Below, in pieces: positions 1 to 64,000 of a stretch of 64,000 nt of DNA. Under the pieces are notes generated by a model. It made no database searches. It had not been told where the DNA came from and saw nothing but the letters and a program-made list of their open reading frames with translations. Location: the NCBI RefSeq assembly GCF_013391475.1, contig NZ_JACBAZ010000002.1, forward strand, positions 248,001 through 312,000, in the 5' to 3' direction. Within the stretch, counting starts at the first letter, position 1. Every line of letters begins with the position of its first letter. The position numbers and the translations under genes are program-made. The DNA is from Oceaniferula marina. Its GTDB lineage: Bacteria; Verrucomicrobiota; Verrucomicrobiia; Verrucomicrobiales; Akkermansiaceae.

Positions 1-2528
1 AAATGGCTGTTGGCATCCAGGGGGTCGGTGCCGAGTCGGACCTCATCGCCGTCCGGAATGTTGTCGCCATCCGAATTGTCGTTGTCCGGGTTGGTTTCCC
101 CCGGGTCTACCAGGCCGTTGAAGTTCGGGTCTTCGTTTGTATCGGGCAGGCCATCGTTGTCGCTGTCGACGGTAGGGTCATGGGGGATCGAGACCACGTT
201 GCCGCTGGGGGCGGTGGTGCTGGTCGTCGGGATCAGCGCGCCACGGTCACCCCAGCGCTCGGCGAGCCCCTGGGCGAGAGCGCGGGACATTTGCATCAGG
301 GTTTCGGGTTGGCTTCCGGCGAGGTTGTTGCTCTCAGTCGGGTCGGAGGCGAGATGGTAGAGTTGGTGACTGTTGTTTTGGAAGTTGTAGATCAGTTTCA
401 TGTCACCCTGACGGATCCACGAGAAAAAGTCGCTGCGGTGGTTGTGGGGGTAGTGGATGACGATCTCTTGGGGGCGGTGGGTGCCGGGTGTGGCGGAGAA
501 ATAGGGAACCAGGCTGTGGCTGTCCTCGCCAAAGTCATTGGCTGACGGGAGCCCGGCGGCATTGAGGAAGGTGGCGGGCAGGTCCCAGGAGGTCACGATA
601 TCGGTTTCGATGCTGTTGGCCGGGATCGGGATGGCTTGTTGGAAGCGGTTGGTGGCATCGGTTAGTGCCCAGCAGGCAATCATCGGAACCCGGCTGCCGC
701 CTTCCCATTTGGAACCTTTTTTTCCCCGCATGGGAAAGTCACTGAAACTTCCAGATGGCAGGCCGTCGACGGTGACTGCCGGGCTGTCGCTACCGTTGTC
801 TCCGAGAAAAACAATCAGGGTGTTTTTAGCAACATTCAGGTCGATGAGTTTCTGCCGGATTTCTCCCACCGCGATGTCCATGCCTTCGATCATCGTGGCA
901 AACTTGGTGTGATTGGATCCGGTGGAGCCGCTGTAGTCACCACTGGCATCCGGGTTGGTGGTGAACGGGGCATGCACGGCGTAGAAGGACATGTTCAGGA
1001 AAAAGGGTTGGCCGCGGCCGACGGCTTCATCCAGTGCCTTGTTGGCTTCGATGGTGAGGGCTTTGGTGAGAAACATCGAGCCGTCATAGGCTTCAAGGCC
1101 GGGCATGCCGCCGTAGCCTGCGGTTCCGATGTAACCGCTGTATGGGTGCCCCCAGCGACTGCCGCCGATGTTGACATCAAAGCCGAGATTCAGCGGGTCA
1201 GCTCCGGTGGTGCCGGATTGGCCAAAGTGCCCCTTACCAACGTGGATGGTGCGGTAGCCGCCTTGTTGCAGCAGTTTGGGTAGGGTGACATCGGTGTGAT
1301 CGAGCCCCTGGCTACGCCAGTTTGTCGGGGAACCGTTGCCTCCGCCGCCCACCCAGTCGGTGACGGCGTGGCGGGCGCTGTTTCTACCTGTCATCAAGCC
1401 GGTGCGGGTGGGACTACAGACCGACTGGGCGTAAGCATTGGTGAAACGCATCCCCTGGCTCGCGAGTGTCTCCATATTCGGGGTGATGTAGAAGTTGTTG
1501 AAGTTGTATTTTTTCGGGGCACCTTCGGCGTCAAGGTTGAAGGGGACGGAGGTGTCCTGGGGGCCCATGTCATCGACGAGGAAAAAGACGATGTTTGGTC
1601 GTGGCGGGCCAACGAAAATGCTTACGCTTTGTGTCACGGTTCCGTTGAGATTTTGTGCACTGATTGTGTAGGTTCCACTGGTGTTCACTGTTATGTCGGT
1701 GCTTCCGTCACCATTGGTTGAGAAGGGTAACAGACTGATGTTTCCTGGGTTAAGTGTGAGGTTGGTCGCGCCATCGGTGATCCAAGAGAATGTGACGCCG
1801 GAGCCCGGTGTTACGTAGGCTTTGCTTGAGCTAAAGGAGGTGATACTTGGTGTAGGGGGGAGCCCATTGTCACCCGAGAGTGTGATGCCGTCATAGATGG
1901 CATAGGCGCCGCCACTGGTCATGTCGCTTTGGTAGACTTCCACTGTGTAAGTTCCCGCTCCCAGAGTATGACCGCTCAGGTTGAAGGCAACGGAGTGATA
2001 GGCTGGAGCGGTTCCGTAGTCTTCGATGCTATTTGCCGTGATCGGGGTGATGAGATCTCCCCCTGAAATGGAGAGGTTGAGCTTGGATGAGTAACTCTGA
2101 TTTGAGTTTCCTGTATTGTTGGTATGGCCGGAGAGAACGGTGAGGGTGGCCAGATCCCAGGAATCCGTGAGGGTAAAGGTGAAACTGTAGCCACGCTTGG
2201 TAGTGGATCTGTCGGAATCAAGATTGTGATTGCGGCTAAGAAAAATATTGTTGGCGTTGGCGTAAGTAGCCGATCCATTCTGAAGTCGAGCAAAACCACC
2301 TGCAGTTCCGCTGTCGCCCGTACTAATAGCTGTTAGGTTGGATAGATTCCCGACCGATGCATGTTTGCTCCATGTTACTCCAAGTGTTGGAGCTCCCGAG
2401 GTATTGTCTGTGTTGCCCGCCATCACCGTGGCTCCAGTATTGCCATCGAAATCTGATGAAAAGATTGTGGTCTGAGCGTGGCCCTCGAGGGGAAGTAGAA
2501 GAGAAACGAAAAAGGCTAACAGTTTCAT
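1..2528 (-). CDS. Secreted S1-family sulfatase with N-terminal beta-sandwich domain (3' end outside window)
   Basis: The reading frame is open from ATG 2528 to the left edge (about 842 codons) and has no stop, so the C-terminus is missing. Residues 1-19 form a signal peptide ending in GHA-QT. Residues 20-210 closely match the upstream PEP-CTERM protein (2635-3399), including FSSDFDGNTGA and AGNTDNTSG. A short linker leads to the sulfatase domain near residue 311 (PNIVFFLVDDMG, metal-binding Asp pair). CSPTR at residues 371-375 is the S1 signature whose Cys is matured to formylglycine; GKGHFG and DNGSDS are further family motifs. The visible C-terminus has Asp-rich thrombospondin-type-3-like repeats (DSDNDGLPD, NSDGDNIPD). 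It should hydrolyse sulfate esters of extracellular glycans; the substrate is unknown. An intrinsic terminator lies only 35 nt before the start. Confidence 0.9.
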   Translation of the reverse strand, partial: MKLLAFFVSLLLPLEGHAQTTIFSSDFDGNTGATVMAGNTDNTSGAPTLGVTWSKHASVGNLSNLTAISTGDSGTAGGFARLQNGSATYANANNIFLSRNHNLDSDRSTTKRGYSFTFTLTDSWDLATLTVLSGHTNNTGNSNQSYSSKLNLSISGGDLITPITANSIEDYGTAPAYHSVAFNLSGHTLGAGTYTVEVYQSDMTSGGAYAIYDGITLSGDNGLPPTPSITSFSSSKAYVTPGSGVTFSWITDGATNLTLNPGNISLLPFSTNGDGSTDITVNTSGTYTISAQNLNGTVTQSVSIFVGPPRPNIVFFLVDDMGPQDTSVPFNLDAEGAPKKYNFNNFYITPNMETLASQGMRFTNAYAQSVCSPTRTGLMTGRNSARHAVTDWVGGGGNGSPTNWRSQGLDHTDVTLPKLLQQGGYRTIHVGKGHFGQSGTTGADPLNLGFDVNIGGSRWGHPYSGYIGTAGYGGMPGLEAYDGSMFLTKALTIEANKALDEAVGRGQPFFLNMSFYAVHAPFTTNPDASGDYSGSTGSNHTKFATMIEGMDIAVGEIRQKLIDLNVAKNTLIVFLGDNGSDSPAVTVDGLPSGSFSDFPMRGKKGSKWEGGSRVPMIACWALTDATNRFQQAIPIPANSIETDIVTSWDLPATFLNAAGLPSANDFGEDSHSLVPYFSATPGTHRPQEIVIHYPHNHRSDFFSWIRQGDMKLIYNFQNNSHQLYHLASDPTESNNLAGSQPETLMQMSRALAQGLAERWGDRGALIPTTSTTAPSGNVVSIPHDPTVDSDNDGLPDTNEDPNFNGLVDPGETNPDNDNSDGDNIPDGDEVRLGTDPLDANSH

Positions 2529-2563
2529 AAAAAATGATGGGAAATGGTGATAGGTTCGTTGTG

Positions 2564-2599
2564 AAAAAATCGCCCGGTAGACGAAGTCCACCGAGCGAT
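2564..2599 (-). terminator. Intrinsic terminator between PEP-CTERM gene and sulfatase gene
   Basis: On the minus strand a 10-bp stem (ATCGCTCGGT with ACCGGGCGAT, one G-T wobble), an 11-nt loop and a run of T residues follow the PEP-CTERM stop codon. It ends 35 nt before the sulfatase ATG, which leaves little room for a separate promoter. Partial read-through could therefore set the ratio of the two products (inference). Confidence 0.7.
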
Positions 2600-2634
2600 G
2601 TATAAGATGTGATAGCTCTCGCAAACGCCGGCAA

Positions 2635-3399
2635 TTACTTGCGACGACGTAAAATGAGTGAGATGCCACCGAGGCCGAAAAGGGCTGCCGAGGTCGGTTC
2701 GGGAACGGCGGTTGCTTCTAGTGTGACGCCGTTATAAATGGCATAAGAGCCACTGGCATTATTATTTTGAAAGACCTGAAGAGTATAAGTCCCAGCGCCA
2801 AGTGTAGTTCCAGTCAGGTCGAAGTTCACAGAATGATAGGCCGGAGCAACTGAGTAATCTTCTGTCGATATACCTGTTACCGCCGCGCCAAGCGTTCCTC
2901 CGGAGATAGAGAAATTAAGATCGGATGTGTAACTCTGATCTTGAGTGCCAGTGTTAGTCGTATGCCCCGAGAGAACATTTAGATTAGTAGCGGCCCATGA
3001 AGTATCAATCGTGAACGTCAAACTGTATCCATGATCAGCGGTGCCTTGGTTATGATTCCTACTTAGATAAATATTATTAGGCCCAGCATAAGTTGCTGTG
3101 CCACCTCCGAGTTGGGCAAATCCACCACCACCTGTAGCAATGGCCGTAAGACCAGAAATAGAGGTTACCGAGGAATCCTGAGTCCAGTCCGTGATCGTGA
3201 CGTTGGCACTACCACTGGTATTGTCGGTGTTTCCGGCAAAGACGTGAGCCCCGGTATTACCGTCAAAATCACTCGAAAAGAGTGTTGTCACGGCCGCATT
3301 GGCAAAGCCAGCACTCGCGATGAGGCTGGTTGTTAGTATGGTTTTTATCATATTCGTATTGGGTTGTATTTGGTTTTGGTTTCTTCTTTGTGTTTTCAT
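2635..3399 (-). CDS. PEP-CTERM protein, module 1
   Basis: Exported surface protein of 254 residues from ATG 3399, which overlaps the FecR stop codon as ATGA. The ATG at 3351 (MIKTILTTSLIASAGFANAA) gives a more typical signal peptide and may be the real start. The mature part is a Gly/Thr/Ser-rich beta-sandwich-like domain (SSDFDGNTGA, AGNTDNTSG, NNIYLSRNHNQG, GHTTNTGTQDQSY, YHSVNFDLTG). The C-terminus has the PEP-CTERM tripartite signal: PEPTSAAL, a hydrophobic GLGG segment and LILRRRK. Family knowledge says this signal is processed by an exosortase; none is encoded here. The same domain, without the sorting signal, is the N-terminus of the downstream sulfatase. Confidence 0.9.
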   Translation of the reverse strand: MKTQRRNQNQIQPNTNMIKTILTTSLIASAGFANAAVTTLFSSDFDGNTGAHVFAGNTDNTSGSANVTITDWTQDSSVTSISGLTAIATGGGGFAQLGGGTATYAGPNNIYLSRNHNQGTADHGYSLTFTIDTSWAATNLNVLSGHTTNTGTQDQSYTSDLNFSISGGTLGAAVTGISTEDYSVAPAYHSVNFDLTGTTLGAGTYTLQVFQNNNASGSYAIYNGVTLEATAVPEPTSAALFGLGGISLILRRRK

Positions 3400-4907
3400 G
3401 GTTTCAAAAGCTGCTTTACCTCTTTGGTGGTCATATGACCGTCAAAAATGTAAAGCTCGTCGATTTGACCACGGAAAAGATTTCGGTCTTTGGGGGCTAC
3501 GAAGAGATCGGAGCCGATCATAAGTGGAGATGATTTGAGATTGGTTGTTGAGGTTTGTATCGGACTATCGAGAGGGCTCTGTCCTTGTTTTTCATAGGAT
3601 GATTTTTGTTGGATTCCATTGATGTAAAGTTGAGCTTGGGGGAATCCGAAGTCATCGAGTAGGTCTGAGCTTGTCACTGTGATGTGTTGCCACTGATTTG
3701 TCGCTAGCGGAGATGTAGCCGTTAACCATATATTGCCCCAAGAAAGTCGAAGGCGGGGGGTGCCAGAGGTAGAGCTAGGAGCTAATGCGACTTTCCACTT
3801 TTTGTTTCCATGAGTGCGGTCACCCCAGCCAAGAATTCCCGGCGTTGCTCGGTAATCTTCATTGGCGGGTAGTTTTAACCAAAAGGAAACTGTCCGTGGA
3901 CGATTTTTAGAAAAACCAGGCCAATCCGTAATGAGATGCTGGTTTTTTCCGTCAAAAGAGAGTGATGTGCCTAAGCGACCATCTACAAACTTGGTGGGTG
4001 CCTCGGCAGAGGTTGAAATGTGAGGAACGTCCGGATGGGTTCCCGAGACTTGCATATCGCGGTCGAACGACCAATGAAGGTAGGGCAGGGTGTTGGGAAG
4101 TTTGCTTGGGAAGCTTGCGTCTTGCGTGGCGATGGCGTGGAGCCGTCCAACGGGATCGATTCTGCGGGCTTCCCCTTTGCCGAGGGTGGTACTTTCTTTG
4201 CGCAGGCGTTTGGCGGTGACCTGGACATGGCCTTTGAGGACGTGGACTTCGTCGTGTTGGTCGGGGTCTGCCTTGACACCGAACTCGGTGCCGAGGTCGA
4301 CGATGTGGAGGTCCGGAGTATCCACGGTGAATCCCTCGGCTCCTTGGGGCACCTGAAAGCGGGCAACGCCTCGACGCAGGTAAAGCTGCTCTTCGTCGTG
4401 TAATGTCAAGTCCGCCGGGCCGATGACGATGGATTGCACACCATTGGGAAATCGGAGTTGGGCACTCCCTTGTTTGATTTGCAGGCGAGACCCCGGAACC
4501 AGCCGTTGGCCCAGTGGTGCGTCGGCGGATTCATCGTGACTGATGGTGAACTGGGTGCCGGGCGAGGTCTGGAATGCCAGACTGGCGGGTTCCACCGGAT
4601 CGACAAAAAACAGCCGCATGGTGACCAGCGAGATAATCAGAAGGGCTGCCGCAGAGGCGAGGGCGATGCTGAGATTGCGCCGTTTCTGACGTTGGATGAT
4701 GCGATCGATGGGGATGATATTTTTTGCCAGCGGGTCAGGTGTCAGCGCCTGGAGCTCGATGATATTCTGCAGGTGGATGAAATCGCGGTAGAGGTCACGG
4801 GCCTCCGGGTTGTGGCGTAGTTCATGCTGCAGGGTCTCCAGTTTTTCCTCGGCGAGCGAACCGTCGAGAAAATCCTGGATCAGGTTTTCGAGTTCACGTG
4901 GTTTCAT
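3396..4907 (-). CDS. FecR-like membrane regulator with C-terminal LamG domain, module 1
   Basis: 503 residues from ATG 4907, chosen because it overlaps the sigma-factor stop as ATGA; an upstream in-frame start exists at 4937. Order: about 75 cytoplasmic residues (FLDGSLAEEKLETLQHEL, a pattern shared with the other two modules), one transmembrane helix near residues 79-101 ending MRLFFVDP, a FecR domain about 118-235 (PGSRLQIKQGSAQLRFPNG, DLGTEFGV, DEVHVLKGHVQV), and a LamG/concanavalin-like domain about 285-500 (LHWSFD, LSFDGKNQHL, VSFWLKLP, QIDELYIFDG). By analogy to FecR it should control the sigma factor encoded just before it, with the periplasmic LamG domain as a possible sensor or glycan/protein binder. 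The latter is inference. Confidence 0.88.
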   Translation of the reverse strand: MKPRELENLIQDFLDGSLAEEKLETLQHELRHNPEARDLYRDFIHLQNIIELQALTPDPLAKNIIPIDRIIQRQKRRNLSIALASAAALLIISLVTMRLFFVDPVEPASLAFQTSPGTQFTISHDESADAPLGQRLVPGSRLQIKQGSAQLRFPNGVQSIVIGPADLTLHDEEQLYLRRGVARFQVPQGAEGFTVDTPDLHIVDLGTEFGVKADPDQHDEVHVLKGHVQVTAKRLRKESTTLGKGEARRIDPVGRLHAIATQDASFPSKLPNTLPYLHWSFDRDMQVSGTHPDVPHISTSAEAPTKFVDGRLGTSLSFDGKNQHLITDWPGFSKNRPRTVSFWLKLPANEDYRATPGILGWGDRTHGNKKWKVALAPSSTSGTPRLRLSWGNIWLTATSPLATNQWQHITVTSSDLLDDFGFPQAQLYINGIQQKSSYEKQGQSPLDSPIQTSTTNLKSSPLMIGSDLFVAPKDRNLFRGQIDELYIFDGHMTTKEVKQLLKP

Positions 4908-5446
4908 GAGGTGGTATTGATTTGGTAGGAGACGCATTTGCGCAGGCTGTTGCGGATGCGGTGCAGGGTGACGCGTAGTGAGCCTGCCGGGCGGCCCAGA
5001 TTTTGAGCATATTGTTTCAGGCTGGTGTTTTTGGCGTAGCGCTGTTTGACGAGCTCGAGCTCTCCGGGGTTGAGTTTTTTCAAGCAGTGCTCAAGTGCCT
5101 GCATTCTGGATTCGGTGTCTTCAGCTGGAAGCTGGCAATAGGCGGCCAGGTCATCGTTGAGTTGCTCATCGAGACACAACATCGGTTGCTTCCGGAGCAT
5201 TTTCCGTCGATGGGTTTTGACCTCGAAGCGCGCAATGGCAAAGGCCCAGGCTGCGAAGTGGCTGCCGGGCTCGAAAGATTTTCGTTTTTCCCAGAGGACC
5301 AGATTGGTTTCCTGGAGCACGTCGGAAACTCCGTCCATCCCCGGCATGAGGGAAATGATATAGGCACGCAAGGACACCTGATGCTGGGTGATCAGCCCGA
5401 CAAATTCGCGTTGGAACTCAGGAGTATGTTCGTGGGTGGACGACAT
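4904..5446 (-). CDS. ECF RNA polymerase sigma factor, module 1
   Basis: 180 residues with the two regions of an extracytoplasmic-function sigma-70 factor. Region 2 is about residues 15-85 (LRAYIISLMPGMDGVSDVLQETNLVLWEK, FAAWAFAIARFEV) and region 4 about 112-172 (LKKLNPGELELVKQRYAKN, LKQYAQNLGRPAGSLRVTLHRIRNSL). The wording LQETNLVLWEK and SLRVTLHRIR fits the Rhodopirellula/Verrucomicrobium sigma family. It starts the four-gene minus-strand module and overlaps its FecR-like partner by four bases, so the two are probably translationally coupled. Its target promoters cannot be read from the sequence; autoregulation is likely by analogy. Confidence 0.93.
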   Translation of the reverse strand: MSSTHEHTPEFQREFVGLITQHQVSLRAYIISLMPGMDGVSDVLQETNLVLWEKRKSFEPGSHFAAWAFAIARFEVKTHRRKMLRKQPMLCLDEQLNDDLAAYCQLPAEDTESRMQALEHCLKKLNPGELELVKQRYAKNTSLKQYAQNLGRPAGSLRVTLHRIRNSLRKCVSYQINTTS

Positions 5447-5506
5447 TGCTTAACACTAGCATACGTCACATTACCCATCGGCGTTAACAAGAAGATGTTT
5501 TTTTAT

Positions 5507-5547
5507 ACCAATGAGGAAAATACTACCAGTTACTTTTCCTCATTGGT
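5507..5547. promoter_or_regulatory. Perfect 14-bp inverted repeat upstream of sigma factor 1
   Basis: ACCAATGAGGAAAA (5507-5520) and its exact complement (5534-5547) are separated by 13 nt. The repeat lies about 60-100 nt upstream of the sigma start codon. Neither strand has a T-run directly after the stem, so it does not look like a simple terminator. An operator or a 5'-leader hairpin is possible. Nothing similar is seen before sigma factors 2 and 3. Confidence 0.5.
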
Positions 5548-5584
5548 TATAGGCAGGTTCTTCCCCATTTTTCCGTTTCCTGCA

Positions 5585-5620
5585 CAAAAAACCCGGAGAA
5601 AGCAGGTCTTTCTCCGGGTT
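5585..5620 (-). terminator. Intrinsic terminator of module 2
   Basis: The stem AACCCGGAGAAAG / CTTTCTCCGGGTT has a 5-nt loop and is followed on the minus strand by six T. It lies 42 nt after the stop of the PEP-CTERM gene of module 2. The core is identical to the terminator at 8301-8335. Confidence 0.9.
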
Positions 5621-5662
5621 TGGTTTCCTGCTTATGCGCGAGGAAGATGAGTGGGTTGATGT

Positions 5663-6277
5663 TTATTTCCTGCGCCGCAAGATCAGGCTGAGACCTCCGA
5701 GGCCAAGGAGAGCCGCGGAGCTGGGCTCGGGGACTGCCTGCAAGGTCAGTTCATCGAAGCGGACAGCTGCGTAGTTATTGGATTTTTCATCGTAATTCAG
5801 ATGGACCTCCCACTGGGTGGCATCGCCTTTTTCAATGGAAAGGTCAAAGGCTGTCCAATTATCGTTGCCAATGGTTGAACCGGAAAAGGTGAAGGATGTT
5901 TCCCGGTCACCAGCGGCGCCGCCGAGAGCCTTCAGTGTCACCGTGCCTACATCAGCTGGGCCGGAGTTGATGACGGCCCAGGCCCATCCCTTCAAGTTGA
6001 TGGTGGGTTCGGTGATTCCGGTCAGTGTGCCTCTTTGGTAGATATAGGCATCTCCTGTTCCCCGGACGAGAACTCCGCGGCTGTTGTAGCCGTAGGAGTT
6101 ATCAGCACGATACAGGTTGGTTCCTGTCCAATTGGCAGGGCGGTTAAGGTTGGCTTTGCCGGTGCCCGTATTCTGGAAGTCTCCATTGAGGAGAGGTAGA
6201 ACGGTCGCAGCAGAGGCACTTTGGCACAGAGCGGCGAGGCTTATGGTCAGTGCCGTGGTTAATATGGTTTTATTCAT
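5663..6277 (-). CDS. PEP-CTERM protein, module 2
   Basis: 204 residues: signal peptide (MNKTILTTALTISLAALC, cleavage near SASA-A), then a beta-sandwich-like region (LLNGDFQNTGTGKANLNRPANW, GWAWAVINSG, FTFSGSTIGNDNWTAFDLSI, VRFDELTLQ). The start resembles the 'NGDFE...P.GW' opening of many PEP-CTERM and discoidin-like domains. The C-terminus is PEPSSAAL, a Leu/Gly-rich segment and LILRRRK. The start codon lies inside the last codons of the upstream FecR-like gene (8-nt overlap), so the two are co-translated. Probably exported and anchored or released at the cell surface by an exosortase; molecular function unknown. Confidence 0.9.
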   Translation of the reverse strand: MNKTILTTALTISLAALCQSASAATVLPLLNGDFQNTGTGKANLNRPANWTGTNLYRADNSYGYNSRGVLVRGTGDAYIYQRGTLTGITEPTINLKGWAWAVINSGPADVGTVTLKALGGAAGDRETSFTFSGSTIGNDNWTAFDLSIEKGDATQWEVHLNYDEKSNNYAAVRFDELTLQAVPEPSSAALLGLGGLSLILRRRK

Positions 6278-7685
6278 GCGTTGTTTTGCTTGTTTTTTGT
6301 TGTGGGGGATTTTTGTTTTTTCCTTCAGAGGATGTTTTGGCCGGGCCGCTGCTTACGAGCACGCTGTCCAGCAGCAGGTCTGCGGCCTTGCCTCTTGAGC
6401 CTTCGTCATCGATGGTCAGTGTTGCAAGGCCAGAGGTTTTGGGGGTGAAAGAGAAGGATGCTGAGGCCCACAGTTGTTTGGGGGCTGGCATCAGACCGGT
6501 GCCGGAAGACTGGTCGCCGAGTGAGAAGGTCGCCTTGATCTGGTGGAGTGCATTGTGGCTGCCGGCGTATCGGAAATAGACCGTGTAGGTTCTGCCGGCA
6601 GATACTTCGATCTCCTGGGAGACGCTGTTGATGGGTCTGGCGTTTCCGCTGCCTATGGCGAGAAAGCTGTTGCCTTGGGCTGTGATTTCATGACCCTGGT
6701 GATCAAAATGGACGTCGGAGTGGTCATCTTGCCCCGTGGTATTGATGGCGCAGCCAGTGCCCTGATAATGACCTCTGACGACGGCGGCTCGGCCACGGAT
6801 TTTCCAGTTCAATTTGTAAGCGTTAAACTGGTCTTCGAAGACGACCATGGGTGTCGAGTCGTCGGGAAGGGCGACTCGGAAACGTTGATGTTTTACGGGG
6901 ATTTCCTTGAGCCTTCCCGCCGGATCTACCACCAGAGCCTCAGTGGAGGTAAGCAGCTTTTCTTGTTTGGCTGCACCGATGCTGGCAATCTGGACACGGC
7001 CTTCGAATACGTGCACTTCATCGAGGGCTTTCGGGGAACTCATGATACCAAATTCCGTGCCGAGGTCCGTGACGAGCATACTGCGAGTCTGGACTTGGAA
7101 GCCGGAAGCCTCAGGGGGAACATGAAACCATGCGGTGCCTTCGCTGAGTTTCAGCTTGTCCTCGTTGCTCAAGGTCAAGTCTGCGGGGGCTTCGATGATC
7201 GAGCGGACTCCGGAGGGGAAGCTCATTTCGACTACACCTCGCCGGAGTTGGAGCCGGGATCCTGGCAGCAGGGCTTGCTCATTGCTGAGTGTGGCATCGG
7301 ATGGGAGCTCATCGTGGGTCAGCGTGAAAAGTGTATCAGGTGCGGTGCGGAAAGTGAGAGGACGGATCTCCGGTTCCGGGACAAAAAACAGGCGCATCAG
7401 GACGGCACAAAGCAGAAGCACGGCGGCGGCAGCGAAGGTGGCGATGCGGACCGATCGGCGTTTTTGTTTGGCAAGAATACGTTCGATGGGGATGACATGC
7501 TGATGTGCTGATGGGGGGATGGACTGGGATCGGCCCAGATAAGTGTGGATCTGAGCCATTTCCACGTAGAGGATGGCGGCCTCCTTGTTGTGTTCAAGCT
7601 CTTGCTCCAGCGTGCTTAAATCATCAGCCTGGATGGAGCCATCGAGCAGGTGTTGGATGAGTTCGGTCAATTGGTGTTCGTTCAC
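6270..7685 (-). CDS. FecR-like membrane regulator with C-terminal jelly-roll domain, module 2
   Basis: 471 residues. A cytoplasmic N-terminus (LLDGSIQADDLSTLEQELEH) leads to a transmembrane helix at about residues 80-101 ending MRLFFVPEP. The FecR domain follows at about 115-235 (PGSRLQLRRGVVEMSFPSG, DLGTEFGI, DEVHVFEGRVQI). Unlike modules 1 and 3 the C-terminal half is not LamG-like but resembles a carbohydrate-binding jelly roll (FEDQFNAYKLNWKIRG, SVSQEIEVSAGRTYTVYFRYAG, LLLDSVLVSSG), with a polar Lys/Ser-rich tail. The ATG overlaps the sigma stop as ATGA. Predicted partner of the sigma factor at 7682-8221. Confidence 0.87.
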   Translation of the reverse strand: MNEHQLTELIQHLLDGSIQADDLSTLEQELEHNKEAAILYVEMAQIHTYLGRSQSIPPSAHQHVIPIERILAKQKRRSVRIATFAAAAVLLLCAVLMRLFFVPEPEIRPLTFRTAPDTLFTLTHDELPSDATLSNEQALLPGSRLQLRRGVVEMSFPSGVRSIIEAPADLTLSNEDKLKLSEGTAWFHVPPEASGFQVQTRSMLVTDLGTEFGIMSSPKALDEVHVFEGRVQIASIGAAKQEKLLTSTEALVVDPAGRLKEIPVKHQRFRVALPDDSTPMVVFEDQFNAYKLNWKIRGRAAVVRGHYQGTGCAINTTGQDDHSDVHFDHQGHEITAQGNSFLAIGSGNARPINSVSQEIEVSAGRTYTVYFRYAGSHNALHQIKATFSLGDQSSGTGLMPAPKQLWASASFSFTPKTSGLATLTIDDEGSRGKAADLLLDSVLVSSGPAKTSSEGKNKNPPQQKTSKTTHE

Positions 7686-8221
7686 GGGCTAGCTCCTTCC
7701 GTGGTGAGTCGTTTGTTGACACATTTGCGGAGCTTGTCACGGACACGGAAGAGTTCGACTCTCAGGCCATTGGCAGAGCGGCCGGTGCGCTTGGCGTGCT
7801 GTTCCAAGTTGTCGCCCTTGTTGTATCTGGCGCGGATCAACTCCTGATCAGCTGGTTTGAGCGATTCTACGCAGCGATCGAGTGCCCGCTGACGCTGCAC
7901 CGTGCTCTGAGGTGTGTGTTCGTACCAGATGTCGCAGACGGCTTTGATGACTTTTTCGTTGAGCTTGGGTGAGAGGTTGCGACGGTTCGACTGAAACTGA
8001 GCTTTGGCTTTGTTCCGTGCGATGGCGAAGGCCCAGGCTTGAAAATCCGAGCCTGCCCGATAGCTATTCATCTTTTCCCATATCACCACATTGGTGTCCT
8101 GAAGCACATCCTCCACATCATCTGACCCTGGCATAAGGGATACGATGAAGGCGCGCAGAGCGTCCTGATGTTGAATCATCAGCTTGACAAACTCATGCAA
8201 TTCTTTTGGAGGTGATTCCAT
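7682..8221 (-). CDS. ECF RNA polymerase sigma factor, module 2
   Basis: 179 residues; sigma region 2 (LRAFIVSLMPGSDDVEDVLQDTNVVIWEK, FQAWAFAIARNKA) and region 4 (LKPADQELIRARYNKGDNLEQHAKRTGRSANGLRVELFRVRDKL). It aligns almost throughout with the sigma factors at 4904-5446 and 17440-17970, sharing the LRAFIVSLMPG start and the family pattern LQ-T-V-WEK. First gene of module 2, preceded by the terminator of the phosphodiester operon, so a promoter must lie within about 80 nt upstream. Confidence 0.93.
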   Translation of the reverse strand: MESPPKELHEFVKLMIQHQDALRAFIVSLMPGSDDVEDVLQDTNVVIWEKMNSYRAGSDFQAWAFAIARNKAKAQFQSNRRNLSPKLNEKVIKAVCDIWYEHTPQSTVQRQRALDRCVESLKPADQELIRARYNKGDNLEQHAKRTGRSANGLRVELFRVRDKLRKCVNKRLTTEGASP

Positions 8222-8300
8222 GCTTCCCTAGGATATCAATCTCCGATGCAATGTCTTAGCAGACAATTTCTTTTTTTTTAGGGATTCTTTTATGTGGGCA

Positions 8301-8335
8301 CAAAAAACCCGGAGAAAGCAGGTCTTTCTCCGGGT
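8301..8335 (-). terminator. Intrinsic terminator of the glycerophosphodiester operon
   Basis: The stem CCCGGAGAAAG / CTTTCTCCGGG is followed on the minus strand by six T, 38 nt beyond the phosphodiesterase stop. The hairpin and its loop are identical in sequence to the terminator at 5585-5620. Confidence 0.9.
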
Positions 8336-8373
8336 GAGCTTTGTTGTTGATGGTTCGATCGATATCGTGGGAG

Positions 8374-9294
8374 TTATTGATGGAGACCTTTTTTTCTCAG
8401 GTACTGGAGTAGAAACTCAGGTTCGTCGGTTTGGAAAATGCTTACGCCCATATCAATCATGGACCCCCAGACTTTTTCCGGGTCGCGCAGGGCATTGGCA
8501 TCGGCATGGCCGGATGGGTGGCAAACTCGCAGCGTGTTAATCCAGACTCGAACCTTGCGTTTCTTGAATTCATCCATGAAGGCTTTGGAAAGTGCGGGTG
8601 AATGGATATCACGCACGATCACCTCCACCATACGGACGCGCTCGTTGATCGGGTAGACATCATCAAAACCAAGCTTTTCCCCTGCGGCAATGGCTTTGCC
8701 TTTTTTATCCACATTAAAAATGGGCATGTAGATGACTTTCCGGTCTTTGCCCAGCATTTGGTCGACTTTTTCCATGCTGTGTCCACCTTTGAGGACCACT
8801 TGGCTAGCTGTTCCGGTTTTTTCCAGAATCGGGTTGATCTCCGCCAGATGGCTGTGGATTTTGTCGAGGTTGACCAGAATCTTGCCTTTGCATACAGCGA
8901 GGGCCTCCTCAAGGGTGGGGATACGCTGGTCGCTTGCTTTGCCCTGATGTTTCAGTCGGAATTCACGAAGTTCGGCCAGCGTGTATTGCGAGACCTTGCC
9001 TTTGCCTGTGGTGGTGCGGTTGATGGTAGAATCGTGCATTAACACAAACCGGCCGTCCTTGGTTTTACGGACATCCACTTCGATCATGTCAACACGCATG
9101 GCAATGGCATCGAGGATTGATTGGATTGAGTTTTCCGGTGCTTTTTTCCATGCGGCACGATGGGCGACAACCAGAACGTTTTTATTGGCCGGGTCTTCGG
9201 CCATCCGGCGGATTTGCTCGGAGCTTTGCTCGGCGGCGTGTGTGATCGCGATGGACAGGGCTGCGATGGTCAGTGTTGTGAATTTGAGCTTCAT
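8374..9294 (-). CDS. Glycerophosphodiester phosphodiesterase, exported
   Basis: 306 residues from ATG 9294. This start gives a clear signal peptide (MKLKFTTLTIAALSIAITHA); the longer open frame upstream has no such feature. The GDPD signature residues are His45-Arg46, Glu54-Asn55, Glu72 and Asp74 (IEVDVR), and His87-Asp88 (LMHDSTINRTT), followed by the TIM-barrel strands (LVNLDK, VVLKG, VWINT, IFQTDEP). The family hydrolyses glycerophosphodiesters to sn-glycerol 3-phosphate and an alcohol, using a divalent metal. Last gene of an operon with an organophosphate antiporter 43 nt upstream, which would import the product. Confidence 0.92.
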   Translation of the reverse strand: MKLKFTTLTIAALSIAITHAAEQSSEQIRRMAEDPANKNVLVVAHRAAWKKAPENSIQSILDAIAMRVDMIEVDVRKTKDGRFVLMHDSTINRTTTGKGKVSQYTLAELREFRLKHQGKASDQRIPTLEEALAVCKGKILVNLDKIHSHLAEINPILEKTGTASQVVLKGGHSMEKVDQMLGKDRKVIYMPIFNVDKKGKAIAAGEKLGFDDVYPINERVRMVEVIVRDIHSPALSKAFMDEFKKRKVRVWINTLRVCHPSGHADANALRDPEKVWGSMIDMGVSIFQTDEPEFLLQYLRKKGLHQ

Positions 9295-9337
9295 GGTGAG
9301 TGTTGTTAACTTTGGATGGTGTCTGATGGTTTGCCGG

Positions 9338-10714
9338 TCAATCTCCGGCGATTGATGAATCGGAGGCTTGTTTCTTTTTTCGCATGGAAAGATAGAAGAA
9401 AAGGGAGGCCAGAATGATTGAGACCAGAGAGGCCCCGATCCAAAAAGTGATGACGGTGGTAAAATCGTAGATTTTGGTTTCGACGCCATCGACGACGGTG
9501 GGGGTTGACTTGATCAAGGCGCCACTGATGCCTTCCTGGCAGCCGGCACCGATGTAGCTGAAGATCCCGATGATGCCCATGGCGGCGCCTGCGGCTTTTT
9601 TACCGGCGATATCGACGGCGATCAGACCTCCGAGCAAGACGAGCAGGCCTCCCGTCGCGAAACCGAACAGCCCGAGCCCGAGTTTGTCCGCCCAGAACCA
9701 ATGAGCGGGGGTCAGGAAAACCAGGCACATGCCGCCTGTTTGCAGCAGGCCATAGAAGATGGTCACGGGGCCGCGTCGGGAATGGAAAAACATGTCGGAT
9801 ATCCATCCCGCGCTGATCGAGCCGAAGATACCGACGATGGCGTAGATCGACATGGTGCCGCTGGCATCGAGCAGCGAGTATCCTTTCTGTTCCTGAAGGA
9901 AGAGAATACACCAGTTGTTGACGGCGTAGCGACTGACATACATGAGGGCGCTGCTGAGGCCGATGATCCAGACCAAGGGGTTGAGCAGGACTGCGAGTTG
10001 CTCTTTGCCAATGGTTTTGCCCTGGTGCTCTTTGCCCTGGTAGGTATTGACGGGCGGGAGTCTGTAGGTTTCCGGTTTATCCGATAGCATCCAGTAGAGG
10101 AAGACGGAGCCAATGACACCGGCGATGCCGGCGCCGATGAACCCCCAGCGCCAGCCCATGGCGCCGACGAGCAGGGCGGTGCAGACAAAGCTCAGCCCTT
10201 CTCCAATATTGTGGCTTACACTAAACCAGCCATAGACGGTCCCCATTTGTTTTCTTGGCACCCAGTTGGAAATGGAAGAGATGGCCGGAGCTGCACCCAT
10301 CGATTGGAACCATCCGTTCAGCCCCCAGAGAACGACAAAGGTAAAGAAGCCGGAGGTGAAACCCAGAGCGAGATTGAGTAAGGCTGAGATCAGCAGGCCA
10401 AACGACATGAAGCGTTTGATATTCGCGTAGTCTGCTAGAAACCCGTTTGTGAATTTGCCTAAGGCGTAGGCAAAAAACAGGGCGGCTCCAATTTGCCCTA
10501 ATTCATCAGTGGTCAGGATGCCCTCGTCCAGAATGGGCTTTTTGACTACGGACATACTGAGGCGTGCCACATAAAAAATGCCATAACCAAGGGTGGTTCC
10601 AATGATGATTTTCCACTTGCGCGTGGTGAGCTGACGCGAAATTTCTTTCGGATCCCTGTCCGTGCAGGGCAGAGGTGTGCCGGTCTTGAAGAAGGACAGA
10701 AGGGATCTGATCAT
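9338..10714 (-). CDS. MFS organophosphate:phosphate antiporter (GlpT/UhpT/UhpC-like)
   Basis: 458 residues, about 12 transmembrane segments. Family features of the OPA group include the cytoplasmic start (RKWKIIIGTTLGYGIFYVARLSMSVVKK), FTNGFLADY after the third helix, GLNGWFQSMGAAPAISSISNW and the HNIGEGLS stretch. It most resembles the glycerol-3-phosphate / hexose-phosphate branch; GlpT-type uptake is favoured by the phosphodiesterase genes on both sides of the operon, but a hexose-phosphate substrate fits the adjacent phosphomutase equally well. The spacing to its neighbours is 31 and 43 nt, so it is almost certainly co-transcribed with them. Confidence 0.88.
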   Translation of the reverse strand: MIRSLLSFFKTGTPLPCTDRDPKEISRQLTTRKWKIIIGTTLGYGIFYVARLSMSVVKKPILDEGILTTDELGQIGAALFFAYALGKFTNGFLADYANIKRFMSFGLLISALLNLALGFTSGFFTFVVLWGLNGWFQSMGAAPAISSISNWVPRKQMGTVYGWFSVSHNIGEGLSFVCTALLVGAMGWRWGFIGAGIAGVIGSVFLYWMLSDKPETYRLPPVNTYQGKEHQGKTIGKEQLAVLLNPLVWIIGLSSALMYVSRYAVNNWCILFLQEQKGYSLLDASGTMSIYAIVGIFGSISAGWISDMFFHSRRGPVTIFYGLLQTGGMCLVFLTPAHWFWADKLGLGLFGFATGGLLVLLGGLIAVDIAGKKAAGAAMGIIGIFSYIGAGCQEGISGALIKSTPTVVDGVETKIYDFTTVITFWIGASLVSIILASLFFYLSMRKKKQASDSSIAGD

Positions 10715-10745
10715 ATGATGTGCTCTCTATTGGACGGTTGCGTGT

Positions 10746-12242
10746 TTATTCCGTGATGATTCCGTTGAATTCATTTTCAAGAATGCGGCGGAGCTCGGTT
10801 TCGATGTCCTTGCCAAGGGTGTGATTGGCAGAAGAGATGTAGCTTCTGACAACACCTTTTTCGTTGGTTGCGATCCGGATGTATCCTGAATACCAATTTT
10901 CATTGAGCTTGATACCGCTATTGGTGATTTCCACACCATTGTAGATCACCACACCACCCAGATCGATGCCCTCCGGGGTTTCCGTCGCCATTGTCGAGCC
11001 GGTTTGTTCGAAGAAGCTGAGGATGGCGGCCATCGCCCGGTCTCTTATCTCATCGGTTTCGAAGGCATAGTTGAACTCGCCGGAGGTAAAGACTTGCTCT
11101 TGCATGGCTCTGACTTCCTTGATCCAGTCCGGGTTCTTTTTGACGGCATCCAAAAACAGCAGGATGGTTAGCAGCGAGTTTTCGCTCCATACGCGGATAT
11201 CACCTAAATCGAGACGGTTGTAGAAGTGGCCGGACTCCTCGGCTCCGGCGATGGCATCGATTTCCCGCATGAAATCTTTGATCTGTGAGTGCCCGTTTCG
11301 GAATAAAACCGGCTCCACATTGAGTTTGCTCCATTGTTCCAATGCGAGTGGGTTGACCTTTGGATCATAGAGGACTTGGATGCGTTGGTTTGATGTTTCG
11401 CGGGATAGCAGGGCCTTGAGGATGGGAATCATCACAAAGCCCGCGCTGAATATCCCCTGTTGGTCTCCGAAGACGACCCGGTCACCGTCACCGTCGATGC
11501 CCATGACCAGCTGGGCATCCTGTGATTTTGCCACTTCAATCGCAGTGTCCATTTTGTTCTGGCTTGCCGGATTCGGGGAGCCGGTTGGGAATTCACCGTT
11601 GGGAACCAGCCGCTGGGGAATGACCTTGACCCCAGCGCGGGTCAGAGCGCGGAACAGTTCGGGGCCGGCCGAGCCGTTGAAGCAGTCGAGCACCAGGGAA
11701 AGGCCCTCTAACGATCCATCTTGAACTCCCGCGGTTTGCATGGAATAGCGGATGTATTGTTCGGCTGGGTTTTCAATGACGGACAGGCTGCCTCCTGGTT
11801 TGTTTTCGAGTGAGAACTCGGAGCGATAGAGTTCTTCGACTTTCGCCAGGCCGTTGAGCGGACCGCAGTCGTAACCAATCGATTGAACGGTGGGGACGGT
11901 AAATTTTACCCCGACGTACTGGGCGGGGTTGTGGGATGCCGTGATGGCCAGCCCCATGGTGTTCGGGTGTTGTGAGCTGAGTTGCATGGAGGCGAAATAG
12001 CTCATCGGTGTGCTGATCGGGTCAAAACATGTAAATACCTGGAAGCCGGCTTCCACTGCCAGTTCGATGCCGATGTCCATCACTCTGGCGCAGCCAAGCC
12101 GGGTGTCGCGGGTGATGCTGATGGTATCGACTCCGATCTGGGAGGCGTATCCCAGAGTGGCCTCGAACAGGCGCCTGACGGCCGCGTCGTCGAATTCGTT
12201 GACTTCCCATCGTGCGTCATAGACTTTTATCGGTGTGTTCAT
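10746..12242 (-). CDS. Phosphohexomutase (phosphoglucomutase/phosphomannomutase superfamily)
   Basis: 498 residues. The alpha-D-phosphohexomutase motifs are all visible: catalytic serine loop TASHNP (Ser103), metal loop GIDGDGDR (248-255), sugar-specificity loop GAEESGHF, and a C-terminal phosphate-binding domain (NGVEITNSGIKL, YIRIATNE). It interconverts hexose 1- and 6-phosphates; glucose versus mannose specificity cannot be decided by eye. It sits between an exported phosphodiesterase and an organophosphate transporter, which suggests that a sugar phosphate is released and imported along with glycerol phosphate (inference). Confidence 0.9.
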   Translation of the reverse strand: MNTPIKVYDARWEVNEFDDAAVRRLFEATLGYASQIGVDTISITRDTRLGCARVMDIGIELAVEAGFQVFTCFDPISTPMSYFASMQLSSQHPNTMGLAITASHNPAQYVGVKFTVPTVQSIGYDCGPLNGLAKVEELYRSEFSLENKPGGSLSVIENPAEQYIRYSMQTAGVQDGSLEGLSLVLDCFNGSAGPELFRALTRAGVKVIPQRLVPNGEFPTGSPNPASQNKMDTAIEVAKSQDAQLVMGIDGDGDRVVFGDQQGIFSAGFVMIPILKALLSRETSNQRIQVLYDPKVNPLALEQWSKLNVEPVLFRNGHSQIKDFMREIDAIAGAEESGHFYNRLDLGDIRVWSENSLLTILLFLDAVKKNPDWIKEVRAMQEQVFTSGEFNYAFETDEIRDRAMAAILSFFEQTGSTMATETPEGIDLGGVVIYNGVEITNSGIKLNENWYSGYIRIATNEKGVVRSYISSANHTLGKDIETELRRILENEFNGIITE

Positions 12243-12280
12243 TGAGTTGATTGGACTTGTTGTAATGGAGTTAAACTTGC

Positions 12281-14197
12281 TTAGTTAGATGCGGGGGGGC
12301 TGGGCTCGACGAGGAGCCGCAGAAATAATCGTGGAGGTTGTTCACCGGTGGAGGAGTGAAAGGAGGTTTCGATGATTTGCGGGTTGTCGTCCTCGTTGGA
12401 AGTGACGGTTTCCTGCATGGTGATGGTGTGGTTGCCGTCACTTTCTCCGGAGGCATGCCAGGTGGTCATATCCGAGCTCCAGAGGATTTGGCCGCTGACG
12501 CCGGTCCGCTGAAGTGCCCGGAAGTGACGGGTGGTCGTGGTTCCGTCCGCAGAGGTGAGAATACTGAGTTGGATGTTATCTTGTGTATTTTGAAGATCTG
12601 CGCCGCAGTAGTAGCTGAGCATGTTGTCGGGTTTGGGGATGAGACCTTTGATCTCGATGCTGTCGAGCATCACCCATCCCCAGGAGCCATGGTTTTGATC
12701 GATGAAGTCGAGTTGGTAGGTTTCTGCCGGGTCATCGTCGGACAGGGCATCGGCAATTTCTTGTTGGCTCCAGCCACATGCTTGCCAGTCCGCGTTTTGA
12801 GCACTTGTGATACGGTGGTCGTAGAGAAGGTAGGCGCCATCGCTGACCCGGCGCAGGGCGACACCGGCAAAACCTTCAGATTCGCTTGCCGGGGCCAGCG
12901 TTTCCCGGGATGTGGGTGTGGTGCTTGTGTTTCCGGTTCCTCCGAGAAGATGGAAGGTAATGGCCCATTCAGCGGTCAGACTTTCATCGAAATCAAAGGC
13001 AGGGGAGGTGCAAACGAGAGTCGGGTGGGCAACATCACGGCCATCCAGCCAAGTGCCGTTGCCGCTGTGCATCAGGGCGTATGCGCTATTCTGGCCGCCG
13101 CCTCGGCCTTGATCGGTTTGAGGGGCGAAGCTTGCCGGATTGTCTGTGGCGTTTCCGGTCAGCGTGTTTGTCCAGCCCTGCAGGGATCCATCGTCAAAGT
13201 CGTAGCTGTGCTGGGTGAATGGATGAGTGGGTGTCGGTTCTTCCGGAGGGTCGCTTGTACGGTTTGCAAGGTAGTCGATGAGTTGCGGTGCGTTGTCCGT
13301 TTGAATGATGGTAGCCCCCTGGTCGATGAGCCATCCCCAGGATCCGTCCGGATTGCCACTCAAGGCAACGGCATCGTGGTGGCCGGCACAGAGGCTGGAC
13401 CAGAGCGAGTTGATCCAGATGTGGGTATCGGTCTCGGTGGCCTTGCTGCGGGATGCGCTGCTCAGCATGCCGGTGCTGGAGTTGTTGAAAATGATTTCTG
13501 TGGCGTGCGGGCTGTGGGCAGTGAGCATGCTGATCATGCCGGACTCCGAGCTGTTGGATAGAATCGGCATGTAATGGATGCTGTGCCCGGGGTAGGTGGC
13601 CCGCATGGCGGCCACCTGACTGGCAGAGGCCCCTCCCTTGAAGATGGCATGATCGACAGTTCCGGTGGCGATCAGAACATCCATGATGGCATTGCGCAGA
13701 GAGAGATCGTTGATGTTGACCTTGTCGAGGTTGACCATCGCCCGACCTTTGACCAGAAGCATGAGCTCTTCCAGCGTCGGGACCGTCTCATCACTGAGGG
13801 CACCACCTGACCCCTTGAGCTTCAGGCTCGTGACTTGGTCCAAGGTCATATCACTGACGTTGCCGCTACCGTTGGTGGTGCGGTTCACGGAGCTGTCATG
13901 CATGAGGACGAGGCCGCCGTCCGAGGTCATGCGGATGTCGACTTCGAGAATCTCGACCCCGAGGTTCATGGTGAAGTCCGCCGCGGAGAGTGAGTTTTCC
14001 GGATGGGTGATCTGGCCGTTGGACATGTAGCCACAACGGTGGGCTGCAATCATGACGTGGTCCGGGTCGATATCGGTGTAGGCCGTGATGGCGCTGGTTT
14101 CCGCTTGGCACGGCAGGGGTGCAGAGAGTGCCACGCAGCATGCTGCCCTGAGTAAAGCGTATAGGGGTGTTACAGATGGCAGGTGCGAAAAAGTCAT
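12281..14197 (-). CDS. Exported glycerophosphodiester phosphodiesterase with added beta-sandwich domain
   Basis: 638 residues from ATG 14197; the longer open frame to 14311 runs through a terminator hairpin and is rejected. A signal-like hydrophobic stretch ends near residue 31. The GDPD domain (about 48-315) has His53-Arg54, Glu67-Asn68, Glu85/Asp87 and His100-Asp101. After a Pro-rich linker, residues 330-525 repeat the domain of the neighbouring PEP-CTERM protein 14364-15062: YDFDDGSLQGWTN, GVALRRVSDGAYLLYD, GWSQQEIADALS, ETYQLDFID, WGWVMLDSIEIKG. The last ~110 residues form another small beta-rich region ending LFLRLLV. It has no PEP-CTERM signal of its own. First gene of the phosphodiester operon. 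Confidence 0.9.
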   Translation of the reverse strand: MTFSHLPSVTPLYALLRAACCVALSAPLPCQAETSAITAYTDIDPDHVMIAAHRCGYMSNGQITHPENSLSAADFTMNLGVEILEVDIRMTSDGGLVLMHDSSVNRTTNGSGNVSDMTLDQVTSLKLKGSGGALSDETVPTLEELMLLVKGRAMVNLDKVNINDLSLRNAIMDVLIATGTVDHAIFKGGASASQVAAMRATYPGHSIHYMPILSNSSESGMISMLTAHSPHATEIIFNNSSTGMLSSASRSKATETDTHIWINSLWSSLCAGHHDAVALSGNPDGSWGWLIDQGATIIQTDNAPQLIDYLANRTSDPPEEPTPTHPFTQHSYDFDDGSLQGWTNTLTGNATDNPASFAPQTDQGRGGGQNSAYALMHSGNGTWLDGRDVAHPTLVCTSPAFDFDESLTAEWAITFHLLGGTGNTSTTPTSRETLAPASESEGFAGVALRRVSDGAYLLYDHRITSAQNADWQACGWSQQEIADALSDDDPAETYQLDFIDQNHGSWGWVMLDSIEIKGLIPKPDNMLSYYCGADLQNTQDNIQLSILTSADGTTTTRHFRALQRTGVSGQILWSSDMTTWHASGESDGNHTITMQETVTSNEDDNPQIIETSFHSSTGEQPPRLFLRLLVEPSPPASN

Positions 14198-14275
14198 GGA
14201 AATAGAAAGGCAGAAGAAAGGCGGGCAGCGCGAATGCACGCAGTCCCCAATGGGGGTGGACGGAATTTTGGCGGT

Positions 14276-14308
14276 TAAAAAGCACCGGCGTGCGATGACA
14301 CCGGTGCT
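14276..14308 (-). terminator. Intrinsic terminator between PEP-CTERM gene and phosphodiesterase gene
   Basis: The stem AGCACCGG / CCGGTGCT is followed on the minus strand by five T. It lies 55 nt after the PEP-CTERM stop and 79 nt before the phosphodiesterase ATG, the same arrangement as at 2564-2599. Confidence 0.85.
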
Positions 14309-14363
14309 CACTGAGTTGGATGGGGTTGCTGTTGGTATTACTGCAACCCCAGGTGTTGGAGAA

Positions 14364-15062
14364 TTACTTGCGACGACGCATCATCAGACTGAGTCCACCA
14401 AGTCCGATCAAGACCGCGCTGGATGGCTCGGGCACGACTGTGACATTTTCCATGGTGACTGTATCCATGGAGACCCATCCCCAGCCATCGGAGAAGGTAT
14501 CGATGAGATCGATTTGATACGTTTCATTAGCGGCATCTCCTGAGATTGCATTGGAGATTTCAGTTGTATTCCAGCCCACTTGTTGCCATCCGCCAGAATA
14601 CTGCCCGTTAGTGGCTTTTCGGTCAAAGAGCAAATATTCTCCGTCACTTACGCGACGAAGGGCTACACCCAAGTAGCCTGAGTCAGTAGCTGAGCTGGGT
14701 AAGTTGGAGTAGTTGCTCCAGGTCGGAGTTGCTGTCGATCCCATTCCTCCGTTTAAGTAAAGGGAAATGGTAGAACTGTTATTCATCGTGAATAATTCAG
14801 AACTGATCACTTTGACGGTCGTGTCGGTGCCATCCCTGTCACTAAAATCAGATTCAAGAACAGAGTAGGATCCGCTTTGGCCAGGTGAACGGGTTACTGA
14901 ATTTGATGAGATATAATCTTCACCAGTGGTTCCACTGGGAACATTATTGGTCCATCCCTGTAGTGTGCCATCATCAAAATTATAGTTGACTGTCGCAGCA
15001 TAGCACGGCGATGCGGTGAGCATGCCGAGGGCGCTTAGTTTTGTTAGCATTCGTTTATTCAT
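14364..15062 (-). CDS. PEP-CTERM protein, module 3, second
   Basis: 232 residues. The signal peptide ends near PCYA-A. The mature domain opens with VNYNFDDGTLQGWTN and contains GVALRRVSDGEYLLFD, GWNTTEISNAIS, ETYQIDLIDTFSDGWGWVSMD. All of these recur in the C-terminal half of the downstream phosphodiesterase. The tail is PEPSSAVL, GLGG and LMMRRRK. The gene lies 54 nt after the previous PEP-CTERM gene in the same direction and is followed by an intrinsic terminator. It is likely a surface protein with a galactose-binding-like or LamG-like fold; ligand unknown. Confidence 0.9.
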   Translation of the reverse strand: MNKRMLTKLSALGMLTASPCYAATVNYNFDDGTLQGWTNNVPSGTTGEDYISSNSVTRSPGQSGSYSVLESDFSDRDGTDTTVKVISSELFTMNNSSTISLYLNGGMGSTATPTWSNYSNLPSSATDSGYLGVALRRVSDGEYLLFDRKATNGQYSGGWQQVGWNTTEISNAISGDAANETYQIDLIDTFSDGWGWVSMDTVTMENVTVVPEPSSAVLIGLGGLSLMMRRRK

Positions 15063-15116
15063 GTTGGTTGTGTGGTTATGTGGTTATGGTCTTGGGTTCT
15101 ATTGTTTGGTTTTTTG

Positions 15117-15818
15117 TTATTTACGCCGGCGCAGGATGAGGGCAATTCCTCCGAGACCGATTAATGCGGTGCTGGATGGCTCAGGGACGGCTTCTGCTAG
15201 GGTTGTGGCGGCTGTCAGTTGACTGACAGAGATCGTATCATTGGTTCCAATACGAATCTGAGACCAGTCAGCGGAGTTCGGAGTGATATCGGTTCCGGAC
15301 CATGCTTTGTCAGCAACTCCAAGCGCAGCGACACTGGAAGTGTCGCTGGGGTCAACCCACATATCGACGCTCGTGCCGGTAATGTGCAACACCAGACGAG
15401 CTTCGGTTCCTGTGAAACATGTAATGCTCGATGTTTGGTCGCTCATGCCGTCGGTATCGAACTCCCACTTGTTGGAAGCTCCGTCAGCTCCAAGAGCGAA
15501 ATCTTCATTACTTCCGGCGTAGATGGAAATAGCACCCCATTTTGATGCGTTCGTGCCCAAGGTTACATCGGCAATGAGCCAGAAATCCATGGTTGTGGTA
15601 TTAATCGGACTCGAAAGCTGACGGAATGAGGTGTCATTGTTGACTGCGATGCTTCCTCCGGAGATGGTGCCCTTCGTCCAATTATTAGAAAATCCCGATC
15701 CTGAAGTTGTGGATGAAAAATCATCCGTGAAGAGGACGGCGGCTTCTGTGTGCGTGGCCAGCAGGCATAAACTAGCACATGCCGTTGCCGTAATTTGTTT
15801 ATGGGTTCGTTTAATCAT
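15117..15818 (-). CDS. PEP-CTERM protein, module 3, first
   Basis: 233 residues, signal peptide ending near THTEA-A. The mature part is a concanavalin/LamG-like beta-sandwich (VLFTDDFSSTTSGSGFSNNW, MDFWLIADVTLG, GAISIYAGSNEDFALG, LVLHITGTSVDMWVD, QIRIGTNDTISV) of the type that binds glycans or other surface ligands. The C-terminus has PEPSSTAL, GLGG and LILRRRK. It begins 23 nt after the FecR-LamG stop and so belongs to module 3. The FecR partner also carries a LamG domain, but similarity between the two is only at fold level as far as I can see. Confidence 0.9.
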   Translation of the reverse strand: MIKRTHKQITATACASLCLLATHTEAAVLFTDDFSSTTSGSGFSNNWTKGTISGGSIAVNNDTSFRQLSSPINTTTMDFWLIADVTLGTNASKWGAISIYAGSNEDFALGADGASNKWEFDTDGMSDQTSSITCFTGTEARLVLHITGTSVDMWVDPSDTSSVAALGVADKAWSGTDITPNSADWSQIRIGTNDTISVSQLTAATTLAEAVPEPSSTALIGLGGIALILRRRK

Positions 15819-15841
15819 AGTGAGTTATGTTTCTATTACTG

Positions 15842-17443
15842 TTATTTATGGTTCTCATTCATGAGAGGGGGGCGTTCAAAAAGTTCTGAGACTTCCTGTG
15901 CTGAGAGTTGGCCAAAAAAGACATAGACCTCATCGAGGTCGCCATGGAAGTAGGATGGCTTTTTGGGGTGGGGATGGAGGCTGCGTCCGAGGGTGAACGG
16001 GTGCGAATATCGGTTGTTGGTGCTGGTGTTGACCTTGCTTTGTCCGTTTTCCAACAGATCCAAAGGTTGATTGTGGACCCACTTACTGTTTTCCCGTTTG
16101 CCGTCGAGATAGACTTGAATATCGGGTTTGCCATCGGAGTCGTGTTTCCCTGAATAGGTTACACAGACTTGATGCCACTGGCCGTCGTTGACTGCTGTGG
16201 AGCCCTCGAGCCAGAGCCCTCCGAGGGTGCAGTTGATGATGCTTTTCTTAGGATCGCCGGATCGTTTTCTACCCAACTGGATGTTCCATTTGGTATTCTT
16301 GGTTTCCCGGCCTGGGAATCGGGTGCCCCATGCGACGACACCAGAATCATATTTTGGTGAGGCCTCATTTGGGATACGGAACCAGAAGGCGATGCTGCGG
16401 GGAGCGTCCCCATGGATACCGGGCCAGTTGCTGGTGACCGCTTCATTTTTTCCATTGAAGCGCAGGCCCTTACCCTGAGGGCCTGGAATAAAGCGTTGAT
16501 CAACGGGTGTTGCTTCAGCCTGAATGAGCGTGGATTCGATTTCTCCGGCAATTGGATGGCTGCCCTCGCAAATCAGCTTGTCTCCGCTGTGTTGGTCGAA
16601 GGACCAGTGCAGATAGGGTAGGCTGGATGGAAGCCGGGAGAGGAAGGCTGCTGGCTTGGGCTCGAGAGGGACCAGACGCCCAATCGGGTCGATACGTCTG
16701 GCTTCACCAGTGTTGAGAATGGTGGACTCTTTACGAAGTCTTTGAGTGGTTACCTCCACCTTGCCTTTGATCACGTGGATTTCATCATGGTCGTCAGGGT
16801 TGGCAAGCACACCAAAGCGGGTGCCGAGGTCGACAATGCGCAGGTCACTGGTTTTGACTTCGAACCCAATGGCTTGTTTCGGCACGTGAAACCAGGCAGT
16901 CCCTTGGTGTAGGTGGATCTGGTCGTCGCTGTGCAAGGTGAGGTCGGCAGGGGCCAAGACGACGGATTTGACGCCCGACTTGAAGGTGAGTTCGGCCACT
17001 CCCTGGCTGATTTGCAGGCGGGAGCCAGGTTGCAGCATTTGTCCTTCGGGGGCGGTATCAGGTCCATCGTGAGTGATGGTGAAGAGGGTGCCGGGCGAGG
17101 TTTGAAAGGAGAGAGTCGGCGGGCTTGTGGGATCGACAAAAAACAGCCGCATGGCGATCAGGGAAAGGACGATCACGGCGGCGGCTGCCATCAAGGCGAT
17201 GCGGCGTGTCCTGCGGCTTTGCAGTTGAATGACTTTATCGACGGGCACCACCGGGCTGTCACTCATAGAGATTGAGTGGCTGTGCTGGGTTTCGAGTGAG
17301 CTGGAGAGCCAGGCGTACTTCCGGTAGGAGGCAAGGGCCTCGGGATCCACGAGCAGGAGTTGTTCGAGTTCGGCAAAATCATCGGTGGAAATCTCACCGT
17401 CGATCGCTTGCTGGATCAGCCATTCGGTCCGGCGGGCACTCAT
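15842..17443 (-). CDS. FecR-like membrane regulator with C-terminal LamG domain, module 3
   Basis: 533 residues from ATG 17443, chosen for the ATGA overlap with the sigma stop. The N-terminus (AIDGEISTDDFAELEQLLL) and the transmembrane helix at about residues 81-102 ending MRLFFVDP match modules 1 and 2. The FecR domain spans about 115-235 (PGSRLQISQGVAELTFKSG, DLGTRFGV, DEIHVIKGKVEVTTQRLRKEST) and is very close to module 1 across its second half. The LamG domain covers about 285-525 (LHWSFDQHSG, LRFNGKNEAV, IAFWFRIP, DLDEVYVFFG). Predicted anti-sigma or sigma-activating partner of 17440-17970. Confidence 0.88.
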   Translation of the reverse strand: MSARRTEWLIQQAIDGEISTDDFAELEQLLLVDPEALASYRKYAWLSSSLETQHSHSISMSDSPVVPVDKVIQLQSRRTRRIALMAAAAVIVLSLIAMRLFFVDPTSPPTLSFQTSPGTLFTITHDGPDTAPEGQMLQPGSRLQISQGVAELTFKSGVKSVVLAPADLTLHSDDQIHLHQGTAWFHVPKQAIGFEVKTSDLRIVDLGTRFGVLANPDDHDEIHVIKGKVEVTTQRLRKESTILNTGEARRIDPIGRLVPLEPKPAAFLSRLPSSLPYLHWSFDQHSGDKLICEGSHPIAGEIESTLIQAEATPVDQRFIPGPQGKGLRFNGKNEAVTSNWPGIHGDAPRSIAFWFRIPNEASPKYDSGVVAWGTRFPGRETKNTKWNIQLGRKRSGDPKKSIINCTLGGLWLEGSTAVNDGQWHQVCVTYSGKHDSDGKPDIQVYLDGKRENSKWVHNQPLDLLENGQSKVNTSTNNRYSHPFTLGRSLHPHPKKPSYFHGDLDEVYVFFGQLSAQEVSELFERPPLMNENHK

Positions 17444-17970
17444 GCGGGATCTCCTTCCACAAGTTGCCGATCGACACATTTTTTCAGGGCAGCCCGCACC
17501 CGGAACAGCGAGGCGCGCAGGGCACCGGCAGATTTCGATTGGTGCTGGGCAAGGTCTTCGAGGCTGCAGCCCTTGGTGTAGCGGTGGCGAATGAGCTCGC
17601 GTTCGGCTGCACGGAGCCGGTTCATGCAGTGTTCTAGTGCCCGCAGCTGTTGTTCATCGTCATGATCCTCCGTATCGGGTTCGGAGAGAGAATGCATTAA
17701 TTCATCGCAGAAGACGAGGCGGCCGTCGCGCTTGGCCTTGTCCCGCTGCTGCATGACCTGGTAGCGTGCGATGGTAAATGCCCAAGCAAGGAACTTGGAG
17801 CCTTTCTCGAATTGTTCCCGTTTTTGCCAGAGCACGAGGTTGGTTTCCTGCAGGACATCGCCGACATCGGGGTTTCCTGGCATCAGCGACACAATAAACG
17901 CCCGCAACGCACCTTGGTGCTGCGTCATCAATTGGACGTATTGTTGTAAGGATTCCGAATTTTCGCTCAT
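17440..17970 (-). CDS. ECF RNA polymerase sigma factor, module 3
   Basis: 176 residues; region 2 (LRAFIVSLMPGNPDVGDVLQETNLVLWQK, LAWAFTIARYQV) and region 4 (LRAAERELIRHRYTKGCSLEDLAQHQSKSAGALRASLFRVRAALKK). Close paralogue of the other two module sigma factors. It is first in a minus-strand operon that includes a FecR-LamG protein and two PEP-CTERM proteins. Its start faces the plus-strand PA14/RHS locus across a ~630-nt divergent intergenic region. Confidence 0.93.
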   Translation of the reverse strand: MSENSESLQQYVQLMTQHQGALRAFIVSLMPGNPDVGDVLQETNLVLWQKREQFEKGSKFLAWAFTIARYQVMQQRDKAKRDGRLVFCDELMHSLSEPDTEDHDDEQQLRALEHCMNRLRAAERELIRHRYTKGCSLEDLAQHQSKSAGALRASLFRVRAALKKCVDRQLVEGDPA

Positions 17971-18604
17971 GGTCTACCTATACACCAAGAAGCGGAAGAA
18001 AACGTTACTCGATTTTTTGAATCTTTTTTCGATGCCTCGAAATTACCGGCAGCTCCGGATGCGCTGTATCGGTCCCCAGCCCTCGATTTGAGCACCTTTT
18101 GAGCACAGTTTGAGTGCCTCGTCACCCCAGCGAGGATGTGACTTTTCGTTTCTGTAGGCTGCTGGTGGTGCTCGGATCAGGTTCACCGTCAGCTGGAGCC
18201 TGGACAGTTCGACCAAGAATTTGGTGAGGGTTGGGTCAGGACCATGAGTCAAGCCGCCAATTGCCAACTCATGGGCACTGTTTGACCCTGCCTATGTTGT
18301 GATCATGGAATATGCCGACTGAGTATGCTCCAGGCTCGGCTGGTGAATAAGGAGAGGGGGGGATTTAGAATGTAGAATGCTGACCCGCTCTAGGTGGCTG
18401 CAGATACCTGATGACGAATTTTATTTTTTCAACCTGTATGATGGATTTATATGAAATGTTAGTATTCTGATAGATTAAATTTGACTAGACTTGTTAGTTT
18501 GCCTAGAACGCGATCAAGTTTCAGTTAGATTGTGCGCAGGCATGATGTGAATGGTTCCAGAAAATCTGGTTCTAAGGATCAACGGAAAACCCCGGATTGT
18601 TGTT
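17971..18604. other. Divergent intergenic region
   Basis: About 630 nt between sigma factor 3 and the PA14 protein. It contains short open frames with no recognisable protein, an AT-rich stretch from about 18,410 to 18,510, and one plausible promoter (18481-18509). I see no RNA gene or repeat in it. Confidence 0.4.
18481..18509 (+). promoter_or_regulatory. Possible sigma-70 type promoter for the PA14/RHS locus
   Basis: TTGACT, a 17-nt spacer and TAGAAC lie in an AT-rich region, about 95 nt upstream of the preferred start of the PA14 protein. The call rests on pattern only. Confidence 0.35.
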
Positions 18605-21600
18605 ATGGATCGTCTAGTTAAATTGAAGAGTGTGTCGATGAGTATGCTCGCTGCATCAGGTATGATGCTTCTCCCTGTTTTCTCACAGACCTCAGGTCAT
18701 CTAAATTATGAACGGTGGGACGGTTTGCCGAAACATTGCTCGATATTGACACTACAGCAGGATGGCATCGCCGTGAGAGATGCGGATAGCTCCGGCTTGC
18801 TTGCCGGGGCAGCATGGGCGGCCAGGCAAGGTGATCATTACGGACTTCGTTTGCGAGGTTCATTAACGGCTCCAATCACAGGTGACTATACGCTTTTTGT
18901 TGCTGGCGACGACAATGCATCGCTCTACCTTTCTTCTGATCATTCGCGGTTTCATAAGCAGTTGATTGCTTGGTCACATCGATGGACTGCGCCCACCCAG
19001 TGGGATAAGTATTCGAGCCAAAGGAGTAAGACGATACGTTTGCAGGCGGGGGAAACCTACTACATTGAGGCCTTGATGAAGGAGCTCACCGGGGGGGATC
19101 ACTTGTCCATTGGCTGGTCATATGAAGCTCCGCAGTCTTTGCAGGAGCTGGCAGTTGGAGGAACGGTGACTCAGACTTGGTCCGCGACCGACGGTGGCTA
19201 TGCCTTGGAGGTTGAGGGGGGAGACATTTGGGGCACGTCGGATCGATTTGGTTTCAAGTATCGAACCTGGACGGGTGACGGGGAGTTTGTCGCCAGAGTA
19301 AAATCAATGAACAACCCCTATGGCTGGGCCAAGGTGGGCGTCATGCTCAGGGCATCGCTCGATGCCGATAGCGCACAGGCGTCGATGTTGCGATCAGGGT
19401 CGAACGGAATGGCTTTTCAACGTCGGGTGTCCGTTGGAGCGGGGTCGGCCCACACCGGATACGGTCAAACCTGGGAATGGGTGAAGCTCCGTCGTCAGGG
19501 AGATCAGATAAAAGGATACATATCCCAGGATGGAACGAACTGGGTGCAGGTGGGTAAGGATACATTGAGCGCTTTGCCGGATACCGTTTATGTGGGCATC
19601 GCAGCCACAGATAATGTGGGTGCCAATCCGGTGCTTGCAAACGTCGGCGCTTTGAGCTTTCAGCCACTAACGGCATCAGAGTTGATTCCCGCTTCCCATC
19701 TTCGTTCTTTGGTGGCAGATGCCAATGATTTGAACGACGATGGTTTACCAGACGACTGGGCCGAGCAGCATGGCATCACGGTGGCCTCCGGTGACAGCCC
19801 CCTGAACCAACTCGGCGAGTATGGTGATTTTGATCACGACGGAATCAGTAACTTCAGAGAGTATCAGCTCGATACAGATCCCACCCGGAAGGAAGCACTC
19901 ATGGATGGGCTAAGCCGTGAGCGATGGGAAACGCTTAGCGGAACCAGAATTACGGATCTGACACATGGGGGGAGTCGGTTCCTGCTTCAGCCAGATGAAC
20001 GCAAGCACGTTGCCCAGATTCATGAATTTGCTCACGGTGACCAGTATGCGAGCCGGTATCGAGGAACGGTGACAGCTCCAGTGAGTGGTGAATACACCTT
20101 TTGGATATCCGGTGATGACGAAGCGGAGTTGTGGCTGGCCGATGGCAGTGTGGAGCAAGAGGTCGAAGGTGTGGTTTCTCCCATGACGAATCGATACGGG
20201 AAACAAAAAATCGCCTGGATTCAGGATCAACGATTTGGTCAGGATTACACCTCGGACGAGGATTTTGACCGTTTTCCCAGCCAGCAGAGCCGCAGCGTTT
20301 CCTTGCAAGCCGGTCAGGCGTATTACATTGAGGTTCTACACAAGGAAAACCTCGGTGGTGATCACGTTGCCGTTGCCTGGCAGGTGCCGGGTCAGGGAAG
20401 GGAGCTGATACCATCGTCGGCCTTTTCCAGTGATGTTCCTGAGGATGATGATACGGATGACGACAATTTACCGGCAGCCTGGGAAATCCAGTATGGTCTC
20501 AACCCCGATGATAACGGCCTGACGGATGCCCGCGATGGTCAGTATGGCGATTGGGATGGTGACGGATTGACTAACTTTGAGGAATGCCAGCTTGGGACGG
20601 ATCCCACGGTGGGGGATACCGATGGTGATGGCTTGAGTGATCGCGAGGAACGTGATTATTATGGCTCGGACCCACTTGTTTCTAACCAGATAAGCAGCAC
20701 CCTGCACACCCGGGTGGAATTGGAACAATTTCAGGATACGAGTAATGCCTGGTCGCGGGATGATGAAGGGGCGTTGGTTTGTTCGGATTCCCGAGGCGTG
20801 ATCGAATACCAGTTGATTGTCGCTCCTGGAGAAGAGGGCCTGTTTGAAGTAATGATTACCGGTGGGGCATCCGGTTCGGTTCGCAGCACTGAAACGCTGC
20901 CCCTCGACATACTGATCAACCAGGTATCGATTGGTAAGCTGGATTTGCTGAGTGAAAATGGTGGCTCATCCTCGGTGCAGTGTCTCACACCATGGCTGAA
21001 AGCCGGGAGCTATACCCTCGCCATTCACCATGTCAACTACCTCGCAGCTCTGCGTTTGAGGCTGGACGAGGTGACCGTTACCCGACTCGGCGGGATCGAC
21101 TCGGACAGCAATGGCATTGCCGATTGGATGGATGCCAAGTTCCCACGTGAAAATCGTATCGTCCATTTGCCCCTGGAAAGTGCAACCTCACCACTCTGCG
21201 TTGAGGCGGCTACTTCCGCTCCAACGTTTGCTTCCTTGTCCCGCCTTGCTCTGGATACTCAGACGGGTCTGTTCGTCCAGCAGCCTCATGTCTGGCAGGA
21301 AGGAATCGACAATGGCTTGTTTGCTGATGTGCCTCTCCATGTGGATGGCCCCACAGAGATCCGTGTGGATTTTCAACATGGGGCAGTGAGTGAGTCCCGG
21401 CAGGTGACCTGGACGGCAACCAATATGTTGGAAGCAGATGGGATTACGATCCGCAAAGGGGACGCTCTTAAACTCACGGCATGGTCCGGTGATGCCGCTG
21501 AGGGAAGTTTCACCCTGAGTATGAACGGTCAACCGCTCGCAGATCAGAATGGTCATCTGAGCTATCAGTCAAACTCTCCGCTGGTGTTGTCCTTTGATAC

Positions 21601-22216
21601 CGCCGGAACCGTCGAGTTTGAAGCCTCATGGCGGTCGGCTGATGGCAATATCAATCTAACCAGTCCTTTTACGGTGACTGTGCTTGAAGCTGACTTTGGC
21701 GGGGGGATTGATCTGATGGCATGGAACCAACGGCACTGGACGATTGCTGGCTTGGGGCCGGATGTGCTTGTGCAGGCGGATAGCAGGCTCGGCTGGTTGG
21801 AGACTTCCGCCCCTGGATCCTCTCCCCGTGAATTTGATGTGAATATCTACGACCCGGCGGACTATCATGTGCTTGCCCGATTGCCTGACGGCGGCGGCAT
21901 CCTCGCGCGTGGAGAGGTGCGGGGAATGTATATCGCTTCTGTGGCTGAAACCGGAGATGCTTCGTTGAGTGCACAGTATGACGATGGGACTTGGTTGATG
22001 CGTATGAGTTATGTTGCTGAGAATTTACCGCCCAATGCGGTGATTCGTCTGCGATCCTACCATCAGGGCACGGTGTTTATGAACGGAGGCAACGTGCTCG
22101 ATCTGACGGCTGAAGATTTCGATGAAAATGGGGTCGCCATCATTTTCATGGAGTGGGCCAATGGAACGAGTCAGCCGAAACTCTGCCACTATGTGGATGT
22201 GCTGCTTGTTGAGTAG
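18605..22216 (+). CDS. Secreted multidomain protein: two PA14 domains, LamG-like domain, TSP3-like calcium repeats
   Basis: 1,203 residues from ATG 18605; this start gives a signal peptide (MDRLVKLKSVSMSMLAASG...FSQ), whereas an in-frame start at 18551 adds a charged stretch. Order: PA14 domain about residues 33-190 (HYGLRLRGSLTAPITGDYTLFVAGDD, YYIEALMKELTGGDHLSIGW), a concanavalin-like domain about 190-370 (FVARVKSMNNPYGWAKVGVML), an Asp-rich TSP3-like segment (DANDLNDDGLPDDW, DFDHDGISNF), a second PA14 domain about 445-625 (YASRYRGTVTAPVSGEYTFW, YYIEVLHKENLGGDHVAVAW), more TSP3-like repeats (DTDGDGLSDREE) and a C-terminal beta-rich region. Probably a calcium-stabilised glycan-binding surface protein. 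It heads a plus-strand locus with the HEAT and RHS genes. Confidence 0.87.
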   Translation: MDRLVKLKSVSMSMLAASGMMLLPVFSQTSGHLNYERWDGLPKHCSILTLQQDGIAVRDADSSGLLAGAAWAARQGDHYGLRLRGSLTAPITGDYTLFVAGDDNASLYLSSDHSRFHKQLIAWSHRWTAPTQWDKYSSQRSKTIRLQAGETYYIEALMKELTGGDHLSIGWSYEAPQSLQELAVGGTVTQTWSATDGGYALEVEGGDIWGTSDRFGFKYRTWTGDGEFVARVKSMNNPYGWAKVGVMLRASLDADSAQASMLRSGSNGMAFQRRVSVGAGSAHTGYGQTWEWVKLRRQGDQIKGYISQDGTNWVQVGKDTLSALPDTVYVGIAATDNVGANPVLANVGALSFQPLTASELIPASHLRSLVADANDLNDDGLPDDWAEQHGITVASGDSPLNQLGEYGDFDHDGISNFREYQLDTDPTRKEALMDGLSRERWETLSGTRITDLTHGGSRFLLQPDERKHVAQIHEFAHGDQYASRYRGTVTAPVSGEYTFWISGDDEAELWLADGSVEQEVEGVVSPMTNRYGKQKIAWIQDQRFGQDYTSDEDFDRFPSQQSRSVSLQAGQAYYIEVLHKENLGGDHVAVAWQVPGQGRELIPSSAFSSDVPEDDDTDDDNLPAAWEIQYGLNPDDNGLTDARDGQYGDWDGDGLTNFEECQLGTDPTVGDTDGDGLSDREERDYYGSDPLVSNQISSTLHTRVELEQFQDTSNAWSRDDEGALVCSDSRGVIEYQLIVAPGEEGLFEVMITGGASGSVRSTETLPLDILINQVSIGKLDLLSENGGSSSVQCLTPWLKAGSYTLAIHHVNYLAALRLRLDEVTVTRLGGIDSDSNGIADWMDAKFPRENRIVHLPLESATSPLCVEAATSAPTFASLSRLALDTQTGLFVQQPHVWQEGIDNGLFADVPLHVDGPTEIRVDFQHGAVSESRQVTWTATNMLEADGITIRKGDALKLTAWSGDAAEGSFTLSMNGQPLADQNGHLSYQSNSPLVLSFDTAGTVEFEASWRSADGNINLTSPFTVTVLEADFGGGIDLMAWNQRHWTIAGLGPDVLVQADSRLGWLETSAPGSSPREFDVNIYDPADYHVLARLPDGGGILARGEVRGMYIASVAETGDASLSAQYDDGTWLMRMSYVAENLPPNAVIRLRSYHQGTVFMNGGNVLDLTAEDFDENGVAIIFMEWANGTSQPKLCHYVDVLLVE

Positions 22217-22256
22217 GTGCTGTCTGCAGTCGTTTTGTTGTTAGTCCAAGCATTGA

Positions 22257-23207
22257 TTGATACCGGTGAACTTGTCTCGTCCAGTTTCTGTTTTTCTCCT
22301 GACCTCCGCGATGCTGGGGGGAGGCCTCAGCCTGTTCTGGCATCGAACGAACAAGCAAGGTGGGGAATCTCAAATTCATGTAAATGAGCCGTTTGTTGAT
22401 GCCTCTTCATCCGCACGAATAGAGGAGCCCAGGAAAAACCGCCTGCAGGTTTTAACTTCCGGTGTGAGTGGTGAGGCGCTCACTCGTGCTTTGGAGATTG
22501 CCGATACAATCGCCCGTGAGCATACAGCATTTTCAGATGCCGAGGCATCCCATCTGTTGGATTTTGTGAGCGGATCAAAACCGTCTGGTCTTACGCGCAG
22601 TGATTGGCAGCATCTGGTGAACTCTTTGTTCAACGCCTTGCGAACCCGTCCCGCAGCGCCAGCACGCGAACGCCTTTCACTGGTTTTTGCGAATATGGCT
22701 GAGAAGGATGCCGACCCGGTGATGCGTCTTTACGCTCTGCAGCATATTTCGTTCTGGCTGCCTCATGAGCAACACCCGGCTCGTAAACAACAGCTGGCCG
22801 ACCTTCTGCTCCGCATGTCTCAGGCCGGTGACCAAGCGGGTTGCGCCACGATGGTGATGAGTGACCTCCAACGTGCAGGAAGCCTGCCACAGAACCAGGA
22901 AACGAATACGATGATCGATCAGGCAGCACTGCGCCTGGCCTCCGATCCAGACGCGGTAACCACCGCCCGGGTGTCGGCGATCCACACACTGGCCGACCGG
23001 GGGCAGACAGAATCCCTGCCGGAACTTCGGAGCATTGCCATGGCCCGCCACGAACACATCGTGTTACGCAAGGCTGCCATTTTTGCGATCGGCCGACTTG
23101 GAAACCTCTCCGACGACCGAGATCGTTTGAAGCGACTCGCTAGTGAACACCGCCGCTTGGCCCAAGCAGCAGAACCCGCAATCCAGTCTCTTGTTTCCCG
23201 CAAGTGA
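22257..23207 (+). CDS. Membrane-anchored HEAT-like helical repeat protein
   Basis: 316 residues from a TTG at 22257; a GTG at 22266 is an equally good start. A hydrophobic segment near residues 8-27 (VSVFLLTSAMLGGGLSLFW) should anchor the protein or act as a signal. The rest is alpha-helical with HEAT-like pairs (RLYALQHISFWLPHE, ARVSAIHTLADRGQTESLPELRSIA, VLRKAAIFAIGRLGNLSDDRDRLKRLASEH). Such proteins usually serve as scaffolds. It lies between the PA14 and RHS genes, 40 nt after one and 44 nt before the other, so a role in export or assembly of one of them is possible. No enzymatic motif is seen. Confidence 0.75.
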   Translation: MIPVNLSRPVSVFLLTSAMLGGGLSLFWHRTNKQGGESQIHVNEPFVDASSSARIEEPRKNRLQVLTSGVSGEALTRALEIADTIAREHTAFSDAEASHLLDFVSGSKPSGLTRSDWQHLVNSLFNALRTRPAAPARERLSLVFANMAEKDADPVMRLYALQHISFWLPHEQHPARKQQLADLLLRMSQAGDQAGCATMVMSDLQRAGSLPQNQETNTMIDQAALRLASDPDAVTTARVSAIHTLADRGQTESLPELRSIAMARHEHIVLRKAAIFAIGRLGNLSDDRDRLKRLASEHRRLAQAAEPAIQSLVSRK

Positions 23208-23251
23208 CGTCAGACCATCACCACTATTTTTTCCACTATCCATTGATTATC

Positions 23252-26200
23252 ATGTTCCAGAAATTGAAACCCGCCATCGTTGTTTTCCCTCTCGTGATTG
23301 CGGCTGCTTTGATGTTCGCCCTGACACAGCAAGGCTCGGCCGAATCCACAGAGGATATCCAAACCAACCCCACGGACTCGGTCCATAACCCGGGGCCTCA
23401 AAAGTGCTGTGCTTGTTTTGAGCCGGAACTTGAAATGGTTTATACCGGTACAACGCAGAACATCGATCCTCGCAGTGATTCAGAGAAATCGGCCAGCGAG
23501 TCCTGTATGGCCATGCCATACGCAAACGGTGGAAAATATAAGATCACCGTGAACGTGAAAAAGAAGTCGGGAGTCACAGGCTGCGATAGTGCGATGCCCA
23601 AAGTCTCGATCTACAAGGGAAAGGATAAAGATACGCCGATGGGGGCTCCCGTGTCAGGGCCATCAATAGGATGGTCGACCCAGCACGAGTTGAGCGGAGC
23701 CGAAGGCGATGTTTTTATCGTAAAAGTAGAGTGCGAAGGTGCTTCTCATTCGGATAGCTACAATTGCCCAAAGGCATGTATCAAAATTGGTTGTGGAGGA
23801 TGTGGAGATGATAGCTGCAATACGGGAGTTTGTGGAAATACGGCAACCCCGGGCACTCCTAATGTGTCCGATACCATGGGGACATCCAATCATGGCGACA
23901 GCGCTGGCCTTGGGTTCACTTATGGTGCTGATCAAATAGCCAATGTGGGGGTTGCAGGACTCCGCTTCCGAGGACCCAACGACGGATCAGTAACGGTTAC
24001 CCGTGATGCGCAGGGGAATCTGGCATCGGTCCGGACCGGTAATCTTGTGGCGACCATTGCAACGGTAGGCACAGCCGAGGACCCAATGGCATTTACCATT
24101 ACAAAAAGCACCAACCTGGCGTCTCCTAACCAGGATGTCTTTCGCGTCACGAAGTTTGAAAATAAAACCATCGATGGTCAGTTAGTCTTTCATGTTTCGT
24201 CAACCTATAAAGGCGAGGTAACCAGTTTGTATTACGCCCAGCCAGTTACAGGAACCTGGGATCTGGTGACGGGTGTTTCGGGTGATTCTCCACAAGGCCT
24301 GCGGAAGCAACGCACGGTCATCAACGAAGTCGGCGATGTGCGCACCGAGCGCTTGACGACAAGTGATATTCCAACCGGCGATACCATCGGAGATGTTGAA
24401 ACGACGTATACCACCTTCCCGTGGGGTGTGCGTAGGACCCGTCAGGTTGATTTCTCCGGTGCGGATGACTTGGTTTCTACCTGGGATTACTACGAGCCGG
24501 GAGAAGTGAGCGGACTCAACGGAGGAACCCATGGCTATGGCCGACTCCAGACATACAGCCGTTATGATGGATACGAGGAAACCCACCTCTACGATTTAAA
24601 TACTCACACGATCTTCAAACCTTTTGCCGGAACGGATGGTGGCTTGGTCGAAACCCACGAGTATCATCCACAAAGCAAAACACAGACGATTAGTAAAAAC
24701 GTCGGAGGCGTGCTGATCTCGAAAACCGAAACCGTGGATGAGTCCGAAACCTTGACCCGGACCCGGCGCTACACCCGCCCGGATGAGTTTCTCGAAACCG
24801 TCATCGAACGTTACCCCTACGGTCAGGATTTCGGAGGCCAGATGAAAAAAATCAGTCGCCCGGATGGCACCGTTACCATCTATGAATATGTTCGCGACAC
24901 CGACAGCAAAACCACGACGACGTGGGAAGGTGTTGCCGAAGGAGATTCTATCAGTGAGGGAACCAAAACCCAACGCATCGTCAACCTCTCTGGGGAGTTG
25001 GTTTCATCGATCACCTGGGCCGTAGGCGGAAGCGGAGCCGGCTTGGTGCTGAATCATCAGGTGACCGAAACATATGACTTACACCGTCCGACCCGTATCG
25101 GCTATTTCCCCCAGGATGGTGGAGGCTATGCCTACTCCACATCCCGTCATTACGGTTGCTGTGGACTGGTGAACGAAACCGACCGCTATGGGATCACCAC
25201 CCATTATGCGTATGATGCACTGCGCCGTGTGATCAAAACAAACCGACTGGGAGTAACGACAGAAACTCAGTACAAGGGACTCACCACCCACACCTTGCGC
25301 TTCCCTGAGGTTGGCTCGGTTGCTGAAGTTGGCAACCCGTCAACGTCCTTGCAGCATGAGGTTTCCCGCACGGTTCGCACCATGACCGGCCTGACCACGA
25401 CCTGGACGGCTGACGCCGACAGCGATGGAGATATGGAAAAGACCACACGTCAGGTTCGCTATCAGGTAGCCCCTGAGAATATTCCTGCGAATTTGATGCC
25501 TGATACTCCTGAATACGACGCTTATATGAATCGGACGACCGGAGCTTCAGTTGTCACCACCACCTATCCAGACAATAGTGGCAGTATTACCCGCACTTGG
25601 TTGGACGGACGCACCCGTTCAACCACCAGCCAGGGTGGGGGGACAACGAGCTATACCTACGCAGCCCATTCGGAACATGGTGGTGGAATCAAAACCCGCA
25701 CGACGCTTTCCGGTGGAAGCCAGTGGACGGATACCTATACCGACTTGGCAGGACGCAGGTTGAAAACGGAATACGCTGACGGCGCCCTGGCGAGCCATAC
25801 CTACTATGGAAAATCGGCCACTCCGGCTGCCGCGATTGGTAAACTCGCCAGCAGCACCGACCCTGATGGCATCACGGTCAACTACACCTACAATAACAAA
25901 GGGGAGCGCATCGTGGCCCAAGCTATTGCCGGAAGTCAGACTCGGACATCCACTAGTGAATCATCCATTGTGAGTGACCCTGACCTCGGAACAGCCCACC
26001 AGTCGGTGACAATCGTCAATGGCAAGACCGTCAGTACGTCCTTGCGCTCGATCGATGGTATGTCGAGCAAGTCCATCACCCTTGGTGGCACCTCCACCTC
26101 GCAGCAAGTGCTTACTGGCTCAGGGGCATGGACGGTGACTTCCACTACCCCAGACGGGCAGAAATCCGTGCAAACTTACACGGGAGGGCGTCTCCAGCGC

Positions 26201-29005
26201 AGTGAATCATTCGACAACAGCCCAACACCTGTAAGCATTGCCTTCACAACCTACCATTACGATGCTCTTGGCCGGGCTTACAAAAGCACCGACTCCCGGA
26301 CCGGGGATACGGAAGTAACGTCCTACACCGATACCGACGCCCCTCTGTCGGTTACTACAAACGGAGGCAATGACACAACATCTTATGCGTATGATTCCAT
26401 GGGGCGCCGTATCGCCGTGACCCTGCCGGACAGCAGTGTCACTTCCACATCCTACACCGATGGCGGTCAGGTGCTCGCTACTTGGGGAAGCCAAACCTAC
26501 GCCCGACTCTACCAGTATGACCTACAAGGAAGAATGGTCGAACTGCGAACGTATCAAAACCTGCCCGATGGAACCGAGCCAACGGTTGCCACGGCTGATT
26601 ACGCCTCAACCGAGTGGGTCTATGATCCCCTGCGAGGCTGGCTTAGCGAGAAAAATTACGACGGGGAATCCAGCCCGGGCGACGGTGCTGCGCAGCAGGG
26701 TGGAGCGCAAGCGAATTCAACCGCCGACTACACATACACTGCCGCTGGCCGCCTGAAAACCCGCACTTGGGAGCGTGGTGTCACCACAACCTACACCTAC
26801 GATGCGGGGATGCTCGCAAAAACCGATTACTCGGATAGCACACCCGACGTTGAGCAGGTCTATGATCATTTTGGACGTCAGAAGATCGTCACTCAGATCA
26901 AAACCATCGTGAAGAAAGATGATACGGGTATGCCCACGATAGGTGAGTATCCGATCTCCAAACACGTTTATGCCTATGATGACGCCACAATGGCGCTCGA
27001 TACCGAAACGGTTTCCTACGATACCGATGATGACGGCATTCTGAACTTCACCCGCGTCATCGACCGCAAACAAGACACGTTCCTCCGCCCTATCGGATAC
27101 GAACTTAAAAATGGAACCGGCACCGAAAGCTCCGTGACCTACGGTTTTGACTCAGCCAATCGTTTGTCACAAATCACAAACCATCAATCACAAATCTTCA
27201 CCTACGGATACGTGGTCAACTCCTACGGGCTTGTCCACACGGTTACCGGTCCGGCGCATACTGTCACCAACACCTACGAGCCGAAGCGTAATGTCCTGAC
27301 GAACAAAGAAAATGCCGTGCCATCTGTGTCTTCCGTGGTCAGTAACTTCGCCTATAACGTGAACAAGCTGGGTCAGCGCACGAACCTGACCACCAGCGGA
27401 ACGGCATTCGGTACCGCGCCGGACTACACCTGGACATACAACGCCCGGGGAGAGTTGGTGGAAGCCATGGATGCCTCACAGGCTGACAACAACAGGGCCT
27501 ACCTGTATGATGGCATAGGCAACCGAAAGGCAACAACTCACGGCTTACGTATTGACTTGCCAGAAGATTCTAACTACATTGCCAATGCTTTGAATCAGTA
27601 TACCTCCATCGGCAGTGTTCTTCCTGCCTATGATTTGGATGGCAATGCCACCGCCTATCCGCTCCCCGCGGATACAAGCGCAAATGCCACCCTCGTCTGG
27701 GACGCTGAAAACCGCCTGACTGCAGTCACTCGACCCGATGCCGAGATCATTACCTTCAGTTACGATTACCTCTCCCGTCGCATCAGTAAGCAGGTCAATG
27801 CCCAGACGAAAACCCTCTACCTCTACGATGGCTGGAACCCGATCGCTGACTACACAAGTCAAAACTCACAGCCCAACATTCAAAACTCCTACACTTGGGG
27901 AATGGATCTCAGTGGCAGCATGCAAGGTGCGGGTGGAGTCGGAGGCCTGCTCGCCGTGCATCAAGGAGCATCGACCTACTACCCGACGCATGATGGTAAT
28001 GGCAATGTTTCCGAATACCTTGATAGCACCGGCACCGTACAAGCCCACTACGAATACGATGCCTTTGGCAACACTCTGGAGACAAGCGGAGTCAAAGCCA
28101 ACGACTTCGCCCACCGCTTCAGCACCAAGCCACTGGATACCGAGACCGGACTGTATTATTACGGATACCGGTATTATGATCCAGTGACGGGAAGGTGGCC
28201 CAGCAGGGATCCCCTTGGGGAACGTGGCGGTCTAAACGTTTATGGTTTCGTCAATAACGATGGAATTAATATTACTGATAGGTTAGGGCTTGAGGAAAGA
28301 GTTTCTGCGGAGTATAAGGGAGAAGCTTATTTTACAGCTTATTATAAACTTTATCAGCGCCAGCCGTTTAAACAGAAATTGATAGCCACGGGACACATCA
28401 ACTCTGATCATTTAGCAACCTTACGAGGAAAATTATCTGGAACGTACATTGTGGATGATCTAGGCCAAGGTATTATTAAGAAAGGAGGAAGACGTTTTCA
28501 AGAAGTGTTTATTAATGCTCTAGGAACTGGCACAGTAAATTCTGAAGTATGGGCTGGTATATTTGATTCTCAGCACGCAGGGGTTGGTTATTCCATTTCG
28601 AAAGGCGATATTTACGCAATAAACAGTAGGTGTGACATGTGTGTAACCGGAACGATAACTTATTTAGTTAAGTTAACAGAGAGAAGTATGGCGTTAACTC
28701 CTGGAGGCGGAGGGAGCTTCTCCGAAAAGGGCGTAAGTTATTCGGTGGGGCTGTCACTCTCTTTATCAGAAGGGGGCTCGTTACTGGCACAGCGGACAAA
28801 TGAGGTGAGTTTTAAAATATGCACCGATGGAACATCTGAAGTAACGGAGAATCATGGGCAATATGAGACCTATAATGATTTTAGTAGCACAACTCTTGCA
28901 AGAATTAGGGCTAGCAGTGCCGTCTTGGATCGACATATGGATGATTTGAATGGATTTGGTGCCACAGAGATAAAATTAGGTGGTTTTGAAATTACTTTTC
29001 AATAA
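23252..29005 (+). CDS. Sec-exported RHS/YD-repeat protein with variable C-terminal domain
   Basis: 1,917 residues from ATG 23252, which starts a signal peptide (MFQKLKPAIVVFPLVIAAALM...). The N-terminal ~180 residues are Cys-rich (KCCACFEPE, CIKIGCGGCGDDSC). Tyr-Asp repeats then run from about residue 400 to 1,620 (YDALRRVIKTNRLG, YTYNNKGERIVAQ, YDSMGRRIAVTLPD, YDLQGRMVELRTY, YDYLSRRISKQV). The RHS core ends with YYYGYRYYDPVTGRWPSRDP...NVYGFVNNDGINITDRLGL near residue 1,680. The last 236 residues after DRLGL are a distinct domain that I do not recognise (AYYKLYQRQPFKQKLIA, SRCDMCVTGTITYLVKL). DNA from about 28,255 on is much more AT-rich than the core. This core-plus-foreign-tip layout is typical of polymorphic toxins, but a toxic activity is not shown by any motif. 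Confidence 0.9.
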   Translation: MFQKLKPAIVVFPLVIAAALMFALTQQGSAESTEDIQTNPTDSVHNPGPQKCCACFEPELEMVYTGTTQNIDPRSDSEKSASESCMAMPYANGGKYKITVNVKKKSGVTGCDSAMPKVSIYKGKDKDTPMGAPVSGPSIGWSTQHELSGAEGDVFIVKVECEGASHSDSYNCPKACIKIGCGGCGDDSCNTGVCGNTATPGTPNVSDTMGTSNHGDSAGLGFTYGADQIANVGVAGLRFRGPNDGSVTVTRDAQGNLASVRTGNLVATIATVGTAEDPMAFTITKSTNLASPNQDVFRVTKFENKTIDGQLVFHVSSTYKGEVTSLYYAQPVTGTWDLVTGVSGDSPQGLRKQRTVINEVGDVRTERLTTSDIPTGDTIGDVETTYTTFPWGVRRTRQVDFSGADDLVSTWDYYEPGEVSGLNGGTHGYGRLQTYSRYDGYEETHLYDLNTHTIFKPFAGTDGGLVETHEYHPQSKTQTISKNVGGVLISKTETVDESETLTRTRRYTRPDEFLETVIERYPYGQDFGGQMKKISRPDGTVTIYEYVRDTDSKTTTTWEGVAEGDSISEGTKTQRIVNLSGELVSSITWAVGGSGAGLVLNHQVTETYDLHRPTRIGYFPQDGGGYAYSTSRHYGCCGLVNETDRYGITTHYAYDALRRVIKTNRLGVTTETQYKGLTTHTLRFPEVGSVAEVGNPSTSLQHEVSRTVRTMTGLTTTWTADADSDGDMEKTTRQVRYQVAPENIPANLMPDTPEYDAYMNRTTGASVVTTTYPDNSGSITRTWLDGRTRSTTSQGGGTTSYTYAAHSEHGGGIKTRTTLSGGSQWTDTYTDLAGRRLKTEYADGALASHTYYGKSATPAAAIGKLASSTDPDGITVNYTYNNKGERIVAQAIAGSQTRTSTSESSIVSDPDLGTAHQSVTIVNGKTVSTSLRSIDGMSSKSITLGGTSTSQQVLTGSGAWTVTSTTPDGQKSVQTYTGGRLQRSESFDNSPTPVSIAFTTYHYDALGRAYKSTDSRTGDTEVTSYTDTDAPLSVTTNGGNDTTSYAYDSMGRRIAVTLPDSSVTSTSYTDGGQVLATWGSQTYARLYQYDLQGRMVELRTYQNLPDGTEPTVATADYASTEWVYDPLRGWLSEKNYDGESSPGDGAAQQGGAQANSTADYTYTAAGRLKTRTWERGVTTTYTYDAGMLAKTDYSDSTPDVEQVYDHFGRQKIVTQIKTIVKKDDTGMPTIGEYPISKHVYAYDDATMALDTETVSYDTDDDGILNFTRVIDRKQDTFLRPIGYELKNGTGTESSVTYGFDSANRLSQITNHQSQIFTYGYVVNSYGLVHTVTGPAHTVTNTYEPKRNVLTNKENAVPSVSSVVSNFAYNVNKLGQRTNLTTSGTAFGTAPDYTWTYNARGELVEAMDASQADNNRAYLYDGIGNRKATTHGLRIDLPEDSNYIANALNQYTSIGSVLPAYDLDGNATAYPLPADTSANATLVWDAENRLTAVTRPDAEIITFSYDYLSRRISKQVNAQTKTLYLYDGWNPIADYTSQNSQPNIQNSYTWGMDLSGSMQGAGGVGGLLAVHQGASTYYPTHDGNGNVSEYLDSTGTVQAHYEYDAFGNTLETSGVKANDFAHRFSTKPLDTETGLYYYGYRYYDPVTGRWPSRDPLGERGGLNVYGFVNNDGINITDRLGLEERVSAEYKGEAYFTAYYKLYQRQPFKQKLIATGHINSDHLATLRGKLSGTYIVDDLGQGIIKKGGRRFQEVFINALGTGTVNSEVWAGIFDSQHAGVGYSISKGDIYAINSRCDMCVTGTITYLVKLTERSMALTPGGGGSFSEKGVSYSVGLSLSLSEGGSLLAQRTNEVSFKICTDGTSEVTENHGQYETYNDFSSTTLARIRASSAVLDRHMDDLNGFGATEIKLGGFEITFQ

Positions 29006-29006
29006 A

Positions 29007-29387
29007 ATGAGGCTATATAAATTTCTTTGTATTTTCTTGATCGTCTCTAGCTGTGAAAGAGCCAGCACAGATTATCGAGGAGAGGGTAGTACTATTGTCT
29101 TGGATGATGGAAGACGATTTACATATATGCCATGGAGAGATGGCAAGGTTACAACTCAGTTCATAATAAAAGCCGATAGCGTATTCTTCAATCTTAATGA
29201 GACCAGCATTACAGTTGAAGGTCAGCGTATTAGTGTAAATGAATATATTGGAAATAATGCCAAGGCAAAGTACGTAGTGATTAGTCGAAATTTGAAAGAG
29301 TCACATGATTTTCAAATTTTTGAGATAACAGAGGATCATTTTGAAGCTGAGTATCTTCCAATTATCCGCAAATTTTCAGATAAATGA
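29007..29387 (+). CDS. Small lipoprotein, candidate immunity protein of the RHS tip
   Basis: 126 residues from ATG 29007, 1 nt after the RHS stop codon; an upstream in-frame start at 28980 would overlap the RHS gene. The N-terminus MRLYKFLCIFLIVSSC is a lipoprotein signal with lipobox VSSC (Cys16). The remainder is a small beta-rich domain (GSTIVLDDGRRFTYMPW, FIIKADSVFFNLNETSITVEGQRISV, HDFQIFEITEDHFEAEYLP). Base composition is AT-rich like the RHS tip. Position directly after an RHS C-terminal domain is where immunity genes normally lie; no known immunity family is recognised. Confidence 0.7.
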   Translation: MRLYKFLCIFLIVSSCERASTDYRGEGSTIVLDDGRRFTYMPWRDGKVTTQFIIKADSVFFNLNETSITVEGQRISVNEYIGNNAKAKYVVISRNLKESHDFQIFEITEDHFEAEYLPIIRKFSDK

Positions 29388-29464
29388 ACCCAGAGAGATA
29401 ACAGGGAATGGTCTGTCCGAAAGGGGGTATGAACCGAGGACAGAAAAGGGGTCAACGAAAAGGG

Positions 29465-29484
29465 GTCAGGAAGAGATTTGTTGC
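29465..29484 (+). repeat. 20-bp repeat shared with 32856-32875
   Basis: GTCAGGAAGAGATTTGTTGC is repeated exactly at 32856-32875. Both copies follow A/G-rich AAAGGGGTCAG-like tracts, and further GGGGTCA motifs lie at about 29,452 and 29,623. This resembles debris of REP-type repeats. Confidence 0.55.
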
Positions 29485-29521
29485 ATTACCTCAGAGATGT
29501 CATTCGGATAGGGATCGGTTT

Positions 29522-29647
29522 ATGAAATATGCAGCCTGTTTTATATGCCTGTTCTGTATAACTGTAAGCTTCCCCGTCAAGCGGACAGTCCAAAGTGTAA
29601 ATTTAAATGAGACAAAGGAAGGGGTCAGTCCGTGGATTGTGGATTGA
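29522..29647 (+). CDS. Short exported peptide or truncated gene start
   Basis: 41 residues: a hydrophobic signal-like start (MKYAACFICLFCITVSF) followed by about 23 polar residues. The length and the repeat debris on both sides suggest the 5' remnant of a gene cut off by a rearrangement. No function can be given. Confidence 0.25.
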   Translation: MKYAACFICLFCITVSFPVKRTVQSVNLNETKEGVSPWIVD

Positions 29648-29666
29648 CTGATAAGGAAAGCCCTGG

Positions 29667-29945
29667 TTGATTGAACATGTGAAAGATTACTCGCTGTCTC
29701 TCGAGGAAGCTGAGGCTTCACTGAATGATTACTTACGAGAAAATAACAAAAAGTATGTTTACCACCCATGTCAGGTGATTGCAGCTTTTGACGGTGGGTA
29801 TCTTTTTGTTCAAGGAGACTTTAAGCTGAATATTCAATTGCGAGGGTATTTTGTTGATGCCGAAGGTGTTGTTTTCATCGATACCGGGGATGCGATCAGT
29901 GTGGAGAAATACCACAAGAAAATCGGGAGGGAAGGGTGGCCTTGA
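29667..29945 (+). CDS. Small acidic orphan protein
   Basis: 92 residues from TTG 29667, which has an AAGGAAAG ribosome-binding site 6 nt upstream; GTG 29679 is an alternative. The composition is that of a real globular protein (LSLEEAEASLNDYLRENNKKYVYHPCQVIAAFDGGYLFVQ, then YFVDAEGVVFIDTGDAISVEKYHKK). No family is recognised. AT-rich, without signal peptide, 280 nt behind the lipoprotein. Small cytosolic proteins in such positions are often displaced immunity genes from earlier toxin tips; here that is only a guess. Confidence 0.6.
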   Translation: MIEHVKDYSLSLEEAEASLNDYLRENNKKYVYHPCQVIAAFDGGYLFVQGDFKLNIQLRGYFVDAEGVVFIDTGDAISVEKYHKKIGREGWP

Positions 29946-30189
29946 TGATGGGAACACGCGGTAGGAAAGACATCCTTTTTCTCTGATTTGACATCATTCG
30001 GTATGAGTTGGCAGTAGAAGTTGGCTGTAGAGCCTGATGTGGCACAAAGTGCGGGTGGGTATGCGGATTCGGCAGTGGCGAATCGCTTTGCTGGCGAGAT
30101 GGGCATGCGGGGGCTCCGCTTGGGTTGACCTTGGGTCACTTTCCCGATAATTCCGGCCTTGAGGGGAAAATTAACGCCCTGATACGATT

Positions 30190-32547
30190 ATGAACACGGG
30201 GAAAATCATGAAGAGTATGGTGCTCACGGCTGTTGTGGGTGCGGCTTGTCTTTCCAATTCAGCGATGGCCGACGGAAAAATCCGGGATAAACGCATCCGA
30301 CCAGCAAGCGGGCTTGAAATCACATCCAGCAATCCCGAGTTGGATATCGCGCTCAAGAATTCGATCAATTACGTCTATGATTACCTGGTGGTCGGGCCGA
30401 AACAATACCCGACAACCGAAATTGAACCGCGGGTTCTTCAGTCGCCCAAGGCTGGAATTCCAGCTATTCCCGCGCTCTGGGGAAGTTACCATGGCACTCC
30501 TCACAAAAAGGCGCACGGATACCGGGAGCTCTTTTGTTTGCGCGATGTGCTGCACCAGGCGGAGGGGGCGGCACTTTTGAGCTTGAATGAAGAGAATATC
30601 AGCATGCTTCATCGTTTTGCTTATGATGCATTGCAGCCGAAGCGGGTATCGGTGAATGTGCGCGGCTTTGATCCGCTTGACCCATGGGCCAGCGCGCAAA
30701 AAAAGACCTTTTGGCAGGAATATTGGACCCTCTGGTCGTATGATTTTTACGGTAAGCCGCACTACATGGGGGCTGGCTTTCAGGAGCTTCCGGCACCTCT
30801 TGAGTGTCTGGAAAAAATCTACACCATGTATGAATACACCGGTGACGAGCGTTGGTTGTCGGATGAGTTCATGGCATTTGGAAAACAAATCCATGAGAAG
30901 TTCATCCCACGTTATGATTTCGACGGAAATGGGAACGTGGACAACCGGGGATCCGGGATTCTGCCAACGCTCTGGGAGTTCGAAGGTGCCAGCCACCTTG
31001 GCCCTGAGGAACTGAACTTTAAACTCAACGAGGATGGTGTGACGGGCAGCCTGACGATCAGCAAAGCTTACTTCAAACGTATTGGTGTTCAGGATCTCGC
31101 TCTGCAGGTTCGTTTTAAAAATGGTGGAGAAGACTACCTGACGGTGCGTGTGAATAATCTCGTTAGATCTGACGGATCCAAGCCTATCCTGAGCCGCGAT
31201 TACGTGTTCACTGAAAACACCGAAGAGGCCCGGGACATTCCGGTGACATTTACGGTGCCTGCCGGCGTGACACTTCAATCAGTCAAGGACGGTGCGGCGG
31301 CACTGGTTGCTGGAACGGATTACTTGGTGGAGGGCAATACCGTGACTCTGAAGGGGGCTTACATTTCCAAACAACAAAAGACGAAGTCGAGGCGTTATAA
31401 GATGTCGTTTGGCTTTCACTTTTCGAATGGGCAGTCACCGCGGGTGGTGGTCGAATCGAACGACCGTGGCCATGCCAAAGACATATTGGCCCAAAAGGAG
31501 GTTACGTTGGATTGGGCGAATCTTGAAGATATTCATCTGAAGTTCAATTTGGCAGAAACCTCCGAGCAGCGCCGTGAGATCTATCGGATTCAAAACAACA
31601 TGAACCGGGTGGCAGAAGCCGGGGACACCCTGGGGGTTCAGTACCAGGCGACACTTTCATACGAAGGCATGCTGCGGGCGAAGGCCAAGCTTGTTGGAGC
31701 AGAGCAAAAAGCCGCTCTTCTTGAAGAAGCCGATGTTTACCAAAAGAAGGCTGCGACGCTTCTGAAGAATTTCCGGGAGCAATGGTATAACCCAAGGACA
31801 AAAACCTATGCTCGTGCGTACGACGCCTATGGCAACGCGATTTATGGTTGGGGGCATGAAAATAGCTTTTTTATGCCGATGAAAGAACTTCTTGAGCCGG
31901 GTGAGAAAGCCAATGCTTACCTGCAGTTTATCCATGACCATTCGGAAGATCTGAACGAGGAAGCAAAAACCTATCTTCCCGAGGCGTTTTACAATTACGG
32001 GCAAGTGGAAAAAGGCTGGTATTGGATGCAAGCGGGCTTGGACCGTTTCACATCTAACCGCTCTCATGAGCAACAGATCCGGACTTACCCTGAAATCGCC
32101 TTCACCAATGTTTCCAACACAATCACGTACATGATGGGATACGATCCCAAGTTGAATGAAAACACGATCGAAACACTCTCCATGTTGCCAAAATCGATTG
32201 GCTTCGTGGAGGTGAAGAACATCCCGCTTGGCCAGAGTATCATGAGCACGGAGGACTATCAGCGTGACATTGAGAAAATGGTGAACCTCAGGCACGACGG
32301 TCAGTATCAATCCAGCTTCACGAATAGCGAAAAGTCGAAGGGGGCCATCACTTGGAGAGCCGAGTTTCTCGGCAAGTATGCATCACTCAAGGTGAATGGA
32401 GTCGACAAAAAAGCCACTGTGACCAGCGAAAATGGTGTGGAGTATTCCTACGTCAAGGTGGATGTTGCTCCCGGCCAGACTGTTGTTGTGACCACCGGGC
32501 AAGTGACCGAAAAATCAGCTGACGACTGGCCGAAGAAAAGGCGATAG
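30190..32547 (+). CDS. Exported alpha/alpha-barrel glycosidase-like protein with inserted X2-like beta domain
   Basis: 785 residues; the ATG at 30208 (MKSMVLTAVVGAACLSNSAMA) gives the more compact signal peptide. The flanking segments look like a six-hairpin (alpha/alpha) glycosidase fold (GYRELFCLRDVLHQAEGAALLSLNEENISMLHRFAYDAL, FWQEYWTLWSYDF, LECLEKIYTMYEYTGDERWL, NPRTKTYARAYDAYGNAIYGWGHENSFFMPM). Around residues 285-435 is a beta-rich insert resembling X2-type modules (VTFTVPAGVTLQSVKDG, GTDYLVEGNTVTLKGAYIS). A DFDGNGNVDNRG loop looks calcium-binding. Substrate and GH family are not identified. The last 29 codons are included in a direct repeat found again at 35283. Confidence 0.7.
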   Translation: MNTGKIMKSMVLTAVVGAACLSNSAMADGKIRDKRIRPASGLEITSSNPELDIALKNSINYVYDYLVVGPKQYPTTEIEPRVLQSPKAGIPAIPALWGSYHGTPHKKAHGYRELFCLRDVLHQAEGAALLSLNEENISMLHRFAYDALQPKRVSVNVRGFDPLDPWASAQKKTFWQEYWTLWSYDFYGKPHYMGAGFQELPAPLECLEKIYTMYEYTGDERWLSDEFMAFGKQIHEKFIPRYDFDGNGNVDNRGSGILPTLWEFEGASHLGPEELNFKLNEDGVTGSLTISKAYFKRIGVQDLALQVRFKNGGEDYLTVRVNNLVRSDGSKPILSRDYVFTENTEEARDIPVTFTVPAGVTLQSVKDGAAALVAGTDYLVEGNTVTLKGAYISKQQKTKSRRYKMSFGFHFSNGQSPRVVVESNDRGHAKDILAQKEVTLDWANLEDIHLKFNLAETSEQRREIYRIQNNMNRVAEAGDTLGVQYQATLSYEGMLRAKAKLVGAEQKAALLEEADVYQKKAATLLKNFREQWYNPRTKTYARAYDAYGNAIYGWGHENSFFMPMKELLEPGEKANAYLQFIHDHSEDLNEEAKTYLPEAFYNYGQVEKGWYWMQAGLDRFTSNRSHEQQIRTYPEIAFTNVSNTITYMMGYDPKLNENTIETLSMLPKSIGFVEVKNIPLGQSIMSTEDYQRDIEKMVNLRHDGQYQSSFTNSEKSKGAITWRAEFLGKYASLKVNGVDKKATVTSENGVEYSYVKVDVAPGQTVVVTTGQVTEKSADDWPKKRR

Positions 32548-32759
32548 GCTTTGTTTGTCTGGCGGATCATTTGCAAGGGGCGAGATTTTTTTTGTCTCAA
32601 TCTCTGAGTTTGCTTGTTACTTATTGTGTAGTTGGTGGCTCTTTCTTACAATTTATACTGGCAACATACTGAGTAGATTCTTACTCTACGAATCTAGTGA
32701 TGAAGATTTTGAGTAGGGCAGTTGTCGTTTTGTTCCTCGTGTGTAGCGTTGCCTATGCT
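32461..32759. repeat. Direct repeat copy A (~299 bp)
   Basis: This matches 35283-35579 with four base differences and one 2-nt length change in a T-run. The copy includes the last 29 codons of the glycosidase gene, its 3' region and the signal-peptide codons of a small ORF. The two copies bracket 2.5 kb of AT-richer DNA holding two minus-strand genes. Confidence 0.95.
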
Positions 32760-32885
32760 GAAGGTAAAAATGAACTTTGGAAGGAACTGAAGGAGATTGC
32801 TTCCGCAATACAACACTTGTATGTGCTTATCTTTTGTAAAAGAACGTGTAAAGGAGTCAGGAAGAGATTTGTTGCCTACGTGTAA
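32700..32885 (+). CDS. Small exported peptide, probably a truncated gene
   Basis: 61 residues: a good signal peptide (MKILSRAVVVLFLVCSVAYA) followed by EGKNELWKELKEIASAIQHL and a basic tail read from the 20-bp repeat (GVRKRFVAYV). The first 20 codons are duplicated at 35520, where a stop follows at once. It is most likely the broken 5' end of an exported protein gene. Confidence 0.35.
   Translation: MKILSRAVVVLFLVCSVAYAEGKNELWKELKEIASAIQHLYVLIFCKRTCKGVRKRFVAYV
32856..32875 (+). repeat. 20-bp repeat shared with 29465-29484
   Basis: This is an exact second copy of GTCAGGAAGAGATTTGTTGC. It forms the 3' end of the small ORF above. Confidence 0.55.
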
Positions 32886-32948
32886 AGTGATAGTATTCAC
32901 CTGACACGAACCGCTAGCATTGTTACCTGTCATAGGGGTGCAGCCATC

Positions 32949-32975
32949 AAAAAAGCCCCGCCAATTGGCGGGGCT
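32949..32975 (-). terminator. Intrinsic terminator of the RPEK-repeat/OM-barrel operon
   Basis: A perfect 9-bp stem (AGCCCCGCC / GGCGGGGCT) has an AATT loop and is followed on the minus strand by six T. It lies 35 nt after the stop of the RPEK-repeat gene. Confidence 0.92.
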
Positions 32976-33010
32976 TAGGCATTACTTGGTTCTAAACCAC
33001 AGACCGATTG

Positions 33011-33913
33011 TTAACGGTTCGGCCTCTCTGGCTTAGCAGGTTTCTCGGGGCGCTCGGGCTTCTGTGGACGCTCGGGCTTTTGGGGACGCTCTGGTTTTTG
33101 AGGGCGTTCTGGCTTGGTTGGGCGCATTGGCTTCTCAGGCTTTGCAACCTTTTCTGGTCGTGCTCCCCTCTCGGGACGTTTGCTTTTTTCGGGACGCGTG
33201 ATTTTTTCGGGACGTCCCGCACTGGCTAAATGCTCAGACTTCATCCCAACCTTTTCCTTGGGCAGACGAGCAGATTTATCCCGCAGACTTTTATTGTGAC
33301 CAGACATTAACTCGCCCACCTTAACCCCGAGCAACTCCTTACTAATATCACCCCAGCCCGAACCTGCAGCTCGCATTTCAAGAATGCCATCAGCCAATGC
33401 TGGATCAAGCCCAAACAGCGCACCGGAAATGTTATCCATTGTGCCGTCCAGGCCTTTATCGGATAGCATCCGTTCCGCCATCAGCATACTCAGTTTGACA
33501 TTTCCCACCCCCTGCGCACCTACCGTATTAGTCACCACGATATTCTCCACCACAGTCTGTTGTTCAATAGTGGTTTCAGGAATAGGGTTGCCATCCGCAT
33601 CAAGTAATTGGACACCCTCGGCGTCGACTTTATAAACGGGGTTGCCATCAGAATCTAACACTGGAACTTCCACCTCGATTTGAGTTTCCACATCGTAGTT
33701 AAGATCCTGTCCCAAGCGCAGAGCTTCGACTAAAGGCAGTGCGTTTTCACCTGCAAAGTCCTCAAAACCTGAGGCCACTTTCTGTAAAACATGCTTTTCA
33801 CCTAACGATTCTCCTGCGGCAGGATCTATGTTTTCAGTTTGCCCCATTGCTGTACCGTAACTGATTAGTCCGGTAAGCAGCATCCATCTATACTTTTTAT
33901 ATTTACAGTTCAT
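33011..33913 (-). CDS. Exported protein with C-terminal Arg-Pro-Glu-Lys repeats
   Basis: 300 residues: signal peptide ending near AMG-Q, then an acidic region with PVLDSDGNPVYKVDAEGVQL and LLDADGNPIPETT (short collagen-telopeptide-like repeats) and a helical segment (VKLSMLMAERMLSDKGLDGTMDN). From about residue 230 to the end it consists of basic Pro-rich repeats (RPEKITRPEKSKRPERG, then PERPQK units). The tail is probably disordered and very basic and could bind polyanions. I know no family for it. It is the second gene of a minus-strand pair with the outer-membrane barrel, 50 nt downstream of it, and ends at a strong terminator. Confidence 0.75.
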   Translation of the reverse strand: MNCKYKKYRWMLLTGLISYGTAMGQTENIDPAAGESLGEKHVLQKVASGFEDFAGENALPLVEALRLGQDLNYDVETQIEVEVPVLDSDGNPVYKVDAEGVQLLDADGNPIPETTIEQQTVVENIVVTNTVGAQGVGNVKLSMLMAERMLSDKGLDGTMDNISGALFGLDPALADGILEMRAAGSGWGDISKELLGVKVGELMSGHNKSLRDKSARLPKEKVGMKSEHLASAGRPEKITRPEKSKRPERGARPEKVAKPEKPMRPTKPERPQKPERPQKPERPQKPERPEKPAKPERPNR

Positions 33914-33963
33914 TATATTCTTATGTTTATGGTTCCTGGGGAGAAATCTTCAGTCGCCAGCCC

Positions 33964-34833
33964 CTAAAAGGTAAAGCGAAGTTGTGCACCTCCACCAATA
34001 TCAGGACTACCATTGGTAAATCCGGTGTAGCCGTAGCCGGTCACAAGAAAGCTGTCCGAAAAACGATATCCAAGATAAGCAAACAGCTCCAGTGCATCGT
34101 CGGACTGCGAACTACTGGCTTCCTGAAAGTCGAGAGTTGCACCAAAGTTAATCTCCTTATTGTAACGATAATCAGCTCCTACCGATAGATAGAATACGTT
34201 ATCAATTTCATAGTCGTCCGGATCTCCCTTGATTTTATATGCAAGCGTAGCCATTGGGCTGAACTTCCCCAGGGATTTGAAGTAATCCACTTGCAAGGTG
34301 TAGTCCATTTCACCTGTACCAAGTCCTCTATCTTCATCGGCAGTTGGAAACTTCACTTTTCCTATCAGGTCCAAATACCCCCACTCTGTGGGAAAACTCT
34401 GTAGACTGTAACTAAGGGATGCCCATATATCCCCAAGCCCCGATTCTGTATTGACTTCGTCTTCTCCCCCTCCGATAACCACACCTCCATCACCTGCACC
34501 AATCACCGAACCCGGCCCCTTGATTTGAATCCATGGAACCGAAAGTTTGGCTACCCATTGATCGTGATGATAACTCAAGTTAAATGGAACATACATGATG
34601 TCTGTGTCCACAGAGTCACCATAATCTCCGGTGCTGTAATCAAAGCCGGTTCCCACCCGCCATTTACCATCGCCTTCTGGATAAAAGCGCTTCAATACAG
34701 GTGAGATAACCTCGACCGCACGGTCAAAGCCATTCATTTCCTCCTCGTTCATAGGCGCCGATTCTTTTCCACTTCCGGGAAGCATCATCAGCGTCCACGT
34801 CATTCCTGCCAGTATGGTGTTCGTACCTGTCAT
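33964..34833 (-). CDS. Outer-membrane beta-barrel protein
   Basis: 289 residues. The N-terminal hydrophobic stretch is short (MTGTNTILAGMTWTLMML). The body alternates amphipathic strands with aromatic girdles (WRVGTGFDYSTGDYG, MYVPFNLSYHHDQWVAKLSVPW, GDIWASLSYSL, GYLDLIGKVKFPT, YTLQVDYFKSLGKFSPMATLAYK, FYLSVGADYRYN) and ends in RFTF, the usual C-terminal Phe of barrel proteins. It resembles transporter-type barrels of the phenol-degradation 'meta-pathway' family, a weak fold-level match. Sits in the islet bracketed by direct repeats. Confidence 0.75.
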   Translation of the reverse strand: MTGTNTILAGMTWTLMMLPGSGKESAPMNEEEMNGFDRAVEVISPVLKRFYPEGDGKWRVGTGFDYSTGDYGDSVDTDIMYVPFNLSYHHDQWVAKLSVPWIQIKGPGSVIGAGDGGVVIGGGEDEVNTESGLGDIWASLSYSLQSFPTEWGYLDLIGKVKFPTADEDRGLGTGEMDYTLQVDYFKSLGKFSPMATLAYKIKGDPDDYEIDNVFYLSVGADYRYNKEINFGATLDFQEASSSQSDDALELFAYLGYRFSDSFLVTGYGYTGFTNGSPDIGGGAQLRFTF

Positions 34834-35282
34834 ACTGGCTGAACTAACGATCCCAAGACCCTACGTCAACGTCTCTTTTTGCAAAAAAGAAAATATTTCC
34901 CGGTCTTATAAGTTAGATTCTAACCATCCTAGAATAATTGATTCTTTTCAAAAAACAGGCCTGATAAAACTTACAAAAAAACAAACAAGGAGAGGGGATT
35001 ATGGATAACAATCTGAAACAAAGATCCGTTGCACCGACGATCGGCCGACACATCATGTAAAACGAATTTAAATTTTCACAGAAGGTAAAGCGAATCGCTT
35101 ATCCATGACCCTCATAACATCACCATCTTACATAAATCACGCCCGGGGATGTGCAGGAGGAGGAAATTTTGAAAGGGCGTCACTTGAATGATTTCATCCA
35201 TCTACTTTGAGCCTGGCAACAACAACCACAAGGAACGAGTCAAAAGAAAAAGGTCTGTCCCTCTATCAACGGTCTCAAGGAG
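34834..35282. other. AT-rich intergenic DNA upstream of the OM-barrel gene
   Basis: It contains stops in every frame, several A-runs and a palindromic TTAGATTCTAA near 34,909. The promoter of the minus-strand pair must lie near its left end; TTATAAG near 34,905 (minus strand) is one candidate. No gene is recognisable. Confidence 0.4.
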
Positions 35283-35579
35283 GACGTTGCGTCCGGCCAG
35301 ACTGTTGTTGTGACCACCGGGCAAGTGACCGAAAAATCAGCTGACGACTGGCCGAAGAAAAGGCGATAGGCTTTGTTTGCCTGGCGGATCATTTGCAAGG
35401 GGCGAGATTTTTTGTCTCAATCTCTGAGTTTGCTTGTTACTTATTGTGTAGTTGGTGGCTCTTTCTTACAATTTATACTGGCAACATACTGAGTAGATTC
35501 TTACTCTACGAATCTAGTGATGAAGATTTTGAGTAGGGCAGTTGTCGTTTTGTTCCTCGTGTGTAGCGTTGCCTATGCC
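35283..35579. repeat. Direct repeat copy B (~297 bp)
   Basis: Second copy of 32461-32759. It carries the last codons of the glycosidase-like gene with no gene body in front and 20 signal-peptide codons of the small ORF followed at once by TGA. It is therefore the non-functional copy. Confidence 0.95.
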
Positions 35580-35690
35580 TGACTCCTGTGAAAGGCTTCA
35601 GGGCTGTCTGCAGTAGATGTCAATACCGTGGAGCTTGTCGTTTGATGATTCGGGCGTAGCTTTCATTGGAAAACACACACATACAGAGAC

Positions 35691-38228
35691 ATGAGCACAC
35701 AGAAATGGACGGCTTGGAGGAAACCCGTTGGCCTGATCTTGGCAATGGTTCAGATCGGGGGAGCAATGCTTGCGACAGCAGATGAGGCAAACAACACGCC
35801 GGAGCGGCCGGCGAAGCAGTTTAGTCACCCGGAGCGAATTCGCTACGACGGCGATTGTTTTCAGATCGAGGGCAAGGATACTTTTGTTTACAGTGCGGCT
35901 TTTCACTACTACCGCACGCCCAAGGAGCTTTGGCGCGAGCGCCTCGATAAGATCAAGCAGGCCGGGTTCAACACGATCGAGACCTATGTCCCGTGGAATT
36001 GGCACGAGCGGGAGCTGCCGAAGGGGCTGGATGATTATTCCCAGGTGGATGTCCGTGAGCTCGAGGCCTTTCTCAAGCTGGTTCACGAGGAGTATGAGAT
36101 GTATTCAATCGTGCGCCCCGGACCGTTTATCTGTGCCGAATGGGCTGGTGGCGGCTACCCGCGTTGGCTGGCCAAATTTATCCCGGACATGAGCAAGGAG
36201 GGGATGCCAAAACTTTGGCTGCGCAGTGATGATCAGGCACACATCGATTGGTCGGTTCACTGGTATCGTGCAGTTTGCCCTTTGTTTGCAAAGCATCAAC
36301 TGAGTCGGAAGAAGCCGGGTGAAAAAGGAATCATTCTGGTGCAGATTGAAAATGAATACAACCACCACGGGACGCCGGGTAAGGAGAAGGTGATGCGCGC
36401 CTTGTTCCAGGCTGTGGTCGATTCCGGTGTGGATGTGCCGATTTTTACTTGTCTGACCAATGAATGCCGCGGCAGCTCCGATCCGGTGTTGTCTCAGGTG
36501 TTCGACAGCGATAACTATTACATTGGCCACAGCAAGGCCGGGGACTGCGCCTATCGTATGGCCAGTTTGAAGAAGGCGCAGCCGGACGCACCCGGACTGG
36601 TGTGCGAACTGCAAGGGGGGTGGTTTTCGACTGTCGGCGGTGGCTTGAGCGAAGATCACTACTCGGATGCCAAGCATTATCAGGCGATCAATATCATGTC
36701 GATGCTCGGTGGGGCGACGTGTCTGAACCCCTACATGTTTGTCGGAGGCACCCACTTTGCCGGTTGGGGGGCACGTGGCCAGACGACCTCTTATGATTAC
36801 AATGCGGCGATCCGTGAGTCGGGTGCCGTGGGGGACAAATATCTTGCCGCTAAAGCGCTTGGCGGATTTATCCGAGAGCACGAAGCTCGACTGGTCAGAG
36901 CCCACGGTGGTCCTTGCGAGATTGAATCGGCACCGAAGTCATTGACCGGAGGCGTGCGTGTGGCACCTGACGGGACTCGTTTTGTGTTTGTGCACAATGC
37001 TGATAGCAAGCAGAGCGTGAAGGGCACCTTTACGCTGAAGCCCGGAGCCGGAACCCGCCCACGTGGCCCGGTCTACAACATTGACCAGCACGGCAACAAG
37101 GTGCTGATCGAGGTGGACAAGGAGTCCGCACAGGCAACCGACATCGCATCGTTTGCGGTGGAGTTGTCGCTTGCGCCGATGGATTCGAAAATCCTGGTGA
37201 TTGAGCCTGGGAAAAAAGCCGGGCAGGGAAGCTGGTATCCCAAGACACAGAAGGACATCGCGCGCCCTCAATCGCTACCGAAGTCGGTCCGAATCGCAAC
37301 AGCCCTGAAACAGGAAGATCCGTCGTCCGGAGAATGGAAACCGTTTGTGGACGGAACCTCGCTGTCGGAGATGATGGTCAGCGACCACCGGTACGTGCGT
37401 TACAAGAGTCAGGTGACATTAAGCGCTGATGAAGTGAAGGCGTTGAGCCAACTTAATATTCGTTCGTTCAGTCGCGATATGATCAATGCCCGGGTGAATG
37501 GGAAAGTGGCCAAACGCCTGAGCCCGGACACCAAGGTGGCGGATATTGCAGGTCGGCATTTGAAGACCTCATTCGAACGGATTGGGGCCAAGGAATACGA
37601 CAACCAGTTTAGCGTGGAGGGCCTGCTTCAGGCGGGAGAAAATACGATTGAGCTGGTGTATGAAAATATAGGTCACGAGCATGGTTATGTGCCGATGGAG
37701 CAGCTTTCCGGGGTGGATCACGCCGGCTTGTCGGCATCGTCTGATGACATTCAAAATCCGCTTTCTTTGCAGGTTTCCCTGGATCTGGGTGGCGTGCAGG
37801 CCGGTTGGACGGCTCCCGGTTTTGTTGCCAAAGGAAACGGTTGGCAGAAGGTGGCATTGGATACCGAAATGGAAATCCCACGGAAGGGGCGGGAGCTGCA
37901 GCCGAAGGATCAAACTCAGGATGGATTGCTGACATGGTACCGCCTGGAGTTCGAGTTGCCGGCGGAGGATCCCAAGGTCTGGGTGCCCTGGCTGCTGAGA
38001 ATCAATGCCTCGGGCAATGGCTACATGTGGATCAACGGCCACAATATCGGTCGCCACTACCAGCACGGGCAGCAGCGCGATTACTTTTTACCCGGCTGCT
38101 GGCTGAAGTTCGGTCAGGGGCAGAAAAATGTGATGATGCTCGGTCTGCGCCAGACCTCACACGGTGCCCAGCTCAAGGCGGCTGAAATATGCCCCTACCC
38201 CGATGCGGCGGAAGTGATTGAAGATTGA
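35691..38228 (+). CDS. GH35 beta-galactosidase, exported
   Basis: 845 residues with a hydrophobic signal around residues 13-30. The GH35 TIM barrel starts with the conserved SAAFHYYRTPKELWRERL and TIETYVPWNWHE. GGYPRWL and VRPGPFICAEW are family hallmarks. The acid/base is Glu222 in VQIENEY and the nucleophile Glu306 in VCELQGGWF. C-terminal beta domains include the galactose-binding-like GYMWINGHNIGRHYQHGQQRDYFLPGCWLK. The enzyme releases terminal beta-galactose from glycans, which fits the nearby lyase and sulfatases. It begins 112 nt after the non-functional repeat copy. Confidence 0.95.
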   Translation: MSTQKWTAWRKPVGLILAMVQIGGAMLATADEANNTPERPAKQFSHPERIRYDGDCFQIEGKDTFVYSAAFHYYRTPKELWRERLDKIKQAGFNTIETYVPWNWHERELPKGLDDYSQVDVRELEAFLKLVHEEYEMYSIVRPGPFICAEWAGGGYPRWLAKFIPDMSKEGMPKLWLRSDDQAHIDWSVHWYRAVCPLFAKHQLSRKKPGEKGIILVQIENEYNHHGTPGKEKVMRALFQAVVDSGVDVPIFTCLTNECRGSSDPVLSQVFDSDNYYIGHSKAGDCAYRMASLKKAQPDAPGLVCELQGGWFSTVGGGLSEDHYSDAKHYQAINIMSMLGGATCLNPYMFVGGTHFAGWGARGQTTSYDYNAAIRESGAVGDKYLAAKALGGFIREHEARLVRAHGGPCEIESAPKSLTGGVRVAPDGTRFVFVHNADSKQSVKGTFTLKPGAGTRPRGPVYNIDQHGNKVLIEVDKESAQATDIASFAVELSLAPMDSKILVIEPGKKAGQGSWYPKTQKDIARPQSLPKSVRIATALKQEDPSSGEWKPFVDGTSLSEMMVSDHRYVRYKSQVTLSADEVKALSQLNIRSFSRDMINARVNGKVAKRLSPDTKVADIAGRHLKTSFERIGAKEYDNQFSVEGLLQAGENTIELVYENIGHEHGYVPMEQLSGVDHAGLSASSDDIQNPLSLQVSLDLGGVQAGWTAPGFVAKGNGWQKVALDTEMEIPRKGRELQPKDQTQDGLLTWYRLEFELPAEDPKVWVPWLLRINASGNGYMWINGHNIGRHYQHGQQRDYFLPGCWLKFGQGQKNVMMLGLRQTSHGAQLKAAEICPYPDAAEVIED

Positions 38229-38281
38229 AGATTGAACTTGCGTGGTCTGGGGTTAGCGATTAGCTGTTCATTAGAACAGTT

Positions 38282-39550
38282 ATGAGTGAGCTACCCTTGA
38301 CCGCCTTGTTTGTGGATTTTGATGCGTATTTTGCCTCTGCGGAGCAGCACATGCGGCCGGAATTGCGTGGGCAGGCGGTTGGTGTTGTGCCGGTAATGGC
38401 GGAGAGCTCATGCTGTATCGCGGCGAGTTATGAGGCGAAGGCTCAGGGAGTGAAGACGGGGACCCGGGTCAGTGATGCGCGGCGGATGTGTCCGGGGATT
38501 CGGATCGTGCAGGCACAACCGGCGCGTTATGTGGAGCTTCACCATCGACTTGTGGCGGCGGTGGAAACCTGCATTCATGTGGAGGCCGTGTTATCGATCG
38601 ACGAGATGTGGTGTTGGTTGCCTTATAATTGGCGGGAACACGAGACGGTGTTGCGGGTGGGTCGAGAAATCAAAGAGGCGGTGTGCCGGGATGTCAGTCC
38701 ATGGATTCGGGCCTCGGTAGGGGTAGCACCCAATCGTTGGCTCGCAAAAATGGCATCAAAGATGCGGAAGCCGGATGGTTTGCTGGTGATTGAAGAGAGA
38801 GACCTGCCGGAAATTTTATATGACCTTTCCCTGAGGGATTTGCATGGAGTGGGGCAGGCGATGGAACTGCGCCTGCATGCACATGGGATCCATGATGTAC
38901 GGACGTTGTGTGGGCTCGATCGTCAACGCTTGCATACGGCCTGGGGGAGTGTGGAGGGAGACCGTTTGTGGCTTCAGCTTCGGGGGCAGGAAGTTCCGGA
39001 TGATCCGTTGATTGGTCAGGTGCAGCGCAGTATTGGCCATAGCCATGTGTTGCCTCCCGACAAGCGGGGCCCCGACGGAGCTCTGGCGGTGTTGCACAAA
39101 TTGACCCAGAAGGCGGCTCAGCGTTTGAGGCATCATGGTCGGCTTGCGGCCAAACTCGGTATTTCCCTGCGGTATGTACGTGGAGGGAAATGGGGGCGGG
39201 AGATGGGTTTTGAGCCTTGTGATGATTCCCTGGTTTTTGCCAAAGTTCTGGCTCACCTATGGAAGATGCGACCGGCGCACGAAGCGAAATTGTTGAAGGT
39301 GTCGGTGGTGTTGGACCGCTTGACCCATCAGGGTAATTATACGCCTTCTTTGTTTGGTATGGGGGATGGCGGAGGAGGGACCGTGGGGGAAGATGTTGAG
39401 TGCCGCAGTGATCTGAATGCCTCGATGGATGTTTTGGTAAGAAAATTCGGGAGACAGGCGATTTACCTTGGCGGAGCGCATGCTGCTATTGATGCGGCAC
39501 CGATGCGGATTTCGTTCAGCCACGTGCCGGATCTGGATGTGGAGCAGTGA
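38282..39550 (+). CDS. Y-family DNA polymerase (DinB/Pol IV-like)
   Basis: 422 residues. The palm motif VDFDAYFASAEQ carries Asp12 and Asp14; SIDEMW carries the catalytic Asp107-Glu108 pair. RASVGVAPNRWLAKMASKMRKPDG and the helix-hairpin-helix stretch LSLRDLHGVGQAMELRLHAHGI complete the catalytic core; a little-finger domain follows. It performs translesion synthesis. The SIDEMW form and the Cys-rich AESSCCIAASYEAK differ slightly from standard DinB (usually SIDE.Y/F), so an independent clade is possible. No imuA or dnaE2 partner is nearby. The stop codon lies at the first unit of a long heptamer repeat. Confidence 0.92.
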   Translation: MSELPLTALFVDFDAYFASAEQHMRPELRGQAVGVVPVMAESSCCIAASYEAKAQGVKTGTRVSDARRMCPGIRIVQAQPARYVELHHRLVAAVETCIHVEAVLSIDEMWCWLPYNWREHETVLRVGREIKEAVCRDVSPWIRASVGVAPNRWLAKMASKMRKPDGLLVIEERDLPEILYDLSLRDLHGVGQAMELRLHAHGIHDVRTLCGLDRQRLHTAWGSVEGDRLWLQLRGQEVPDDPLIGQVQRSIGHSHVLPPDKRGPDGALAVLHKLTQKAAQRLRHHGRLAAKLGISLRYVRGGKWGREMGFEPCDDSLVFAKVLAHLWKMRPAHEAKLLKVSVVLDRLTHQGNYTPSLFGMGDGGGGTVGEDVECRSDLNASMDVLVRKFGRQAIYLGGAHAAIDAAPMRISFSHVPDLDVEQ

Positions 39551-39663
39551 AGATGGAAGATGGAAGATGGAAGATGGAAGATGGAAGATGGAAGATGGAA
39601 GATGGAAGATGGAAGATGGAAGATGGAAGATGGAAGATGGAAGATGGAAGATGGAAGATGGAA
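39549..39663 (+). repeat. Heptanucleotide tandem repeat, ~16 copies
   Basis: GAAGATG is repeated without interruption for 115 nt, beginning inside the TGA stop codon of the polymerase gene. The unit length is not a multiple of three, so copy number shifts the frame of anything translated across it. Confidence 0.97.
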
Positions 39664-39772
39664 TTTAAATGTTAGGTTTTGAAGGCGGCAGGGACAGAGC
39701 TCCGAGCTGTCCGGCTGAGAGAGAGTGTTTGGGTAAGAGACGATCAATATGCTTAAACGGGTGCCATTTGGG

Positions 39773-39982
39773 TTAGACCCCATGAAGTAGGATCAACGCA
39801 AGAGGTGTGGGAATGCCACTTTTTGGATTGAAGCTCCCGGCTTCTCCATAGCCTTGATCATCAGCCAGAATGTAGACGATATTCGGGGCTTTTACATTTT
39901 CTTCTGCGGTGGCCGCATTGCAGGCGATCATCAATGCCGCAATACAGAATGTCGAAGCCGTTATTCGTCTCCTTAGAATCAT
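39773..39982 (-). pseudogene. Truncated S1 sulfatase (5' fragment)
   Basis: 69 codons. A signal peptide is followed by APNIVYILADDQGYGEAGSFNP and GIPTP, the standard N-terminus of a type-I sulfatase including the metal-binding Asp pair. After GIPTP the frame departs into LALILLHGV and stops; the formylglycine motif and the rest are absent. The break lies about 110 bp from the heptamer repeat, and no further sulfatase sequence is found in the 220 nt beyond. It follows the PL8 lyase gene in the same direction, so a lyase/sulfatase operon has lost its sulfatase. Confidence 0.8.
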
Positions 39983-40062
39983 GGCTGTATGAACGCATTT
40001 AATCGATCTTATCTTTCAATGCGTTTGGTGGTATGGCGAGGGATAGCCATGTTTTCTTTGGC

Positions 40063-42996
40063 TTAGCGCTTGTTGAGATATAAGGTATGGGACTCTCCGT
40101 GTAGCACCGGGACGGTGATGCTGGTGTGGTCGTTTTCATTCTGCACGATGCTATAGGATGCTTGCTCATCCGTTGTTCGAGAAAGGGTGCCACGCAGGGT
40201 AATACGGATGTTGGTTGGAGTCTTCTCTTTCGGTCGGATGTTTGGATCTGTTAGGCTAACGATGACTTGTTGTTCATTTTCCTCGATCATGACCAGACAG
40301 GTTTGGGAGACGCTGGCAAGCGGCCCTTTTGAGAGCCATGGTTCGGGTTGATCGGTGGTCGGGGTTTCGAAGATAGCGTAGCCGATGGTATTGCTGCTCC
40401 GGTGGTAAACGACATGGGCCTGTTGACTCTGGTGGAGGACTTGATAGGGGGCTGGATCCGACACCTTGAGTTGTTTGGCAAACGTTTGTAGTTCTTCCTC
40501 ATTGGTTTGGGGGAGAATGACGTACTCGTATTGTGCGTTTTTGGGGTTGGGTCCATGGTCGATCCAGGCGGTGGCATAGGCCCCTTGGGTATCGACTTTG
40601 TCGTAGCCGCTGCGCGACTGCTGTTGGCCAACGGTGAGCTGGATGGGATCTGAGTTGCGGACGATGTAGCCGTTGCCATAAGGGTCGGTGAAGGTGGCGT
40701 GACCTTTGGGGAAGGAGCGGATGTTTGTTTTTTCACCAAGGGTAATGGTTTCAGCATTGGCGATGGTCGTTGTGTGTTCGCCGTTAAGATGTTTTTGAAA
40801 CAAGGTGGTGCGGACAGGATATTGAATTTGATCTGTCTGGATTCCGGTGCCGAGGCAGATGATATGCTGATCGAAAAAGAACCATGATTTACGAGCTTTA
40901 AAGGGGCCACCCTTGCTTCCTTTTTCACGGCAGCGATGGGCCTGCATCGGGCTGTCGAGGTTGAGCACAAACAGACCGTTCCTTCCGTCGTGACTCAGTC
41001 CGCCGTTGAAGCTGCCCCCGCTGCGTTCGATCCGGGTACCGTTGCCGTTGGCAATGTTCGAGAGTGGAGCATGGATGCTGGTGGTCCCATCCAAGGCGCA
41101 CCAATTCCATCCTTGATCAGGAAGCGTACCGCTCCCGTGAACCGATGGCAGCGGTCGGGGGTGGCTGTGGATTTCGAGGAAACCATTGGAGAGATACATG
41201 CCGAAGCGGTTGGCATTCGCATAGCTTTCACCAGCTGAAACATACTGACTGAAGCCTTTGACTCCGGCGAGCCAATGCGAACGTCGGTGCAGGCCGAGCC
41301 CCGCATAGGGCATGCTGACATGGCCATGAGGGTGACTCTCTTGTTGGTATCCATGGAAGCGTTTTTCCACGGCTTTTGCAGGTCGGAACCTGAGGTAGGC
41401 GGCGACCATTTCGGGATCCCATTTTCCTTCCAGATAGGGAGCATAGGCCTGAGCCAACTTGAGGAACGCCTCGGCAGGGATCCGTTGGGTTCCACTGGGG
41501 TGACGACCGCAGAGGGCGAGCATGACGGTGTCGCCCCCGGAGTACCAGCGCATGCGCATGATACCGAGCTTGATGGCGTCGAGGGCGGGGCGGCTTACCG
41601 GGAGTCCTGCTTTGGAGAGTTCGAGGAGAGTGCCCGAGATGGAGTTCATCCCCATGGTGCCATAGGCAAAATAATGAAACCCGTGATGGAAGAGTGAACC
41701 GTCGGGTTTGATGCTGGCTGTGATTTGATTGGAGAGGACGGTTCTGAAGTGATTGACATGGTGGAAGCGCTCGGTGGTATCTCGATGCATGAGGGCGATT
41801 TGCAGCATGCGTCTGGCTTCGTTGTGAAGGTAATCCATGGAGACGACCTGCCCGATGCCGAAGTCGGATTCCTCTCCCTTCTTTCCCGGCCGGAAAAAGC
41901 GGTCGTCATAGTGGTAGGACCATTTGATGTAGGCGAGTGAGCGTTGCAAGGAGCCATCTTTAGCCAGGGCTTCTCGAGCTTTGGTGACGGCATCAACATA
42001 AGTGCGGCCGACATAGTTATTGGCTTTACCGCAGCTACCGTTGACGACGAGCCCTTGTTCCTGCATCCAGTGATTGATGGTGATGAACTGTTTGGCGAAT
42101 TGGTTTTTGTATTCCGGGCTGGGGCAGGTGGCGTAGCGGTCGGCGATCAGGTTGAGGAAGCCGAAATAGTGACCGAGATTTTTGCTGATTGGGTTTCCAT
42201 GGCCCAGGGATTCCTTTTCGATGCGCTGGTTGATGCGCTTGATTTCGTTCTGCCAGTGTTTTGCAGAGGCTCCGGTGTTGGGGCGTGGGGTAAAAAAGGT
42301 TTCCAGAGTCTGGAGTTTGGCCAGCTCCTCGGGTCCGGGATTGGGTTTGCCTGTGAAATTTGGTTTTTTGGGAGCCCAGGCTTGGAGGACCGGGTTGCGG
42401 GCATCACGAAAATCCCTCGGGTGATTGAAACGGATGGCATCGAAATAGGCATGGGTGCTACCTTCGATACCACTGGCACGGATGACGATGTTGTCGAGTT
42501 TGGAGCGAAGGTTTCCCTTGGTCCATTTGATCTTGGTATGCCATGTGTAATGGTGGACGAGTTGTTGCCAGCCGACGTGGGCGAAGGGGATGTCATAGTG
42601 GCCGGCCGCCTCGTCTCCAGCGCGAAATTCGACGGTGAGTTTTGCCGTCTTTGATAATCCAGTGAGTTTGACGGGCAGGGTGAGAGAGGACCGGGAATAT
42701 CCGCCGTAGCCAGTGTAGACGTTGACGTTGCCGAGTGGACCGGTGGCAAATTTCAAGCTGGCCCCATTCTGAAGTGTCCATTTCAGCGACTGTTTGCCGT
42801 CTTGAATGTGTTCACTGCTGAGTTCGATACTACTTTTTTCCGACGTAACATAGGCAGGGAGGGATTTTCCCTCGAAGGATTCGACATCCGGCCATGATGT
42901 TTTTGGTTCAGCGGGGGGCGCCGCATTGCAGGGAAGTAGCGCGGGGATCGAGATGAGGCAGAGGGATACAATCGTGGGGATTTTGATATTGGACAT
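40063..42996 (-). CDS. PL8-type polysaccharide lyase (chondroitinase ABC-like), exported
   Basis: 977 residues, signal peptide ending near CNA-A. The N-terminal beta-sandwich (about 30-195: SFEGKSLPAYVTSEKSSIELSSEHIQDGKQSLKW) matches the carbohydrate-binding lyase N-domain. The helical catalytic domain follows (about 225-600) with DGSLFHHGFHYFAYG; His438 and Tyr445 have the seven-residue spacing of the His/Tyr pair of chondroitinase ABC, and Arg481/Arg483 (MRMRW) is a candidate for its Arg. The C-terminal half contains antiparallel beta domains (WFFFDQHIICLGTGI). It should cleave uronic-acid polysaccharides by beta-elimination; the exact glycan is unknown. Confidence 0.82.
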   Translation of the reverse strand: MSNIKIPTIVSLCLISIPALLPCNAAPPAEPKTSWPDVESFEGKSLPAYVTSEKSSIELSSEHIQDGKQSLKWTLQNGASLKFATGPLGNVNVYTGYGGYSRSSLTLPVKLTGLSKTAKLTVEFRAGDEAAGHYDIPFAHVGWQQLVHHYTWHTKIKWTKGNLRSKLDNIVIRASGIEGSTHAYFDAIRFNHPRDFRDARNPVLQAWAPKKPNFTGKPNPGPEELAKLQTLETFFTPRPNTGASAKHWQNEIKRINQRIEKESLGHGNPISKNLGHYFGFLNLIADRYATCPSPEYKNQFAKQFITINHWMQEQGLVVNGSCGKANNYVGRTYVDAVTKAREALAKDGSLQRSLAYIKWSYHYDDRFFRPGKKGEESDFGIGQVVSMDYLHNEARRMLQIALMHRDTTERFHHVNHFRTVLSNQITASIKPDGSLFHHGFHYFAYGTMGMNSISGTLLELSKAGLPVSRPALDAIKLGIMRMRWYSGGDTVMLALCGRHPSGTQRIPAEAFLKLAQAYAPYLEGKWDPEMVAAYLRFRPAKAVEKRFHGYQQESHPHGHVSMPYAGLGLHRRSHWLAGVKGFSQYVSAGESYANANRFGMYLSNGFLEIHSHPRPLPSVHGSGTLPDQGWNWCALDGTTSIHAPLSNIANGNGTRIERSGGSFNGGLSHDGRNGLFVLNLDSPMQAHRCREKGSKGGPFKARKSWFFFDQHIICLGTGIQTDQIQYPVRTTLFQKHLNGEHTTTIANAETITLGEKTNIRSFPKGHATFTDPYGNGYIVRNSDPIQLTVGQQQSRSGYDKVDTQGAYATAWIDHGPNPKNAQYEYVILPQTNEEELQTFAKQLKVSDPAPYQVLHQSQQAHVVYHRSSNTIGYAIFETPTTDQPEPWLSKGPLASVSQTCLVMIEENEQQVIVSLTDPNIRPKEKTPTNIRITLRGTLSRTTDEQASYSIVQNENDHTSITVPVLHGESHTLYLNKR

Positions 42997-43081
42997 GTTG
43001 AGCGTTCAACTAAAACGTGAAGCTCGAGCCGTCCTTTCATCAATGAACACCATGCGTTTCAAATATGAATGCAGGCCCATA

Positions 43082-43102
43082 CCGTCTGTTTTACTACTTG
43101 GT
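43082..43102. repeat. Solo terminal repeat of the 203-bp element
   Basis: These 21 bases are the exact reverse complement of 43170-43190, the left end of element copy 1. With that end they form a perfect 21-bp inverted repeat with a 67-nt spacer. Probably a remnant of a second, oppositely oriented copy. Confidence 0.8.
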
Positions 43103-43167
43103 CTAACTCAAAAAGATTACTGGCTTTCAATCGTGGGCTGAGCCTTCGAATCTTCAGGGGCAGTGTT

Positions 43168-43370
43168 ATACCAAGTAGTAAAACAGACGGGACGATAGCC
43201 GAGATGAATAAGTTCTTTGGCAAGGCGCGACGAAGGAATGGTGCGGGCACCATGACTAAGGAGAAACAAAGCCAAAGGAGTCATTCATCCGGAACTCTCA
43301 TGGATCACGCAGTGCTTTTCCAAATACCTCAACAACGATCAATCGTCTCGTCTGTTTTGCGGAGTGGTAT
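43168..43370 (+). repeat. Fold-back repeat element, copy 1
   Basis: 203 bp. Imperfect terminal inverted repeats of about 29 nt share ATACCA, AAAACAGACG and GACGAT. An inner stem pairs 43203-43221 with 43271-43289, and a perfect central hairpin lies at 43238-43253 (ATGGTGC-GG-GCACCAT). The nearest gene end is the stop of the coiled-coil protein 43392-44366, 21 nt away. Short ORFs across it are accidental. Confidence 0.9.
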
Positions 43371-43391
43371 TAGCCTGGCGGAATCCATGGT

Positions 43392-44366
43392 TTATTGTTC
43401 CATGCCCTGGATCATCATATTGAAGAGGCCTCCTTTGCTCTCAAGGTGGCTGCGGTATTGTTTGAGCTGGTTTTCGTTGAGGACCGGAGCCATCCGCTCG
43501 ACCTTGGCATCGATTTTTTTGGTGCGGTCTTCTTTCATTTTGGCGATGACCGAAGATTGGTCGATCGGCTCGCCATTGTTTTGGGCCGGATCGAGTTGCA
43601 TTAATCCATCGAAATCCATGTCGCCGAGGTCCATCTCCATTCCCATGCTTTTCATCATGCCATCCATCACAACCGTTGTGTCGCTTTGATTTTCAAGGTT
43701 TTTGGCGGCATCCTCAACGAGAATACCGTAGACGGCGTCCCGCTGCTCTTCGGAGAGATCGAGGGCTTGTTGGATTTTTGCCAAGTCTTTCATCGCCATC
43801 CCTTCGGTTTTGTTTTTCTTCTGTCGTGTTTCGAACGCTTCAAGCTTGTCGATCTGTTCTTCGGACAGGTGATTGGCCATGTGTTCGTTCAGGCCGTCAC
43901 CGCGCATGGCAGCGGCAAGTTTTTTCATTGCCTCCGGATCACTGGCCATTTCCATGGGGTTGGATTCACTCAGGACATCAAGTTGTTGCTCGAAGAAATC
44001 ACGCAAGGCTTTTTCCTGCTCGGCATCGAGCCCTAACTCTTCGACCATGGCTGCAATTTTGAGGTCGAATTTTTTCTTCAATTGATCGCGGACCATTTTT
44101 TGTTGGCGCGACTGTGCTTCATTGATTTGCTGTTTGGTTTCTTCGTCGAGCTCGTCATCGCTGCTGTAAACCTCGACGGAGGAGCGTGTTCGCGGACGGG
44201 TATCCGGCGTGGTGGCTACAGACTTGGGACTGGCTTTTTTGTTTGCTCTGGTGACCGGAGCGGGGTCCTCTTCAGGAGGAGCCGTGGTCGTTGCGGGTTT
44301 GGCGAGCCACCCGGCGGAAAAGCCGAGAGCGAGACAGAGAATGGCGAGGAGAATGGTGTTTTTCAT
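43392..44366 (-). CDS. Membrane-anchored coiled-coil protein
   Basis: 324 residues: one N-terminal hydrophobic segment (ILLAILCLALGFSAGWLA), a Pro/Thr/Lys-rich linker to about residue 70, then long amphipathic helices (ETKQQINEAQSRQQKMVRDQLKKKFDLK, LGLDAEQEKALRDFFEQQLDVL, LDLSEEQRDAVYGILVEDAAKN, LNENQLKQYRSHLESKGG). Repeated 'L-EEQ/ENQ' helix starts recall periplasmic Spy/LTXXQ-type helical proteins, but no diagnostic motif is present. Met is unusually frequent near residues 230-260 (MDGMMKSMGMEMDLGDMDFDG). Function unknown; probably periplasmic or envelope-associated. Confidence 0.75.
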   Translation of the reverse strand: MKNTILLAILCLALGFSAGWLAKPATTTAPPEEDPAPVTRANKKASPKSVATTPDTRPRTRSSVEVYSSDDELDEETKQQINEAQSRQQKMVRDQLKKKFDLKIAAMVEELGLDAEQEKALRDFFEQQLDVLSESNPMEMASDPEAMKKLAAAMRGDGLNEHMANHLSEEQIDKLEAFETRQKKNKTEGMAMKDLAKIQQALDLSEEQRDAVYGILVEDAAKNLENQSDTTVVMDGMMKSMGMEMDLGDMDFDGLMQLDPAQNNGEPIDQSSVIAKMKEDRTKKIDAKVERMAPVLNENQLKQYRSHLESKGGLFNMMIQGMEQ

Positions 44367-44559
44367 AAGAGCGCTATGGGTGCTTCATAAGCGTGAGCGT
44401 CCTAGCCGGATTGATTTGTTTGAGCCATTCTGCAGGATGGGTTCTGCAGGATGGGTTCTGTTGGATCGGGCGATCCTCGGGCTCTCCCTCGTTGGATATC
44501 CTGTTCAAGGTCCTATTCAAGTCCCTGCCCAAGGTTATCCTGTTCACCCTGATGGCGTT
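44367..44559. other. Intergenic region with 14-bp tandem duplication
   Basis: TTCTGCAGGATGGG occurs twice in tandem at 44428-44455, followed by a partial third copy. It lies upstream of the coiled-coil protein gene (minus strand). No gene recognised. Confidence 0.5.
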
Positions 44560-44778
44560 CTAGCGGTTCCAGCGTTGGACCGGAGTGTGGGAGAGTGGCA
44601 ATTCTAATTGTTGCCATCGGGGGGTGAGCCGTGGGCGGTAAGGTTTACGCCGCAATTTGCAAGTGACACGGGCAAGCCACTCGCCACAGGCGGGGCGGAA
44701 TTGATCAAAGGCACGCCAGAAGATACGGCAGCAGGAGGTATAAGCACGGTCAATGTGAGCAATCAGCAATTTGTTCAT
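44560..44778 (-). CDS. Small basic protein, unknown
   Basis: 72 residues (MNKLLIAHIDRAYTSCCRIFWRAFDQF, then a basic segment with KLRRKPYRPRLTPRWQQLELPL). Third codon positions are mostly C or T with ordinary codon choice, which favours real coding over the overlapping plus-strand frame. It lies between parC and the coiled-coil gene on the same strand. No known domain. Confidence 0.4.
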   Translation of the reverse strand: MNKLLIAHIDRAYTSCCRIFWRAFDQFRPACGEWLARVTCKLRRKPYRPRLTPRWQQLELPLSHTPVQRWNR

Positions 44779-44862
44779 GCGAACAGTATTGCAAAGATTG
44801 CAAATGACGTCAAGTCTCTGGCTGCGGAAAGTGATGTTATGATGGTTTCGCTCCAGTCCCGG

Positions 44863-46908
44863 CTATTCCAAGGTGAAGGAATCCGGGTCCTCTTTTGAGG
44901 CGTCCGTGGATTCTTTGGGCATACGGACAACGCGGTCGACGAGGTGTTTGGTGACAATGTTGCCTTTGACCCCTCTGCCTTTGATGGCGAGTTCGCCGAA
45001 TTGGTATGGGCGGGAGATGTTACGCAGTCGCAGAGCAGGTTTCAGGTGGACCAGCACGGTATTGGCGGCGCTGTCTTCCTCACTGTCGTGGACAGCGAAG
45101 TAAAGTACGCGCGATCCTTTGGAGCCTTTGGTGAGGTTGTATTCCTTGCCGCGGGTGACTCCGCCGACGCGGAAGCGTTTGGCATAGACTGCGCCCTGGC
45201 GTCCGTCGCGGTAGATCATGGAATAAATCTTATCCTCATCCTTGCGGAATACGGCAATGTGTTGGACGCGTTTGCCGACAAAGACCTTGTCGGAGGCCTT
45301 GACCACACGCATCACCCCTTCGCCGTCAAAGGCGATGATATCGTCGATGGATGAGCATTTTTCGATGCTTTCATCCTTTTTCATCGAGCTGCCGTAGCCG
45401 GCGAATCCGTCCTTGCGGTTGACGTAGAGGGTTTCATTGGCGGCGACGACCTGAACGCGGTTGACCACGCCGAAACTGGCGATTTCGGTGCGTCGCTCGC
45501 GGCCTTTACCGTATTTTTTCAGCAGGTTTTTGTAGTAGGCGACGGCGTAGCGGGTCAAGTTGCGGAGGTTTTTTTCGACCTCGGCGATTTCCTCTTCGAG
45601 TTTATTGATTGCTTCGTCGGCTTTGAAGCTGTCGTATTTCGAGATCCGTTTGATTTTGATCTCGGTGAGGCGCACGATGTCCTCTGTGGTCACTTCGCGG
45701 TTGAGGAGTTTTTTGAAGGGGTCGAGGCCTTTGTCGATGGCTTCGATCACGGCCTCCCAAGTTTCACATTCTTCGATATCGCGGTAGATCCGGTTTTCGA
45801 TGAAGATGCGTTCCAGCGAGCTGAAGTGCCATTTGTCCTCGAGTTCTCCGAGTCGGATTTCGAGTTCAAGTTGGAGCAAGTCCTTGGTTTGCTGGGCGCT
45901 GTGTTTGAGGATTTCGCTGACCCCCATGAAGCGAGGTTTACCTTGGTGAATGACACAGGCGTTGGGAGAGAGAGAGACTTCGCAATCGGTGAAGGCAAAC
46001 AGGGAGTCTCGGGCGACCTCCGGATCGCTGCCTGCCGGAAGGTGGATGAGAATATCGGCTTCCGCCGCCGTGTTGTCCTCGATTTTGGAAATTTTGATTT
46101 TCCCTTTTTCATTGGCGGCGACGATGTTGTCCATCAGGCTGCCGGTGGTGACGCCAAAGGGAACCTCTCTGATACGCAGGACCCGTTTTTTCTCGATTTC
46201 GATTTTGGCTCGAACCCGGACCTTGCCCCCACGCAGGCCGTCATTGTAGTTGCTGGCATCCATGATGCCGCCGGTTTGGAAGTCGGGGACCAATTCGAAC
46301 GGTTGCTTGCGCAGGGCACAGATGCTGGCCTCGATCAGTTCACAAAAATTGTGTGGCAACATTTTGCAGGCGAGGCCGACGGCGATGCCTTCGACTCCCT
46401 GGGCGAGCAGCAGGGGGAATTTAAGCGGAAGCGTGACGGGCTCTTTGTTGCGGCCATCGTAGGAGGATGTCCATTCGGTGGTTTTCGGATTGAAGGCGAC
46501 GTCGAGAGCGAAGGGGGTGAGTCGGGCCTCGATGTATCGAGGGGCGGCGGCTTTGTCACCGGTCAGGACGTTGCCCCAGTTCCCCTGGGTGTCGATTAAA
46601 AGCTCTTTCTGACCGAGTTGGACCATGGCATCTCCGATGGAAGTGTCACCGTGCGGGTGGTACTTCATCGTGTTGCCGACGACGTTGGCTACCTTGTTGT
46701 AGCGCCCGTCTTCGAGTTCGCGCATCGAGTGCAGGATACGTCGTTGCACGGGTTTCAAGCCATCCCCGAGGTGGGGGACGGCCCGTTCCATAATGACGTA
46801 ACTTGCGTAATCGAGGAAGTAGTCCTCGTACATGCTCGGTAAATTGGCATGTTCGTGCTGGGTATCCTCATCGGGGGTCAGCTCGGGTGATGTATCGGTA
46901 TCGTCCAT
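44863..46908 (-). CDS. parC: DNA topoisomerase IV subunit A (ParC-like)
   Basis: 681 residues. The breakage-reunion domain has YASYVIMERAVPHLGDGLKPVQRRILHSM and MKYHPHGDTSIGDAMV; the catalytic tyrosine is Tyr125 in AAPRYIEARLTPFA. A coiled-coil stretch follows at about 430-480, then beta-propeller-like repeats (FGVVNRVQVVAANETLYVNRKDGFAGYG, YAKRFRVGGVTRGKEYNL) and an acidic tail. It is shorter than typical GyrA (about 800-900) and lacks a recognisable GyrA box, so ParC-type decatenation is favoured. A paired subunit B gene is not in this window. Confidence 0.88.
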   Translation of the reverse strand: MDDTDTSPELTPDEDTQHEHANLPSMYEDYFLDYASYVIMERAVPHLGDGLKPVQRRILHSMRELEDGRYNKVANVVGNTMKYHPHGDTSIGDAMVQLGQKELLIDTQGNWGNVLTGDKAAAPRYIEARLTPFALDVAFNPKTTEWTSSYDGRNKEPVTLPLKFPLLLAQGVEGIAVGLACKMLPHNFCELIEASICALRKQPFELVPDFQTGGIMDASNYNDGLRGGKVRVRAKIEIEKKRVLRIREVPFGVTTGSLMDNIVAANEKGKIKISKIEDNTAAEADILIHLPAGSDPEVARDSLFAFTDCEVSLSPNACVIHQGKPRFMGVSEILKHSAQQTKDLLQLELEIRLGELEDKWHFSSLERIFIENRIYRDIEECETWEAVIEAIDKGLDPFKKLLNREVTTEDIVRLTEIKIKRISKYDSFKADEAINKLEEEIAEVEKNLRNLTRYAVAYYKNLLKKYGKGRERRTEIASFGVVNRVQVVAANETLYVNRKDGFAGYGSSMKKDESIEKCSSIDDIIAFDGEGVMRVVKASDKVFVGKRVQHIAVFRKDEDKIYSMIYRDGRQGAVYAKRFRVGGVTRGKEYNLTKGSKGSRVLYFAVHDSEEDSAANTVLVHLKPALRLRNISRPYQFGELAIKGRGVKGNIVTKHLVDRVVRMPKESTDASKEDPDSFTLE

Positions 46909-47055
46909 GGGGATGAAAGCTGCTGCGCAGGGGCTGCGGTCATTTATTTAAGCATTCCTAAACACCTATGCAAGGCCAGAGTTGTTCTAACCTTCGGCCT
47001 GGGACGCCTTGTCGGTGGAAGAAGAATGCTCCTGACAGCGTAAGGAGCTTCTGAT

Positions 47056-49167
47056 ATGGGAGAGGGGAGCATGGCAGAGCATGAATTATCCAGGCAGGCG
47101 TTGATCCAGGCGTTTCAGGATGCGGCGGAGCATTTTTCCGAGGTTCGCAGTTTGGAGCGCAAGTTGAGCGAGCCGCGGTACGAGGATCAGGACTTGCTCG
47201 GCGAGGGTGGGGCCAAGCTGGTGTATTTGACCTTGGACCGGGTAACCGGCCGGCGATTGGTCAGGGCGTATCCCAAGAATAAAGAGTTGGAGGATGATTT
47301 TCTGAGGGAGGCGACCTTGCATGCGCATCTGGAGCACCCGAACATTGTCCCCTTTTACGATATGGGCTTGGAAGATGGGCGGCCGTTTTTTTGTATGAAG
47401 CGTATTCAGGGGGATACCTTGCAGCGCGATGTGCAGAAACATCGACAGAATTTGAACCAGCCGGCGGTGCGCAATGATTTGTTGGATGCTTTTATCAAGG
47501 TGTGTGATGCGGTTTCTTATGCGCATGCGCACGAGGTGCTCCATTTGGATTTGAAACCGTCGAACATTCAGTTGAGTTCCTACGGGGAAGTGTTGGTGGG
47601 TGATTGGGGCTTGGCCCGCTTGTCGGGTGATGAAGTTGCGGGTGACGGGGCGGTTCCTCTTATCGAGCAGAGCACGGGGCAATTCACCCGTCATGGATAT
47701 TTGTCTGGGACGCCTGGGTTTATGGCTCCGGAGCAATGCAAGAAAGGGACACGTAAAACGGCCCAGACGGATGTTTATGCCTTGGGGGCGATCCTTGTGT
47801 ATATCATCACTGGAAAGCAGCCGATATCGGCAAAAACGAATGACGATGTGATGGCCGCCACGTTGGCGGGTGAGTGGAGCTTTTCTCTGGATGCCATTCC
47901 CGAGGGCCTGCGGGCGGTGGTGAGCAAGGCTCTTGAGGTTGATTGCTCGAATCGCTATGTGTCTGTTCAAGACCTGCGCAATGATATCAATGCTTACCGG
48001 GCGGGTTATCTGACCTCAGCGGAAGATTATAGCAGTCGACGGTTGTTGCAGTCGCTTTACCGGCGGAACAAGGCGGTTGTGCGTATTGTTGCCTCGGCGC
48101 TGGCGGTGTTATTGTCGATGACCGCTGTATTTATTTATCACCTGCGTTTATCCGAGCGGGCGGCTCAAGATGCCAAGGGAGAAGCGGTCAATGAACAGCA
48201 CAACACCCAGAAAGCACTGGATTTACTTAAGCAGGCTCAAGCGGAAAAAGAGCAGCAGGGTGAGGTGTTTGCCAATGATTATTTAGAGGAAAGTATCAGC
48301 TACTATCAGGCGAATGAGAGAGGGCGCTATTTCTATTCGAGGAGGTATGATAAAAAAGCTTATCAGATGGTGAATAAGGCGTTGGAGTTGAATCCTGACG
48401 ACCCGGAAGCCTGGGCCCTGAAGGGACGCTTGGCGATGTTGACGAATCGTTTGGGTGTAGCAATTCAGGCATTTCAGCGTGCGGGTGAAAAATACAGCAT
48501 CCACAGTGAGGTTTGTGAGAAATACCGATCCAAGGATATTCAGGATCCGAGGGTTTTGAGTGCGATGCTTTGGCAGCTGTTACCCAGCAATGACTTGAGA
48601 TTGGTCCATGACTTTATGTATAAGACGATCTATGATCGCAGCTTGCCAAAGGAGGATGTGATCTATTTCATCGAGGAAAGTCTGAACATGCGCAATCTGG
48701 GGCCCAAACCTCGATTGCATTTTGAATATGATACAGGGAAGCAGGCCCTGGACATGTCCGACAATAAGCAGTTGCAGTTTATCTTTATGATTAAGAACCT
48801 GCCGTTGCGTGAGGTGAATTTTTCCAACACTTCGATAGGACATGATTTCTATCACCTTGACCGCATGCCATTGGTGAAGGTGAATGTTGCCCATACTGGA
48901 ATGAACAACAGGTTGTTGAGTTACTTTACCGGGCGTCCGATACGGGAATTGATTTTGACGGGTTGTAACGTTTCTGATTTGAGTGCGCTTCGGGATTTGC
49001 CTTTGGTGAAAATTGATGTGCGGGGTACGAAGGTGACTGATTTTTCTCCGATTGCAGCTTCGCCGGAATTACGTGAGGTTTGGTGTCATGAGGGCCAAAA
49101 AGAGAACTTGCTGCGATCGGGGATTTCGGTTGAGAAGCTGGTTATTCACGATGACGGGGGGCAATAG
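47056..49167 (+). CDS. Atypical serine/threonine protein kinase with transmembrane segment and TPR/leucine-rich C-terminus
   Basis: 703 residues from ATG 47056, which has AAGGAG eight bases upstream. Kinase domain about 45-320: Gly-loop GEGGAKLVY, catalytic loop HLDLKPSN (Asp165, Lys167, Asn170), DWG in place of DFG (Asp183), MAPEQ and TDVYALGAIL. At the usual VAIK lysine the sequence reads RRLVRAYPKN, so the beta-3 lysine appears missing or shifted. A transmembrane helix lies at about 343-366. Beyond it are a TPR-like motif (YDKKAYQMVNKALELNPDDPEAWALKGRLA) and leucine-rich-like repeats (LPLREVNFSNTSI, MPLVKVNVAHTGM, PIRELILTGCNV, LPLVKIDVRGTKV). Likely a membrane signalling kinase with an extracytoplasmic sensor. 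Confidence 0.87.
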   Translation: MGEGSMAEHELSRQALIQAFQDAAEHFSEVRSLERKLSEPRYEDQDLLGEGGAKLVYLTLDRVTGRRLVRAYPKNKELEDDFLREATLHAHLEHPNIVPFYDMGLEDGRPFFCMKRIQGDTLQRDVQKHRQNLNQPAVRNDLLDAFIKVCDAVSYAHAHEVLHLDLKPSNIQLSSYGEVLVGDWGLARLSGDEVAGDGAVPLIEQSTGQFTRHGYLSGTPGFMAPEQCKKGTRKTAQTDVYALGAILVYIITGKQPISAKTNDDVMAATLAGEWSFSLDAIPEGLRAVVSKALEVDCSNRYVSVQDLRNDINAYRAGYLTSAEDYSSRRLLQSLYRRNKAVVRIVASALAVLLSMTAVFIYHLRLSERAAQDAKGEAVNEQHNTQKALDLLKQAQAEKEQQGEVFANDYLEESISYYQANERGRYFYSRRYDKKAYQMVNKALELNPDDPEAWALKGRLAMLTNRLGVAIQAFQRAGEKYSIHSEVCEKYRSKDIQDPRVLSAMLWQLLPSNDLRLVHDFMYKTIYDRSLPKEDVIYFIEESLNMRNLGPKPRLHFEYDTGKQALDMSDNKQLQFIFMIKNLPLREVNFSNTSIGHDFYHLDRMPLVKVNVAHTGMNNRLLSYFTGRPIRELILTGCNVSDLSALRDLPLVKIDVRGTKVTDFSPIAASPELREVWCHEGQKENLLRSGISVEKLVIHDDGGQ

Positions 49168-49215
49168 TTTATTTTTTTATCAAGTACAGCTGATTGTTGC
49201 TGTTTGAAGGGGCAT

Positions 49216-51633
49216 ATGAGACACACATTTCTTTTTTCAGCTTTTTCGGTCACGGCCCTGGGTCTTGTTTCGGCCGAGACCTTGACGCTTGAAAACCAGA
49301 GTATTCAGCGGGTATTGAATATTGATAAGGCGGGGGTGACGACTTCCGGGATTCACAACAAGCAGGCGAAACGGGAACTTCAACCGACGGCTTGCGCTGA
49401 GTTTTCTTTGCGACTCTCCGAGGGAACTGACAAGGAAGGGACGGATTTTACGCTGACATCGAAGGACTTTGCCTACAGCAAAACCCTGAAGAAAGACAAA
49501 GGGCACGTCGCAGTTGAGCTGCTGAACGAAAAACACGGGCTCAAAGTGGTCGCCCATTACACGCTGGAGGACGATGCGTTTTATATGCGTAAGTATCTGG
49601 AGATCACGAGCCGGAAAAAAGTGTGCCTCGAGCGGGTGGATGTGGAGGCCCTCTCATTGACGGATGCCTATCAACCGTATCAGGAAAAGAAAATCACGGC
49701 ACGTGCACCCTGGCAGTGGAAACCTGGTTTGGGGCAGCCCTTGTTTACCACCAAAACGGGAACCTTCTGGGGTATCGAGTTTCCAGCATCCTATAACTAT
49801 GTGGATGGCGAAAAGCTCCGCTGCGGTTACCTGCATGGACGTATGCTCGAGCCGGGGAAAACCTACACGAGCTACGCTGCCGTCATGGGTGTGAGTGATG
49901 ATCCGGCATTTACATCGGATGCTTTTTACGAATACATCGATCAGGTGCGTGTGCGCCCGCTCCGATTGCAAACCCAATACAATTCATGGTTTGATTACCA
50001 CGGTGGGGTAACACGTGAAGCCTTTGCCAAGAGTGTGAACAAGGTGAATGAGGAACTCTGTGTCAAACGGGGTGTGACACCCTTGAAGGCCTATGTGATT
50101 GATGACGGATGGCAGGATTCCAACAAAAAATCAGATTGGTCTGATCAGGTTTGGAAAGTGAATGGTAAATTTGATTCAGATTTTGGATCGAGTCAAAAAA
50201 CGGTGAAGTCGGCTAAATCGACGCTTGGATTATGGTTGAGTCCGGGCTGCAACTTTGGTGCCCGTGGTGCGGTTCCTGCGATGCGGGAAAAAGGCTGGGG
50301 AGGCCTGACCAATTACATGTCTCTGGCCAATACCAAGTACATGGACATGCTGGAGAAGCGGATGGTACAGCTGGCCAAGGAGGAAACCACCTACTTCAAA
50401 CTTGATGGATGTTTTGGTCACCTCAATATCCGGGATTTTGATATCGATGGCGCTGCCAATGGTGTGCCGACGATGCCCCAGCTCGGAACCAAGGGGTGGA
50501 GCAGCGATGATAAGCGGCTCAACGATCCAAAATACGATGAGCTGAAGTCGTATTATTTGGTCGTGGGCACTGAGCGGATGATGAAGATTTTCGAGGGCAT
50601 GGGTAAAGCCAACCCTGATGTGTACATCGTGATTTCCAATGGAGCCTATCTCAGCCCTTGGTGGTTGATGCATGTGGATGCCGTCTGGATGATCAATGCC
50701 GGTGATGCCGCAGGAGGATCGAGCCGGACCAAGGAATTGGTCTATCGGGATGGAGTTTATCACAACATTTGGGCGAAGGAGCGAACCCACTATCCGATGA
50801 ATTCGTTGTTTAATCACGAACCGAAAAAAACCAAATCACACGAACCCAAGGATGTGTTCCGCAAATACCTGTACATGAACATGTCACGGGGAACCGGCTT
50901 CGTGGAGCTTTACTTGAAAACCTTCAATCTCAAGGAATACGACTGGGATGTGCTCGCCGAAGGCATGCTCTGGGTGGAGGACGTTTTCCCCACGTTTAAG
51001 CGATCCCGAATGCACGGTGGGGACCCTAAAAAGGGTGAGGTCTATGGATTTACCGCTTGGCTGGAAAAGCGTGGATATATCAGCATTCATAACCCGTCGG
51101 ATTCGGCACAAGACTACAAGATCACACTCAATCGTAAGTTTGGTTTGATCCCCGGGGCGCAGTCGTATGTGCTCAGTTCTCCGATCGATGATAGTTTGCA
51201 GGGGCTGAAAAAACAGTATGCCTATGGTGATGTGATTCAGCTCACACTCAAGCCGGGTGAAATCCGGATTCTAAACTTCGATCATGAGAAGCGTGATTGG
51301 AGCAAGCTCAAGGCCCTACAGACCCGGACGGCTGCGGACTTTGTTCCCGGTCCGAATGCTGGTAAGAAGAAAGTAGAAAATAAAAAGCATGTGGCGGTTA
51401 GTCTTGCTGGTCACCCCTTGCTGGGCCGTTGGTATTACGAGGCAGGAGGAAAGCACAGCCGCGAGTTCACGGCTGATGGTAAATGCATTCTGCGTAAGGG
51501 GAACAAGGAAATCTGGACCAAAACATGCACGTCCAAAGATGCGGACTCCGTGACCGTAGAGAATCGTTATCAACACCATCTGAAGGGTAACACCCTAGTG
51601 ATCGAGGGGCGCTATCGGGCGAAGAAACGTTGA
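49216..51633 (+). CDS. Exported alpha-galactosidase-like glycosidase (clan GH-D)
   Basis: 805 residues from ATG 49216 after GAAGGGG; signal peptide ending near VSA-E. An N-terminal beta-supersandwich (about 20-240) precedes the TIM barrel. TQYNSWFDYHGG, YVIDDGWQ (296-299) and YFKLDGCFG with nucleophile Asp397 are the clan GH-D (GH27/GH31/GH36) landmarks; ISNGAYLSPWWL and the DAVW segment contribute the later barrel strands. A C-terminal beta domain of about 80 residues (HPLLGRWYYEAGGKHSREFTADGKCIL) looks like a small lipocalin-type module. It probably removes alpha-galactosyl residues; other alpha-linked sugars cannot be excluded. Confidence 0.88.
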   Translation: MRHTFLFSAFSVTALGLVSAETLTLENQSIQRVLNIDKAGVTTSGIHNKQAKRELQPTACAEFSLRLSEGTDKEGTDFTLTSKDFAYSKTLKKDKGHVAVELLNEKHGLKVVAHYTLEDDAFYMRKYLEITSRKKVCLERVDVEALSLTDAYQPYQEKKITARAPWQWKPGLGQPLFTTKTGTFWGIEFPASYNYVDGEKLRCGYLHGRMLEPGKTYTSYAAVMGVSDDPAFTSDAFYEYIDQVRVRPLRLQTQYNSWFDYHGGVTREAFAKSVNKVNEELCVKRGVTPLKAYVIDDGWQDSNKKSDWSDQVWKVNGKFDSDFGSSQKTVKSAKSTLGLWLSPGCNFGARGAVPAMREKGWGGLTNYMSLANTKYMDMLEKRMVQLAKEETTYFKLDGCFGHLNIRDFDIDGAANGVPTMPQLGTKGWSSDDKRLNDPKYDELKSYYLVVGTERMMKIFEGMGKANPDVYIVISNGAYLSPWWLMHVDAVWMINAGDAAGGSSRTKELVYRDGVYHNIWAKERTHYPMNSLFNHEPKKTKSHEPKDVFRKYLYMNMSRGTGFVELYLKTFNLKEYDWDVLAEGMLWVEDVFPTFKRSRMHGGDPKKGEVYGFTAWLEKRGYISIHNPSDSAQDYKITLNRKFGLIPGAQSYVLSSPIDDSLQGLKKQYAYGDVIQLTLKPGEIRILNFDHEKRDWSKLKALQTRTAADFVPGPNAGKKKVENKKHVAVSLAGHPLLGRWYYEAGGKHSREFTADGKCILRKGNKEIWTKTCTSKDADSVTVENRYQHHLKGNTLVIEGRYRAKKR

Positions 51634-51694
51634 TCAGATTTGTTGTTCATTGATGGAGGCGTTTTCCATCAAAGAGTGGTGTCTGTACAGGTTT

Positions 51695-51898
51695 ATAACC
51701 ACTCCGCAAAACAGACGAGACGATTGATCGTTGTTGAGGCATGTGGAAAAGCACTGCGTGATCCATGAGCGTTCCGGATGAATGACTCCTTTGGCTTTGT
51801 TTCTCCTTAGTCATGGTGCCCGCACCATTGCTTCGTCGCGCCTTACCAAAGAACTCATTCATCTCGGCAATCGTCCCGTCTGTTTTACTACTTGGTAT
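51695..51898 (-). repeat. Fold-back repeat element, copy 2
   Basis: 204 bp, reverse orientation to copy 1, about 90% identical by eye. The inner arms are 51778-51796 and 51845-51863. It starts 61 nt after the stop of the galactosidase gene. Confidence 0.9.
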
Positions 51899-51982
51899 TA
51901 CGCATCCACGGCTGATTGAGGCCAATCAGCCCTACCGCTTGCCGTTGCCTATCTTTTCCTTTGTTTGTGGCGGCATCCTTCT

Positions 51983-52192
51983 AGCCCCAAAGGGGCGATT
52001 CATCTCAGCTCGGGGCAGAGCCCCGGGTTCGGTGTTGTTTTTTGGATTGAGCCCTGAAGGGGCGGGCTAACTCGAATAAGGTAAAAACAGGTGGTTTCTT
52101 TTGGATCGCCCTTACAGGGCTTTTGAACTTTTTGCTGGCTCAGGTTTCCCAGGGCGTTGCCCTGGGCTACGTTTGGCCGCCCCTTTGGGGCT
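51983..52192. repeat. Nested palindrome cluster
   Basis: Six GC-rich hairpins are arranged as three nested inverted pairs. The outer pair is AGCCCCAAAGGGGCG at 51983-51997 with its exact complement at 52178-52192. The middle pair is 52007-52027 with 52148-52168, and the inner pair 52050-52064 with 52107-52121, both with mismatches. Each arm is itself a hairpin. Non-coding; probably a REP-like or fold-back mobile element. The 215 nt that follow, up to the sigma-factor gene, show nothing recognisable. Confidence 0.85.
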
Positions 52193-52408
52193 TTATTCAG
52201 GTTGATCTGCCAGGGGAGGTATGTCGGTTGATCGCCTGTGATCGATTGATTACCTGGCAGGTTTTATGCTGATAAGATTACCAATGAACTTTGTTTTATC
52301 TGCCGATTTGTGGACTCGACCTTGCATGCCTTTGTTTGAGTGTGGGCAATGAATGTGACTCGTTTCTGAGTGAGCACTCAGCAAGGTCTCGCGTGCTTGA
52401 GACTTTCC

Positions 52409-52993
52409 CTAGGCGTCCAGTTCGGAGTTAAGGCGTTTGATGGTTTTTCCCATCTCATTTTGCACAGCCTTACGGTAGACGTAGGCTGTGTTCTCTTTGA
52501 TGCCCAGGGCATTGGCTACCGCGGCTGCGGACTCGCCGGCGGCCATCCGGGAGTAAATGTCCAAGTGGAGTTGGTTAAACTTTTGTTGGGCTTGTTGCCA
52601 GGCTTTGCCGGCGATGAAGAGCTGCCATTCGATTTCTTCGTTTTCCTCGATTTTCGCCTGCTGGCAGAGTTGGATGACAGCGTTTTCGCCGTCATCGATG
52701 TGCATTGCTTTTTGGCGGGTGCTTTTTAACTTGAGAAAGTTAATCGAGGTATTTTTGCAGATCCGGGCAAGCCAGGTGCGGAATCGGCAGCGTTCGGGTT
52801 CGTAGAGAAAGTCACCGAGGGCTTTCCAGACCTTGACCATGACATCCTGGACGAGTTCTTCGGCATCCTCATGAGCGATCCCGCGTTTACGGATCAAGGC
52901 GTAGATGTAGCCGTGATAGGCTTTGGTGAATTCCTGCCAAGACGCGTCATTTCCCTGATCTTTGACCAGCATCAGCAGGGTGCGGCTTGTCAT
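52409..52993 (-). CDS. ECF RNA polymerase sigma factor, stand-alone
   Basis: 194 residues from ATG 52993 (MTSRTLLMLVKDQGND); a TTG at 53041 would add 16 residues. Region 2: WQEFTKAYHGYIYALIRKRGIAHEDAEELVQDVMVKVWKAL and FRTWLARICKNTSINFLK. Region 4: FNQLHLDIYSRMAAGESAAAVANALGIKENTAYVYRKAVQNEMGK. It belongs to a different ECF group from the three module sigma factors (SRTLL start, EELVQDVMVKVW). No FecR-like or anti-sigma gene is adjacent. It is transcribed divergently from trpS. Confidence 0.9.
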   Translation of the reverse strand: MTSRTLLMLVKDQGNDASWQEFTKAYHGYIYALIRKRGIAHEDAEELVQDVMVKVWKALGDFLYEPERCRFRTWLARICKNTSINFLKLKSTRQKAMHIDDGENAVIQLCQQAKIEENEEIEWQLFIAGKAWQQAQQKFNQLHLDIYSRMAAGESAAAVANALGIKENTAYVYRKAVQNEMGKTIKRLNSELDA

Positions 52994-53170
52994 ATCACTG
53001 CTCACGCTGCCAGAGTAGGCGGCACGCTTGGGGAGTTTCAAGTTTCAAGTTTTCAGCCTCATCGTTGTGCAGCAGTGATGGCTAGTGATGGCCATAGGCA
53101 CCGTGAGAAAAGCCGATGGCGGAAATCTTGTCTCTTGACTCTTGGGCTGTGATTCTTAACGCTCCGCCCC

Positions 53171-54136
53171 ATGCGAATTCTTACCGGACTTCAGCCCAGC
53201 GGCAAACTTCACATTGGCAATTACTTTGGAGCCATGGAGCCTGCTGTTCATCTTCAGGATCAGGGGGAAGCTTTTTATTTTATTGCGGATTATCATGCGA
53301 TGACGACCACTGGGGATGCGGCCACCTTGCGTGGTAACATCCAGGATCTGGCGATTGATTTTCTCGCCTGCGGACTGGATCCGGAGAAGGCGACGATTTT
53401 CCGCCAGAGTGACATCCCCGAGGTGAACGAATTAGCTTGGGTGCTTTCCACGGTGTGTCCGATGGGTCTGCTGGAGCGGTGCCACTCCTACAAGGACAAG
53501 GTGGCCAAAGGCTTTGCTGCGAACCACGCCCTGTTTGCCTATCCGGCGCTGATGGCGGCTGATATTTTACTCTATGATGCGGATCTGGTGCCGGTGGGCA
53601 AGGATCAGAAGCAGCATCTGGAGGTGACGCGTGATCTGGCGGGAAAAATCAACGACCGCTACGGTGAGGGCACTTTGGTGATTCCCGAGGCTCAGATCAA
53701 GGAGCACACGGCAGTGGTGCCCGGGCTGGATGGCCAGAAGATGTCGAAGAGTTATAACAACACGATTCCACTGACCGGGGGCAAGAAAGCGATTCGTAAA
53801 TCGATCATGCGGGTGGTGACGGACTCCACCGCGGTGGAAGACCCGAAGCCAACCGATGGCTCCACGGTGATTGCTTTATACAAGTTATTTGCGGATGACG
53901 AGCAGATGGCGCAAATGATTGCCGACCATGAAGCCGGTGGGTTTGGTTACGGAGATTTCAAACAGCGGGTCTTTGATGCCTACTGGGAGTACTTTGCTGA
54001 GGTGCGCTCCAAGCGTGAGGAACTGGAAAACAATCTCGACTACGTCAACGGTGTGATTGCCCAAGGTGCTGAAAAAGCCCGCCAAGAGGCCAGCAAGGTG
54101 CTCGATCGGGTGCGCCACGCGGTTGGCTTGAGATAG
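53171..54136 (+). CDS. trpS: Tryptophanyl-tRNA synthetase
   Basis: 321 residues, the usual length for the short bacterial enzyme. Class I signatures: HIGN at 14-17 and KMSKS at 190-194. GLQPSGKLHIGNYFGA, FIADYHAMTT, YPALMAADILLYDADLVPVGKDQKQHLEVTRD and DSTAVEDPKP are all typical of TrpRS. It charges tRNA-Trp with tryptophan in the cytoplasm. No leader or T-box element is visible upstream in the short 130-nt gap. Confidence 0.97.
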   Translation: MRILTGLQPSGKLHIGNYFGAMEPAVHLQDQGEAFYFIADYHAMTTTGDAATLRGNIQDLAIDFLACGLDPEKATIFRQSDIPEVNELAWVLSTVCPMGLLERCHSYKDKVAKGFAANHALFAYPALMAADILLYDADLVPVGKDQKQHLEVTRDLAGKINDRYGEGTLVIPEAQIKEHTAVVPGLDGQKMSKSYNNTIPLTGGKKAIRKSIMRVVTDSTAVEDPKPTDGSTVIALYKLFADDEQMAQMIADHEAGGFGYGDFKQRVFDAYWEYFAEVRSKREELENNLDYVNGVIAQGAEKARQEASKVLDRVRHAVGLR

Positions 54137-54196
54137 GTTTGGTTTTCTCTGTTTGTTTGGAAACCCGGCTGTTGCTTGATTGAGCCAGGTCCCGAC

Positions 54197-54218
54197 GGAG
54201 GATTGAGGGCAATCCTCC
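54197..54218. repeat. Short REP-like palindrome
   Basis: GGAGGATTG, a 4-nt loop and CAATCCTCC, followed by TACC, lie 60 nt after trpS. There is no T-run, so a terminator is unlikely. The form is similar to 59606-59624. Confidence 0.55.
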
Positions 54219-54270
54219 TACCACTTGTATAGGTTTGAACAGTGGATGCGGTTCGTGGGCCTCGTTCAGA

Positions 54271-55218
54271 TTAAAATCCGTATTTCCAGGCGATGCCTGC
54301 GAAGGCGGCGGTGTCGTGGTCGCTGCGGGAGAGACGCTTGCCCGAGGCATTTTCCAGTGTCATTTCACCCGAGAACTGGGCGCCGGCATAGACGGAAAGT
54401 TCAGAGAACCTTGAAGTGGCGTAGCTTGCTCCGAGATAGACCGGGATACCTCGGTGTTCGCCGATGCCATCGGGATTGGACGTATCATCATCCAGACGGA
54501 AGCGGAGTTTTTCATAGCGGCTGCCGAGAGTGATCTTCCAGTCAGCGGATGCTTGCCAGACCAGATTCAGTCCGGGGCCTCGGCTGGCACCAAAGCCACG
54601 CCCGGTTTCGAGCTGCAGGCTGTCGGTGATTTTCCAGTTGATGATCAGGATGGGAAAGACGGAGGTGGAGTCCTCGAGTTGGGAAAGTACCCCGATGCCG
54701 GGACCGAGGCGGAGGTGATCTCCGAAGGCATAACTGAACCCGCCAAAGAACCCGCCGGTGATGGAATCGGAAAATCCCGCACCGCTTTCTGCAGAACTTC
54801 GCACGGTTGGAATGGCAAACAGTTTCCATTGATCATCGATCGCCCAACGAATCGGAACCGAGAGGCTGAAGCGGTGGATGTCCGACCACGGTTCGGGGTG
54901 AAGGTCGGAAAAATCGTATGCGTCCAGTCCGTATCCCAGCGAGAGGCCAATGCTACGTTCGCGGTCGAACACCCGGTTGATGCCGAGGCGTAGGTTGATG
55001 CGGTCGACGGAAAAGGATCCTCCGTCGTCGAGATCGGTGTCGAATTGATGCAGGTAGCCGAGACGCACCGAGGGAACCCAATCCGGGATGGAGGCATCGG
55101 GGAGAATCGGGGCGGGGTCATCGCCGCCGAGCAGAGGGGTGGAAATAAGGCAGGTCAGAAGGGTGGATTGGAAGAGGCCGCGGGAGAATCGGAAGTGGGA
55201 GAACCGGATGGATGTCAT
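54271..55218 (-). CDS. Outer-membrane beta-barrel protein (DUF6268-like)
   Basis: 315 residues; signal peptide ending near LLG-G. The body is a set of amphipathic beta strands (VPSVRLGYLHQFDTDLDDGG, INLRLGINRVFDRERSIGLSLGYGLDAYDF, GGFFGGFSYAFGDHLRLGPGIGVL, DWKITLGSRYEKLRFRL, PVYLGASYATSRFSELSVYAGAQF) and ends in Tyr-Gly-Phe, a typical barrel C-terminus. The second gene of a pair, 3 nt behind the thioredoxin-like gene. Function unknown. Confidence 0.75.
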   Translation of the reverse strand: MTSIRFSHFRFSRGLFQSTLLTCLISTPLLGGDDPAPILPDASIPDWVPSVRLGYLHQFDTDLDDGGSFSVDRINLRLGINRVFDRERSIGLSLGYGLDAYDFSDLHPEPWSDIHRFSLSVPIRWAIDDQWKLFAIPTVRSSAESGAGFSDSITGGFFGGFSYAFGDHLRLGPGIGVLSQLEDSTSVFPILIINWKITDSLQLETGRGFGASRGPGLNLVWQASADWKITLGSRYEKLRFRLDDDTSNPDGIGEHRGIPVYLGASYATSRFSELSVYAGAQFSGEMTLENASGKRLSRSDHDTAAFAGIAWKYGF

Positions 55219-55221
55219 GGG

Positions 55222-55836
55222 TTAGCGCATTTGTTTTTTGAGAAATTGGCGGAGTGAGGATTCATTTTCTTTCGAGTGTTTCCCCTGACAGCGCCAGACG
55301 ACCTTGCCTTGTTTATCGACGAGGAATAGATGAATATCCTTTTCGTTGGGAATATGCAATGATTTACGGAACGGCCATTTATCGATGTAGATCGTGTAGG
55401 TGCGCTCCCTGGCGGCTTTGGTTTTGACACCCCTGCGCATCCCGCTGTTGAGCATGGAGCGCCGGATCGGCCCCATCGGATAGATGGTGGGGATTTCATA
55501 ATAACGGAATGTTTTTCCCGTTTGTTTGTATTGCTGTTCGAGCAGGTCACCGGCGGGGAACCAGGTATCAACCAGTTCCTGATGCCAACGTTGGAAGGCA
55601 ACAATCATGAGTTTGTAATCGCCATCGAGTTCGTTGGGGATGTTTCTCTTTTGTTTGGCGAGGTTGCGGAACTTGTGAACGGGAAAGGGCATGCCGGTTT
55701 TGCTAAGGTCGAGGGCGACGGCCTTATCGGTGGCAGGTTCTGCCGTGAGGGAGGGAGAGGCGATCAGTCCGATGATGCTGCACAACAACCAACAGAGGGA
55801 GCGAACCAGGGGTGGGGTATGGGTGGGGGTAACCAT
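55222..55836 (-). CDS. Exported thioredoxin-fold-like protein without CxxC
   Basis: 204 residues with a signal peptide ending near LTA-E. The pattern KLMIVAFQRWHQELVDTWFPAGDLLEQQY, then TFRYYEIPTIYPMGP, a middle HIPNEKDIHLFLVDKQGKVVWRCQGKHSKENESSLRQFLKK resembles a thioredoxin-like fold, close in layout to ATP10-type proteins. No redox Cys pair is present, so a disulfide function is unlikely. It is co-transcribed with the outer-membrane barrel and may assist that protein in the periplasm (inference). Confidence 0.65.
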   Translation of the reverse strand: MVTPTHTPPLVRSLCWLLCSIIGLIASPSLTAEPATDKAVALDLSKTGMPFPVHKFRNLAKQKRNIPNELDGDYKLMIVAFQRWHQELVDTWFPAGDLLEQQYKQTGKTFRYYEIPTIYPMGPIRRSMLNSGMRRGVKTKAARERTYTIYIDKWPFRKSLHIPNEKDIHLFLVDKQGKVVWRCQGKHSKENESSLRQFLKKQMR

Positions 55837-55991
55837 CCTGCACGGTGTACTTGAACTCGGGATACCGCAAGTGGGATTGTTTTTAAGCTGCGACTCTGCT
55901 TGGTGATGGCAGTGGTAATGAACATGGAAAACGATCGCTTTCCCGAGGTTTTTCGCTTGTTGTTGGAGCAGGGGCTTATCAGTCTGCGTCC

Positions 55992-56534
55992 ATGTCAGAA
56001 AATCCGTATCTTGCGCCGCAGACAGATGTGCAAAATATCACCAATGAAGAAGCTCCCCGCTATGTCGAACTCGCATCCCGTTGGGCCAGATTGGGTGCCT
56101 TGATTTTGGACAATTTGATTCTTTCCGTGGTGTTTATTCCTGTAGTGTTTTTAGTGATTTATTTGGATGATATGTCGGGAAGCGGTACCATGCTGGACAA
56201 AATGATTGTCATGAGTGGGACGTGGACCTGGACTGTGCTGACTGCAGTTGTCGGGGTCGTGGCTTATGTGGCTTTGAATGGGTATCTTTTGGTGAATTCC
56301 GGCCAGAGCATCGGTAAAAAGGTCTTGGGGATTCAGATCGTCGATTATGAGACCTATCAGCTTCTTCCTTTTGGTAAGGTGATTGGATTACGCTATGTGC
56401 TGGCTCAGGCAATCATGCACCTTCCCTTCGTTGGTTGGCTCTTTGCCTTGATTGATGCCATCTGTATTTTCTCATCCGACAAGCGTTGTGTGCATGATAT
56501 GTTTGCCGGTTCTTCGGTGATCAAGGCTCGCTAG
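55992..56534 (+). CDS. RDD-family membrane protein
   Basis: 180 residues. After a soluble start (MSENPYLAPQTDV) come SRWARLGALILDNLILSVVF, the RDD-type first helix with Arg and Asp, then two more hydrophobic helices and the typical GQSIGKKVLGIQIVDYETY stretch. The end has CVHDMFAGSSVIK, the family's conserved HD..AGT-like motif. Inner-membrane location; members are linked to ion transport or to anchoring of neighbours, but no activity can be assigned. First gene of a plus-strand cluster of four. Confidence 0.85.
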   Translation: MSENPYLAPQTDVQNITNEEAPRYVELASRWARLGALILDNLILSVVFIPVVFLVIYLDDMSGSGTMLDKMIVMSGTWTWTVLTAVVGVVAYVALNGYLLVNSGQSIGKKVLGIQIVDYETYQLLPFGKVIGLRYVLAQAIMHLPFVGWLFALIDAICIFSSDKRCVHDMFAGSSVIKAR

Positions 56535-56558
56535 TTTTTAATTCAACGCCCTTCACTT

Positions 56559-58286
56559 ATGGCTCGCAATCAAAAGCAAATGTCCGGCAAAGGCGCTTTG
56601 GTCTTTGGCTTGATCTGGACGGCATTCAGTTCGATTTTCGTCGTGGTTGGTTTGGTATCCACCTATCAGGCGGTGCATCGATCGACTTGGCCGGCGGTGG
56701 ATTGTGAGTTGACGCGTTTTGAAGTGAAGTCGGATCCGAAGCTGGATCCCGCATTCCAACCTCAGGTTGAGTTCACGTATGAATGGGAAGGGCAATCGTA
56801 TCAGGGCGACAAGGTATGGGTGAGTCAGAAGGGGGAGGATGATTATGAAGATTTAGGGGAGTTGATCGAGCAATACCGCCGCGGGGATTTGTCCCGGTGT
56901 TATGTCAACCCGGACCAACCAGGCGAAGCCGTTCTGCTTGCCGAATCCGATGACCTTTGGGGTGGTTTGGTGTTTGCTTTGTTTGGCGGAGGTTTTGTAG
57001 CGATTGGTATTGGGATTATGTTTAGCAGTCGCTGGATGAAAAAGCAGGAGAATGCGCCGCTGTCATCCAAATCCAGTGGAGAGGAGGGGGCACCGAATGT
57101 GATCTTGGTTCCCTTTTTCTTGTTGTTTGGCTTGGCGGGGCTCGGTGTGCTGCTCTTTGTCGTGCTGCCCCAGGGGATGAAGTACCAGGATGCCCGGGGG
57201 TGGGATGAGACACCGGCGGTGGTGGAGTGGAGTCGGGTACAATCCCATAGCAGTGACGATGGCACAACCTACAGTGTGGATATTTTTTACCGCTATCAGT
57301 ATCAGGAGAAGGAATATAAATCCAACACGGTGGACATTTTTTCGGGAAGTTCGAGCGGCCGCTCCGGCAAGCAGGAAAAAGTAAATCAACATCCTGCCGG
57401 AAAAGAGATTGTTTGTTATGTGAATCCGGAAAAACCCTGGCAGGCATTGTTGCATCGTGATCTCGGTTGGTGGGCGTTGTTTGCTCTGTTCCCGCTGCCT
57501 TTTCTTGCGGTTGGCTTTGGCGGGTTATGGTGGTTGTATAAAAAGCGGGCCAAGGCGTCGGTGGAGTTGAGTAGTAGTGATGCTTTGGGGCGCCGAACAA
57601 GTTCCTTGCGGCACGAAGCCGGAGTGAGGGATGCCTTTCATGGTGGTGGGAGCTCATCTGTGTCCGGCGAAAAAACCTTTAGCCCGTCGGGAAGCCGGGT
57701 GAAGGGGCTGCTGGGCATTTTGTTTTTTGCCCTGTTCTGGAACGGGATTGTTTCGGTGTTTGTCACGATCGCGGTCAAAGGATGGTTGGCTGGTAACCCG
57801 GAATGGTTTTTGATGGTGTTTCTGATTCCATTTGTATTGGTCGGTCTCGGGACCATGGTGTTCAGCATGTATTCGTTTCTTGCGCTGTTTAATCCGTCTC
57901 CGCGCATCACGCTTAAGCCGGGGGCGCTTACTTTGGGGGGGTCTGCCACCCTTCGTTGGAGGATTCCGAGTAAAGCCCAGCGCTTGAAACAATTCCGTCT
58001 CTATCTGGTGGGGGAGGAAGAAGCCCAGTACCGCCGGGGAACCAACACGGTAACGGACACCGAGGTGTTTTTTGAGCAATTGCTCTTTGAGACTGCGGAT
58101 CCGAGGCAGGCGTCCCGGGGCGAGCTGCAGTGTGTGGTTCCCGTCAACACGATGCCGAGCTGGAAGAGTCAGCATCATGAGATCAAGTGGTCGCTGGTGG
58201 TCAAGGGGGACATTGCCCTCTGGCCGGATATCAACGACACCTATGCGCTTGAGGTCGTGGCCCCCGATTTTACTCCCCAACACTAA
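56559..58286 (+). CDS. Membrane protein with two DUF3592 domains
   Basis: 575 residues. Two copies of the DUF3592 layout are visible: helix, extracytoplasmic beta domain, helix. Copy 1: VFGLIWTAFSSIFVVVGLV, WPAVDCELTRFEVKS, VEFTYEWEGQSYQGDKVW, RCYVNPDQPGEAVL. Copy 2: PFFLLFGLAGLGVLLFVVL, TPAVVEWSRVQSHS, DIFYRYQYQEKEYKSNTVD, VCYVNPEKPWQALL. A third hydrophobic block near residues 385-435 leads to a C-terminal soluble domain (ITLKPGALTLGGSATLRWRIP). Function unknown. It lies between the RDD gene and a soluble beta-sandwich gene that starts 8 nt after its stop. Confidence 0.85.
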   Translation: MARNQKQMSGKGALVFGLIWTAFSSIFVVVGLVSTYQAVHRSTWPAVDCELTRFEVKSDPKLDPAFQPQVEFTYEWEGQSYQGDKVWVSQKGEDDYEDLGELIEQYRRGDLSRCYVNPDQPGEAVLLAESDDLWGGLVFALFGGGFVAIGIGIMFSSRWMKKQENAPLSSKSSGEEGAPNVILVPFFLLFGLAGLGVLLFVVLPQGMKYQDARGWDETPAVVEWSRVQSHSSDDGTTYSVDIFYRYQYQEKEYKSNTVDIFSGSSSGRSGKQEKVNQHPAGKEIVCYVNPEKPWQALLHRDLGWWALFALFPLPFLAVGFGGLWWLYKKRAKASVELSSSDALGRRTSSLRHEAGVRDAFHGGGSSSVSGEKTFSPSGSRVKGLLGILFFALFWNGIVSVFVTIAVKGWLAGNPEWFLMVFLIPFVLVGLGTMVFSMYSFLALFNPSPRITLKPGALTLGGSATLRWRIPSKAQRLKQFRLYLVGEEEAQYRRGTNTVTDTEVFFEQLLFETADPRQASRGELQCVVPVNTMPSWKSQHHEIKWSLVVKGDIALWPDINDTYALEVVAPDFTPQH

Positions 58287-58294
58287 CAAAAACG

Positions 58295-58708
58295 ATGTCA
58301 GCCCATTTTCAAATCCAAGTTGATTATAACCACACTGCATTCACTCCGGGGGATACCATTTCCGGAAAACTGCAATGGACGCCGACCAGTGACGCTAAAA
58401 CGGTGGGGTTTCGCTTGTTCTGGTATACCAGTGGCAAGGGGACCCAGGATATCGAGGTGATCGAAGAGCTCGAGTGGCCGGCAAACCAGGGTGAGGGGTC
58501 ATTTGCGTTTACTCTGCCCAACAGCCCTTACAGTTTTTCCGGCACCTTGGTCTCCTTGATCTGGGCATTGGAGGCGGTGTTATTGCCTGACCAGGAATCC
58601 GAGAGTTATGTATTCCAATTGACGCCTGACGGGCGGGAAATACATTTGCAGCCAGTGGAGAATAGTCAGGTCGGTGGAGGAAAGAAAAAGTGGTTCCGTC
58701 AGCGGTAG
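58295..58708 (+). CDS. Small beta-sandwich protein, arrestin-like appearance
   Basis: 137 residues without signal or membrane segment. FQIQVDYNHTAFTPGDTISGKLQWTP is a typical opening of arrestin/SpoOM-like beta sandwiches; GSFAFTLPNSPYSFSGTLVSLIWALEAVL continues that pattern, and the tail is basic (KKKWFRQR). The C-terminal part of the preceding DUF3592 protein has a related sequence feel (SWKSQHHEIKWSLVVKGDIALWP), so the two may interact or share ancestry. Function not established. Confidence 0.65.
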   Translation: MSAHFQIQVDYNHTAFTPGDTISGKLQWTPTSDAKTVGFRLFWYTSGKGTQDIEVIEELEWPANQGEGSFAFTLPNSPYSFSGTLVSLIWALEAVLLPDQESESYVFQLTPDGREIHLQPVENSQVGGGKKKWFRQR

Positions 58709-58731
58709 CGAATCACGTACATAAAAGAGTG

Positions 58732-59328
58732 ATGAGGGCGCATGATAACCCTTTTGCAACAGACCGGGTCGAGCAGTTGCTTGTCTTTCGTCCCGAGTGG
58801 TCGGGGACGAGTTGGTCGGCAATCGAGGATCGCTGGACGAAGCTGGGGCAACGTGGAGCTTTGATCGGGCCGCATGGTTCGGGTAAAACCACCTTTTTGG
58901 ACGCCTGGGAAAAACGTCTGATGGAGCAGGGGGGCGAAGTGCTGCGTTTGTTTCTCAACCGGGAGTCGAGGGAGCTGGATGAGATCGCTTGGGAGGCGCT
59001 TGAGGACGCCTCGGGGAAGATCGTCATCCTCGATGGTGAAGAACAGCTTGGCTGGTTGCAGCGACGTCGGTTTTATCAGTGCACGGCCAGTGCGGCCGGT
59101 GTGCTTGTGGCTCGCCATCGTCGGGGGAAGTTGCCGGTTCTGTTGGAATTTGAACCCAACATGGAGCTGCTCATCCGCTGTGTGCATGAGTTGGCACCCC
59201 AACAAGTTGAGGCGCTCTCCGAGCATTTACCCAGCTGGTGGCGCGAGCACCATGGAAATATCCGGGAGGTGCTGCTGCGTTGTTACGATTATGGGGCGGG
59301 GACTTCCCAGTCCCCGGTTGGAGAATGA
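58732..59328 (+). CDS. P-loop ATPase/NTPase, AAA-like
   Basis: 198 residues from ATG 58732 (MRAHDNPFATDRVEQLLVFRPEW); a GTG at 58690 would overlap the preceding gene. Walker A is GPHGSGKTT and Walker B the hydrophobic IVILDGEEQLGWLQR. It is short, with no clear sensor region. The last codons (GAGTSQSPVGE) are read from a GC-rich palindrome, so the C-terminus may have been altered by a repeat insertion. Fourth gene of the RDD/DUF3592/beta-sandwich cluster; an energy-using partner of these membrane proteins is a reasonable guess. Confidence 0.8.
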   Translation: MRAHDNPFATDRVEQLLVFRPEWSGTSWSAIEDRWTKLGQRGALIGPHGSGKTTFLDAWEKRLMEQGGEVLRLFLNRESRELDEIAWEALEDASGKIVILDGEEQLGWLQRRRFYQCTASAAGVLVARHRRGKLPVLLEFEPNMELLIRCVHELAPQQVEALSEHLPSWWREHHGNIREVLLRCYDYGAGTSQSPVGE

Positions 59329-59333
59329 TTGTA

Positions 59334-59358
59334 GGGCCGGTTTCTAACCTGCCGGCCC
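59334..59358. repeat. Short REP-like palindrome
   Basis: GGGCCGG, an 11-nt loop and CCGGCCC lie 5 nt behind the ATPase stop, directly abutting element copy 3. Confidence 0.6.
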
Positions 59359-59360
59359 TT

Positions 59361-59563
59361 ATACCACTCCGCAAAACAGATGAGACGATTGAAAGTTTTA
59401 AAGCTGTGAGGAAATGCACTTCGTGGTCTACCAGAGTTCCGGATAAATTTCTGTTCTGGCTGCGTTTCTCCTCAGTCATGGTGCCCGCACCATTCCATCG
59501 TCGCGCCTTGCCAAAACAGAAATTTATCTCGGCAATCGTCCCGTCTGTTTTGCTACTTGGTAT
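59361..59563 (-). repeat. Fold-back repeat element, copy 3 (diverged)
   Basis: 203 bp in the orientation of copy 2. The ends and the central hairpin are kept, but much of the interior differs. The inner arms 59442-59460 and 59510-59528 pair in 18 of 19 positions, although most of their bases differ from copies 1 and 2. It starts 32 nt after the ATPase stop. Confidence 0.9.
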
Positions 59564-59605
59564 TATGGGGTAAGGCGAGGAGACTTGTTTGTTCCTTGGC
59601 TTGTC

Positions 59606-59624
59606 GACAGGATGGAATCCTGTC
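59606..59624. repeat. Short REP-like palindrome
   Basis: GACAGGAT, GGA, ATCCTGTC, followed by CTAC. There is no T-run. It lies between element copy 3 and pspA. Confidence 0.5.
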
Positions 59625-59685
59625 CTACTTTGCTGGAAGCAGAGTTCGGGCTTCGCACGACAGGAAGCCGGGGACTGGGTAGGTT

Positions 59686-60447
59686 CTACTCACTGACACC
59701 TGGGCCCATCGTGCTTTTCGTGGTGCCGGTAGAGCTCTCTTTCTCGCTTGCTTTGGGCTCCGTGGATTCGAGCTCGATGCCTTCAGCTGCCGCAAAGTCG
59801 GCGAGGGCCATCTCGGCGAGGGCGTCCTGTTCGGCAGCCTTGATGTTGATATCATCCATGTCCATCGAGTCGCGGGCGACACGGGCGCGGCCGGCGGCCT
59901 TGTTGCGCTCGTCTTCGACCATTTCTTCGAGTCGGTTCAGGGTGTCGCCGGATCCTCCGATCTCGGTGACCATACCGGAAGCCATTTCGTTGAGTTCAGC
60001 CATGGCTTTCTGGACTTTCATATCGTCGATATTGCGGGAAAGCTCCTCGATTTTCTTTTTGGCCGTTTTGACACTGACGTCGCGGGCTCGGACGAGTTCT
60101 TTGTAACGGGCTTCGGCACCTTCGAGTTGCTTGACCATTTCGTCGTGTTCTTTATCGACGGTTTGCAGCTTCATGGCGAGTTCACCGGCTGCCTGGCGGT
60201 TGCCGGCTTTGAGGTTGGCGGTGGTTTTGGCGCGTAGTTCGGTTTCCTGTTTATCGAGCTTTTTAGTTTGGGAGATGAGTTTTTCGACCAGAGCGGCGTG
60301 GGTGGCCAGGCCTTTGTTGAACTCGGATATTTGTTTGCGCAGGTTTTCTTTTTCGACATCCAGAAGGGCTTCTGGATTGCGTTTTTCGATACCGCCGATG
60401 AACAGGCCGAGGAAGCCTTTGATGAGATTGCCGATGCGTTTGAACAT
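59686..60447 (-). CDS. pspA: PspA/IM30 (Vipp1)-family membrane-stress protein
   Basis: 253 residues, close to the usual PspA length (about 220-260). The N-terminus MFKRIGNLIKGFLGLFIGGIEKRNPEALLDV is the amphipathic membrane-binding helix plus start of the coiled coil. Long helices follow (LRKQISEFNKGLATHAALVEKL, ELRAKTTANLKAGNRQAAGELAMKLQTVDKEHDEMVKQL) and the tail is Ser/Glu-rich. Such proteins form ESCRT-III-like rods that protect or remodel the inner membrane. No pspF or pspBC is adjacent; it is divergent from typA. Confidence 0.9.
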   Translation of the reverse strand: MFKRIGNLIKGFLGLFIGGIEKRNPEALLDVEKENLRKQISEFNKGLATHAALVEKLISQTKKLDKQETELRAKTTANLKAGNRQAAGELAMKLQTVDKEHDEMVKQLEGAEARYKELVRARDVSVKTAKKKIEELSRNIDDMKVQKAMAELNEMASGMVTEIGGSGDTLNRLEEMVEDERNKAAGRARVARDSMDMDDINIKAAEQDALAEMALADFAAAEGIELESTEPKASEKESSTGTTKSTMGPGVSE

Positions 60448-60696
60448 GATAGGGTAGGTTGATTGGGCGAACTATGACGAAAAAATCAGATGACGACAAG
60501 TATAAGTGACCGGGGATATTGTAATTTGGTGCATTGCGGGCGGGTGTGGGATTTTGATTCCCGGACTGCTGGCGGTCTTTTTGAGATTCGGGATTGCAAT
60601 TTCCTCGAAATCAAGGAGTCTCCGCGCTCGCCCACGGCCCTTCAGCGCTGCCGACCGGGTTTTTGTTGACCTTTTTACCACCCCCTTTTTTGTGCC

Positions 60697-62526
<1,830 letters not shown>

Positions 62527-62802
62527 GCGGAATCGGGCTCATTGAATCAACGTGTTTTACTAAAGAGGATCGCTGAGAGCCGATCCATTCTTCGGGCGTA
62601 CTTCAAATCGGAGCGTTCTGCTTTGATATGGCTGTCGGTTATCAGGGGCTGATAATCCGTTCAAAGCTTACTTTTCGGACATGGCTTATATTGGGAGCAG
62701 GCAATGCCTCCTGTGTAAAATTGACGATGGGAGGTAAAATAATCAGTTGATTGTATTGTGCATGAGTGGGTTATGATCCCCTTGGTAAACCCATAGCGTA
62801 TA

Positions 62803-63507
62803 ATGAAAATGAAACAAATAATGACTTTGGCTGGTTGCGGTTGCTTGATGGTGGCGCCTACCCAGGCTGCGACTGTACAGTTCAACGTTATCAATCTCTT
62901 TGGACACAATCCGGGAAATGATCTTACATCGGCAGCTCAATTTTCATCTCAGGTTGATATCGGAGCGTTGTCGGGTGATTTGCTTTTATCTGGAACTTCT
63001 TTTGATCTGACCTTGAGGGGGGTAGAGAGTAATGGCTCTACTACAGATGTAACATGGAAAGATTCTACAGATTCGTATGCCCCTGGGGCTGGAACTGCTG
63101 GTTCACAGGAAAAAACGCGCTGGGCTACAGATGAAGAAATGAATTTTACATTCAGCAATTTTGATATACTTGCTGATAATCCAACGGTTCAGGTTACCGA
63201 TATTTTAGTCGTAGAGACTTACTATACCCAGTCTAGTAACAGCGATGGCAAGCAAATGGATTATTGGTTAAATAATGGGACTGTGACCAATGGAATGATT
63301 CATGCATCTGATGGAACGATGGCATTAACAGGCTTGAGCATTGAAGAGGATGATGTTTTGAATTTTAAGTATAAGGGAACGAATTACGCCCGATTAGATT
63401 ACAAGTTATTAAAATTCGAAGTTCAGTATGAAATCATCCCCGAGCCCTCTTCAGCCGCCTTGCTCGGTCTCGGTGCCATGGGCCTACTGATGCGTCGCCG
63501 CAAATAA
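62803..63507 (+). CDS. PEP-CTERM protein, stand-alone
   Basis: 234 residues; signal peptide ending near TQA-A. The mature region is beta-rich and Thr/Ser/Asp-rich (FGHNPGNDLTSAAQFSSQVDIGAL, MNFTFSNFDILADNPTVQVTDILVVETYY). The C-terminus is PEPSSAAL, GLGAMG and LLMRRRK. It is not next to a sigma/FecR pair, and its DNA is more AT-rich than its neighbours. It has its own strong terminator and so is a single-gene unit. Confidence 0.9.
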   Translation: MKMKQIMTLAGCGCLMVAPTQAATVQFNVINLFGHNPGNDLTSAAQFSSQVDIGALSGDLLLSGTSFDLTLRGVESNGSTTDVTWKDSTDSYAPGAGTAGSQEKTRWATDEEMNFTFSNFDILADNPTVQVTDILVVETYYTQSSNSDGKQMDYWLNNGTVTNGMIHASDGTMALTGLSIEEDDVLNFKYKGTNYARLDYKLLKFEVQYEIIPEPSSAALLGLGAMGLLMRRRK

Positions 63508-63532
63508 ACCACTCTTCATTGTGTTATCGTTT

Positions 63533-63570
63533 CCCGGTAGGTGGGCTTCGGCCTGCTTGCCGGGTTTTTT
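63533..63570 (+). terminator. Intrinsic terminator of the stand-alone PEP-CTERM gene
   Basis: A 14-bp stem (CCCGGTAGGTGGGC / GCCTGCTTGCCGGG, four G-T wobbles) closed by a TTCG tetraloop and followed by six T, 26 nt after the stop codon. Confidence 0.95.
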
Positions 63571-63655
63571 CTGGGTGTGATTTGAGTGAAAATGAACGAT
63601 ATGGCGGTAAAATGATCGCTTGCCTGACCGTCTGTGTCTGAATAGGTTGATAGCT

Positions 63656-64000
63656 ATGAAATTGGCTTCCCCTCTTAGCTTCATCATCGGCATGCCTTTT
63701 GTTGCTCTTGCTCCTCTTTGCACAGGGGCAGTGCTAACTTTTGACAACTCTGCAGGTGATGGCAGCATTCAGAATAGTGGGAATTGGGCTCCAGGTTATG
63801 ATGCCTTGCCTACCACGGGTGTGCATATCGGTGAGGTGATAGATCAGTCAGCGCAGCTGGAGGATCGTCAGGTGAATGATCTGGAAATCACGTTTAAAGG
63901 TTCGAGTGCTTTTATTGCCAACGTGAACTCTGCGGTGCGGCTTGATGATGTTCACTTTACCTTTCAAGATACCAGTTCCTGGACGAACAACAATGGCTCA
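63656..64000 (+). CDS. Exported protein, N-terminal part (runs off window)
   Basis: 115 open codons from ATG 63656 to the right edge. The signal peptide is MKLASPLSFIIGMPFVALAP with cleavage near CTGA. The mature start LTFDNSAGDGSIQNSGNWAPGYDALPTTG and the following Asn-rich strands resemble the N-termini of autotransporter-associated beta-strand/PEP-CTERM proteins of this phylum. The C-terminus is outside the window, so a sorting signal cannot be checked. Confidence 0.65.
   Translation, partial: MKLASPLSFIIGMPFVALAPLCTGAVLTFDNSAGDGSIQNSGNWAPGYDALPTTGVHIGEVIDQSAQLEDRQVNDLEITFKGSSAFIANVNSAVRLDDVHFTFQDTSSWTNNNGS

Follow-up and report, generated by a model that had tools for sequence, protein, structure and literature searches.

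In the FecA-FecR-FecI system and its relatives (FoxR, PupR, FpvR), an ECF sigma factor is encoded next to a single-pass regulator with a FecR domain, and both self-cleavage at a Gly-Thr motif and RseP processing are known for FecR/FoxR (PMC9249621, PMC8144685). In SigI/RsgI of Clostridium thermocellum, several anti-sigma factors act in parallel, sense different substrates and govern the degradation of polysaccharides outside the cell, with RseP cleavage (PMC12203970, PMC10766802). In the SusC/SusD polysaccharide utilisation loci (PULs) of Bacteroidota, an ECF/anti-sigma pair lies by a surface glycan-binding protein and glycan-degrading enzymes (PMC10766802). In Leptospira, the LIC_12757/LIC_12756 pair joins an ECF sigma factor to an adjacent FecR-like single-pass regulator of 350 aa; their interaction has been demonstrated, and the pair was studied as responding to limitation of iron and nutrients rather than to glycans (PMC12155086).

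The window analysed here, a stretch of 64,000 nucleotides from Oceaniferula marina, carries three modules of an ECF sigma factor, a FecR anti-sigma factor and PEP-CTERM proteins. Marine Verrucomicrobiota encode hundreds of enzymes against recalcitrant sulfated glycans such as fucoidan. How they choose among these enzymes is poorly described, and no report of ECF/anti-sigma regulators for their glycan-degradation loci was found in the open-access literature examined. Given the observed gene order, domain content, conservation, domain sharing and pattern of divergence, the modules are best read as a variant of known sigma/anti-sigma signalling, with a glycan-sensing FecR ectodomain and no TonB receptor. 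Each module would be a self-contained polysaccharide-utilisation switch whose FecR ectodomain senses the glycan directly, in the manner of RsgI, and whose sigma factor drives its own operon, a reading to which we give a probability of roughly 0.58.

The ten ORFs named in an earlier sequence-only reading are all present on the minus strand at the positions it gave them (Table 1). It described three consecutive sigma/FecR/PEP-CTERM units; the three modules and their common strand hold, but four genes separate modules 3 and 2 (a GDPD-domain protein, a phosphoglucomutase-like protein, an MFS transporter and another GDPD protein), all in the run of module 3. The unit also proved too short, as modules 1 and 3 continue past the PEP-CTERM gene, into a sulfatase gene after module 1 and GDPD genes after module 3; module 2 is without an enzyme. 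The sulfatase has a CSPTR motif at residue 371 and its gene runs 228 bases past the window start. The module 1 PEP-CTERM protein could start at either 3399 or 3351. Terminator-like hairpins follow 36 of 77 PEP-CTERM genes, which counts against the glycan switch in that the enzymes may not be co-transcribed.

Table 1 Features of the three modules in the window.
Feature	Position	Strand	Evidence
Module 3 ECF sigma factor (TIGR02989)	17440..17970	-	161.2 bits, cut-off 124.55
Module 3 FecR anti-sigma factor	15842..17443	-	PF04773 32.6 bits, PF13385 47.8 bits; ATGA junction; cytoplasmic N-terminus, one TM (..MRLFFV), FecR domain with DLGT motif, LamG ectodomain
Module 3 PEP-CTERM protein 1	15117..15818	-	TIGR02595
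Module 3 PEP-CTERM protein 2	14364..15050	-	Domain common to downstream GDPD-family protein
GDPD-family protein with DUF4996	12281..14134	-	PF03009, PF16387
C-terminal copy of PEP-CTERM protein 2 domain in GDPD-family protein	12647-13204		
Phosphoglucomutase/phosphomannomutase-family protein, module 3 run	10746..12242	-	PF02878-02880; gap 38
MFS transporter, module 3 run	9338..10714	-	PF07690
Second GDPD-family protein, end of module 3 run	8374..9294	-	PF03009, PF16387
Strong terminator-like hairpin separating module 3 run and module 2	8307..8335	-	12-pair stem + TTTTTG
Module 2 ECF sigma factor (TIGR02989)	7682..8221	-	149.5 bits
Module 2 FecR anti-sigma factor, jelly-roll/CBM-like ectodomain	6270..7685	-	PF04773 32.3 bits; GTG start, GTGA junction
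Module 2 PEP-CTERM protein	5663..6277	-	TIGR02595
Module 1 ECF sigma factor (TIGR02989)	4904..5446	-	157.5 bits
Module 1 FecR anti-sigma factor, LamG ectodomain	3396..4907	-	PF04773 34.7 bits, PF13385 54.2 bits; ATGA junction
Module 1 PEP-CTERM protein with DOM1 (2716-3288)	2635..3351	-	TIGR02595
Terminator-like hairpin between PEP-CTERM and sulfatase genes	2569..2599	-	14-pair stem + TTTTTC
Secreted S1-type sulfatase, N-terminus = DOM1 (1881-2468)	1..2528	-	PF00884 130.7 bits

All three sigma factors exceed the curated TIGR02989 cut-off (149-161 bits vs 124.55), and each membrane protein combines a FecR domain (PF04773) above cut-off with one TM and an adjacent ECF gene, as FecR regulators do. 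LamG domains had been proposed for modules 1 and 3 and are recovered as Laminin_G_3 (E 2e-14 and 2e-12). Matches to PF07589/TIGR02595 confirm the four PEP-CTERM proteins. The jelly roll proposed for module 2 is plausible but not established, with DUF642 and CBM_4_9 matches both sub-threshold. In other modules, PEP-CTERM proteins prove related to this ectodomain family (hhalign probability 96.8); kinship of the module 2 ectodomain with the PEP-CTERM protein of its own module was rejected (0.2). An ATGA overlap, said to mark every sigma/FecR junction, is found in modules 1 and 3 but gives way to GTGA in module 2. The membrane exit MRLFFV is common to the three FecR proteins but not peculiar to them: seven FecRs carry it, all from one gene array (C2), which fits common descent. 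An NCBIfam anti-sigma model (LIMLP_03685) matches the FecR N-termini far below its cut-off (E 1.6e-10 in module 3).

Among eight paralogues of the array, mean identity is 38% for the sigma factor, 29% for the FecR N-terminus, 59% for the TM exit, 68% for the FecR middle and 27% for the ectodomain, a pattern suggesting that FecR middle and TM exit may form a shared core for transmission while the parts on either side diverge. An LGT motif is present in 92 of 114 FecR proteins and the genome encodes an RseP-like M50 protease, both compatible with a putative proteolytic activation in which RseP makes the last cut.

Gene contexts covering ~745 kb around the sigma genes of the genome place all 24 FecR-domain genes directly behind an ECF sigma gene, and six further sigma genes paired with a FecR-like partner bring the count to ~30 modules. 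A PEP-CTERM gene follows within three genes in 26 of 30 such pairs and in 0 of 14 other ECF genes (Fisher p = 2.7e-8). The gene order is also kept in relatives, with a sigma gene next door for 75 of 85 FecR genes in 18 related genomes. Distances between sigma factors correlate with those between FecR cytoplasmic N-termini (Mantel r 0.57, 104 pairs, 0/999 permutations), and these two results support the idea of parallel circuits. An exosortase-sorted surface protein had been named as their output. PEP-CTERM products do adjoin the pairs, and the motif (at least 150 matches) and one exosortase in the genome place them in the PEP-CTERM/exosortase system, but this output is too narrow because secreted hydrolases are usually added. 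The usual continuation downstream of the PEP-CTERM gene is a sulfatase, esterase, GH95 fucosidase or phosphodiesterase; enzyme types in the modules include sulfatase, SASA esterase, GH95, GH29, BNR_4, GDPD and metallophosphatase, and some pairs are without a downstream enzyme. Furthermore, PSCyt/PSD1 and DUF1501 genes replace PEP-CTERM genes after the same pairs in related genomes, so that the pairs have two or more kinds of output, PEP-CTERM being one. Exosortase presence was rejected as the cause of PEP-CTERM output in some relatives, as 31 of 39 members of the order have an exosortase, including genomes with PSD1/DUF1501-type modules. A 925-aa neighbour in one relative (G016, L064) was likewise discarded as a module part, being a valyl-tRNA synthetase. 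Bipartite enumeration upstream of 31 sigma genes gave no convincing shared promoter motif, the best motifs being common in the background too, and this is counted against the glycan switch.

Unexpectedly, sequence comparison shows that the domain of the PEP-CTERM protein often recurs in the enzyme of its own operon, as an accessory domain there, which the sequence-only reading had missed. In module 3, PEP-CTERM protein 2 and the GDPD-family protein are 42% identical over this domain (phmmer E 6e-33) and are its only whole-domain matches in the whole genome; both window domains are confined, in a search of the whole genome, to these modules and an adjacent one. No domain partner was found for module 3 PEP-CTERM protein 1, and the module 2 PEP-CTERM protein has one other homologue in the genome, likewise PEP-CTERM. 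Across five genomes, 12 PEP-CTERM proteins at 11 loci have as best partner an enzyme-sized protein at most 8 kb away. In-operon sharing was seen for 12 of 66 PEP-CTERM proteins in modules vs 1 of 42 outside (p 0.015), and even the one case outside is next to a sigma/FecR module. The FecR ectodomain itself also occurs in a neighbouring gene in six modules of relatives; in one relative (G032), the same LamG is found three times (214-220 bits), in FecR ectodomain, PEP-CTERM protein and enzyme. As a general rule, pairing of FecR ectodomain and local enzyme was rejected: the best non-FecR match lies in the same module in only three modules. In most, the FecR LamG is nearer to other FecR LamGs than to the local enzyme, which counts against the glycan switch.

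In module 1, the shared domain (DOM1) is 61% identical between sulfatase N-terminus and PEP-CTERM protein. AlphaFold2 predicts an all-beta, jelly-roll-like fold for the latter's copy (pLDDT 82.7, pTM 0.85; single-sequence prediction of the protein was uninformative, pLDDT 41), with PDB matches mostly to CBM61, CBM6, CBM32 and CBM16. This resemblance is weak (TM-score by query length <0.5), which counts against a glycan switch, and DOM1 falls into no known CBM family, having no match in Pfam at E values up to 1. Regulator and enzymes lie together in the modules, making them candidate polysaccharide utilisation loci in which glycan binding is a prediction from fold. Luteolibacter marinus, independent of the five genomes, has a sigma-FecR-PEP-CTERM[DOM1]-752 aa[DOM1 x2]-sulfatase[DOM1] locus. 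Its outputs are orthologous to those of module 1 (62-63%), but module 1's sigma factor and FecR have closer relatives than those at this locus, and therefore sensor and output were not inherited as one unit. DOM1 with sulfatase is also found in Kiritimatiellales and Pontiella.

As proposed, the glycan switch would run from ligand binding through proteolysis and sigma release to promoter control and surface capture. The variable cytoplasmic N-terminus of FecR would keep the sigma factor at the inner membrane, and the outer LamG or jelly-roll domain would bind a glycan or fragment arriving in the periplasm. Binding could trigger stepwise cleavage via two conserved parts of FecR, its middle domain with the DLGT motif and the TM exit, with a last cut by an RseP-type protease freeing the sigma factor to transcribe its own operon. 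The PEP-CTERM product, presumably anchored at the surface by exosortase, would capture the glycan, and the operon would also yield secreted sulfatases, esterases, glycosidases or phosphodiesterases, often with the same accessory binding domain. A sensor-switch beside a surface protein and an enzyme, the latter two often with a common extra domain, suggests modular sensing, grabbing and digesting of particular glycans. More tentatively, and at less than even odds, TonB-independent FecR glycan sensing may be widespread in Verrucomicrobiota, with sensor, exosortase-anchored surface protein and hydrolase of an operon built from copies of one binding domain, ~30 insulated circuits in a cell, each with one polymer that it senses, captures and digests, and a swapping of output cassettes between regulators.

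Alternatively, the pairs could serve homeostasis of the envelope or surface layer, sensing the cell's own surface polymer or a mislocalised PEP-CTERM protein and tuning an exosortase-anchored coat, with sulfatases and esterases remodelling its own exopolysaccharide. PEP-CTERM/exosortase systems have been linked with exopolysaccharide (PMC1569441), no other neighbour of the pairs is as constant as PEP-CTERM and some modules have no enzyme. However, the enzyme set (GH95, GH29, many different sulfatases, SASA esterase) and ~30 parallel modules rather resemble diverse external substrates, and in relatives PSD1/DUF1501 takes the place of PEP-CTERM, making this explanation unlikely. Somewhat less likely again is indirect sensing, in which the FecR ectodomain binds not glycan but the shared domain of PEP-CTERM protein or enzyme and, through LamG or jelly-roll contacts, reports the free vs glycan-loaded state of that protein. 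Homologous domains in sensor and outputs could associate, and classical FecR detects a protein, the FecA signalling domain, and not the ligand (PMC7186176), but the majority of modules pair a sensor domain of one family with output domains of another.

Perhaps the domain sharing only reflects how often sequences duplicate locally in the repeat-rich genomes of Verrucomicrobiota, the sigma/FecR pairs controlling unrelated genes. The partner proteins do lie close by, as duplication predicts, and not every pair has a downstream enzyme. Against this stand the PEP-CTERM neighbours that set these pairs apart from other ECFs, the rarer sharing outside modules, the recurrence of DOM1, sulfatase and PEP-CTERM in L. 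marinus behind a differently related pair, and that of DOM1 with sulfatase in Kiritimatiellales and Pontiella; duplication thus appears the least probable of the explanations. If the modules are glycan switches, regulons become predictable from module boundaries, a shared domain predicts which PEP-CTERM protein and enzyme target the same polymer, and a testable role in surface glycan capture emerges for PEP-CTERM proteins, whose very large family is for the most part of unknown function.

With FecA-FecR-FecI, the modules have in common the adjacent ECF sigma factor and single-pass regulator, the Gly-Thr motif and an RseP-type protease in the genome. They differ in the lectin-like ectodomain where the STN C-terminal domain would be; STN was not detected at the FecR C-terminus at Pfam threshold, with Laminin_G_3 or CBM-like matches instead, and none of the five Plug-domain matches in the genome, the sign of a TonB receptor, lies beside a module. 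The Leptospira pair shares their arrangement, with a smaller regulator than the FecRs of 471-533 aa found here. As proposed, the modules are alike SigI/RsgI in their parallel regulation of polysaccharide degradation, but they lie outside that class: their regulators combine a FecR domain with a TIGR02989 ECF sigma factor, an unrelated family, in a Gram-negative organism with an exosortase-type surface protein in place of a cellulosome. Their gene content also resembles that of Bacteroidota PULs, glycan binding being predicted here, while they are without a SusC-type TonB receptor (judged by Plug domain) and instead have a PEP-CTERM surface protein and a sensor with a lectin-like domain of its own.

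The three window modules of Oceaniferula marina, each an ECF sigma gene followed by a FecR-domain anti-sigma gene, PEP-CTERM gene(s) and often an enzyme gene, are three of about thirty in its 5.07 Mb assembly. Within the window (G000:C2:248001-312000, G000 being this genome and C2 the contig), every ORF named in the sequence-only reading for three minus-strand units of ECF sigma, FecR-like protein and PEP-CTERM protein was found. All three sigmas belong to NCBIfam TIGR02989 above cut-off, the FecR domain is above cut-off in all three putative FecR-like membrane proteins, and each of the four PEP-CTERM proteins has a match to the motif family. Other details required correction. Laminin_G_3 (LamG) is above cut-off in the FecR ectodomains of modules 1 and 3, but the supposed jelly roll of module 2 gave only sub-threshold DUF642 and CBM_4_9 matches; the ATGA overlap, described as identical at every sigma/FecR junction, holds for modules 1 and 3 but is GTGA in module 2; and the membrane exit MRLFFV is present in all three FecRs, but also in four more of the same gene array. 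Genome-wide, PF04773 matched 24 FecR proteins, every one with a same-strand sigma gene directly before it (24/24), and a model built from these 24 added six sigma pairs with a FecR-like partner, one of which (C2_168403) is a short, weak match. A PEP-CTERM gene occurs within the next three same-strand genes in 26 of these 30 pairs, against 0 of 14 among the remaining ECF genes read (Fisher p 2.7e-8). As C2:160-266 kb holds 10 of the 24 FecR genes, all on the minus strand, the window covers an array's upper end, with a fourth module beginning just past window position 1. A run of very large PEP-CTERM proteins (frames of 1046-1731 aa) was also seen at G000:C4:653075-679104.

Further features located in the window
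Feature	Position in window	Length (aa)	Remark
Terminator-like hairpin	2569-2599		Example, after a PEP-CTERM gene
PA14/TSP3 protein	18551-22216	1221	
Protein with RHS repeats	23204-29005	1933	Downstream of the PA14/TSP3 protein
CBM_X2 protein	30190-32547		
Polysaccharide lyase family 8 protein	40063-42996		
Lone ECF sigma	52409-53041	210	Without FecR partner

The earlier interpretation of parallel sensing circuits with surface protein as their output is supported in part but is too narrow, as the unit extends beyond the PEP-CTERM gene into hydrolases. A sulfatase with a CSPTR motif comes after the PEP-CTERM gene of module 1, while a GDPD-domain protein, a phosphoglucomutase-like enzyme, an MFS transporter and a second GDPD protein follow those of module 3. 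Throughout the genome, which has 145 sulfatase-domain matches, the genes after the PEP-CTERM gene encode mostly secreted hydrolases (sulfatases, a SASA carbohydrate esterase, a GH95 protein and GDPD-family proteins). Terminator-like hairpins are enriched behind PEP-CTERM genes: of the 77 that have a neighbour on the same strand, 36 are followed by one, compared to 40 of 572 genes of other kinds (p 2.6e-17) and, for FecR genes, 1 of 60 (p 2e-10). Either the first transcript ends with the PEP-CTERM gene, or termination is partial, with the surface protein made in quantity and the enzyme in smaller amounts. A search for a promoter motif of the modules found none.

PEP-CTERM proteins and enzymes also share domains within operons. 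Trimmed of signal peptide and sorting tail, the PEP-CTERM proteins were compared against every protein read. In module 1 the PEP-CTERM domain (DOM1) and the sulfatase N-terminus share 61% identity, the second PEP-CTERM protein of module 3 is 42% identical to the C-terminal domain of the GDPD protein, and such sharing recurs in other modules of this genome. Among relatives, where module neighbourhoods were read and the best partner is therefore the best within the fetched DNA, the partners are a BNR_4 protein (G019), a GH29 fucosidase (G029), a sulfatase and another large protein (G008) and a metallophosphatase (G032), giving a total of 12 PEP-CTERM proteins at 11 loci in five genomes. By computed grouping, sharing was found for 12 of 66 PEP-CTERM proteins inside modules and 1 of 42 outside (p 0.015). 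The single outside gene immediately precedes a sigma/FecR module; regrouping it as a member, a post hoc choice, gives 13/67 versus 0/41 (p 0.0016). Whole genomes were searched for the two window domains: the three DOM1 copies of O. marina are confined to module 1 and the module adjacent to it, and of 384 genomes in the class 2 have DOM1; the module 3 domain exists as a whole domain in only two copies in O. marina.

The DOM1 model, built from a 10-sequence alignment, is all-beta (pLDDT 82.7, pTM 0.85), and its PDB matches are mostly jelly-roll carbohydrate-binding modules (CBM61, CBM6, CBM32, CBM16). As most TM-scores, normalised by query length, fall at 0.3-0.47 and no Pfam family matched, glycan binding by DOM1 is likely rather than established. 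On the sensor side, the FecR LamG of most modules is closest to the LamG of other FecRs, and six modules of relatives have a neighbouring protein homologous to the FecR ectodomain. The clearest case is G032 locus L141, where a single LamG type is found in the FecR ectodomain, the PEP-CTERM protein and the metallophosphatase, the FecR scoring 219-220 bits against its partners and 22 bits against the next FecR. Ectodomains of the module 2 type form a family with relatives among the PEP-CTERM proteins of other modules (hhalign 96.8). The module 1 ectodomain has its nearest match (55%) in the FecR ectodomain of the adjacent module, and DOM1 is found in the sulfatase of that module too; local duplication may also explain this likeness.

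A pattern-based scan for DOM1 in about 85,000 species genomes, which can miss distant copies, returned three loci. In Luteolibacter marinus NBU1238 a sigma gene and a FecR gene (4-base overlap) are followed in a row by genes for a DOM1-bearing PEP-CTERM protein, a 752-aa protein with two copies of DOM1 and a sulfatase carrying DOM1 at its N-terminus. On a Kiritimatiellales contig DOM1 occurs in several adjacent genes, one encoding a PEP-CTERM protein, and a truncated DOM1 protein reads into an apparent sulfatase start; on a Pontiella contig a DOM1 protein adjoins a sulfatase. The closest relatives of the window module 1 outputs are those of L. marinus (62 and 63%), yet the sigma and FecR of L. 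marinus are nearer to other modules; output cassettes therefore seem to move between regulators.

FecR matches occur in 31 of 39 genomes of the order, O. marina included, and related genomes keep sigma and FecR together: among 85 distinct FecR-like proteins read from 98 fetched loci of relatives, 75 have a sigma directly upstream on the same strand, and several of the remainder sit at the end of a contig or follow a doubtful gene call. This removes one objection foreseen for the sequence-only reading, that relatives might seldom have these genes side by side. The PEP-CTERM kind of output is found in O. marina, G019, G008, G012, G029 and G032, and a second kind in other genomes, with large and medium proteins that are PSCyt1/PSCyt2/PSD1 and DUF1501 proteins where tested (G035, G030); most genomes of either kind have an exosortase. 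Gene pairs of PSCyt1/PSCyt2/PSD1 and DUF1501 stand behind the same kind of sigma/FecR pair at L126, L106 and similar loci. At L106:9989-13059 the FecR ectodomain shares a domain with the PSD1 protein N-terminus (32 bits), and domain sharing may thus not be confined to PEP-CTERM modules. Loci L072 and L140 show a divergent layout, with the PEP-CTERM gene on the strand opposite sigma/FecR and the FecR ectodomain homologous to a divergent gene.

Across eight paralogues of the C2 array, mean identity reaches 68% in the FecR middle domain and 59% at the membrane exit, but falls to 29% in the cytoplasmic N-terminus and 27% in the ectodomain, with 38% for sigma; a constant core with variable ends would be expected of insulated circuits that share one transmission step. 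Over 104 pairs, sigma distance correlates with FecR distance (Mantel 0.57, 0.50, 0.46; 0/999), to which shared species history contributes. The core holds a DLGT motif, with LGT in 92 of 114 FecR proteins. FecR and FoxR undergo Gly-Thr self-cleavage and RseP cleavage (PMC9249621, PMC8144685); the module FecRs may be processed likewise, and O. marina has an RseP-like M50 gene.

By components, the modules resemble FecA-FecR-FecI in their FecR/ECF pair. However, no TonB receptor lies near any module of this genome and a search of the window's three FecRs found no STN domain, which places the modules outside FecA-FecR-FecI signalling. The open-access papers searched on glycan degradation in Verrucomicrobiota and Kiritimatiellales do not mention these modules; as the search covered open-access papers, no priority is claimed. 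Closest in the proposed mode of working, although the proteins are unrelated, is SigI/RsgI of C. thermocellum (PMC10766802, PMC12203970), and the role filled would be that of ECF-controlled PULs in Bacteroidota. The sequence-only observation holds once corrected, and the modules are probably a variant of glycan-responsive ECF/anti-sigma regulation, within which the sharing of domains inside operons is an unexpected pattern.
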